64,000 bases of DNA from NCBI GenBank assembly GCA_027972325.1, contig JAPMOS010000026.1:436681-500680 (forward strand). Reading direction: 5' to 3'. Both the position numbers and the translations under genes were made by a program. The DNA comes from Paratrimastix pyriformis. Taxonomy: Eukaryota; Preaxostyla; Paratrimastigidae. The stretch's first letter is position 1, and every line of letters begins with the position of its first letter. Shown here in pieces: positions 1 to 64,000 of this stretch. The notes under the pieces were generated by a model, which was not told the DNA's origin, did no database searches, and was given only the letters and a program-made list of their open reading frames with translations.

Positions 1-2523
1 ATTCGCTCTCACCAATCATATTTCTGCTGGCGGTCGACCCACTCCTTCGTTGGCTGGCGATGGCCGACCCAGCCCTGGGGACCTCGGCGCGGGGCTGGTC
101 GAGGATCCCACGACCGCGGCAACAACCCAGGCATTTGCCGACGACATCGCACTCCTCGCGCCCAGCGACGCCGCCCTTGCCGTCCTCTGCCACCGGGTCG
201 ACGCCTTCCTGGCTTGGGCACGCCAGTCGACCAACACCGACAAGTGCGCCCTGCTGGCAGTCGAAGGGGGTCAGCCGCACACCAGCGCCCGGGCACTCCT
301 CCAAGGGAAGGCCATCCCAACACTGGGCTCCGCGGGGCCAGCGGATCCTACACCTACCTGGGCTACGACATCTCCCCGAGGGCCTCGCCGCCACGCACCT
401 GCCGCGGGTGCTGGCCAACTGGGACAAGAGGCTGGCCCTGATCCACGGCTGCGCCCTCCCCGCTGGCAAAGGTGGAGGCCACAAAGCAATGGGCCCTTCC
501 GACTTTGGTGTACGGCCTTACCGCCGCGTGCCCGTCGGCCGACCTGTGCGCCAAGCTCGAAGACACCCTGGCTCGCTATGCGGCGGCCTGGTTCACGGGC
601 CGCCCCTGGGGACCGACAAGAAGTTCCTCCCCGGCGTCCCGCGGGCCTTCCTGTTCCTGCCCGGCCAGGGCCCCGGCCTCCCGCGCATCGAAGCCACCCT
701 GCGTCAGGCCCACCTGGGCCTGGTGGCCCGCTCCTCAACCCCCGCCAGGTGGCCACTTCCTCGACCAATGGGCCCGCCCCACGCCTTCGCCCGCGTCCTG
801 GTGGCCGCCGCCCGCCCCTCACTCCCCAGCCCGCCGCCGCGCCGCCGCAGGTCCTGCGCCACGGAGATCGCCGTCCCTGAGGCCCTGTGGCAATGGCTGG
901 CGCACGACCAGGCCCGGCACGCCTACAGCCTCGTCCCCAACTCCCGGCGGCCAGGCTGGCTCCTCCGGAACCAGCTCGTCCGGGGGCCCACGTCTTCCCG
1001 CAGGGGCCGGCCACCGCGACCGCCGGAAGGAGCTCCGCCTGATGGGTCTCGCGGAGCTGCTGCCCACCTTGCCGGCGGACTCGATACAGGTTTTCACGGA
1101 CGGCTCCTTCGAGGTCGGACCCGAGGGGCTCCTGAGGGGGCGCGGCCGCCGTCCTGATCCACCCCGACGGCAGAGCGGTGGCGCTCCGCCGCACGCTCCT
1201 GTGGCCCACCAGCAACGCACAGGCCGAGGTGGAGGCCATCCGCCTGGCCGCCGAGCTGCTCAGCAGGGAGCGGGTGCCACCGAGCCGAGCCATCCTGCTC
1301 CTCTCCGACAGCTCATACGCCCTCGGCGCCCTTTGCCGGTCCTGTGGCCTGTCTCAGTGCCAGCAGACCGTCCTCCGGATCCGCGACGAGCTGCTCTCCC
1401 GCTGGCCGCGCCTCCTCTGTCACCACGTCCCATCACACGCCGACGTCGCCGTCCCCATGCCCCCAACTGTGGGGAACCTGCAAGCTGACCGCCTGGCGGG
1501 GAGGCCGCGGCGGCAGACCCGCCGCCCCCGCCACCAACCCCGGAAGCCTGCCGCCCCGCAACAGATCGGCCTCACCTGCCCAGCCCCGCTCCGGTTCCGG
1601 CCATCAGGACCGGTGGATGCGCCCTGCCGTTCCCTGCTCGACCGTTCACCACCGCCGCGGCCCGGGGTTCTGCCTTGCCCTCCAATGTGAGGAAGACAGC
1701 CGCGAGTGGCTACAGCGCCGGAGCATGGCCTCATCGGGGTGACCCTCGACACACTCGAGCAGAAGCTGGCCTCGGCGGCCTGGCGGCAGCTCGCGGCCCC
1801 GCCTGGAAGGTGCGCCGCCTCGTCTGGCTGCTCTTTGGCACGTTCCCCACCCTGGCAACCATCCGCGCCCTCTACGCGGGCCAAGGGGGCGCTGCCTGGA
1901 CCACACCCTGCCCGCTCTGCCACGGGGCCCCAGAGACCATGGCCCACCTGCTGTCGGCCTGCGGCAGGTTCCACCATTACTACACGGCCAGGCACGACCG
2001 TGCCGTCCGCCGCCTATGGGCCTGGTTCGGCGGCCAGGACGCCTGGGTGATCCGGCACTACCTGGGGGTCTCGGCAACCAACCGTCAGCCGGCCCTCCCG
2101 CAACCCCTGCTGGATGAGATCCCAGCGGCCTTCCGAGACCTGCACCCGGACCTGGTCCTGCAGTCTCGGGCCCCGACGGCGCCTGGTGGCTCGTGGACGT
2201 GGCCATCACAGGGGCGACAGCCAGGGTTGGCCCGCCCTGGCAGCGGGAAAAGCCACCCACTACGCCGAGCTTTGTCGGTCGATCTCGAAAGCCACCGGGC
2301 AACCCTGCCGCGTGGTCCCGGTCGTCCTCTCGGCGCGGGGAGTCGTCCCTCGGGCCACGCTGCAGGCCCTCTCTCGGACCACCCCGGCCTCCCCGCCTGA
2401 GATCCGGCTGGGCCTCCAGAAGTGCCTCTCCTCCCTCGCCACCCTGCTCGTGCGCGACGCCCTGGCCCTGATGACCATGCGGAACAGGGCGGCTGCCGAC
2501 GAGCCGCACCCCTGACACAAGGC

Positions 2524-2566
<43 letters not shown>
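1..2566 (+). mobile_element. LINE family A remnant (RT, RNase H, zinc knuckle), 5' part outside window
   Basis: Non-LTR retrotransposon relic, visible only as frame-shifted blocks. The reverse transcriptase core motif AFADDIALLA lies near 130-160 and a YLGYDIS block near 355-375. An RNase H-like segment with VFTDGS is near 1090, followed by LLSDSSYALG and HHVPSHADV near 1300-1445. A terminal CPLCHG..ETMAHLLSAC zinc-binding block, typical of LINE 3' ends, is near 1910-1960. The last open segment ends in DEPHP and a stop at 2513-2515, followed by a run of C. The coding blocks sit in at least three frames, so this copy is dead. Its last ~355 bp recur almost unchanged at 59062. It lies upstream of, or in an intron of, the Cys-rich module gene. 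Confidence 0.85.
2524..2566. repeat. Homopolymer C tract at LINE-A 3' end
   Basis: About 43 consecutive C directly after the LINE-A stop and a short CACAAGGCA tail. It is either a C-rich 3' tail of the element or expansion of a shorter C run; the copy at 59062 has only six C at this point, followed by C-rich mixed sequence. Confidence 0.8.
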
Positions 2567-2568
<2 letters not shown>

Positions 2569-2634
2569 GCCCTCGCCCATCTCCACATCCGCCTCATCTC
2601 ATGCCACATTCTGACCAATCTCCTCCTCCTCTTT

Positions 2635-2795
2635 CCCCGTCGTCGTCGTCATCATCATCAACCAAATCTTTCGTCATCATCCTCAGCGTCCGTCAACATC
2701 ATCTCATCATCTCCAGTCGTCGTCATCATCCACTCGTCGTCTTCCATCATCATCATCATCATCACCATCATTATCACCACCACCATCATCATCAA
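2635..2795. repeat. CAT/ATC low-complexity tract
   Basis: Interrupted CAT and CGT trinucleotide repeats between the LINE-A tail and the first recognisable exon of the Cys-rich module gene. It probably lies inside that gene's intron. Confidence 0.75.
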
Positions 2796-2809
2796 TATTC
2801 TCCGCCCAG

Positions 2810-4721
2810 CGCCGAACTCCGCAACAACATCGGGGCCTTGAAGGCCTCCGCCCAGACGCTGCCCAACTGTGTGGTCTGCCGCCCCCGCCAACCATAGCCA
2901 CTCGTGAGATTGAACACTGCCGAACCAGACAGCCCCAATCACCCGTTTCCCTCTGCGGCGCCTCTCGTGACGACGGGGCGCCTCGCAGGGCTTCAACACC
3001 AATGGCTGGTTCAAGCACAGCTGCTCCGAGGCCAACCGCGGCCACTGGACGTCCGCAACGCGTCACCCTTGTCTCCCTTCCGAGCTCCTCATTCCTGCCC
3101 CTGCTCGTCACACAGCTCCGATCCGGCGTGCGGCTTCTATCGCCGCACCGATGGCTGGGAATTCCTGCAGGGCGTCGACTATGGCGGCTGTGACATCTGC
3201 TGCCGGTCCGTGGGCGTCGACACTCCACACAGCCTGACTTCCCATCCCGCCCAATCATCATTATTCCTCTCTCACACACACACACCAGGGCCGACCTGTG
3301 CAACAACATCGAGGCCTTGAAGGCCCACGCCGCGACCCTGCCCAACTGTGTGGTCCGCCCGCCCCCGCCCTGGAAGGGCACCTCCCAGACGAAAGGTTAT
3401 GCTGCTGGACCCGCAAGGGATCCGTCACATGGCTTGGGATGGCCCGCTCACGCGCTCTCATCGCATGGCCGTTCTTCGACTCACCTGCTTCGTGACGCGA
3501 TACCCCCTCCCCTGACCCGCTCACTCCATGACCCGCTCACCCCCTGACCCGCTCACCACCCCCCGACCCGCTCATCCCCTGACCCGCTCACCCCTCCCCT
3601 GACCCGCTCACCGGGGGGAAGTTGGGAAGTGGGGGTCCTAAGTTCGTGGAATGTTTTCCGGTCGAATGTCGATGACAAGAGCCGGACGACGGGACGGGGA
3701 CCGGGACCGGGACGGGGACGGGGACGGGACTGACGAAACTCCCCTTGGCCTCATCCATCTCCACGCTCTCTGCGCTGCGCAGGGCTTCAACACCCTCGGC
3801 TGGTTCAAGCACACCTGCCCCGAGGCCAACCGCCGCCACTGGACGTCCGCAACGCGCCCACCCACCCCAAATCTCCCTTCCGACGGACTCACCCGTGTCC
3901 CTGCCCCTGCCCCTGCCCTTGCCCTTGCACTTTCTCCGACATACAGTTCCGACCCTGCATGCGGTTTCTATCGCCGCACGAGACCCGCTCCCGCTGCGGC
4001 AGCCCCGGCCTCGGATGGCTGGGAATTCCTGCAGGGCGACGACTATGGCGGCTGTGACATCTGCTGCCGGTCCGTGGGCGCCAAGACCCCACACACCCTG
4101 ACCCATCCCAACCCATCAACATCATATTCACACACCCCAGGGCCGACCTGTGCAACAACATCGAGGCCTTGAAGGCCCACGCCGCGACCCTGCCCGGCTG
4201 TGTGGTCTGTTGCCCCATTTCCCCGTTCCAACCACATTCAGCATCCAGTCACCAGCAACACCGCACGCACGGACACTCGGGCCCATCAAAACGCCCTCGC
4301 CACGGGGGATTCCTTCGCCCACGGGTGCAGTGACATTCGTGCTGTCTCTTCTACCTCTCTGGTTTTTTGTTTTCCCGTTACTCCTTTCCTTCTTTACGAC
4401 ACGCACACACACCCCAGACTCCACACCTGCCTGTACTCGCCCTCGATCTCAAGCCGCCCCGTCCTCACCCATTTCCCTCTGCTGCGCCTCTCGTCAGGCG
4501 GGGGCGCCTCGCAGGGCTTCAACACCAACGGCTGGTTCAAACACGCCTGCCCCGAGGCCAACCGCGGCCACTGGACGTCTGCACGTGCCCACCCCCAAAA
4601 TCTCCCTTCCGACGACGTGCTCACCTCTGCCCCTGCTCGACACAGCTCCGATCCGGCGTGCGGCTTCTATCGCCGTGTGCGCCCCGTGCCCGAAGTGCTG
4701 CTGGCCAACCTCGCTCTATGA
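2810..4721 (+). CDS. Cys-rich protein of three tandem three-exon modules (3' part of gene)
   Basis: Nine exons form three copies of one module. Exon A is 2810-2873, 3289-3352 and 4141-4204; exon B is 2989-3050, 3783-3844 and 4515-4576; exon C is 3116-3205, 3947-4069 and 4646-4721. Each A exon is 64 nt and each B exon 62 nt, and every A-B-C-A junction keeps frame. A reads NNIEALKAHAATLPNCV, B reads GFNTNGWFKHACPEANRGHW, and C reads SDPACGFYRR then GWEFLQGDDYGGCDICC. The second C exon carries an 11-residue Pro/Ala insert; the third ends early in a stop at 4719-4721. Unspliced DNA is full of stops, but splicing at GTCCG/GTCTG donors gives about 70 residues per module with six or so cysteines. 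I do not recognise the fold; extracellular Cys-rich repeats are likely. No start codon is visible, and earlier modules may lie upstream of the LINE remnant. Confidence 0.8.
3490..3615. repeat. CTGACCCGCTCACC minisatellite in intron
   Basis: Seven to eight imperfect copies of a 13-15 bp unit in the intron between module exons A2 and B2. A GACG/GGGACC repeat follows at 3693-3735. Confidence 0.8.
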
Positions 4722-4897
4722 GAAAGGTCTCTCTTGCGGCGGTCGTTCTCCTTGACCTCCACCGGTCTCGTGTTGCATTTTGCAGGCTCCTTTTGCTTGT
4801 TCAGAACCGGCCCATCCCCGCTGAACGCTGCGGACACATCCTGGCGTTCTGCTCCGCTGGTTGGTGTGCCGACCGAACGTTTTTTTAATTTGTTTTT

Positions 4898-4973
4898 GGC
4901 TAATCCTCCAGAGTCTTGATGAAATTTTTAGGGAAAAAAAGGCTAATCCTCCAGAGTCTTGATGAAATTTTTT
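4898..4973. repeat. 32-bp direct repeat in AT-rich spacer
   Basis: The string beginning GGCTAATCCTCCAGAGTCTT occurs at 4898-4929 and again at 4941-4972, followed by A/T-rich sequence. It sits just downstream of the Cys-rich gene and just upstream of a tRNA-like sequence. It could be target-site or internal duplication. Confidence 0.8.
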
Positions 4974-5045
4974 GGAAAAAAAAAATTAGAAAAAATTTTT
5001 AGCCAAGACTCCCAAGGTGTGCCCCTACAAGGCTGTTCCTCAGCA

Positions 5046-5129
5046 AAAAAAAGCTATTAGAAGTTCGGGGAATTGAACCCCTGGTCTTACGTATAGAAAA
5101 CCAGCAATCAACCAGCTGGACTATGGGAC
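5046..5129 (-). tRNA. tRNA-like pol III element (not a canonical tRNA)
   Basis: On the minus strand a good A box (TAGTCCAGCTGG) and B box (GGTTCAATTCC) are about 45 nt apart, followed by a T-run (5046-5052), the usual pol III terminator. A D-arm-like CAGC/GCTG stem is present. The anticodon arm is an over-long hairpin (CTGGTTTT/AAGACCAG), and the two acceptor strands do not pair. It is therefore more likely a tRNA-derived element or pseudogene than a working tRNA. Confidence 0.4.
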
Positions 5130-7380
5130 ACATAAAGACAACAACCGCAGAGAGAGGACAGGAGGGTGATACGATGAGCGATAGCCGAGGACATCATTCT
5201 TCCCATCAACCAGTGAGCCTGCGTCCGTCTGCTCCTGTGCCGTCAAATGGCTGAGCATTGTGCAATTCAGCGTCATGACATCCTGTGGCACCACGTCGGG
5301 AGTTCGGCGGGGCGGCCCCGGGTGGGAGGTGCCGCAGCCCAGACGAGGCGCCACTGGGCGGGCAGCTGGGGCGTCAGCGTAGTGGGCAGCCAGATGGCCG
5401 AGGGGGAGCGGGCATGGGGTGGGACGCATGCTGCTGCTGCAGCTGCCGGAGGGCGGCCCCGGTGGTGGTGAGCGCGGCTCGGGGCGCTTGTGTCTTTGTC
5501 CCCCACGTCAGGACGACCGCCAAGAAGCGGGCGAAGAGGCAGTGCGGCTTGACGACGGGTATGTGTGTGGAGCATGTAAGAAACCAATCGAGAAGGGGCC
5601 TGCTGACTGGGACCACGCCGCAGGCCCACAGGCGCATGGTGCACAGGTGTGGTTGATGACACGGCGATGGCAGGTGGAGCCGGTGTTGGAAACGCGGGCG
5701 GTGCTGGGGGGGGACCGGGCATGGCGAAGCGAGTGCCATCAAGGAAGGGGGGGCCCGCATGAGGAGGCTCGCACGATGTCGGAAGCCGGTGGATCCAAAT
5801 GGCCGCCGTGGGGATGATCCGGAGACTGGAGGGTGAGGGTGGGTGGGGAAGACGGTTAGACTTGGAGGTCGTGTTGTGGTGGTGGGGGGGTCGTGGGGGT
5901 GGTGGTGGGGTGGGAGGTGGGGCGGGAGGGGGGGAGGGAGGAGAGGAGGGAAGGAAGGAAGAAGGAAGGGTGGAGGGGTGGGACCGGCGGGGAGGGCGTG
6001 GCCAAAATCCGGACCAGCCAGTAAATCACACGAAAGTCAACGCGGGAAGTGGACCAGCCCAGGGAAGAAGCACTGGTTGTGCGCGACCACTGTGCAGCAG
6101 TCCACTGCCAGAGATGCGGCGTATTTGCACCAAGCAACATTGAGGCACTGCTGGCCGCAGGTGATCGTAGATGATGTAAGAGCGATGGTGATGGCTGAGC
6201 ATCCGTTGGGCCGCATTGCGGAAATAAATCGCATTAAGCTGAATGGCGCCTCAAATGCGCTAAGACTGAAGAGGAGGAGTGCGGAAAGGTTAAGAGATTG
6301 AATTGAGTGGGATGGCAGACCTCGTCAACGTACCAAGTGATTCCAATCGTAGCACGCCGTTCACAGAGAACTCCAAGGGACCATCGCGAAAAAGGAAGCA
6401 GGGCACTGGAAATGCCAGAGATTTTTAAAATTTCCGGAGAGGCTCGAACCTGGTTTTGGTTGGCTGTTTTTTTTGTGGTGGTTTTTCAGGCGGCGGAACG
6501 CCATCCACCACACAGAAAAAGGTCGCGGAAAAGCAGAAGCAAGGGAAGTCAAGTTTCTTTCACCCACAGATCAATCCCACCATTTTTTGAGCATCTTCGA
6601 TCACTTTTTGAAGGGTGACATTGGGTCGACGTCATCTCAGAAATGATCCTGTTGAGTTGGCTGAAGTTAGCGTGGGATCAATTGGTAGCACACCTCCAAT
6701 TGATAGCACAGTGTATGGTCATATTGTCCTCTGCCAACAAAAATTCGATATCATCCACGCACCTCTGACGATGAGTTCGTGAGTTGGGTCTGAAAGAGTC
6801 GATGCCCACTCGCAGGTCAATAAGTCTTGGGGGGAAGGAAGTTTCGCGCCGATTCTGTGAGCCGATCTTGAGATTTCGTCATGAACGGAGAGAAAAAGAC
6901 AAGCGCCGACAGGATTCGAACCCACCACAACTCGGTCAAAAATAAACGCCTAATCCAACTTGACCATAGTTCCAAATTACACATAACCTTCAGGATGGGC
7001 AACACCCAAAAGGAATCCGCACCCTCGAGGCCACACCAGGGAATTCGATCGCACTGGCGAGTGGTCACCCTCCAAAAACTCACTTGCCAGTGAATCTGAC
7101 CCACCAAAAGTGTTTTGGTTAAACCTCCCCGTGCGAAAAAAGGGCGCTCTGAAAAAGTCGGTACTCGATATAATGTCATGCCGACTCACCTGCCCTTCAA
7201 AAAAAATCAAAAAAATAAACTGTCTTCACAGATGTGTTTGCTTTGATTTCTACAATTTTTTTGGTCGTTTCTGAAAAAAATCGAAAACTTTCTCAAGACT
7301 GTGAAGGAATAGTCAAAATTTAATTTGTTTTTTTAATTTGAATTTACTGTCTCTGGGTGTCGTAAACCAAAAACGATTCT
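5130..7380. other. Gene-poor AT-richer spacer, no confident gene
   Basis: Nothing here joins into a convincing protein. Weak hints are a plus-strand CGACKKPIEKGPADWDH segment near 5568-5620 (Cys-x2-Cys then Asp-His, faintly HNH-like) and a plus-strand open stretch ending at 6301 (AEINRIKLNGASNALRL). A G-rich tract lies at 5878-5990. An isolated B-box-like GGTTCGAGCC is on the minus strand near 6432-6445. Confidence 0.5.
6892..6972 (-). tRNA. tRNA-like pol III element (degenerate)
   Basis: The minus strand has a strong A box (TGGTCAAGTTGG), a strong B box (GGTTCGAATCC) and a TTTTT terminator just past the 3' end. The T-arm needs wobble pairs and no acceptor stem forms. Same class as the element at 5046-5129. 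Confidence 0.4.
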
Positions 7381-7702
7381 CCTCGGTCAGTCAGTCTCGT
7401 GTTCGCGCAGCCTCGTAGTAGGAGGCTAACCGAGCCGCACTGGTCTGTCACGGGAAACGACAAAGATTGGAGTGCATTTTGCGAGAAAAGAAAGGTGGAC
7501 TGTGTGATGACCATCCGAGAGTCTGAGCGCACGGGGGATGATGCTCGGCGACCGCTCCCATCCCCAGACCCCACAACACGACTCGGCTTGTCCCGGCGGA
7601 CCAAAAACGATTCGAATTCGCCGAGCACAACGGACAATGCCCCGAAGGTTGTGCACGTTTGGCAGGCGCGGGACATTTTCCTTTTCTCCGCAGAGCTTGG
7701 AA

Positions 7703-16420
<8,718 letters not shown>

Positions 16421-16780
16421 CGCCCCGCATCCAATGCTCCCCGAATCAATCATCCAATGTCCCCAGAACCCCCCCCCCCCCCCCCCGGGTTTTTTTGTGG
16501 TGCCCGGGGTGGCAGACCATTGTTCTTGTTCTTCTTCCTCTTCCTTCCACCTTTGCCATCTTTGTGGTTTGTTTGCTCTCCTCGCTCGCTTCTCTTGTGT
16601 TTTTTCGACTGCCTTTGTGGCCTCTTCTCTGCCTCCACCCTGTCCGCCCGCCCACTCCCTGGCCGCCACTGCGGCGCGAAGAGGTGTGCTCGCTCCAAAA
16701 AGAAGAAGTGTATTTAAACCCGAAACGAACGCCAGGCACTTTCATCAAGCACAGGGGCAACTTGTCAATTTGATCGGTGT
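16421..16780. other. Convergent 3' intergenic spacer
   Basis: 360 bp between the stops of the RND gene (+) and the carboxylic acid reductase gene (-). It holds a C-run (about 16469-16486) and no supported gene. Confidence 0.7.
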
Positions 16781-18302
16781 TTACTTGACCTCAGCCGTCC
16801 CGATGCCTCCGAGCGACGCGGCCTCCGCCCCGCCCCGGACCTCCTCCTCTGTCGCCTGCCGGCCCTTCTCAGCCGCCCCGGCCTCCTCGTGCGCAGCACC
16901 ACCAGCCGGCTGGGGTCCCGGGGGCATGAGATCCTCGTCCGTCAAGTATTCCACCAGCCGGCGCCAGTAGGCCGGGGCGGCAACCGGGGGGCAGGCGGCC
17001 ATCCGCTCATCGCCCATCAGCTGCCGCAGGTTGACCCAGCACTCAGGGCCCGGTGCTGGGGCGCCCCAGGAAAATGACACATCACCACCACTCCCGGCAG
17101 TAGAAGCAGCTAGGGATGCGAGCAAAGGGTACAGGGGGTGGGCCTCGTCCCGGGCGCAGGCCTCCCGACAGCGGCCGAGCCACGTGGCTTTGGGGAGCTG
17201 CGGGAGGGGCCGACCCGAGGAGGCGGCCAGTTGGGCCATCAGCGCAGACCACGGAGCGCAGTGGGGGTTGTGCAGATGCACACGGGAGCCTGCGGGGAGT
17301 GCGGGGCTGTGGGGAGGAATCAATCAGGGCAGGAAGAGAAGAGAGGCACACGGAGTCAAGGTTGGGTTGTTCTTTCGCCAGACGCAGATAATGCGCGCAG
17401 CACGACATCACGATGGTGTAGGTCCTTACGAGGCAGGGACACCCGCAAACCTTTCGGGTCCCTCATCTCCGCCGGCCTGCCGAGCCCGCTTCCTCGTCGT
17501 CGCAACGGCCTCGTCAGTGGCCTCAGCAGCATCAGCCGCTGGTGGTCCGTGGTGCGCAGGCAAGGAGAACTCGGACAGGGGAAGATCCTGCCGCGGCTGC
17601 TGTTCAACTTCCTCTCGTTGTTGTTGCCGCTCTTGTTGCACCTGCTTTTCTTGTTGTTGCTGCTGCTTCTGTTGCACCCCAGTTCCAGTCGTGGGAGCGG
17701 CGGCCATCATGAGGCATTTCAAGCCCTCAACGACGGCCAGCGCCGCGAAGTCTCCTGGAACCAGCTCATACAGGGCATCGTCCTGCAACGCGGAGACGCA
17801 CGTCGTGTGGGGTGGGTGTGGGGGATGTTGGGACGGTGAGGCAGGCGTGCCCATACACTCTGTTGACGGCCCGCCAGGCTGGAGCGATGGAAGAAGGGCA
17901 GCAGGGAGCGGACCTCGGCGAAGGAGCAGCCCAGAGCCAGGCAGCCGCGCACCATCCGGATGAAGACGTCCGGCACGTTGCAGAAGCCTGACAGAAGGAG
18001 CGATCGGGGAGGTGCCAGAGAACTGGGAATGAAACCTCTTTTGTTCACGCTCCCACTCACGAGGCCGCATTCAAATAGGAGTCCCTTGGCACGTTTCAAA
18101 CTGATGGATGGATTGGACAGACTGTCCGAAGATGGTGGATTGTTCACTCAACCCCGCCCGTGTGCGTGTGTGCGTGTGTGGACGAGGGCCGGAGCGGACC
18201 GGTGCGCGAGTCGGGGCCGATCATGGGCGGCCGGATGACCAGAGTGCGAAGGCCCCAGCGGGCCTGGGCCACCTCCACCAGATGCTCCCCGACGCCCTAT
18301 GT

Positions 18303-18333
<31 letters not shown>

Positions 18334-21300
18334 GGGGGGGGGGAAGTCCAGCAGAGATCATGAAGGATGGTACAATCATCGACAGCCCCACACAAGTCAT
18401 CACTGATCCGTCAGCTTCCCGCGAAGGGGGTTTGCAGGCAGCCACGTCGGTCATGTGCCCGATGATCCGCACGCTCTCAGGCGGTTCCGATCCCATCGCC
18501 GCCTCACCTTTTAATACGGGGGAGAAGTTATGGGCCGAGATGGGTCGACAAGTTATGGGACTCCCCCCCATAATAATGCCCTCCTTCCTGGCCGCTGTCC
18601 GCCCACGTGAACGAGACACTCCGTTCACCCACAGGGAGAGGGGCGCTGGGAAAGACCTTGGACTGGGCGTAGCCCATGTTCTGCAGGGCGTCCTCGGGCC
18701 GGTTGGTGAAAAAGGGCGGAGTGGACTCTGGCAAGCAGCACACAGGGGGAAACAGAATCAGAGAGAGACAGGCAACGATTCGCACCCTGGGCAGGGATGG
18801 AGGCACGAGCAAACACCCAAGCGGGCGAGACAGGGCAAGAGGAGGCGGACCGGCGGGGATTTGCCGGCCGAAGATGCCCATCGTGGAGACGTACACCAGC
18901 GCCTGAAGAGGGAGAACCGAAAATGAACAAAGCGGCTGTATTCTGTGTGCCGATGACCCGACTGGGTCGTGCTCATGGATTTTGGCTCATAAAACACTCT
19001 CGTTTGCCTCCGCTCTGGCGGCTCTCGGCGTTTTGGGGATGTGGGGAGGCCTGGCAGCAACAGACTGCGCTGGGTTGGACGGCGAGAGCCAGCTCGATGG
19101 CGGTCAGGGTCCCCTCGACGTTGGGCGCCCGTCTGCGATGCACAGGCGAGAAGGAGCACCCAACCGGATCATTGGGAGAATCGGGCATGCAACCCGACTT
19201 TCACACGCCAACGCGCGTGTCTTTGCGTCTTGTGTCTGTCTGTGAGTCTGTCTGTGTGGATGTCTCTGTGTTTTGTTTGTCTGTGTTTGTTCGAGTGGTT
19301 TTGCGTCTCCCTGCGTATGATTGGGAGCCAACACAAGGAAGAAAGGGAGAGGATGCAAGCACCCAGACACGGAGACAGACAGGGACTCATAAGAGAGCAT
19401 ATGGTTGACGTGGGCGCCCACGTGGACCACGGCCGCGAGGCGACTGGCGAGGAGGGCCCAGTCGGCGGCAGAGAGGCCCCAATGATGCTGCTCGAGGTCC
19501 CCCGCCAGGCAGCGAACTGGCCGGAGGAGGGGAAGTATATGAGGAGAAACACAAAGACACAGCATGTCTCTTACCGGGTTGGAATCCCAACACAAACAGT
19601 TCAATTGTGGCAGTGTGCGTCAAGTGAACTTGAAAAGAGGAAGAGATCAGGACACACACCACCGACCCGAAGGGGTGGGCGCGTCGGGGAGCAGCCCGGC
19701 CGCGATGGTGGTCCGCCCGGAGAGCTCGGCCAATCGGGCTTTGGACAGGGCCGCACGGAGGCGCTCCAGAGCGGCCGGGTGCGAATGTGCCCGGACAAGA
19801 CAGACAATGTCTGCGTGCGGCGCAAAGAGAGACGGGCGTGCGCAAGACAGGGTGATTCAGGCCGCCAGATGTGGGAATGCCGACGACAAACATCACTGCG
19901 TCCGAGCAAATACACAGCATGTCTCTCTCACGCACTGGGAATGGGCGATGGGCGAGAATAAAGGCTGTCTCACAAACGTGTAACGAGGGCGTTTCCTTTT
20001 GTATTCTGGGTCACCATGACGGGGACAGTCTCAGGGGCAGTAGCCAGGGGGCCAGGCAGACCACAGGAGCCGTCCTTCCCCAGGGCCCCTTTGACCGTGG
20101 CGGCGAGCAGCCGTTCCAGGACGAGTGGCCCCAGGAACCCGGTGGCCCCCGTCAGCACGATCCAGGGCCGCCGTCCGATGTGGCGACGCACCAGACCAGG
20201 TCGCAGGTCCGCCTCATCCAGGCGCGACCAGTCCTGGCGGAGCAGGGACAGCAGGCGCGAGAGGCCGGGGGGCATGGAGGCAGCCTCTGTGGTTGATGGA
20301 GTTCCCCGCTGTGGCGAGGGGATGAGAGGCAGGGAAGAAAAGGGTGGTCAGTATGGTGATACCGTGCACTTCCAGCGCAATGTTTCGCCTGCCTGAATAA
20401 AAGTATGGAGAACATCCATCCCTTCAGCCCCCGGACAAATTATGGAATCTCAAAGTCCCATAACGTTGGGCAGATCCACAGACCAGTCGATCCAAGGTGG
20501 CGGCCAGCTCGCCGAAGGACATCAGTGCCAGCTGGGCGGCCGAGAAGGGCAGCTCGGTCAGCCCCAGATGCTCCTTCATCCGGCTGACGACCCGCATGAG
20601 CCCCAGACTGTCCAGCCCCAGCGAACCCACGTTGGTCTGGGGCGTGACGCCGCGCAGGGGGACCGGCAGGTCGAGGAGCGCTAGCAAGGCCGAAAGCTCA
20701 GGCGGCGCAGTGGGGCTGCCCGCTGGGGTCACCTGCGAGTTGCTGCCGAGCAGGGCTGCGAGCTGCGTTTGGAAACGGGTCGCGATGGCGGCACGGCGGG
20801 GCTTGAGGGAGGCGGTCAGCAGGCCGCCGCTCTCGGCTGTGAAGGGCTGCGAGGCCGCACAGAACGGGCGAACCAGAGGGCACAGAAGAGAGATGAGTCT
20901 CCCCGGCAGCAAGCAGGGGCGACCGAGGATGCTTGACAAGTCACTTGTGCGACACATCGGCAACAAACCCGCGGCCAGTGCGAACCTCCTTGCTGATGAC
21001 CACCCCGGCAGGCACCTCGAAGGGTCGGAACCCCTTGGCCCGTGCGATGCGGGCGCAGTCCTCGAGGATGAGCCGGGGCAGGTCGGGGTGGGCACAGAGC
21101 AGCTCGTACTGGCGGTCGGGCGGCTCCTTGGCGAGGTCTGGCGCCAGGGAAGGCAGAGCCTGGCCCGGGAAAGAAAGGGCGTGCACGGCAAATCCACTGT
21201 GTGATGACCATTGCCTGCGTCCTAGCAAATACACAGCATGTCTCTCTCTGGTGGACAAAGGCCCTCCATCTCCCAGGTCCCGGTGTCCGAATTTTTTTCA

Positions 21301-24189
21301 CTTTTCCGAGCTTCATCTGCGAGCCTCGCATCACAAAAAAAACCTTCCAACCAGACCTGCAAAAGGTGGGCCTGGTCGGGTACCACGACGGCCAGCACGC
21401 AGTCCATGGTGGACTGGGCGTAGAGGCAGATCTGACCGACCCACTCGGAGTGCTGGTAGGCCACCTCGAGCTTTTCCAGGGCCACAAACTCCCCTGAGGG
21501 ACACAAAGGCCAAACCGGGGCGACTGAGCGATGCAACCACAGACTCCTCGGAGAACTTACGCCAGTACCATATTAGTTGGGAGACACGCTGTCTTCTCTC
21601 TCAGTCTCTTAGGGAGTTGCGGCGGGAAGGGGGGGGGATTCAGGGAGACAGAAGCAAGAGAAGAGCGATACCAACCAACGAATCGGTCCGCCAGAAGCCG
21701 CATGACAAACGGCACGAAGCAAACGGTCCACGGACCTTGGCTAAGCTTGATGCAGTTCTTCTTGCGGTCGATGTACTTGTAGCGGCGCCCCTCGACCAGC
21801 TCGACAATGTCGCCCGTCCGGAAGAACCCGTCGGCCGTGAAGTTGGCCGCTGAAAGTGTCACGTGTGGATGCGTCGTTGGGCGGTGAAACATGATGGTGA
21901 TGGTGGCAGTGCGAGCGAAACCGCGTGGTGACGGTATGTCAGACAGAGAAGTGGCAAAGGTGGCGGTTGATCCGATGAACGCTGGCGGACCGGTGGCTTC
22001 GGGATCGCGGTAATACCCGGACGCGATGGTTGCCGTCCGGACTTGGAGTTCGCCGCGGGGCCAGGGCTGCGAATGCGAATGAAAGGGGACATCAGGCGGA
22101 GGAGAGGAGTGTTGGGCTGGGATGACGCAATGTTAGCGTGGGAGAAGGGAAGGAGGCGGCTGACAGTGTCCGTGGTGTGGTATCCCAGCTCGGGGACGTC
22201 CTCCAGGCGCAGCTGGGCCCCCGGGAGCGCCCCGTAGGAGTGCTCGGTCACGGAACCCACCTACACGCAAAGTGAGTGGTGAACGCCGACCCGGTTTGCA
22301 GTGACGAGATGAAAGTTTCAGAGGGGGAGGCAAGAAAAATGGCTACAAAACCCGTTGGGTGCGTGACCGACCTCGGTTGTTCCGTAGGGGAAGGTCACGA
22401 TGGCCTGGGGCCAGCAGCGTCTGATCCAAGCCAACACCTCGTCGCTCGTGGGGGCCGTGGCCACGCTCAAGGCCTGGATGCGCGGCCCCAGCACCGGCCT
22501 GATGTCTGATTCGGCCTGGGCGGTCGCCAGTTGGGTAATCTGGGCATGGGTGCGTGTGGAAATGTGCGGCAGGTGTGCATGCCAGTGTATTTTGAAAGTT
22601 GAATGGGGGGGGGGGGGGGGGGAGGAGGGGGAGGAAAGGGCAAGAAGGAACGAAAAAGGGGAATTGGCGGGGAACGGGGCATCTCGGGCATGGGCCACGG
22701 GCATGAGGAAGGGAGTTCGCGGATAGACCAGTTCCTCCGTCCAGTCCTGACTCGCGGCTTCGTCCATGCCCGGCAGGCCACTTCTCGTTTCGGATGTTGC
22801 TTTGCTCCCCATATAGGTGGCTTCCTCTCCAGCGCCGCCGCCTCCTCCTCGGGGCAGAATCGAGCAGTGACGCCATGCGGGTGCCATTAGCCGGCGCCAC
22901 AGGGGCACCGGACCTCCCGGGGGCATGCCCTGCCTGCGCCACTCGGTCAGGGCAGCCTCCAACTCGCTCCGGCGTGCGGCCAGAAGCCCCCGGAAGGCCT
23001 GGTGGATGTGCAGATAGAACCGGGGTGACTGGGCCAGCATGGTCGGCCCCAGGGACTGCAAATCCTCAAACAAAAACTCCCGCTCGCGCCGTGCAAAGCC
23101 GATCTGTCCGCCGGCCATCGCCACCATGGCCACCATGTGCCGCTCCAGTGCGTGGCCCAGCGGGGCGAAGGAGATGTGCACGCAGGGATTCGGCATGGAG
23201 GCCGTGACAGGCCCGGTGGTGCGGTGGTTGAAGGCCCGATCGGTCAGCACGGCCCCTTTGGGGCTGCCGGTCGACCCCGAGGTGAAGATGACTGTGTAGA
23301 TGTCATCGGGCTGCCGAGGGACGGGCGCAACGACCTCTTGGGGGGGTTTGAGGAGGGCACTCCAGGGTAGGACGATGCAGCTGGCGGGAAAGGAGGAGGC
23401 CGGGGGAAGATCTTCAGGAGTTGGGGCATCGATGACGACAATCACTCGCAGGGACGGAATGTGATGTCTACCCAGAATGTCGAAGAGTGGTGCCGAAAGA
23501 TTCCCGAAAAACAGACGAGTTGAACACATCTGAGAGCCGGGGAAGCAGCGCCTGTTCGATCATCAGGGTTCGACTCTCGGTATTTTCCAGGGCGTATGCG
23601 ATTTCATCTCTGTCTGCTTCAACAGTGAGAACTGTATTCGGTATTGCCTGCCGTGAGCACGCCCAATCGGCCATCACCAGTTCGGGCCGGGGGAAAGACC
23701 AGAGGGCACAGAATGTCCCGGGAGTCAAATGGGCGACTGAAGCGAGATTCGAAGCGATCACGACAAGTTCGTCAAAAGCCGCTCGATACGTTGCCCATTT
23801 CCAGGAACCACCGACAGACTTACCAAAAAGGGGTTGTGTGGCATGAGCTGTGAAAGCTTTCTCAAGTGATTGCCAAAATGTTGCTCCGCGAAATTCAGGG
23901 CCCGCAGAAGTTCGAGTTCTTGGTCCTGCTGGAGGCAAAGATTCCATCGGTTGCGAACGCAGGTTCAAACCAGACCGGCGAAACTGTTGGCAGAACCGTG
24001 GGGCCGAGAGACGTAGTTGATCGGCTGCACAGCTTCCTGAACATCGATTTCTTTCTGTTCGAGAGGCCCCACCCAATAGAGAGATTCTACTTCAGGTTCG
24101 TGGCCGTGGCGGAGGACGATCCCGGGTTGGATTTGACCGCTCGGCGATCTGTCGCGCCCAGCTGAACAGGAGGGGAAGTGGGGGACCAA
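16781..24189 (-). CDS. Carboxylic acid reductase (A-T-R three-domain enzyme), 20 exons
   Basis: Activates a carboxylic acid with ATP, loads it on a phosphopantetheine arm and reduces it with NAD(P)H to the aldehyde. Spliced length is 1404 residues. Exons in transcript order: 24189-23976, 23928-23517, 23467-22729, 22539-22372, 22260-22165, 22066-21991, 21849-21736, 21493-21357, 21159-20986, 20846-20484, 20308-20062, 19810-19667, 19516-19381, 19132-19081, 18902-18851, 18727-18657, 18296-18200, 17987-17914, 17782-17443, 17289-16781. The adenylation domain (~80-715) has TSGSTGSPKGAV, YGTTE, FRTGD and DRKKNCIKLSQGEFVA, the last very like bacterial CARs. The carrier domain (~750-831) has GLDSLGL with the pantetheine Ser. 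The reductase (~865-1404) has VLTGATGFLG and the catalytic YAQSK. Exon 19 holds a Gln/Glu-rich insert. A Lys2-type aminoadipate reductase is the main alternative. The end of exon 3 and the start codon are the least certain points. Confidence 0.87.
18316..18343. repeat. G-run (pure C tract in sense of the minus-strand gene)
   Basis: About 26 G after a TG repeat, in an intron of the reductase gene about 20 nt upstream (sense direction) of the acceptor of exon 17. It reads as an all-C polypyrimidine tract. Confidence 0.7.
19906..19929 (-). repeat. Conserved intronic motif, copy 1
   Basis: The plus-strand core GCAAATACACAGCATGTCTC (plus TCTC) is preceded by CTGCGTCC. It is identical to the copies at 21225 and 59600, each inside an intron of a minus-strand gene in the same sense orientation. 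A diverged copy lies at 19551-19572. Confidence 0.8.
21225..21248 (-). repeat. Conserved intronic motif, copy 2
   Basis: Same 24-nt core as 19906-19929, in the reductase intron 21160-21356, about 65 nt upstream of the acceptor in sense direction. Confidence 0.8.
22604..22622. repeat. G-run (C tract in sense of minus-strand gene)
   Basis: About 18 G in the intron between exons 3 and 4 of the reductase gene; pyrimidine-rich in transcript sense, roughly 60 nt upstream of the acceptor. Confidence 0.7.
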
Positions 24190-24320
24190 GGGACGAGGAG
24201 CTCCACAAGCCAGAAATACAGGGGGAACGAGCTGGGCCCGACACCAGTACCGTCACTGAACAACCCAAATCTGTGCCCGACAATCATCACCGGGATGAAA
24301 GGTGCCATCACACCACACCC

Positions 24321-24450
24321 TCATGCGCCCCCATGCGCCCCCATGCGCCCCCATGCGCCCCCATGCGCCCCCATGCGCCCCCATGCGCCCCCATGCGCCC
24401 CCATGCGCCCCCATGCGCCCCCATGCGCCCCCATGCGCCCCCATGCGCCC
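24321..24450. repeat. 10-bp minisatellite (CATGCGCCCC), 13 copies
   Basis: Thirteen near-perfect 10-bp units in the 340-bp spacer between the reductase start and the stop of the secreted Cys-rich gene. It stays open in several frames (MRPHAPPCAP), a by-product of the repeat. There are no spacers, so it is not a CRISPR array. Confidence 0.95.
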
Positions 24451-24529
24451 GGCATGTGAATGTCAAAAATCTTGGGAAACCAAACCAAATCAGGAGTCGA
24501 TCAGGGGGGTGCCTAAAGATCGTCCGCGT

Positions 24530-25295
24530 CTAGTCGCAGGCCTCCTCGCAGCCATAGTCGTACGCGGGCGCGCAAGGGCGGCCATAAACAGGGACAACCT
24601 TGGTCTCGCACTCCTGCAGAGAGAAAGCGGTGAGGCGATCGTGATTCAGGTGTCGTCTGCACCGACCTTGGCGGCCTTCTTGGCGGCCCGCATGCCCTTC
24701 TTGTTGGCCCGCAGGCAGGCCTCCTCCTCCTGAGCGGCCTTCTTCTTCTGGGACTGGCGCTCGGCGGCCTTCTTGGCGGCGCGGTTCTTGGTGTAGATGT
24801 CGGCCTTCTGCACCTTGGCGTGCTCATCCTCGCACTCGTTGGTGGACTCGGACTGGTCGTTCAGCTTGTGCACCATGACCTCATCGATGGTATGGGCGTT
24901 GGTCGACCGGCTGCGCTGCTTGTTCTTGGAGGCGGCCATGATGTCGGCCAGCTTCTTGTTCTCCTCCTCCTCCTCGGCGCAGCGCTCCTCCTCGTTGTCC
25001 ATGTCGCAGAACATCCGCTCAGCGTTGCGGCGGTTCTACAATGGTCGATAATTCGAGCGCCAAAGACAGGGGATGAGCAAACCATGTCTTCCTCGCAAGC
25101 CTCCTTCTCGGCCATCTCCTTCTCGAAGGCAGCAGAAACAGGAATCGCCTTGTACTTGGGCGGAGGGGGAGGGGGAGGGCACACCATCTTCGGTGCGCAT
25201 TCCACCTCGCAGACAGGGCGGCATTCCATCTCCTCATAGCAGGCCTGGCCCGCCATGGCGATGCCAAGCACGGTCAACAACAGAAGAAACTTCAT
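24530..25295 (-). CDS. Secreted Cys-rich, highly charged protein, 3 exons
   Basis: Exons 25295-25083, 25035-24667 and 24613-24530 give 221 residues. It starts MKFLLLLTVLGIAMAGQA, a clear signal peptide, followed by CYEEMECRPVCEVECAPKMVC and a seven-Pro run. The middle is a long Lys/Glu/Ala-rich helix with scattered cysteines (ERMFCDMDNEEERC, KKAAERQSQKKKAAQ). The tail is YGRPCAPAYDYGCEEACD. I do not recognise the family; a surface or extracellular matrix protein is plausible. Intron 1 is only 47 nt with donor GTTTGC; intron 2 starts GTCGGT. An upstream in-frame ATG at 25346 would add 17 residues before the signal peptide, so 25295 is preferred. A TATA-like box lies about 36 nt upstream. Confidence 0.82.
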
Positions 25296-25330
25296 GGTGA
25301 AGTTGGGTGGCAAGTTAGAACACTGGCTCG

Positions 25331-25342
25331 CCTTTATAAAGG
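25331..25342 (-). promoter_or_regulatory. TATA-like box of the secreted Cys-rich gene
   Basis: The palindrome CCTTTATAAAGG stands about 36-47 nt upstream of the chosen ATG. It is the clearest TATA-like element seen next to a gene start in this window. Confidence 0.5.
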
Positions 25343-26315
25343 CCAAAATTGGCGGAAAATGGCTACAGCATCGAGGAGTTACGAGCAGAGGATGATCGAC
25401 CCTCGGGCAACGTTATCTGTTTCTTTGACATCGGTGCCGCAGGATCGACCCGTTCGTCGGGTGCGGGTTAAAAATTATTTCGAGTCAGAGGTTTGCCAGT
25501 GCTGGGCCAGGAGAGGAAGAGGGATGCCACCATTCCGTTTTCATTTTTTCCATCACCCGGGCAGACGCGGCGTCCCCGGACGGGCCGATGGCAGCGGGCG
25601 CAGATCTCCCGGAGGAAGGGACGAAGTCCATGTTCGCCACGGGGAAAGCCCACCGTCCATACGTGTGTATTCGGGGCATGGATGGGATCCAACGGCGAGG
25701 GTCGCTCCCAAGACTCCTGCGTAGCCTTGCGCGAGGGGAGGATCCCAAGAGGCCAAAACCGCAACCGGAGCCCATGGGTGGGCATGGTGGCGAGGGAGGA
25801 GAGGCTGATGTGCCGACGCTCGTGCCTTGTGGGGGGCCGCTGACGCTGACTGCCATAACAGGGGCCTGCCGCGCTGTCACGCCCCATGTCGCCCCTGATC
25901 GCGTTCTTCTTCCGAGTCTTCTTCTTCTTCTTCCGGGGTGGCAGGGGAAGGGGAGGGGAAGGGGAGGGGAAGGGGAGGGGAAGGGAGGAGGAGGAGGAGG
26001 AGGGACGAGGAGGGACGAGGAGGGACGAGGAGGGGAGGAGGGAGGGAGGAGGAGGGAGGAGGAGGGAGGGAGGAGGAGGCTGCACCTGCCCGGTAATTTC
26101 GGTTGCCGGGTTGGGTTTGAAGGGAAAAAGAGGAGGGAGGAGGGCAAAGAATCCGCGAACGGATGATTTCGTTGTTCCAAAAAACAGAGGGTGATCCCCT
26201 TCCCCCCGGTTCGCGGGGAGGGCACAAGAAAAGAGGGTTAGGGTTAACAGGGCATCCCAAGGTCGGACGAGAGTGTACAAGAGGAGGTGATGCCAGTCTG
26301 TTTGACGAGGCCGCT
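25343..26315. other. Intergenic spacer with polypurine tract
   Basis: No supported gene. 25921-26085 is a GGGGAA/GGAGGA polypurine tract. Open frames across it are low-complexity artefacts. Confidence 0.6.
26201..26240. repeat. 40-bp dispersed repeat, copy 1
   Basis: A ~40-bp string starting TCCCCCCGGTT.GCGGGG and ending GGGCACAAGAAAAG.GGGTTA recurs at 51250-51289, just upstream of LINE-B. This copy runs into GGTTAGGGTTAA, resembling two telomere-type units. Confidence 0.8.
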
Positions 26316-26531
26316 TCATTCTTCGTGTTTGAGAAGTTCCAGTTCATCTTGTGGTTTTGGTTCGGAAACTCCATCGACGCTGGCGCATCCAAAACGCTCC
26401 ATTCGACGAATCTCATTGAGATCTTTCAGATGCTTATAAGGGACGCGCCTGGTGGCTTTGTCGAAGAGAACAGTATCATTCTTTTGTGCTGGTTTCACCC
26501 ACCCGGTGACTGCACTCCAGAGGCAACCCAT
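26316..26531 (-). CDS. Small hypothetical protein (71 aa)
   Basis: A single-exon frame beginning MGCLWSAVTGWVKPAQKNDT and ending ELELLKHEE. Composition is ordinary (not low-complexity) and base composition is more balanced than the flanks, which argues for a real coding piece. The MGC start could be N-myristoylated/palmitoylated. No family recognised; it may be one exon of a larger gene. Confidence 0.3.
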   Translation of the reverse strand: MGCLWSAVTGWVKPAQKNDTVLFDKATRRVPYKHLKDLNEIRRMERFGCASVDGVSEPKPQDELELLKHEE

Positions 26532-27209
26532 ACCGGCGACGGGCGTCCCCGGGGTTCTTCACGCCAGTCAGTCTCCCGCATTCGTCTGCCGAGCGACCCG
26601 GCGAGGGGGGGAGGGGAGTGGGTGCATTGTTTTCAATGTCCTCATCCTTCTCCGGTCTGAACGCGCTTTATCCCTTCGAACTCCTGCTCCGACCTTCTCC
26701 TGCTCCGACCTCATGGGACGGCGGTCTCTTGCTCGGTAATGGCAAACCAAAGCCAGTTGAAAGCGGGTCAATTTCGGGGTGCTGTGTTTGGAGGGAAGAA
26801 GCCGAAGACAAGATGACCCGGGGAAGGGAGACTGTGCAGAGACAAAGGACACGCGGCAAGAGGGGGCGAGAGGCAAGAAGAGGACAAGACGGGGCAGCGA
26901 GGCCCACGGTCACCCCCTGCGAAAAAAATGGTGATTTGAGCAAATGGGGGGAGCAGGCAAGAAAGAGGGAAGGTCTCGCACGGGGGCGGGAGAAGGCAGA
27001 AAGAAACCGGAGAACACGCACGCACACAGGAAAAAAGAGGGATGGAGAGAAAGCGGGGGAGATCGGCCGTTAAAAAGAAGGCGGAGGGGAAGAGAAGAGG
27101 CAGCCGCAGCACGGAGCCCAAACCCCCGCGTGTGCGCCGCGGGGGGGAGGGAGCACCGCGCAACGCTGTACCCAAAACCATGCCGAACCCACTCGCAAGG
27201 GGGGGCCCT

Positions 27210-28603
27210 TCAAAGGCCGCCATAGAGGGGCTTGCCCGCCTCGACGGTCGGCTCCATGCTCTGGTTGCTGTCGGGCCTGTTGGCGTCGCGGAGCTCCTGC
27301 CCCACGGGCTGCACCTCGGTCGACGAGCGCCGGCCGGCGTCGTTCTTCAGGCAGCAGTAGATGAACGAGGCGAGGACCATGTACAGCACGAAGCCGCCCA
27401 CCCACAGCGAACCGGCGGCGACTGGGAGAAGGAAGGATGAGGTCGACCTGGGTGGAGAAGGACGACAGACCCATGTTGAAGTTGCCCGTGACGTAGGAGA
27501 TCACACCGTCGATGGTGGTCGAGTTGTAAAAGTCAGCGCACCGCTGGGCGTTCCTGTGGATGCCGCGGGTGGTCGGGTGAGGGGGAAGAAACAGCGAATG
27601 CCACAGACTCAACGGTGGTGTTGGTGCAGAAGTCCTGGATCTCGGCAACGACGGCGGTTTGCCAGAAGAAGATGATAATGGCCAAGGCAATCACGGCTGC
27701 ACCGAGAAGAGTCATCACAATGCCCCAAGTGCATGCGCAGCCGCGGCTGAAAACAGGGAAGAAAGACAATGTGCGGTGGGAAAAAGAGGGGGCCCGGACC
27801 TCTGGCAGCACATGTTCAGAAGGCCCCAAAGAGCAAGAACGGCGCAAACACCGCCAACAATACCAATCGCCAGCGAAAGATAGGCAGAGATCGAAGTGGG
27901 AAGCAGAGCGGCGACATAAGTGTAGATGCCTATGGCCGGGATGAGAAACGATGGAAACAAGACTGCCGAGCGGACCCAGAGCGATCACACCACCACCAGC
28001 AAGGAAAAGAGCAATGCTGCCAACGGAGAGAGTGAACCGCCAAATCCCACGGCCCAGGATGATGGCAGTGAGGATGATGCCAACAATGAGCAGCCCACCA
28101 GTACCAATCGAGAAACCGCCGAGGATCTTGAGATTGTTGGTGATGAAAGTGATAACATCATCGGCAGTGAGGGCAGGAGTGTCGGGGAAGAGTTGCTGGA
28201 AAGCGGCAACCCAGTAGTCGACATTGGCCATGATAATGCCTGACACCTTATCCCAGCTGATGAAGCAAATGGTCCCCACACCACCAAGAGCAACCATAAG
28301 AATCATCAGGAAAAGGAAGTACTACAGGGAAGTCAAAATTCGGAAAACAGGAATGCGGGGGGATTGACGAACGATGTAGAGAGGATACTTCTTGTTTGGG
28401 TGCTTTTCGTCATAGCCAGCACCGAAGAAGGAAAGGATAGCCATAATCCCAAGAATGCCGGCAGCAATCGCAATAGTCAGAGACATCCAAGCCATGACGG
28501 CCCAAAACCGGATGGTCACGTAAATGGCATATGCGCAAACACCCCAACCAAGGATGAAGAAGAGGACGTTGATCAGGATCAGAGAAACGCTCAGGCAAGT
28601 CAT
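27210..28603 (-). CDS. Tandem tetraspanin-like membrane protein (8 TM), 6 exons
   Basis: Exons 28603-28373, 28321-27976, 27929-27800, 27746-27609, 27553-27471 and 27421-27210 give 379 residues. Two four-helix units are visible. In the first, TM1 is CLSVSLILINVLFFILGWG, TM2 follows FWAVMAW, TM3 is near ILMVALGGVGTICFISW, a ~45-residue loop contains FQQLFPDTPALTADD, and TM4 is GGLLIVGIILTAIILG. In the second, TM5-7 lead to a loop with FCTNTTVE..RCADFYNSTT (two Cys, N-glycosylation sites) and TM8 is GGFVLYMVLASFIYCC. The tail is hydrophilic. The short-loop/long-loop order is tetraspanin-like, but no CCG motif is present. Introns are 46-55 nt. Start at 28603 is the first ATG before TM1; role unknown, probably membrane organisation. 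Confidence 0.75.
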
Positions 28604-28814
28604 GGCAGGGAAAAAGCCCAAACCGCTGTGGAGTAAGCCCGGGATTACCCAATTCACTCGCATTTTGAATTGTTGGCATCCGAGAACAGGGAAGACGGAC
28701 GAGGTTGCCGAAACAGGCGGCAAGGTTTTCCCTAGCCCGGACAAATTTCAAGAATTGTTCTTACAAGTTCCGCAAAAAACAGGGGGGGGGGGGGGGGGGG
28801 ATTCAGAGAACTCT

Positions 28815-30114
28815 TCACTTAACGGCAGCCGCTTTCAGCTCCTCATTGAATGCATCCAGCTCCGTCGGGCTCATATCGGGCGGGGCACAAACAGAGGAAT
28901 CGTCGATCGCAACCTCACCGCCAGGGATACTCGTTGTGGACTCGGTCTCGGTTGGGACGGCTGGAGGGGGTGGAGAATTCTGAATGACGGAGAGCGCGGG
29001 GGCGTCCTGCGGCGGGTTGATTCCGTAGAACTCGAGGATGCGTTCTGCGCCAGATCGAGATCAGCGAACCACAGTGAGCAAGCAGTGGGTGTGACTTTGC
29101 GACCGAAGGCGGGGATGGGGTGGTGTGGATGGTGGTGCAGGTCGGGGCGGGAGCGGGGCAGACCGAAAGTATCCCCCGGTTTTGGGTATGCCTTCAAAGT
29201 GCCTCCCAGATATTCAGGAATGGCCTCCGGGAGGATTTGACTCGCAGAGGTGAAGAGGACCTACGGAGGAAAAAGGCGCGATGATTCAACACGACTTCAG
29301 TCCTCTGTCTGCCCGCCCGTGAGGGAAGTCTGCCCACCCGCCCCAAAGACATGACGCCGGGTTCGCGGACCTTGGCTTGCGTGTTGGGATGGAGGAAGGG
29401 CCGCACGAGGGCATACATCCCCCGGAAGAAAATGGGCGCGTTAACGATGTAGGCCTAGGAGGGGGAAAGCCGGGAACGTCGACCGAGAGATCAAGAAACC
29501 GAAAAAGCGAAACAAAAGACCTGCTCGAGACGCTCTGGGTAGTAGTTCTGAAGGATGTGCGCAGCCTGGGGGCCGGAAGCGAGCGTTGAGGGTCGGCAAG
29601 GCTAAGGGGGTGCAGACATTCTTGATGAACGGAAGAGAGAAATTTTGGTAGCCCATCCCGGCCAAGTTTATGACAACAATCCAGCGATCTTTACCCAGAT
29701 GAGCCGCGCGAGCGGCGATTCGCTCGAAGATCCAGGTCACATATTGAACGGCGATGTGTGGTGGGCAAGCAGCAGGGAAATATCGCGCAGGGTTCACGAT
29801 CGCAACAGGGAATCCGCGAATCGTTCCACCAAAAAGTGCCTGACAAGAGAGTACCGAGATGCTGGCGAAGGGGTCAACTCTTGGAGGGTGGAGGAAACGG
29901 ACCGCACAGTCGTTGGATCGATCGAATTTGGTTTTGTTTCTTCGCGCCATTTCAAATATTCCTGCAGCATGTGGACCGTGGCCGCGATGTCGCAATTGCG
30001 CGCCCGTAGGAAACGGCATAACATCGCATCGTCATCGGCAGGACTGAGCCCGGGGATTTGTTTCCGAACGATTTGGCAGAGCTGGTCCATGGTCGGAAGG
30101 GAGTCCTCCTCCAT
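28815..30114 (-). CDS. CRAL-TRIO / SEC14-like lipid-transfer protein, 6 exons
   Basis: Exons 30114-29908, 29839-29618, 29565-29521, 29454-29371, 29260-29164 and 29044-28815 encode 294 residues. The N-terminus carries the CRAL-TRIO-N helices (DDDAMLCRFLRARNCDIAAT, then LQEYLKWREE). The lipid-binding core follows: GFPVAIVNPARYFP, WIVVINLAGMGYQNFS, LQNYYPERLEQAYIVNAPIFF, and VLFTSASQILPEAIPEYLGG at the end. These are standard SEC14 landmarks; family members exchange phosphatidylinositol and other lipids between membranes. An acidic, Pro-rich tail follows. An in-frame ATG at 30210 would extend the N-terminus but would overlap the divergent gene, so 30114 (AAAATGG context) is preferred. The start lies 89 bp from the start of the GPCR-phosphatase gene, suggesting shared regulation of two phosphoinositide-related proteins. 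Confidence 0.87.
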
Positions 30115-30203
30115 TTTTTTTTTTGGTGCGTCAAACCGGCGGGTGCTGCTATTACGACCAGGGGTCGGATCTGCTGCTCGCAATTTCAAAGTATTTCTTC
30201 GCG
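30115..30203. promoter_or_regulatory. Short divergent promoter region
   Basis: Only 89 bp separate the start codons of the SEC14-like gene (-) and the GPCR-phosphatase gene (+). Both 5' UTRs and core promoters must fit here or overlap the neighbouring transcript. No TATA box is evident. Confidence 0.5.
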
Positions 30204-33200
30204 ATGCCAACGGCCTCGACGCTGCTAACCCTGGTTTCAGCGTCCTTGTCCTGTTTGGGGACGTTAACCGTTGTGTTGATCTATTTACTACGCCTACGGA
30301 AAAAAATCAACTCGTTTCAGTTGCGCCTCATCTTTTATCTTTGTTGTTCCGACTTTTTCGCCTCAATATCGCACTTCGCCCCCTCGTCGGCCTTTTGTCT
30401 TCCCTCTGCCCTCTTCCAGCAACAATTTTTTGTCTCGTCCTTCTGTCCGTTCCCTTTCGGCGACCACATTTTACACCGCCTTCTTCATTCCAGGCTGGAT
30501 CCTGATTCTTTGTGTCAATCAGTTTCTCTTGGTGTGCTTCAACAAACGGAACACACAGAAATACGAGCTCTTCTACCACCTCTTTGCTTGGGGCTTTCCT
30601 TTCACGACCGTCATGGTTCTCATTGCCTTTGGGGCCTTTGGCCCTCTGGATGAGACGCCTTGGTCTGCCCCTCCCCTCTCTTTCTTGCTCTCCTCGCGCA
30701 CTCATGGGCCAGCCACCCCGCCCCCTCCCCGTCGCGCGAGTCTCTCCTTGCATCGTCAAGAACGACCAGTCACCCCTGCCACACCCTCACGCAGGTGCTG
30801 GATCACCCCGGACTTCACCCTGTTCCGGTGGCTGTTCTTCTACGGGCCCCTGATTGCCATCCTGTTGACCGTGCTCGCCCTCTACCTCTGCATCGTCGTC
30901 AAGCTGCGCCGCTCGCTGCACGATGCCCGCAACGAGGCCCTCACGGCCCAGCTGATGTTCTCCGTGTATCTGGTCGTCTTCGTGGCCCTCCGCACGCCCA
31001 GCGTCGCGCGGCGGTCCGTATTTTCTGTGGGTCGGAGCGGTGGCGGGCCGCTCGCGAGGCCCTGTGTCGGCGAGTAGGGCGGGGCAATCTGCACCGGCTG
31101 CCGTGCCGGCCCCCCTCACCGCTTGGTCCCCCTTGTGTTCCCTGGGCTTCTGATGGTAGGCTGCTTCAACTCACAACGGAGGTCGACCCGAACGGGTTCC
31201 TGGCCCTGCTGCACAGTCTCTGCTCGCCCCTCACCGGCTTCGCCAACGGTCCGCCGCCCGTCCGCCAAACAAGCACGGTCTCCTTCCGCTTTCTTTGCTC
31301 ACACAAATTTCCCACTCTGCACCCCCCGCCGCACCCCCCCAGCTGTCCTCTTCTTCCTGAATCAGCAAGTGGCCCGCGTTCTGCGGCACGCCTCCTACGG
31401 CTTTTGCACGCGCCACTGCCCCCGCTGCGCCCGCCGCGCCACGGCCACGCGGCCCCTCCTGCAGCCACGCAGCAGGCGCTCACTGGCCCAGGCCCTGAGC
31501 CAGACCTGCTGCTATTGCTGCTGCTTCCCGCCCGACATGTCCGAGGCCGCCGCCGCGGCGGGGGCGCGTCCCGACGAACGGATCGAGTGGGAGGCCCTCC
31601 TCGAGCGCGATGAAGACGTCTGCACGACGGAGGGGGTGCCTCACTTCCATTCCGCTCCTCAGAGGCCACAGCAGACAGTAGTCACAAGGGGCTGGCCCCT
31701 CATCCCCACCTTCTTTTTCGTTCCTCAACCCTTCACATCCACTCTTCATCGGCCACACAACAGACAGTTTTCCCTGGGCCTGACATCTCGTTCACACCTT
31801 CTTTTTCGTTCCTCCACCCTTCCTTCCCATCCGCTTGCTCCCCGCATAACAGCAGGAGCACCTTCCCCTCCTCGACGACTCGGTCAACGGGCCCGCTTCC
31901 CGCCTGATGCCCTCGACCCCCGCCACCCCCGCCGTCTCGCGGCCCTTCGAAACGGCCCTGCTCTGCCCGCCCAGCGCCAGCCTGTCCTCGAGCGAGTGGG
32001 CCGCCCTGCCCCACACCACCGCCTGCGCCCCCGGCCGCCCGGGTGCACTGCGGGTCTGGACGGGCACGTGGAACATGGCCAAGACCAGGCCCGGCCTGGG
32101 GATGGAGGACTGGCTCCGGCCCGCCATCGAGACCGACGCCGATGTGGTCGCGGTGGCGCTGCAGGTCTGGGGGAGGGCCGAGGCGTGTCATTGATGGGCC
32201 CGTTTTTTCTTGCCCTGAGAGGGACGAGAGGCGCACATCCGCTCTGGCCCTTCTGCCTCCACAGGGCACACCAGCACCTTCTCACGCACATCCGCGCTCG
32301 TCTTCTCTGCGCAGGAAGCCCCCAAGGCCGACGTGCCCCTGGGGGAGCTCATCGACCGCGCCCTCGCCCCCGGTCCGTGGGCGGCCTGCCCCTCCGACTC
32401 GTGGGCCTGGCCGCGCCTCTACTTCCCCACCGCCCCCCTCATCAATCCCCTTCATCCCCTCATCTATACCTCTCTCATCCACCCGCCTCCACCCCCTCAG
32501 CCATCCCCTGCCTCCATCCCTTCATCCATCCCTTCATCCATCCCTTCATCCATCCCTTCATCCATCCCTCATCCATCCCTCATCCACCCCCTCCCACCTT
32601 TCAGATTACCTGCGCTTGGCCCAGCCTAATGTCTGGGAGATCCATCTCTTCGTTTACATCCACCGGCGCTGCCTCGCCGGCCCCACGGCCGACGCGCCCG
32701 GGCTGCCCGAGGGTCCGAGCGGGTTCCTGGCGGCCCTGGGCGCCCTGAGCGAGCTGAGGGTGGGCACCGAGCATGCCGGGTTCGGCCGCATCCTGGGCAA
32801 TAAGGTCCGACCCCACACCACCCACCTTTGCCACCCACCCCACCCCACCCTCCCCACCCCACCCACCCCCGCCGGCCACTGCGCAGGCTTTCCCATGTTC
32901 TTTGAATCACCCGTTTTCGTCGCGCGTCTCCATTCTCCTTCTCGTCCCCGTTGGCGACTGGGCTTCCAGGGCGCGGCGGCGGTGGGTTTCCGGCTGGCGG
33001 GGACCTCGCTGCTCTTCCTGAGCGCCCACCTACCGCCCTTCCCGAAGAACTTCTCCAAGCGCAACGCGACTGTGGCCCAGATCTTCGGGGGCCTCTCCAC
33101 GGGCATGCAGCCGGTTTCGCTTCAGCCCTGGGCCAAGGAGGCACCGTCCCCTGCGGCCGGGGCTGAGGCCGGGGGACCATTGGTGAGACGAGTGGCCGGG

Positions 33201-34882
33201 GTCCGCCTCCCTCGCCCCCATTCCTCGCCAGACGGCAGACCCACACACCAGACAGGCGGCCCGAAACACACCCCTTTCTCCCCTCCTTACGCCCTTTCAC
33301 CTCTCCCCTGCTGCAGGCCATCCCGAACGAGGCCGTGGAGATTGCCCACCAGTACGACCACGTCTTCCTGCTGGGCGATCTGAACTACTCCATCGACCTG
33401 CCCCGGCCCACCATCTTGCAGTCCGTGCAGCACTGGAAAGCCGCAGGTCCGCTCCCTTCGGTTGGCGCGCCATTCGGCAAATGTCGCCGGCTCTCTTCGT
33501 TGTTTGACTCATTTCCGCGCCCTTGCCCTCACGCCCTTGTCCCCTCGCCCTTGTCCCCTTTCTCGTGGTTCTCTTTTGTATCGATTTCTGGCCACACGTT
33601 TTCTCCGCCTTTACCATTTTCCTTCGGCCACCCTCTCCGTGGCAATCTCCTTTCTCCCGCCAGCCGGCCAGCACGATCTGAGCGTCCTGCTGGAGAAGGA
33701 CCAGCTCCGCCAGGGCAGCCGCCAGCTGGGCTTGCTGGCCGAGTTCCACGAGGACGCCGAGCGCCTCTTCCCGCCCACCTACAAGCTGGCGGTGCCCCGG
33801 TCGGAGGGCGACCCGTGGAAGTACAACCCCAAGCGGGTCCCCGCTTATACAGACAGGTCCGACTTGGGCTGACGGTGAGCCTCTGCGCCGCGTTTGTGTG
33901 CGCAGGGCGGGCGTGTTGCTTCGCAGGGACGGTAAGGCTTTTTTTGAGTGTTGTTCCCCCCTGGCTTCCTCCTCCCCGCAGAATCCTTTGGCGGACCGCC
34001 GACTCGGTCTGGTCGCCTATCCGCCCCCTGGGGGGCCTGACCGCCTGCCCGGCCTATCTCTCGAGCGACCACGTCCCCCTGCGGCAGATCTTCCAGGTCG
34101 GTCCCCGAAATCCCCGCTTTTCGGGGTCTTCGCCTGCTGACACGGCAAATCTCATGCCATGGGCTCACCGCTTCCATGCCTCCCAGATCGCACACAGTCG
34201 GATCCCCGCCCCGAGTCCGCTCAGCCCCGAGCAGGCCGAAGCCTTGTCCGCCCACATTCGGCGGCAGGGCGGCTTCACGGTGGTGGTGCAGTTCCAGGAC
34301 GTCTCCGTCCCCAAGCTCGAGGCGCTCTCCCCGGACGGCAGCGCCGATCCCTTCCTCAAGGTCCGCGCGGGTTATAACCCTCCCTCCCCTTCCCCCACTC
34401 CCACGCCCACCGACCCAGCCGCCAATCTTCTTGGATTTCAATTGCATTCTGCCTCCCGTTCCCCCCGAGCGCAGATTGTCTCGTTCCCCTCTGGGGATTC
34501 CCTGACGGCCCCCGCCCAGCGGATGACCCTGAGCCCCTCCTGGTCGAGCCCGGCACTGGCCGCCCTACGGTTCCCCTTCGCCCTGCCCGCGGGCCGCCCC
34601 CCCGGCGGCGCCCCGACCGAGGTTCTGCTGGCCCAGGCCTTCGCCCAGATCCGGCTGGTGCTGGTGGTGGGCGACATGGGGCTGGTCGACGAGGACGGCA
34701 CCATGGGCCAGGCCGCCATCGCCCTGGCCGGGGTGCGCAGCTGGGGCTTCCGCCCAGGGGGGGTCGAGACACCCCTGCCCGGCTTCAAGCCGCCCGTCCA
34801 GCTGCGCTTCGTGGAGATGCTCACCCGGCTGGGCAGCCGGACGGGCGTCGTCGAGGGCACCTTCGCCGTCTTTGTCGAATGA
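30204..34882 (+). CDS. GPCR (cAMP receptor-like) - inositol polyphosphate 5-phosphatase - C2 fusion, 14 exons
   Basis: Exons 30204-30444, 30494-30662, 30795-31013, 31160-31248, 31343-31617, 31856-32164, 32315-32372, 32605-32804, 32970-33200, 33317-33446, 33664-33856, 33982-34096, 34187-34360 and 34475-34882 give 936 residues. Residues ~5-246 form seven helices like class E cAMP receptors (FCWILILCVNQFLLVCF, LFYHLFAWGFPFTT, WCWITPDFTLFRW). A Cys-rich juxtamembrane tail follows (CCYCCCF, likely palmitoylated). Residues ~385-745 are the 5-phosphatase: GTWNMAK, FLSAHL, LLGDLNYSID, PTYKL, YNPKRVPAYTDRILWR and SSDHVPL, all core active-site blocks. Residues ~760-936 begin like a C2 domain (FTVVVQFQDVS, DGSADPFLK). 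The receptor tail in exon 5 joins exon 6 in phase without a stop. Oomycetes have GPCR fusions with phosphoinositide enzymes; this is a separate domain order. All 13 donors read GTCNG. Confidence 0.87.
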
Positions 34883-35213
34883 GCGCGACCCTTCCCTTCC
34901 CTTCCCTACCTCCCTCCCTCCTCCTCCTCCTCCCCTCCCCCTCCCCTCCCTTCCGCCTTTTTCCTCTGCCTCCCTTCCCGCCTTCCCTCCTTGCCTGGCC
35001 CTTCCATCGGAGTTCGCCCCGCCCCTCTCCCTCGTCGAAATCAGAGTTCGTCCCTCCTTCCTCTTAAATCGGAGCGAGGGAGAGAGGGGAGAGGGAGTGG
35101 GAGTGGGGATGGCGGGGAGATGGAGAAGGAGAGGAGGGGAGGGACCAGCCGCTCCTGGGGAAGGGGAGCAAGCGATGAGGGCGGACTCCCCCCCCCCCCG
35201 GGGAGCGCACGCA
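34883..35213. other. Convergent 3' spacer, pyrimidine then purine rich
   Basis: 331 bp between the stops of the GPCR-phosphatase gene and the LRR gene. It contains CTCC/CCTT runs and then GGGAGA runs; no gene seen. Confidence 0.6.
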
Positions 35214-38200
35214 CTACGGCGGTGTTTGCTCCCTCGAGGCCCGTGGCGCGGGTGGGGCCTCAGGCCCCGAACCAGGACGGGGCTGGGGGGACGCCGCGGC
35301 CGGTGGGATGTCCTCCTGCTCCTGCTCCTGCTCCTCCTGGGGTCCGCCCGACCGGCAGCCGGTGGCCATGGCGAGCTCCTCCGGGAGCAGGTCCTCCTCG
35401 CGCAGCCACAGGAACCGCGGGGGCCCCGGGTCGCGACGGACCCACTGGGCGGGGGTGGGCGATCGGAACACGGGAAGGAGGCAGTGAGTCATTGAGCGGG
35501 ATTGGCGGGCGAGCGCGGCAGGGGGTGGGGTGGGTGTGGGTGTGGGGTGTGGGTGGGGGGGGACATAGCATCGTGGCGCGGTGCCGGCCGACCTTCACGT
35601 GAAACTCGCGCTGCCGGTCCGGCGGTTCAGAGGCCCACGTGGTGGTGGGGAGAGGGATGAGAAAGGCGAATGAGACTCCTGCCATGATCGGGCCTCTCCT
35701 CCACTTCCTCCATTCCCCTCCTCACACCGTCCAGTCGACACGGCCCCGCCCACCGCCTCGCAGACGATCGGGGCCCCGTCGGCTCCGGCCACGATGCGCT
35801 CCTCGAAGACCCGCTCGACGTGGCCCACACACTCGTCCTCGCGGGCGCTCGCCTGGGGCGAATCGGCCTGGGACTGCATGTCCTCCTCGGCCGGCAGCTG
35901 CGCCCCCCCACACACACACACAGACGGCACAGCGCGGGGCGAGCATACCGGTGGTTAAGGCGAAGCAGCCGGATCTCGGCGCGCACGGATTGGCACCCCA
36001 ACCGGCAACGAAGCAGAGCCCAAGGGCCGGAGCGACAGACGGATGAGGGCCGGTGCTGATGGGCCGCGGGCTTCAGCCGAAGTGCGTGCGCTTGCTGGAC
36101 CTGGGGGGCGGAGACGCAGCGGGGGCAGGGGGGGTGAGGCGCTCGTGCGGCCATCGAGGGCGAAGACAGGAGAAGGGGGGCGGCCGGGGCTGAAGCAGAC
36201 CGCCGCCAGGAATGAGGCCTCTTCGTCCTCGGGCAGCCCCGTCGCGCCTCGGGCGGGGCCCTCGGCGCCGGGCAGGTTGAAGACCTGCCGCTTGAGGGGG
36301 GCCGTGGGCGAGACCACCAAATGCGCCTGATGGCCAAACAGGCCGGCCGCAGAATAAATCGGAAAAAAAGTGGGTTGAGGGGACTGGCACGGGGGGTGCA
36401 ATGGGAAGTGGACCTTGCCTGGGACGGAAAACCACTGCGGGACGCCACCACGCCTTCGTCGGAGGGGCGGGAAAAGGTAGGCTGCACGCCCACAGCAGGC
36501 CACCACAAACGTCAAAATGAGGCCGCAACAATGGGGGCTGAACGTTTTTCGGGAAACAGGTCCCCCATGCGAACAGGCTGAGTGAACGCTGGGGGCGGAC
36601 CCAGCTGTAATCGGACGTGATCCCGCTCGGCGAAGCAGCCCCCGCCAGCGACTGTGGTCGTTCCCAGGGTGCGGGCCATCTCGCCCGTCCCGCCGCCGCC
36701 CCCGGCACCGGACCCGCCCATCCCGCCCGGCCTCAAGGGGGCCACCAGGCCCCCCGCAGTTTTGGTGGTGGCCCCGCGGGCGTGTCGGGTAAGGGAGGTC
36801 GCCTGGGGACCGACCAGGCCCCGGGCCAGGGAGGCTGCGCGGCCGGGGGTCGAGTCGCGGCTGGTGCAGCTGGCTCGGAGGGAACCACCCTCGGTGCCGG
36901 GCGCAGACGAGGCAACCAGAGCCAAGGAGCGCTGGCCGCCTGTGGGCCAGAGGGGTGGCGAGGGGTGACGGATGTGTTGCGAGGGCGCCGGGGCGAGGGG
37001 GTGGTGACTGACGGCGGTGCGTGTTGCAGGGGGGGGCACAGACCCTGGCTCAGCCCCACCGTCGGACTGGCGACCGTCGTTCGCTTCGGGGCCACCACCC
37101 GGACCGACCCGCGGCCGGCGCCGCTGATCGCCGAGGCGCGGGTGGGCGTGGGTGTGGGGGCGGGCGAAGGGGGCGGAGCCGATGTGGCCGATCGGACCGC
37201 CGGCCCGTCGTCGCTGGTCGAGGGGATCGGGGAGCCGGGCGGCAGGTCGGGTGTCAGTGCGGTCAGTTCCGTCAGGAAGACTGAGTTGGGCGGGCCGCCG
37301 GCGGCCGCCGGCTGATCCGGGAGCGTCGAGACGGGGGTGAAGGTCAGGCCGGCCCGGGAGCGGTAGGCTGTCGATGGGGATGAGAAGTGGGGTGGGTCAG
37401 CGGGTGGGTGGTGAGACCGAAGGTCATTTTGAGCTGAGGCTGCCTGCTTCCAACAGACCCTCGAATTGCGAGTACCCGGGGTAGAAGTCGGCCAGATCGC
37501 CATCCGCCTCATCACCCAGCCGGAGCGTGTTCTCTGCGATCGGCCAGAAAGACAGAAAGACGGGGGGCACTATCAGAGAATGCACTACTGGCCGCAGCCC
37601 GGCCACACCCGAGCCTGAAGGCCAAAGGGAACGCGCAAGTGCATCGCCCCAGACAGACAGACAGACCGTCGGCAACGGTGTACGGGGCGGCCTCGACGCC
37701 GACCCACTGGGGCAGCGGATCGCCACACTCGATGGCCAGCCGGAGGGCCTCCTCGAGGCGCCCCTGGGTGGCCAGGACCAGGTCCTGCTCGGCCACGGCG
37801 TGGTTCTTCCAGGCCCGGGCAGGGGCTGGCGACCGGGAGGGCGGCGGCAGGGTGGACTGCACGAGATGAAGTAGGCGCGGAAGATCAGAAACCCAGGTGG
37901 AAACGGCGCCCGTCACGCCACGTCGCAACACCCAGCGACATCCCCGGGGCGGGACGGACCTTGGCGCGGGCGGCCCACTTCTCGGGGGTCCCGGCGGGCT
38001 CTTGGGTGGCGGGCGATGGAGCGGGCGAGGTGGGGCCCGAGTGGCGGGCGACCCAGAGCCAGGACTGGGGCAGGGTCGGGTGGGGGTCGAGCTGCCCCAG
38101 GGGGATGGAGAGCGTCCGGTGGGTCGGAGTGGGCGGGTTGGAGGGAACGGCCGTGGAGCTGCACACAACGGGATGGAAGCGACGTGCGATGGTGGGTGGT

Positions 38201-38437
38201 TGATGCCATTGAATGAAAAAGAGAACACAACATCGTTTCCCATCGAATACGGAGCAGAACGGAGTCTGGGATTGGATCTTTTTTGATCAGGAAACTGTAC
38301 ACTCCAAGTGTCGGATGAGGCGGGGTGCCGGATGATGCGCCCTGGAGATGCGGGGCGGGAAGACGCATGGTGGGCGTGGGATGGGTGTGGGATGGTGATG
38401 TGTCTGTGCCTGTGTCTGTGTCTGTGTCTGTGTCTGT

Positions 38438-38479
<42 letters not shown>

Positions 38480-41400
38480 GGGGGGGGGGGGGGGCAGACT
38501 CAGGTGAAGCGCCGGGCGGCGTGGAGGAGCGGCCGCCACTGTTCCATTCCAGCCAACGCCACGCCCAGAGGAGAACAGAGTGAGGCCCCGCGTTTTCGGA
38601 GGGGAAAGGCGGGCAGACTCGGGCACGGGCGTTGGCGCCACGGCAGCGCGCACCAGCCCCGAGACGAGGTCCACGCTCGAGACGACCGCGGGTCGGATGC
38701 CGGCGCCCAGGTCGACCCGGTCCCCGGGCTGCACGCCCCGGACCTCCTCGGGCTGGCGCTGGGTGTTGGGTGGCGCCCCGATGGCCGAGACGCCCGATGA
38801 ATGCGATGATCGGCCAGAGCCTGGATGCGCGTGTGTGTCGGAAAGAAGGAAAGAAGTGTTTGTTTGTGGGGGTCCGCTCAGGTTGGGTCGTATGCCGTCA
38901 TGCTTTGGGGAACCGGGTTGTGCGCGAGTACGGCGACAGGAAGTGCCCGGTCGCAGGAAGGGCCATCACTCAGGCGGACCGGGCCTGCTGGCGGAGGGTA
39001 TTCGTCGATCGCTCCGGGCGGAGGTCGGCCCTGGGCCCCCCGTACGCCGGGTGGAGGCAGGGGCGGAGTCCTCTGGGGGTTCCCCGCACAGCTTCAGAAG
39101 GGGCTCAAGGTAGGCCTTCTCCAGCGCGTAGGAGGGCGTCCCTTGGATCTGGGGGGGGGGGGGGGGGGCAGAGCCAAACCTGAGCGAGGTCCCAACGGGG
39201 AACGGGCTGCCGCATCGCTCGGTTGCCATGCCGTCCCTCTTCCACCTCCTCCCCCCTCCCATCCCCCCCCATCCCCCCCCTCCCTTCCTCCCCTCTCCCC
39301 CCTCCCCTTTTCCCTCCCTTCCCCCAGACCAGGCGATACACATCCAGTGCGGCGATCCGTGTCTTCTCGTCGACTTTCTCCTCACCGCCAGCCTCCGGCT
39401 CCTCCGCAGTCGGCTGGCCGCCCTCGCTTAGCGCGGCCCCTTCGGGCGGCCCTGCGGCGGCGCGGTACTCGGGCGGCGGGAGGGGCAGCGTCTCGTGGTA
39501 GAGGAACTCGAAGCTCGGCAGCGAGACCTCGCTCGCGGGCAGTGAGCCGAGCGAACGGTCCCGCTGGAGAAAATCCAGGAGGAAGGACAGGTAGCTCTGT
39601 GGTGTGTGTGCGTGTGTGTGCGTGTGGGGGAGGGAGGGGGGATGGAGTGAAAATCTCACGCGAGATGGGACGCTGGCTCGCTATCACCCTCACACCGCTG
39701 AGCTCCAACTGTCCCCCCCCCCCCCCCCCCTCCCCCCAAGAGCCACGGGCAGGCAAGACATGTGCCGCGACACGAGAATGGTGCGGGGGCCCGGACGAAC
39801 CGTGATGGCGTATGGGGGCATGGTGGCGAGGTGAGCAGAGGGCAGCCCATCCAAGACGGGCGCCGCCCGGGCCAGGGACTCGCGCAGGGTGTTGGGCGGC
39901 AGGCTGAACCGGAGCCGGGCCGCAAGGAGCACACACAACTGCACCCCAAGGGGGAGGAGAGGGCCCGTCCGTGAGCGGCGGCGTGCTCGAGTTCACTCCG
40001 GCCTCACCAGGCACAGAACGAGAGCACGAGGATCTGCCAAGAGGACGGAAGCAATGCGCCTCTGCGCAGCCAGGCCGACCTGATACCGGGCCAGAGGCGA
40101 GGCCCCCAGCACGGCGGCCACGTAGAAAGGCGGCTCGGGATCGTCCACCGCGCGCGGGCTGGCCGTGGCGCCCAGCGCCGGGCCCCCAAACTGGGCGTAC
40201 ACCTCGACCGTGGGCGGGTCCCAGCTGGCACTGGCGGAGGAAGCGGGCGAGACGGGGACGGTCATTGGACAGGAGTGTGAACATGAGCGAAGGAGGGGAG
40301 TGCAGCGACTGCTTTCCTCCCGCCCTGATGGGCAGCCGCATGACGGGAACTCTGGCCAAACCCGAGCTCCCCCCCTCACAAGGCAATCAGGCCGCTCCCT
40401 TTCCGCCATGCAGCCGCCACGTGACGAAATGCCACCCCATTGTGCCAAGGAGGCGGAATTCCCACTTCCTCCCACCGTCACAGACTACATGCGATGGATG
40501 GCCTCGTAGTGGGTGGCCGTGAAGCGAATCCGGCGCTGCTCGGCCACGCGGGTCTGCATGGATGCGGGGAAGGAGAAAGGTCGGAAGGAGGAGGGGCAAG
40601 AAAGGAAGAGTGGGTGGCGGCGGGTGAGAGATTGAGTGGGCGGGTGGGTGGTGGCGGGTGGGTGGGGAGCTGGGGAGGTCGTTCGGAGCGCTCAGAACCA
40701 CTGGCATTCCCCCCCGCCTGCATACGCCTTCCTCACCGTGGTTAGTTGATGCGGGCATCGTCTCCCTCCAGACCGAAGGCGGGTCACGGGCGAAGTGCCT
40801 AAAGAAGGCCTTGGCGCGCGGGGTGATCCTCAGTGTCGAAGACAGCGGGCTGGGCGCTGCGTCGCAGTAGGCGCGGAGCATGGCGTACTGCGAATGAGTG
40901 GTGAGACAAGGGTGAAGAGGATGCTTCCTCAACGCCCGGTCGCCCCGACAGACAACTTCCGTCCCGGGCCCTCTTGTGCACCATGCCGCGGCGTGCAACC
41001 GCTCGGCCATCGAGACAAACCACCCGTCGAGCACCCAGACCCGCGGGAGCATGTGAATGGCCAAGGGGCGATCTGATGGTGCGTTTGTGCGTGCGTGTGC
41101 ATGGATGGGGGGGAGAGGAGAGATCAGAAAGAAGGATTTTGAATCGGGAGTCGGACAGTGTTCGCCGAGTTCTGGGTTCCCGACAAGGGTCAGCTCGATG
41201 ATTGACATATGTCGCAGCTTGATGACCTCGGGCCAGGTGAGCGCATTTTCGCCCAGCCACAGTCGGCCCAGCCCAGCCAGAGGTCGGACAGCATCCAGTG
41301 AGGAAATCTGTGAAACATCGAAAAAAGAGACTCTCGGGACAGACAGACCCGGTTTTTTGTGAGGTCCAGGTTCCACAAAGAGTCGCATTTCGAGAGAAAG

Positions 41401-41519
41401 CCCAATGAGTGGAGGCGATTTCCGGACAGAATCAAAGTCTCTGCCCCTCGTACCTTCTCAGATGGTTCCAGACTGTCAAGCGCCATATTTACATAGGCGG
41501 CGCACCCGCCCTGCGCCAT
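35214..41519 (-). CDS. Large LRR protein of unknown function, multi-exon
   Basis: The N-terminus is leucine-rich repeats with an LRR cap. Exon 1 (41519-41349) has LILSGNRLHSLGFLSKCDSL and LWNLDLTKN. Exon 2 (41307-41157) has LAGLGRLWLGENALT and ELTLVGNPELGEH. Exon 3 (41072-40954) completes the cap with HYRPLAIHMLPRVWVLDGWFVS. Exons 40887-40774 and 40553-40486 follow in phase, then an exon starting at 40230 (SWDPPTVEVYAQFGGPALG). Later exons (YLSFLLDFLQRDRSLGSL, LEKAYLEPLLKLCGE, HAVAEQDLVLATQGRLEEA, REFHVK, LREEDLLPEELA) look like ordinary folded protein separated by Pro/Ala-rich stretches, ending at 35214-35216. Donors are again GTCYG. I do not recognise the C-terminal family, and exon limits after 40230 are only partly resolved; two adjacent genes cannot be excluded. 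Confidence 0.62.
38399..38493. repeat. (TG)n/TGTCTG microsatellite plus G-run
   Basis: TGTCTG hexamers grade into pure TG and then about 15 G, within an intron of the LRR gene. Confidence 0.9.
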
Positions 41520-41650
41520 GACGTTCACCTTTCAAAAAAACCTTTTCAAATCCGGTACAGCCTGCAGACCCTGGGGTTGAGCAAACAATCTTCCGCTACA
41601 GCCCTTTTCCGGACTCGCGCCCCGGAGACTGTTCTTTTCTCTCCCCTCTT
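41520..41650. promoter_or_regulatory. Short divergent promoter region
   Basis: 131 bp between the start of the LRR gene (-) and the chosen start of the PI 4-kinase gene (+). No clear TATA box. Confidence 0.45.
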
Positions 41651-50511
<8,861 letters not shown>

Positions 50512-51249
50512 ACTCTCGACTTTTTGTGTGCTTTCTCATTCTTTTTCAACGGGGCGCCTGCCCAAGGATGACGAGGGTGAAGAAGGCGATGAACCAGAGG
50601 ACCGCTGCCTGATGGTGAGCTGGTGCCTTGCCAGTTTTGCCGACAGATTGTCGTCCTTCATCACGGGGAATCGCATGCCGAGGTGCATTGTGACGGGTGC
50701 CTGCACCGCAGCGTCTTCTTCATTCCAGGGTCCATCCGTCCATGAATTCGTACTCCTCGGTGCCAAAATACGAAGTGGGGCCTCGACAACTTCCTGTTCG
50801 CTGGGACGATGCCGCCGCCGCCTTTCGTGCTGTCCTGCACGGATCTCGCCCCTGAAACGAACCCCTTGTCCGGAGCCACCTTTCAAGCCTTTCCGGATGC
50901 TTGCCGCTGAGCCCTTTACAACTTGCCGAAGAACCAACAGCCGAAGCCAACAACCCGCGACTGCCACTGCCACCGCCGCCGCTGCAACTGACCCGACCAC
51001 TTCTGAGAAGCTCAGCCGCCGACAGCGCCGTCAGCTCATGCAGCACAGAAGACGACACGTTCCGGAGCCAGTGCCCTTGGCTCCCAACAACCACCCCGAC
51101 AATCGCTCTCTACTCCGCCTCCGCCCGCAGCCACCCGACGACATTCGACGTAATGCCTCCCCCTGATGACCCGCCTGCGACATCCAGAGTTTCCTGCGGT
51201 TAGCGCCTTTATCCTTTTTTGTTTTCCCGTTTTTTCGTATTGATTCGTT
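50512..51249. other. Unassigned stretch after PI4K
   Basis: Open pieces exist on the plus strand (for example RLPKDDEGEEGDEPEDRC near 50556-50610 and YEVGPRQLPVRWDDAAAAF near 50770-50825), but I could not join them into a protein with a recognisable fold. They may be exons of a small gene or a decayed one. Confidence 0.35.
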
Positions 51250-51289
51250 TCCCCCCGGTTTGCGGGGTGGGCACAAGAAAAGGGGGTTA
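51250..51289. repeat. 40-bp dispersed repeat, copy 2
   Basis: Matches 26201-26240 with a few substitutions. It ends immediately before the TTGACT-rich tract at the upstream side of LINE-B. Confidence 0.8.
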
Positions 51290-51600
51290 CAGTATGTGTG
51301 GTTTCTAGTCAACTCTAGTCAACTTTTTTACAAGAGCTCTAGTGAACTCTTGCCGACAAGTTTGTTGACTAAAATTTTTATAACTCTAGTCAAATCTGTA
51401 CAGTATGTGTGGTTTGTCGACAAGAATTGACTGAAGTTGACTGAAATTTGACTGATGAGTGAAAATCAGTCGACAAGAGGTGACTGAAATTGACAAGCAC
51501 TGACGCTCTTGTCGACGAGAATTTGACTGAAGTTTTGTGACCACTGACCCGTCAGTCAGCAGGAGTCTTGTCCAGACTGAAGTTTGTCGGCTGGGGTGTG
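51290..51600. repeat. AT-rich tract of TTGACT / GTCGACAAG motifs
   Basis: Many short direct and inverted copies of TTGACTGAAGTTGACT-like words and GTCGACAAG. CAGTATGTGTGGTTT occurs twice (51292 and 51400). Base composition differs from the flanks. It is probably the 5' untranslated or regulatory region of LINE-B, or the edge of another element. Confidence 0.6.
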
Positions 51601-51743
51601 TGTGTGTGTGTCATACTACATGTTTGCAACATAGAGATGCAAAACTCCCGATTCCGCCCGAAGCCGGGGGGGTGACATGACCCCCAGGGCAACCTTCCCC
51701 GGGGTCGAGTTGACCTTCAAGCTTTTGAATTTCTCCGCAGAAG

Positions 51744-52334
51744 ATGGCTGATTCTGAATCCGTGACTATGTCTGATGTTGAGAAGGAGGCGGCTGCGCAA
51801 GAGGCTGCCCGTGTGCAACAACACAAGCGTGCGGCCGAGAAGAGTGCGGCGGAGGCGGCGGCTCCTGCAAGGATGAGGGAGAGCCCATGTTGGGATCAGG
51901 TCTGTTTGATTGAGTGCCGCAAACGAAGCGCCCTGAGTTGGGGCCGGCGGCTTGGAGTGATCCTGACGATCTTTTTTGTGCTGCAGGCTATTGGGGCTAC
52001 GCTCTTGTTCCCTGATGGGAATCCTCTGTCCTATGCTGAAATTCAGGCGTCTTTTGCGGGCGCCGCGGTGGAGGGGTCTTTCCCCGAATTCTCAATTCTA
52101 TTCGATCGTCCGACGGCCGAGCAGTTCACAAGGGTTGAGGAACTTGGCCAGAAGTTTCATGCTACTGTGAGGCCTATTGTGGCTGTGGCGACTGAATTCC
52201 AGCCGGACATCATCACGACAACGCTCTTCAAGGCGACGCTTGCTGGCTTTCCGACGGAGGCCAGTGAAGAGGATGTGGCGACATGTGTGTTGTGCTATGG
52301 AGAAGGGGGGTTATGGTTTTGGGAGATTCTCTGA
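51744..52334 (+). CDS. LINE-B ORF1-like protein, first frame
   Basis: A 196-residue frame starting MADSESVTMSDVEKEAAAQE with an Ala/Glu/Lys helical N-terminus, a hydrophobic segment (LGVILTIFFVLQAIGATLLF) and a globular part (FSILFDRPTAEQFTRVEELG). Its end overlaps the next frame by ~50 nt, so the two may be one ancestral ORF split by a frameshift. No family recognised; position before the endonuclease/RT suggests LINE ORF1. Confidence 0.55.
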   Translation: MADSESVTMSDVEKEAAAQEAARVQQHKRAAEKSAAEAAAPARMRESPCWDQVCLIECRKRSALSWGRRLGVILTIFFVLQAIGATLLFPDGNPLSYAEIQASFAGAAVEGSFPEFSILFDRPTAEQFTRVEELGQKFHATVRPIVAVATEFQPDIITTTLFKATLAGFPTEASEEDVATCVLCYGEGGLWFWEIL

Positions 52335-52756
52335 GGGTGTTCAAGTTAATGCCTGCGATCTTTCAAGTCAGCTTCTTTGCGGAGGGAGAAGAAGAAATGC
52401 CGAAGTGGTTCCCGCGCCGGGATGCCAACCCGAGATGGCCCATTACCGTGGTGCCTCCCGAAGTGCGGGTCGAGGTGCCGCCCAACAAGAAGCTGGCGAT
52501 GCTGCGCCGTCGGGATCTGGCGACTGTGCCGGCTGTCGAGGCCTGGTTGGCGAGCCTGACGCCTCCAATCCGCCCAGCGACCATTGCCAGGAAGGGACAA
52601 GCCTTCCTGACTGGTCGCTGGGACGGTACGTGGTTATTGGTGGTCGATCCCGAGGAACGAGACCGGCTGGCGAGGGAGAAGCAGCAGCAATATGGGGGGC
52701 CGCGGACTATTGTTCGGCGGACTGTGGTGCGTGTGGCGGCCAAGGGGTTGCTGTGA
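52283..52756 (+). CDS. LINE-B ORF1-like protein, second frame
   Basis: The likely start is the internal Met of MPKWFPRRDANPRWP. The region PAVEAWLASLTPPIRPATIA then FLTGRWDGTWLLVV resembles the small alpha/beta RNA-binding folds of ORF1 proteins, by pattern only. It ends at 52754-52756. Confidence 0.45.
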   Translation: MCVVLWRRGVMVLGDSLRVFKLMPAIFQVSFFAEGEEEMPKWFPRRDANPRWPITVVPPEVRVEVPPNKKLAMLRRRDLATVPAVEAWLASLTPPIRPATIARKGQAFLTGRWDGTWLLVVDPEERDRLAREKQQQYGGPRTIVRRTVVRVAAKGLL

Positions 52757-53994
52757 TTTGGTTTGAGGTGTTGTGTTTTCAATCTGAATCTTTTTTGAAA
52801 ACATGCCTTGAGCAACCATTATATATTCATAAAGGGAACGGGATGGTTACGACTGGATTCAGTCCTTACGTACGGATGGTACGTATTGAGCTGGACAAAA
52901 ACGCAGTATCGTCGTTGGGCCACTCGCATGGGGGCACGATCGATCTTATTGAAGGAAAATGGTGGGTGAAGTGGTGGTTTGTTACACAGACTGGAGAAAA
53001 TGGGTGTGGACTTGGGCAACATGATCAGGGGCCGGCCTGCGGGTGGGGACGGCTGCTGTATCAGAAATGGAGGAGCTGTGACAATAGAACAGTGTTGGGG
53101 ACGGACCCAAAGGAAGAAGGAGGCGTGGCAAAGGAAACGTGGCGATCGGTGGGGAATCGGCCAGCCGGAGAGGGCAGCGCAGGAGGAAGAAGAACGAGCG
53201 GATGGGGATCTGATTTGGTGAAAAAGAAGGCCGGGGAATTGAAACAGAGGAATGGGGTAGAGCGGACGGTGGAGGAAACTGATGGGGCAGCTTGCTTCTG
53301 CCAGGTTGAGCACCACCCGGGGAGGGAATCTTCGGCCGGAGTTGGGCGGACGGGTCTCTGCATGAGTTGGCAGGGAATGATGGCGGTTTGGTGGATATCC
53401 TTTTTGACGATTTTGATAGGTAGTGTTGGTAGGTTGTGCGTGTTCATGCAGGGGCTTTGTTTTTGGAAGATGGCCCTGATCGACTTGATCCAAGCGAGGG
53501 GGGGGCGGGAATACCACAGGCTATGGGCTCAGATGAAGGGGGGAGTGCGAGGACATCGATATTGGACCAAACGAAATCTATTTGGGGGGAATCGATGGGT
53601 GGGAACCTGTTTACTGGTGGCGATGGCTCAATGGGGAGGTGCGGGCGTGAATCGGAGAGCGTGGGAACTCGACGCGGTTCTAAAAAGCGAGGCGGCGTGG
53701 AAGGAGAGAGTGTGGATGATGGAGCGGCGGAGGTTTGGGCTTTGGGGGTGGGGCAGGATCCCAGCTGGCGGACTGGGAGGGAGGAGTGGCAGGCAAAGAG
53801 ACTGGCCCGAAGAGGCGGACGAGGACGAGGTACGGGAGGAGAAGGAGGCTCTGATGGAAGGGGGAGGGGACGTGACAGTGGGAGATTGACGGATGGAGGG
53901 ATGATGGAGCGACCGGGCGAGTTGTTTGGCGGTGGTGGCGAGCTGGAGGAAGTTGATGGGGTTGGCTTGTCGCAGGGGGCGGGGGTCGGGAGGT

Positions 53995-54903
53995 ACAGAG
54001 GCGTGTGTAATAAGTCGGGCCACCGTTGTTGGGTGGCAACAGCCCTCCAGGTGGTGGAAGCGGTGGGGGCCGGGCAGTTGTTCAATGTTGTGAGAGGGGT
54101 GGTTGGGGAGACCCGGGTATGGAGCAGGCAATCTGGGAGAAGGGGATTGATGGGCTGGATGAGCTTCATGATGGGGATGCAGGGGATGCGGTGGCGGACC
54201 TGCTGAAACTCGGATCCCGACAGGTGCGCGGATGAGGGTGGTGCACGTCTGTCAGGAATGCGGAAGGGTGAGCGAGGGCCGCGAAAGGGAGCGGGACTGC
54301 CTGGTGGTGCGCCTGGAGAGGGACGGTGACAGAATGAGTGAAGCGGTCCGGAAGGTGGTGATGGCGGACGGACGGGTGCGGAAGAGGTGCCCAGAGTGTG
54401 GTGCCGATCGGTGGCACGCGCAGGAGGAACGGGCGGTGGGCATGGAGGATGTCATGGTGGTCCAGGTGGTTCGCGATCGGCGGGACGGCAGGGTGGACCA
54501 GTCGCAGTGGCGGGGGCAGCCGGACCCCGTGGAAGTTCTTGGCACGAATTACCGCCTGGAGGCGGCGGCGGAGTTCTGCGAAAGGAGAGGAGGGGGGCGA
54601 CATTGGGTCGCGGTGAAGAGGATTGAAGGGGCATGGTGGCGCTTCGATGACAGCGTGGTGAGGGAGGTGGGCGAGGAAGAGACGAAGCATGGCGACATCT
54701 TTCTTTATGTGGCGGGGGCAGGGATGGGGTCGAGAATGCAGCGTTCGATGTGGGGGCCGGCTTTTGGAGGGGGAGCAAAGAAGGGGGCAGACGGGAGGGC
54801 ACAAGGGGGGACGAACGAGGGAGGAGGGAAGGATGAGGGTCGTGGGGTGGAACGTGCGTGGGTTGGGGTCAGACGGGTCGGGTCGGTCGAGTACAGGCGG
54901 TAG
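53995..54903 (+). pseudogene. Ubiquitin-specific-protease-like domain in LINE-B (frame-broken)
   Basis: A Cys box (VCNKSGHRCWVATALQVVEA, near 54003-54062) matches the USP pattern of N, C and LQ. The next part (IDGLDELHDGDAGDAVADLL) is in another frame. A third frame opens with ATGA overlapping the previous stop at 54232 and holds a zinc ribbon (CQECG...CPECG) and a His box (GRHWVAVKRIEGAWWRFDDS, near 54594-54655), matching the USP H-x-A and W-x-FDD block. All catalytic landmarks are present in order, but in three frames. Either the domain is broken or it is expressed by coupled reinitiation or frameshifting. It lies between ORF1 and the endonuclease. Confidence 0.7.
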
Positions 54904-54953
54904 CACGTCAGGTACTAGAACAGAAGGTCGGCGGTTCAATTCCCGCTTCTGAC
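54888..54953 (+). tRNA. tRNA-like head of the 1.9-kb insertion
   Basis: Contains a B box (GGTTCAATTCC) preceded by a TACAGGCGGTAGCAC A-box/D-arm-like region, at the 5' edge of the insertion. It resembles the internal pol III promoter of tRNA-derived retroposons. The T-arm pairs imperfectly, so it is not a functional tRNA. Confidence 0.45.
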
Positions 54954-55408
54954 GAGGTTAAAAAGCCTGAAGGCTTCCCCGGGACCTATGGCCGGTCTTT
55001 CCGCTCTTGCCGAAAAAGACGGACCATCCGCGTTGGAAAAAACTTGGGATTAGGCCCCCAAGACGTAAGGTTCGATGTCGGACAGCTCGAATCGATACGG
55101 GTAGTACGGTCGCTGATGTTCCGGTGGCGGGGCTCCCCTAGATCGAGATTGTGATGGGGACTCTGCAGTGACCTCTGTCGACACGTTCCCGCGGGCACGC
55201 GCGCCTTAGCGGTCCCGAAAGGAGCCCTTGCCGAGGGTACCTCCCCGGCCAGTCCGAGTTCGAGATCTGAATGAGTTCCGAGCGGAACCAACGCGGGCGG
55301 TGCCCTGCCAGGGAGAACACCCTGGTGGGAGAACAGTTTTTTAGATCCCCCGGTTGAAGTCTCGGTTGCACGTTCCTTTTTGCTCCGCCTTCTTTTCCGT
55401 TGTGAGCC

Positions 55409-55870
55409 ATGGAGATCGCAGCTGAGCATGACGAGCTCAGTACTGACGAATCGAACTTTATTGTTGAGCATGCCGAGATCCTTGATCGAGCCGAACCCAT
55501 GGTCGAGTATCTTCAGAATGAGTTGGGTCGGCATCTCTGGTCCCCGTCTTCAGCACCATTGAACAACCTGTCGCCTTTTATGCGTTTGGAGCTCATTAAG
55601 CTCTTCAGCTCACTGGTCGTTAATGAGCACCGGGCTCCACGCTATTGCATCATCGAACGAACGGTTCGAATGCTGATGGAGGACAATCCCAAAAGGCAAG
55701 CCGAAGCGATGAGTGACTTTGTTTCTCAACTTCTTGGGGCTTGTTTGTTCCAACGATGGGAAAACTTTCGACTGCCATGTGCCCCAAGACTCATCGCGCG
55801 CGGCGTCTGTGGACCAACACAAGAAATCACCAGCACCAGCACGTCCAACACCTTTTCCGAGTCGTCGTGA
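55409..55870 (+). CDS. Hypothetical protein in the 1.9-kb insertion
   Basis: A 153-residue frame starting MEIAAEHDELSTDESNFIVE with an acidic, helical body (MRLELIKLFSSLVVNEH, ERTVRMLMEDNPKRQAEAMS). No family recognised. It is the best coding candidate in the insertion and could be an ORF1-type protein. Confidence 0.45.
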   Translation: MEIAAEHDELSTDESNFIVEHAEILDRAEPMVEYLQNELGRHLWSPSSAPLNNLSPFMRLELIKLFSSLVVNEHRAPRYCIIERTVRMLMEDNPKRQAEAMSDFVSQLLGACLFQRWENFRLPCAPRLIARGVCGPTQEITSTSTSNTFSESS

Positions 55871-55904
55871 CGAGGAGAATCCACGATAGCTTGGAGGAGG
55901 TACC

Positions 55905-56435
55905 GTGAGGGACCGTCACCCTATCGATGGCGATCACCGCCCAGCCGCCAAGAAGGAGCGGTCCAAGTCTCCTTCCAATCCGTTTGCGGCACCTTCGGCA
56001 CCACGCCCGCCCGCCCCCACTGCGAATCCTTTTGCTCGGGCTGCACCCACGCCATCACCTGCCCCTGTGCCTGTTGTTCATGCCCCTGCCCCTGCCCCGG
56101 TCCCGGCACCTGCACCTGTTGCTGCCGCTGTTGCTGCTGCTGTTGCTGCCCCTGTTGTTGCCTCTGTTGCTGCTGATGGGTCTCCATTGTCCGCTGTGCC
56201 TGCGGCGCCCGCTCGTGCCGCCTCGACGCCCGACCATGGTGCTGCTGCCGCGCCTCCGAAGATTAGCCTCCGCGATCTCTCGCCTGTTGCCAACCGTGGG
56301 CCTTTGGGAAGGGAGCAACGCGCGTGGGGGTGGTGGATTCAGGGGCCAGTACGCCTGTCCTACCGAGGTGGTAGGTCATGGTGGATGGGTTCCGCCCCCC
56401 CCTCAGGCTGGGTTCGGGAATATTTTTCGTTCTAA
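55905..56435 (+). CDS. Pro/Ala-rich open frame in the insertion
   Basis: An open frame with HRPAAKKERSKSPSNPF then a long Pro/Ala/Val-rich stretch. It could be the second part of the insertion's protein. Low complexity limits confidence. Confidence 0.3.
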   Translation: MRDRHPIDGDHRPAAKKERSKSPSNPFAAPSAPRPPAPTANPFARAAPTPSPAPVPVVHAPAPAPVPAPAPVAAAVAAAVAAPVVASVAADGSPLSAVPAAPARAASTPDHGAAAAPPKISLRDLSPVANRGPLGREQRAWGWWIQGPVRLSYRGGRSWWMGSAPPSGWVREYFSF

Positions 56436-59061
56436 CTCAATGTCTTTCGTTTCCTCCGCCCCCTTTCATCGTTCCTCGTGTCCCGTGTCTCAGTGTTGGA
56501 TCCCTTTGTCCGCTCCCTTGCCCCGTTCTGTCTTTTGATGTCTCTTTTGTTTGCTGTCAAGTGTTTGAACGATTCTGTTTCCCGGCGATATTCCAGTCTC
56601 TCTCTTTCCCGCCATGCCGTCTGTGCGCCTACCCCTGAAGGGGTGTAGGTCGGCATGTTACCCGCCGGTTTCGACCGGATTAACGGATTTTCCTCTGTTT
56701 CAGTTTTCTGTGTTTTGCGCGCAGTTACTGGCAGTCGAAATAGTATGACACACACACACGGGGTCAGACTGGAAGAAGAGCAATGTGGCGGACCTGCTGC
56801 GAGTTGGGGGGGTCAACATTGCCCTCCTGCAAGAGACGAAAGGTACGAAAGACAACAAGCAACAGTTGGAGGAGAAGTGGATGAAGGGGTGGTGCTGGAG
56901 GAGCTCGGTGGTGGAGGACGCAGATGCGCGGCACCCCAAGGGAGGGGTGATGATTGGGACCTTACAGATAGCAGTGCGCAAGGTCAGGGAGGTGATCCCT
57001 GGCTACTTGATGTTTCTCGATTGGTCGGAGGGGAAGACCAACCTGAGGCTCATAAATCTGTACTACCCAACTGGGGAGGGAGAGGACAAGGTGAGGGTAA
57101 GGAATGTCATATCAGGAGGTTGGAAGAGTGCATGGCGGAGGGAGCAGCTGAGGGGAGGGGCGTGGTGGTGTACACGGACGCGAAGGAGGTGGGGAGCAGG
57201 AGATGCTGGGTCTGTATGACACGGCGAAGATGGTGGGTAAGCAGAACGAGATCACATTCGTGCGCAACAAGAAGAAAGGAGGGGGGAGGTGGAGGAGGGC
57301 AAGCAAGGGGGGGAAGAAAGGGGAGGCCAGGCTGGACCTTTGGCAACGCAGGGAACGATGGCACGATTGCTGGACAATATGTGGGTGTGGAGAAATGAGG
57401 AGGTTCAATGGCAGGAAGTCACAGACCATCACATGGTAGTCACTGACTTGAGGAACATGTTGCCGGCATGGGCGGGAACGCTGCGGAGGAAGGTGGCCAT
57501 CTGCCCGTCCAAGTCGGACCTGGATGCGTTGCTGCGGGAGAAGAGGAAGGATGAGTATGAAGGGATGGTGGGGAAGATGCGCACGTACCGGGAGAAAGTG
57601 GCGGAATTGCTTCGGAAGGCGATGGAGAAGGGGGCGGACCCATCGTTCGAGCAGATGAGTGGGATCCTGCGGGAGACGGCGGGGAAGGTGTTTGGGTTCC
57701 GGGACGTGGCCAACACAGACAGGGATTATGAACCCCATCGCATGAAGAAGCTGAGACGGATGGCGATGGCGGAGCGGGACCCGAGCCTGAGGAGGGAAAT
57801 GCAGAAGCAGTTGGCCAAAATGAGAGGCGTGCACTACAGGAAGAGGGATCGGGCGTTGGAAGGGAAGCGCAAGCGCATATACAAGGGCATCATGACAGAC
57901 GGGGTGGCGCCGGTCACGTCGTATGCAACTAAGAATGCGGAGGGAAAGGTGGACAAAGTGGTCACAGATCCGGAGTCGGTGAAGAATGGATGGAGGAACT
58001 TCATGGCGGACCTGGCAAAGAGGGTGATGCCGGTGGGCCCGGGGGTGGGGCAGGTGCCAGAAGGAAGGCCGCAGGAAGAAGGGAGGGTGATCATGGCCCC
58101 CCTCACAACGCATGATGTTGAGACAATCCTGGGGGCGCTCCCCGATGGTAAGGCGGCGGGCCCGGATGGGGTGACGGCAGAGATGACGAGCTTGGCCTGG
58201 GTCGCCTTCAGCAGCCGCTCGGCCTCCTCGACGGCGCGGATCTTGGGATCGACATCCTTGGCGATGTTGTGATACTTGACCATCGAGCCGACCCATGAGG
58301 CCAGACCGGCCATGTTACCGCAGGCCTGCCGGTGGGTGGTGATGGTGGCGATGGGATGGGGATGAATGGATGAATATCGGAGTGAAGGAACACACGAAGA
58401 ACCATCCCATCATCACAACAACAGGTTCAATCATGGGGGACCGGTCAAATCGGGACAGATTTCTCGAGGCAACGGACTCCCCAGCCAGTTCAAAAAAAAA
58501 AAAACCGGTGATCGGCCAGCCCCCAGGAAAAAAAAATCAGGCACCCGATTTTCACATATTCGGACCCCCGCAAAGCCACAGTCCGAAAAAGCGGATTTTC
58601 TGGGGGGCGAAGGGTGACGTGGTGCTGTGCGTGTGTGCGCGTGTGTGTTGTCAAAGCCGGCCGGACCTTGGCAGCAGCCTCCTTGTTGAAGTCGGACATC
58701 TCCAGATAGGGCTGCAGCAACTCGCACTGCTCGTCCGTGATACCCTCTTTCTTGTAGTCCAGCAGGGCGTTCAGGAACCCAGCATCCTGCATCATCAGCT
58801 TGGCGTTGGCCCAGGACGGGGTCATTAAGGGGTCGTGCTTGTCCACGGCCATGAAGACGACCGGATCGACGCGGAACTTGCGCAGAAGCAGCACGCCGTC
58901 CATGAGCACCTTGATGAGAAGGGGCGGCGAGCCGAGCTTCTTGACGGTGGAGATATCGCCCGGGGTGATGGCGTTCAGGGCAGCCACGGCCTCCTCCAGG
59001 GCGGGCTGTGGATGGTGTGGTGTGGTGTGGGTGGGTGTGGTGGGTGTGAGAAAGGTTGAGA

Positions 59062-59440
59062 GCAGTCTCGGGCCCCCGACGGCGCCTGGTGGCTCGTGGA
59101 CGTGGCCATCACAGGGGGCGACAGCCAGGGTTGGCCCGCCCTGGCAGCGGGAAAAGCCACCCACTACGCCGAGCTTTGTCGGTCGATCTCGAAAGCCACC
59201 GGGCAACCCTGCCGCGTGGTCCCGGTCGTCCTCTCGGCGCGGGGAGTCGTCCCTCGGGCCACGGTGCAGGCCCTCTCTCGGACCACCCCGGCCTCCCCGC
59301 CTGAGATCCGGCTGGGCCTCCAGAAGTGCCTCTCCTCCCTCGCCACCCTGCTCGTGCGCGACGCCCTGGCCCTGATGGCCATGCGGAACAGGGCGGCTGC
59401 CGACGAGCCGCACCCCTGACACAAGGCACCCCCCACTTCC
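59062..59440 (+). mobile_element. 5'-truncated LINE-A copy (3' end only)
   Basis: Nearly identical to 2160-2530: it begins in the same GTCTCGGGCCC..GACGGCGCC, ends with the same DEPHP and stop, and then CACAAGGCACCCCCC. Only about 350 bp of the 3' end is present, the classic 5' truncation of LINE insertions. It sits in the dynein-fragment intron, antisense to dynein. Confidence 0.92.
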
Positions 59441-59599
59441 CCCGCCGCCCCCCTATCACCCACCCACTGGGGCTCCGCTCGCCGCGGCTGCCCCGGCCGA
59501 GGAGGGCCCAACACGAGGTCATTAGGCCCAGGGCCCCCATCGGAACGTGTAACGCGCGACGCGAAGGCGGGAGTAAAGTTTCTCTTCGCCTGCGTCCTC

Positions 59600-59623
59600 G
59601 CAAATACACAGCATGTCTCTCTC
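59600..59623 (-). repeat. Conserved intronic motif, copy 3
   Basis: Same 24-nt core as at 19906 and 21225, here in the dynein-fragment intron, again in sense orientation relative to the host gene. Confidence 0.8.
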
Positions 59624-60112
59624 TGAGAAACTTGGGACTGCCTGGAGAGGGAGTGGGGTGGAGGCGATGGGGGTGGTGATGACAATTTGGGTGATGATGA
59701 CATTTAGGGGGGGTGATGACAATTTGGGTGATGATGACAATTTGGGTGATGACGATAATTGGAATGACGACGGGATTGCGTGGTGATGATGGCGGGGGCC
59801 ATTGACCAATTGGGGTGATGCTGATGCCAATGCTGATGATGATGATCCTGCTGGTGGAATGACGATGGGATTGCGTGGCGATGACGGTGGGGGGCCAGGG
59901 ACCTTGGCCAGGGCCAGATCGCGTTCGGCATCATCCTTCTGGGCGTTGATGACGGCAGCCTTGGCGGCGAGGTCGTCCTTGACCTTCTGCACCTCCATCT
60001 TGGCCTTCTCGGCCACGGTCGTGTTGGCCGTGATCTCCACAAGGCACTCGGCCGCGCTCTGCTGGGCGATCTGTTGTCGGAGAGGAAGGGATTTGAGGGT
60101 TGGGATGGTGAG

Positions 60113-60250
60113 ATCATCATCACCATCCAGTCATCATCCAGTCATCATCCAGTCATCATCCAGTCATCATCCAGTCATCATCCAGTCATCATCCAGTCAT
60201 CATCCAGTCATCATCCAGTCATCACCATCCGGTCATCATCCGGTCATCAT
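60113..60250. repeat. CATCCAGTCAT tandem repeat
   Basis: About ten copies of an 11-bp unit, then CAACACCAA repeats, ending at the junction with LINE-B RT sequence. The unit also occurs at 9081-9165 in an RND intron. Confidence 0.9.
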
Positions 60251-60294
60251 CAACATCAACACCAACACCAACAATCACCAACAATCAAAGAGTG

Positions 60295-61426
60295 GTTGGG
60301 GAGGAGATACAATGAGATGCTGGAGCGGAGTGAGGTGCCGCAGGAGCTCAAGGTCAGTTCGGTGTTCATGGCCACGAAGTCGCAGACAGAACACCCTGGT
60401 GACCCTGCAGGCAGAAGGCCAATCACTTTGATACAGGTCTTTTTGAAGGGATTGCAGGTGGTGATGGCGTCGCGGTTCCAAGAATGGTGCGTGCAAAGGA
60501 ATGTGTTTGGGGAGGAGCAGTTTGGGTTTCTGAGAGGGAGAAGGATTGAGACCCCAATTGCAGAAATTATGGGAGTGCTCACTGACTCGAAAATTATGGG
60601 AGTCAGGGAATTCCACATGTGCTCGTTAGATATCAAAAAGGCCTATGATACAGTGGACATGGACGCACTGAGGAGGGGGTTGAGACGGATGGGGGTTGAG
60701 GAGGCATTCATCAGGTATGTGGATAGTCTGTACGAGGGGAGGAAGGCCAAAGTCATCACGGGTTTCGGGCTGACGGAGAGCTATGAGATAGAGAGAGGCA
60801 TTAGTCAGGGGGACCCGCTTTCATGTCTGCTATTTATCTCATTCATGGAGGAAGTGCTGGCAGAGGTGCGAAAGCAGGAAGGTGGGTATATCCTGGATAG
60901 TGGAAGGAAGGTGAAAGTCCTTGCCTTTGCTGACGATGTGATGCTGGTCACTCGAACCAAGGAGCAGATGGTACGGTTGGTCAACACAGTGAGACGGAAG
61001 GTGGAGGAGGCGGGCATGCAGCTGTCGTGGACCAAGTGTGACTACCTGTGTGGGGGAGTGAAGAGCAAGACGGACCTGGACCTGGGTGAGGGTCGGGTCA
61101 TCAAGGTCCAGCAGAAGGGTGGGGCCATCCGGTACCTGGGAATTTGGATTGACGAGGAGATGAACATGAAGATCAATACGGAGAAGGTCATCCAGAAAAT
61201 GTGTGGGAGGCTGCACAGGCTGATGGACAAGAAGGTCCCCCCGAGGTTGATGGTGCAGATGATCAACGAGTGCGTGTCGACGTGCCTACAATATACGGCG
61301 AGGCAGTGCCCCATGCCGCAGAAGGACCTTGAGATTCTTCAACAGCGCTATGCACGAGTATTTCGGGAGATTGGTGGGTGCTTGGGGAAATGTGACCCGG
61401 CGGAGGCTCTTCTTCCCGGAGGATGA
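60295..61426 (+). pseudogene. LINE-B reverse transcriptase core
   Basis: An open frame of about 375 residues from EWLGRRYNEMLERSEVPQEL, with RT landmarks: GRRPITLIQVFLK, EEQFGFLRGR, SLDIKKAYDTVD (first catalytic Asp), RGISQGDPLSCLLF, VLAFADDVMLVT (catalytic Asp pair) and IRYLGIWIDEEMNM. The N-terminal fingers lie before the dynein-fragment insertion, so this block is no longer continuous. A frame change near 61375 leads into the WGNVTRRRLFFPEDEGGMGL thumb/C-terminal part. Confidence 0.88.
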
Positions 61427-61980
61427 GGGTGGGATGGGTCTCAAGGACCCGGTGGATGTGCACGATATGATGGTGCAAAGTCAAATCCGGGATTGGCTGG
61501 TGCTATCCAATCCTGGCAGTCAAGGTCTGTGCATGCTATCATCGGTTGACCTTTTTATTGGAGCGGTGTGTAGTGTGGGTGGCGAGGGGCAGGCAGCAGG
61601 GTGCCTGGAGAGTCTCGGTGACCTCGATGGGGGCGGGGCGCCCGTCGATTCCGGAATTGTTCCGAAAGACGCGGGTGGTGCAGATGCCGCCCGACGTGGC
61701 GAGACCGGTGAGGCTGGGAACGAAATTGTTCTTCCTCAAAGTCCGGAATGTGGAATGGCCCGCCCAGATGGTCAGCTATCTGGAAGGGCAAGGGATTGTG
61801 GTGGCTCAGGAGGATGTCTGGCGGACAGATGTCTCCTGGGCCACTGGCAAATGGGACGGGTCTATGTGTATCATGGCGAACGAGGCTCAGTATGGGAAGT
61901 TGGCTGCTTTGAAGCTGAGCCTGCGGGCCCCAGTGGTTCGGGTGTTGGTGGGAGATACGGTGGCGGCGAAGTTCAAGTGA

Positions 61981-63184
61981 GTGGTTGCATCATCTGTGCC
62001 CCCTCCCCCCCTCCTTTTCTTTGCCCCTTGGTTTCAACATGGGGTCTATTGATGGGGACGGATATTGGACAACGGTGGGGCAGATGGGATGGGGTGGGGA
62101 TGGAGGGGGTGGTGGGAATGAAGAGAGGAATCAATTGGCAAGGGAAGGTGGAAGGAGGTCCTTGGACTGGTGGAGAAGGGTGGACGGTGAGAGGGAGGTG
62201 TGTGGAAAGAGTACCACAGACAAGAGAAGGGAAGGAAAGTGAATGCTGGGGGGTTTATCATGGAATTATAAAGAGTGTCCGACTGGATAAAGGATGTGGA
62301 GCTAAGGGAAAAATTGGAATGATGCAAGCAAAGAGATGCGCTGAAAGGATGGATGATGGTACGGTTGAGGGGGCGGAGGGGTCTTGGTGGGATTCAGGGC
62401 TGGAAGGACAGTCGTGCTTCCCCATTCTCATCAGACTGTGCCTTCCCGCGTTTTTCAGTTGGCCGAGCGCCCCTATGGTTTGGCCTGGACGGAATTCTAG
62501 TGGTGCTCTGGCTGGTCTGGGCGACTGTGTTGGGTGGCCCGGTCTTGGTTTGTGGCTCTCTTGGAGTGATTTTGGTCTGGGCGTTGCGAGTCCTCTTGAA
62601 TCTCATCATCATCAGTTGGTGGCCTTGGTTTCTTTTGGCTGGGTGGCCCGTTGTGGCGGAGGCCTGGCCTGGCAAGCTGACGGTGGTTGTGGAGGCTGGG
62701 CCGTTCAAGCCGGAATGCTCCCACCATCACTCGCAGCAGATCCTGCGGGTGTTTGGTGGAGCATTGCCGAGCTACGTCCGCGGGAGCCCCCAGGGTCAGA
62801 TCACCCTGGGGAGGAAAGGCCCGAGGAGGAAGGGGATAACCTCATTAAAAACCCCCGAATGATGAGCTGGAATGGCTGGAAGGGGTCAGGCAAGTTGTTT
62901 GGCAAGGTTGTTAAAGGTCTGTGTATCAGATTTATGAATATTTTTTACTCATTATTAGTAATGGATAGGGAGGTGCTTGAATGCATCGCGATGGCCGGTC
63001 AAGGGGTCAACGGTCAAACCAGGACCCCCTTAACACCCGCAGCGGTTCCTGCGGGTGCTAGAAAGGAGGGGGCCGCTGGGCTACGTCTGCTGGATGCCCT
63101 AGGGATCGTTCCCCCTGGGGTGGCCGGAGAGAGGGTGGAGGACAACCTGGTTAAAATGTTACAGGCAAACCTCACCGAGTGGTA
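61981..63184 (+). other. Post-LINE sequence with long open frames, unassigned
   Basis: A frame stays open from within LINE-B through to 63380. Composition after 61980 (runs of Trp/Gly/Val, then EGDNLIKNPRMMSW) looks non-globular, and I see no domain. Short GC hairpins occur (for example ACCCGCAGCGGTTCCTGCGGGT at about 63036-63060). Confidence 0.4.
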
Positions 63185-63357
63185 TGAGGAAAACCCCGAT
63201 GGGGACAACCTCAAGAAGGAGGAAAACCCCTCCGAAGGGGACAACCTCAGGAAGGAGGAGAACCCCGATGGGGACAACCTCAAGAAGGAGGAAAACCCCG
63301 CCGAAGGGGACAACCTCAAGAAGGAGGAAAACCCCGCCGAAGGGGACAACCTCAAGG
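63185..63357 (+). repeat. 33/36-bp tandem repeat, five units (EENPxEGDNLKK)
   Basis: Five units of 33 or 36 bp keep one frame open and encode EENP-D/SE/AE-GDNLKK; the DNA units contain CCCC...GGGG micro-palindromes. The stop is at 63378-63380. Units differ at synonymous and non-synonymous sites. Confidence 0.88.
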
Positions 63358-63690
63358 GGCATCGCTGGGCTACACCATAGCAGGTCACTTAAGCTAAACT
63401 AAACGCGATGTTACGCACGATACGTGGGTTTTTTACCCGACGGGGTGTCCGATTTTTTTCGGGGAGGCTGCGGAAGACCGAATCGGACCTCCGACCCTAT
63501 AGGGGGGTTATTCCGGCAGGTCTTCCGGAGATATCCACCATTCCCGAAAATCGTGTCTGACCAACCCCTCCGGGGTGATAGCCACCGCAAAATGGGTGGT
63601 TTCCGCAAATCCCCAGGGTGACCCCGTAACACGAATTCGCGTTGGGTACCCTGAAACGCATCACGTAAACGCGATGTGGCAAAAAACGGG

Positions 63691-63746
63691 ATCCCATAAT
63701 TTTCCCATAATTTTCCCATAAAAAAATTATGGGAAGGTTCCATAAA
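63691..63746. repeat. Cluster of TCCCATAATTT motifs, both orientations
   Basis: Three forward copies (CCCATAATTTT twice, then CCCATAAAA) and two reverse copies (AAATTATGGGA) in 56 bp form alternative hairpins. Same motif as 12721-12760. Confidence 0.85.
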
Positions 63747-63847
63747 AATTATGGGACGTCCTTTCACTCCGCGCCTTCCCATTCCACCCGAACTCCATCA
63801 AAACAGAGTTGTTTCCGCCGAAAAATTTCCGCCGAAAATCCCGCGCA

Positions 63848-63915
63848 ACAGTAGCTCAACAGTAGAACGGCAGCTTGCAATGCCCAAGGTCGTGAGATCT
63901 AAACCGAGCGCCCCA
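63848..63915 (+). tRNA. tRNA-like sequence (Ala-TGC-like loop), doubtful
   Basis: An A-box-like AGTAGCTCAACAGTAGAAC D-arm, then a GGCA/TGCC stem with loop CTTGCAA (TGC in the anticodon position). The T-arm lacks a normal GGTTCRANYCC (it reads GTCGTGAGATCTAAACC). A degenerate tRNA-derived sequence is more likely than a gene. Confidence 0.3.
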
Positions 63916-63934
63916 AATTTATTTCTCCAATGAA

Positions 63935-64000
63935 GAAAAAAATCGCGCCCCACGGATCGAACCCTGACTTGAGAAGTTGCAAATCACACAACTCGCCACT
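63935..64000 (-). tRNA. tRNA-like 3' half at window edge, doubtful
   Basis: The minus strand has a B box (GGTTCGATCC) and an upstream GTTGT/GCAAC hairpin with loop GTGATTT, and T-rich sequence follows the 3' end. The rest lies outside the window, and T-stem pairing is poor. Confidence 0.3.

Follow-up and report, generated by a model that had tools for sequence, protein, structure and literature searches.

Known departures from the canonical 5′ splice site

In canonical U2-type splicing, the donor GURAGU is read by a U1 snRNA that carries ACUUACC, a sequence that can be thought of as frozen because any change to it would reduce pairing with thousands of donors simultaneously. The departures from this arrangement summarized here are taken from the accessible portions of the cited reports. 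In Saccharomycotina, +4U has been linked to loss of METTL16 and SNRNP27K without a change in U1 or U6, the +3 position is nearly constant, and ACUUACC was present in every U1 candidate identified, spanning 227 of the 230 genomes of this group and 9 of the 10 outgroups (PMC10581693). In the animal Fritillaria borealis, 95% of introns fall outside GT/AG, yet the 5′ end of U1 is reported to be strictly conserved, and m6A and U2AF paralogs are implicated (PMC13326754). Cyanidioschyzon merolae reportedly lacks U1 genes and has an altered U6 box (via PMC10581693 and PMC11732430), while the diplonemid S. specki has a single U1 variant, its 5′ end altered by a C stretch, next to a conserved U1 (PMC12621601). 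Ostreococcus lucimarinus uses divergent GTGCGTG donors in which +3 is still a purine, and the accessible part of that report suggests a matching snRNA complement without showing it and reports no corresponding U1 change (PMC2483917).

We compared these systems with Paratrimastix pyriformis, starting from a window of 64,000 nucleotides (the whole stretch of DNA analysed; contig JAPMOS010000026.1, positions 436,681 to 500,680, forward strand) and extending to the eukaryotic assembly that holds it (56.06 Mb, 495 contigs). Shared with canonical U2-type splicing are probable GT-AG intron termini, G at −1 and +5, YAG acceptors (49 of 52), the five snRNAs, the U6 ACAGAGA box, the U2 GUAGUA element and the U5 loop. 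The differences are that U1 bases 5–6 are AG instead of UU, and donor positions +3/+4 are CY instead of RA. As in Saccharomycotina, +4U faces an unchanged U6 ACAGA box, but here +3 is C, U1 is altered, and METTL16-like and SNRNP27K-like genes are kept; the U1 base-5 change taken up in the accessible text of PMC10581693 exists here, together with a second at base 6. The genome-wide break with the canonical donor resembles that of Fritillaria borealis, although intron termini are probably still GT-AG and U1 itself is altered. Natural change in the donor-reading snRNAs is shared with C. merolae, whereas here U1 is kept and altered and U6 is intact. S. specki likewise has a U1 gene whose 5′ end is altered, but in P. 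pyriformis all U1 copies found are altered and the donors match them. No comparable joint switch of donor and U1 was found in the literature searched (subscription journals lay largely outside the search). Sequence comparison makes it very probable that this organism has a major spliceosome with a rewritten 5′ splice-site code, in which donors and U1 have switched together and U6 has been kept.

Donor consensus from spliced alignment

Introns were placed with our own protein-to-genome spliced aligner, which accepts any GT or GC as donor and any AG as acceptor and charges one flat intron penalty. Human beta-actin served as one reference, alongside human PRP8 and PI4KB (from solved-structure alignments), and an intron was retained when both flanks were conserved and the donor was GT. 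For the actin and actin-related genes and a PI4KB-like gene in the window, 37 of 62 aligner introns were kept and 25 failed the filter; one actin-like gene (L073) was left out because its alignment was intronless. Together with those of PRP8, this brought the pooled set to 52 well-supported introns, spread over 11 genes and 10 contigs: 15 from PRP8 and 32 from actin and actin-related genes, all on nine contigs other than that of the window, and 5 from the PI4KB-like gene.

At +3, 49 of the 52 donors had C and the other 3 had T, with A or G in none. The +4 position was T in 31, C in 16, G in 4 and A in 1, +5 was G in 48, +6 was T in 27, C in 19, G in 4 and A in 2, and −1 was G in 40. The donor five-mers were GTCTG (27), GTCCG (15), GTTTG (3) and others (7), so that GTCYG accounts for 42 of 52 donors, compared with 5.5% of the window's GT sites (binomial log10 p = −43), while GTRAG, within the GTRAGT consensus of U2-type introns, accounts for 0 of 52. 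Acceptors were CAG (34), TAG (15) and AAG (3), intron sizes ranged from 45 to 458 bases, and a candidate branch point, CTNAY, lay close to the 3′ end of 36 introns out of the 52 (raw count). On the basis of these alignments, we take the donor consensus to be G|GUCYGY, with AG|GUCUGU as the predicted best-pairing form. A preliminary description of the window, built on about 95 introns placed by hand, had reported donors that were nearly always GTCCG or GTCTG, with C at +3 and G at +5 in about nine of ten cases and A at +3 in none; donors of this kind were confirmed by an alignment free of any such motif, both in the window and on nine other contigs.

The PRP8 gene (G000:C456, loci L064 and L065) matches human PRP8 in two halves at 1847 and 2093 bits, and its spliced alignment covered 2197 residues and contained 16 introns. 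Of these, one whose donor was GC was dropped as an artefact of a gap in the human PRP8 reference used. The remaining introns all had GTC (15 of 15) and +5G (15 of 15), with C (10), T (4) or G (1) at +4. The GT...AG termini in the main alignment are imposed by the aligner rule (GT/GC plus AG). An alignment of PRP8 without boundary constraints gave the same intron lengths, with 3 of 15 introns exactly on GT-AG and 12 of 15 shifted by 1–8 bases. Coding-only gene finding on PRP8 placed 10 of 15 donors exactly and predicted 17 introns, an accuracy that is only fair.

In the window itself, the partial model of the PI4KB-like lipid kinase gene (43795..50379, plus strand) comprises a GTCNG coding chain from about 43795, with PI4KB homology at 49142–50379. 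Spliced alignment to human PI4KB supported five introns on this strand: 49255..49387 (donor GTCTGT, acceptor TAG, both flanks conserved), 49512..49596 (GTCCGT, with flank scores of 10 and 10, just at the cut-off), 49704..49775 (GTCTGT, between VKDR and HNGN, flank scores 30 and 34), 49909..49985 (GTCTGG) and 50080..50153 (GTCTGG). The aligner proposed a sixth intron here, but its donor was GC and it did not pass the flank filter.

These alignments bear directly on whether GTCYG could be an artefact of choices made in ambiguous cases or of GC-rich composition, a reading that we regard as exceedingly unlikely. The preliminary description did concede picking GTCYG where placement was ambiguous, and GTC is frequent, at 31.5% of window GT sites; even so, +3C in 49 of 52 introns of the conserved-protein alignment exceeds that background (log10 p = −21), and the boundary-free PRP8 introns were equal in length to the 15 usable ones and displaced by 0–8 bases. 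The 25 rows that the filter removed had 9 GC, 12 GTC, 2 GTT and 2 GTG donors, and with the 16 GT rows added back, +3 was C in 61 of 68 and a purine in 2 of 68. An artefact would also make the independent match of U1, described below, mere coincidence.

Donor classes in the window genes

Five gene regions of the window were chained to coding sequence with donors limited to one of 16 GTxNz classes at a time, using a codon model trained on the coding sequence of PRP8 and five actin-family genes, with the 52 introns as background. The GTCNG chain scored best in 5 of 5 regions, with a summed score of 1476, compared with 1032 for the next class, GTGNC, and with 938 for GTCNC, 775 for GTGNG and 393 for GTANG. 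GTCNG is also the class richest in sites (211, against 189 for GTCNC, 166 for GTGNC and 29 for GTANG), so part of its lead over rare classes such as GTANG reflects site number, while its lead over the comparably sized GTCNC and GTGNC stands.

Two coding-only comparisons fall on the side of an artefact. In a whole-window version of the class comparison, GTCYG (1878) ranked below GTRAG (2471) and below no introns at all (3279), although this test was flawed since its chains crossed genes. When the same per-gene chaining was run with donors unrestricted, +3C appeared in just 32 of 53 predicted introns, which agrees with the modest accuracy of the method on PRP8. Against these stands the per-gene result for all five regions, read with the site-number reservation above.

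The gene models built on GTCNG donors included an RND/MMPL transporter (8023..16408, plus strand; 17 introns joined in frame, 866 aa), a reductase with AMP-binding, PP-binding and NAD_binding_4 domains (16784..24060, minus strand; 15 introns joined), a GPCR (Dicty_CAR) and an inositol polyphosphate 5-phosphatase in one frame (30538..34870, plus strand; 12 introns joined), and a further gene (35307..41280, minus strand; 13 introns), for which GTCNG was again the top of the 16 classes. For the first three, the preliminary description had given 22, 20 and 14 exons. In the 3 genes tested of the five chained, GTCNG models regained Pfam domains that GTRNG models lose. The MMPL score was 233.9 bits with GTCNG donors versus 45.3 with GTRNG; the reductase reached 102.6 bits for AMP-binding, 90.8 for NAD_binding_4 and 25.8 for PP-binding versus no family with GTRNG; and the GPCR-phosphatase gave 115.9 bits for Exo_endo_phos2 and 53.5 for Dicty_CAR versus 17.1 and none. 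From these models and alignments, we infer that the GTCYG junctions are used in splicing.

U1 snRNA genes

Rfam covariance searches covered the whole assembly, and the best candidates were scored (for U1, the best 41 of 992), so that the snRNA counts are lower bounds: at least 8 genes for U1, at least 9 full genes and one fragment for U2, and at least 2, 7 and 4 genes for U4, U5 and U6. All 8 U1 genes found open with AUACAGACCUUGCUUGG, where the U1 covariance model has AUACUUACCUGG, and the 5′ end is AUACAGACC in 8 of 8, versus the usual AUACUUACC. Read as AUACAGACCU, this end has A and G in place of U and U at bases 5 and 6 in every gene detected; ACUUACC has become ACAGACC, and among the donor-pairing bases only these two differ.

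When the organism's own U1 was used as a DNA query, the search returned the same 8 places and none besides; given the candidate limit of the covariance search, additional diverged copies could exist. The copy tested (L005) spans all 166 of 166 positions of the RF00003 model, stem-loops included (E 4.4e-13), and has CAUAAUGUUUGGU at the Sm position. Across the 8 copies, E-values ranged from 2e-10 to 4e-13 and scores from 50.8 to 60.2 bits, all short of the Rfam gathering cut-off of 69.5 bits. All 8 genes (L005–L012) are preceded by TCCCATAA, at a distance of about 60 bases, and have AATTC immediately 5′ of the start, which argues for genuine, separately placed U1 genes. The genes are presumably expressed, with an RNA that would mature at AUAC. 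The TCCCATAA-type element may serve promoters generally or may belong to a repeat. By eye, words like CCCATAAT and TTATGGG also occur in the window near 12750, 14810, 18550 and 20450, between and within genes.

Pairing of the altered U1 with donors

In the usual register, U1 bases 3–10 lie opposite donor positions +6 to −2. The two altered bases of U1 therefore oppose the two switched donor positions, A5 pairing with +4U and G6 with +3C. For 52 of 52 donors, the computed duplex with this U1 was more stable than that with canonical U1 (means −8.8 versus −3.4 kcal/mol); the 472 GT sites of the PRP8 region, true donors included, averaged −3.7 kcal/mol with this U1. Over eight positions, the mean number of pairs was 6.29 with this U1 versus 4.79 with canonical U1, the count being higher for 47 donors, equal for 5 and lower for none. 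Of the 16 dinucleotides possible at bases 5–6, AG gave the most Watson-Crick pairs (6.08 of 8), while with wobble allowed GG, with G at base 5, reached 6.60 and beat the 6.29 of the observed AG.

The snRNA genes found also speak to the suggestion that these introns belong to the minor (U12-type) or some other class with separate machinery, to which we give almost no credence. Their donor does differ from GTRAGT, yet it is not the U12 donor consensus, RTATCCTT; genes for U1, U2, U4, U5 and U6 are present, and U1 complements the GTCYG donors.

One feature counts against a rewritten code of the major spliceosome, namely that C at +4 (16 of 52) and +6 (19 of 52) makes an A-C mismatch, since both U1 and U6 have A opposite these positions. 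Position +4 is a pyrimidine in 47 of 52 donors and +6 in 46 of 52, C being a frequent substitute for U opposite A. This pattern would fit an addition to the rewritten code in which A5 (and A3) of U1 is converted to inosine or modified in some other way and so pairs with C at these positions; C could equally be just tolerated in a GC-rich genome, and we give RNA modification only a slim chance.

U6 and other spliceosomal components

All 4 U6 genes detected have the box ACAGAGA (96.7 bits; the RF00026 cut-off is 44), and a change in U6 as the cause of the donor shift was rejected on this ground. The U2 branch-pairing sequence GUAGUA and the U5 loop CGCCUUUUACUA were likewise unaltered in the copies read. 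The preliminary description had held that a GTCYG consensus would need altered U1 and/or U6 pairing, and had pointed to the U1 and U6 bases facing +3 to +6. It is U1 that proved to be changed at these bases, from UU to AG at positions 5–6, while U6 already complements GUCUGU through its unchanged ACAGA box. Duplex energies with U6 AUACAGAG were −6.9 kcal/mol for GUCUGU, −1.5 for GUAAGU, −2.4 for GUAUGU and −2.2 for GUCCGU, so that any gain on the U6 side applies to GUCUGU more than to GUCCGU. The U1 sequence AUACAGA is identical to the U6-box heptamer, and the donor would then be read by both snRNAs through one heptamer.

The strength of the U6 duplex raises the alternative that the donor shift was set at the U6 step, with U1 of little weight and its change due to neutral drift or carried along as a passenger. 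GUCUGU complements the unchanged box far better than GUAAGU does, and evidence that U6, not U1, fixes the cleaved site is reviewed in the accessible part of PMC11732430. A drifting U1 would not be expected to have changed in 8 of 8 genes found, with its donor-pairing changes confined to the two bases that face the switched positions and with bases that pair there; moreover, ACUUACC is invariant in all U1 candidates covered by the accessible text of PMC10581693 despite a +4U switch in several lineages, so such drift is rare. We consider this alternative improbable. A donor code re-tuned to the unchanged U6 ACAGA box, with U1 rewritten to the heptamer of U6, a hand-over between identical readers, and METTL16 and SNRNP27K retained, is well favored by the comparison.

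A METTL16-like gene is present as a partial match (positions 166–272 of 299), its identity given by that match and an NPPF motif, and a SNRNP27K-like exon carries RQYMNRKG, which we take to sit at the place of human SNRNP27K M141. The data do not support an origin of +4U in the loss of METTL16 or SNRNP27K, since both families were found, and the route differs from that in Saccharomycotina. The accessible text of PMC10581693 reports that m6A on U6 A43 destabilizes A:U pairs, and together with a METTL16-like gene this sits awkwardly with +4U. A PF06220 search of the assembly yielded no U1-C zinc finger, although an intron within the domain could conceal one. The sole PF06220 (zf-U1) match, L074 (G000:C86:24790-24960), looks to us like WBP4/FBP21 and not U1-C.

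Proposed mechanism and significance

In the proposed scheme, the U1 snRNP would bind the donor through U1 bases 3–10 and then pass it on to the ACAGA box of U6, which is able to pair with positions +2 to +6 of GUCUGU. A U1 variant with AG at bases 5–6 would have spread across the U1 gene family as donors moved from RA to CY at +3/+4, a co-switch that may have been aided by GC-rich composition and by the pre-existing ability of U6 to pair with CU. Such a compensatory co-switch is the likely history, with the order of steps inferred.

If this scheme is true, the U1-donor code can be rewritten, and P. pyriformis provides a natural, complete counterpart of the compensatory U1 experiment in which METTL16 and SNRNP27K have not been lost. 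It would open to test the passage through intermediates, the division of donor choice between U1 and U6, and the opposition of m6A-modified U6 to +4U. In this genome, genes would be misplaced by annotation software tuned to GTRAG donors.

Additional observations

Opisthokonts are marked by an insertion of about 12 residues in EF1A, and the EF1A found here is without it (MPWWKGPTLLGALNNL), so that a link to Fonticula alba, a candidate on account of its GC content of 70.3% (PMC10752896), is not supported. The best solved-structure matches of actin were 'Major actin' entries, presumably those of Dictyostelium, and animal cytoplasmic actins, in a near-tie (688.2 and 688.0 bits). Within the window, two tRNA-like stretches noticed by eye on the minus strand (about 5060–5130 and 6900–6970) are possibly tRNA-derived repeats; neither ARAGORN nor Rfam at its gathering threshold called a tRNA there. 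Positions 1–2520 hold a broken reverse-transcriptase-like coding stretch (FADDIALL motif, by eye), after which about 42 C stand in a row. In the GTCNG-donor model of the GPCR gene, a 7TM receptor akin to slime-mould cAMP receptors lies in frame with the 5-phosphatase domain, which would constitute a receptor-phosphatase fusion.
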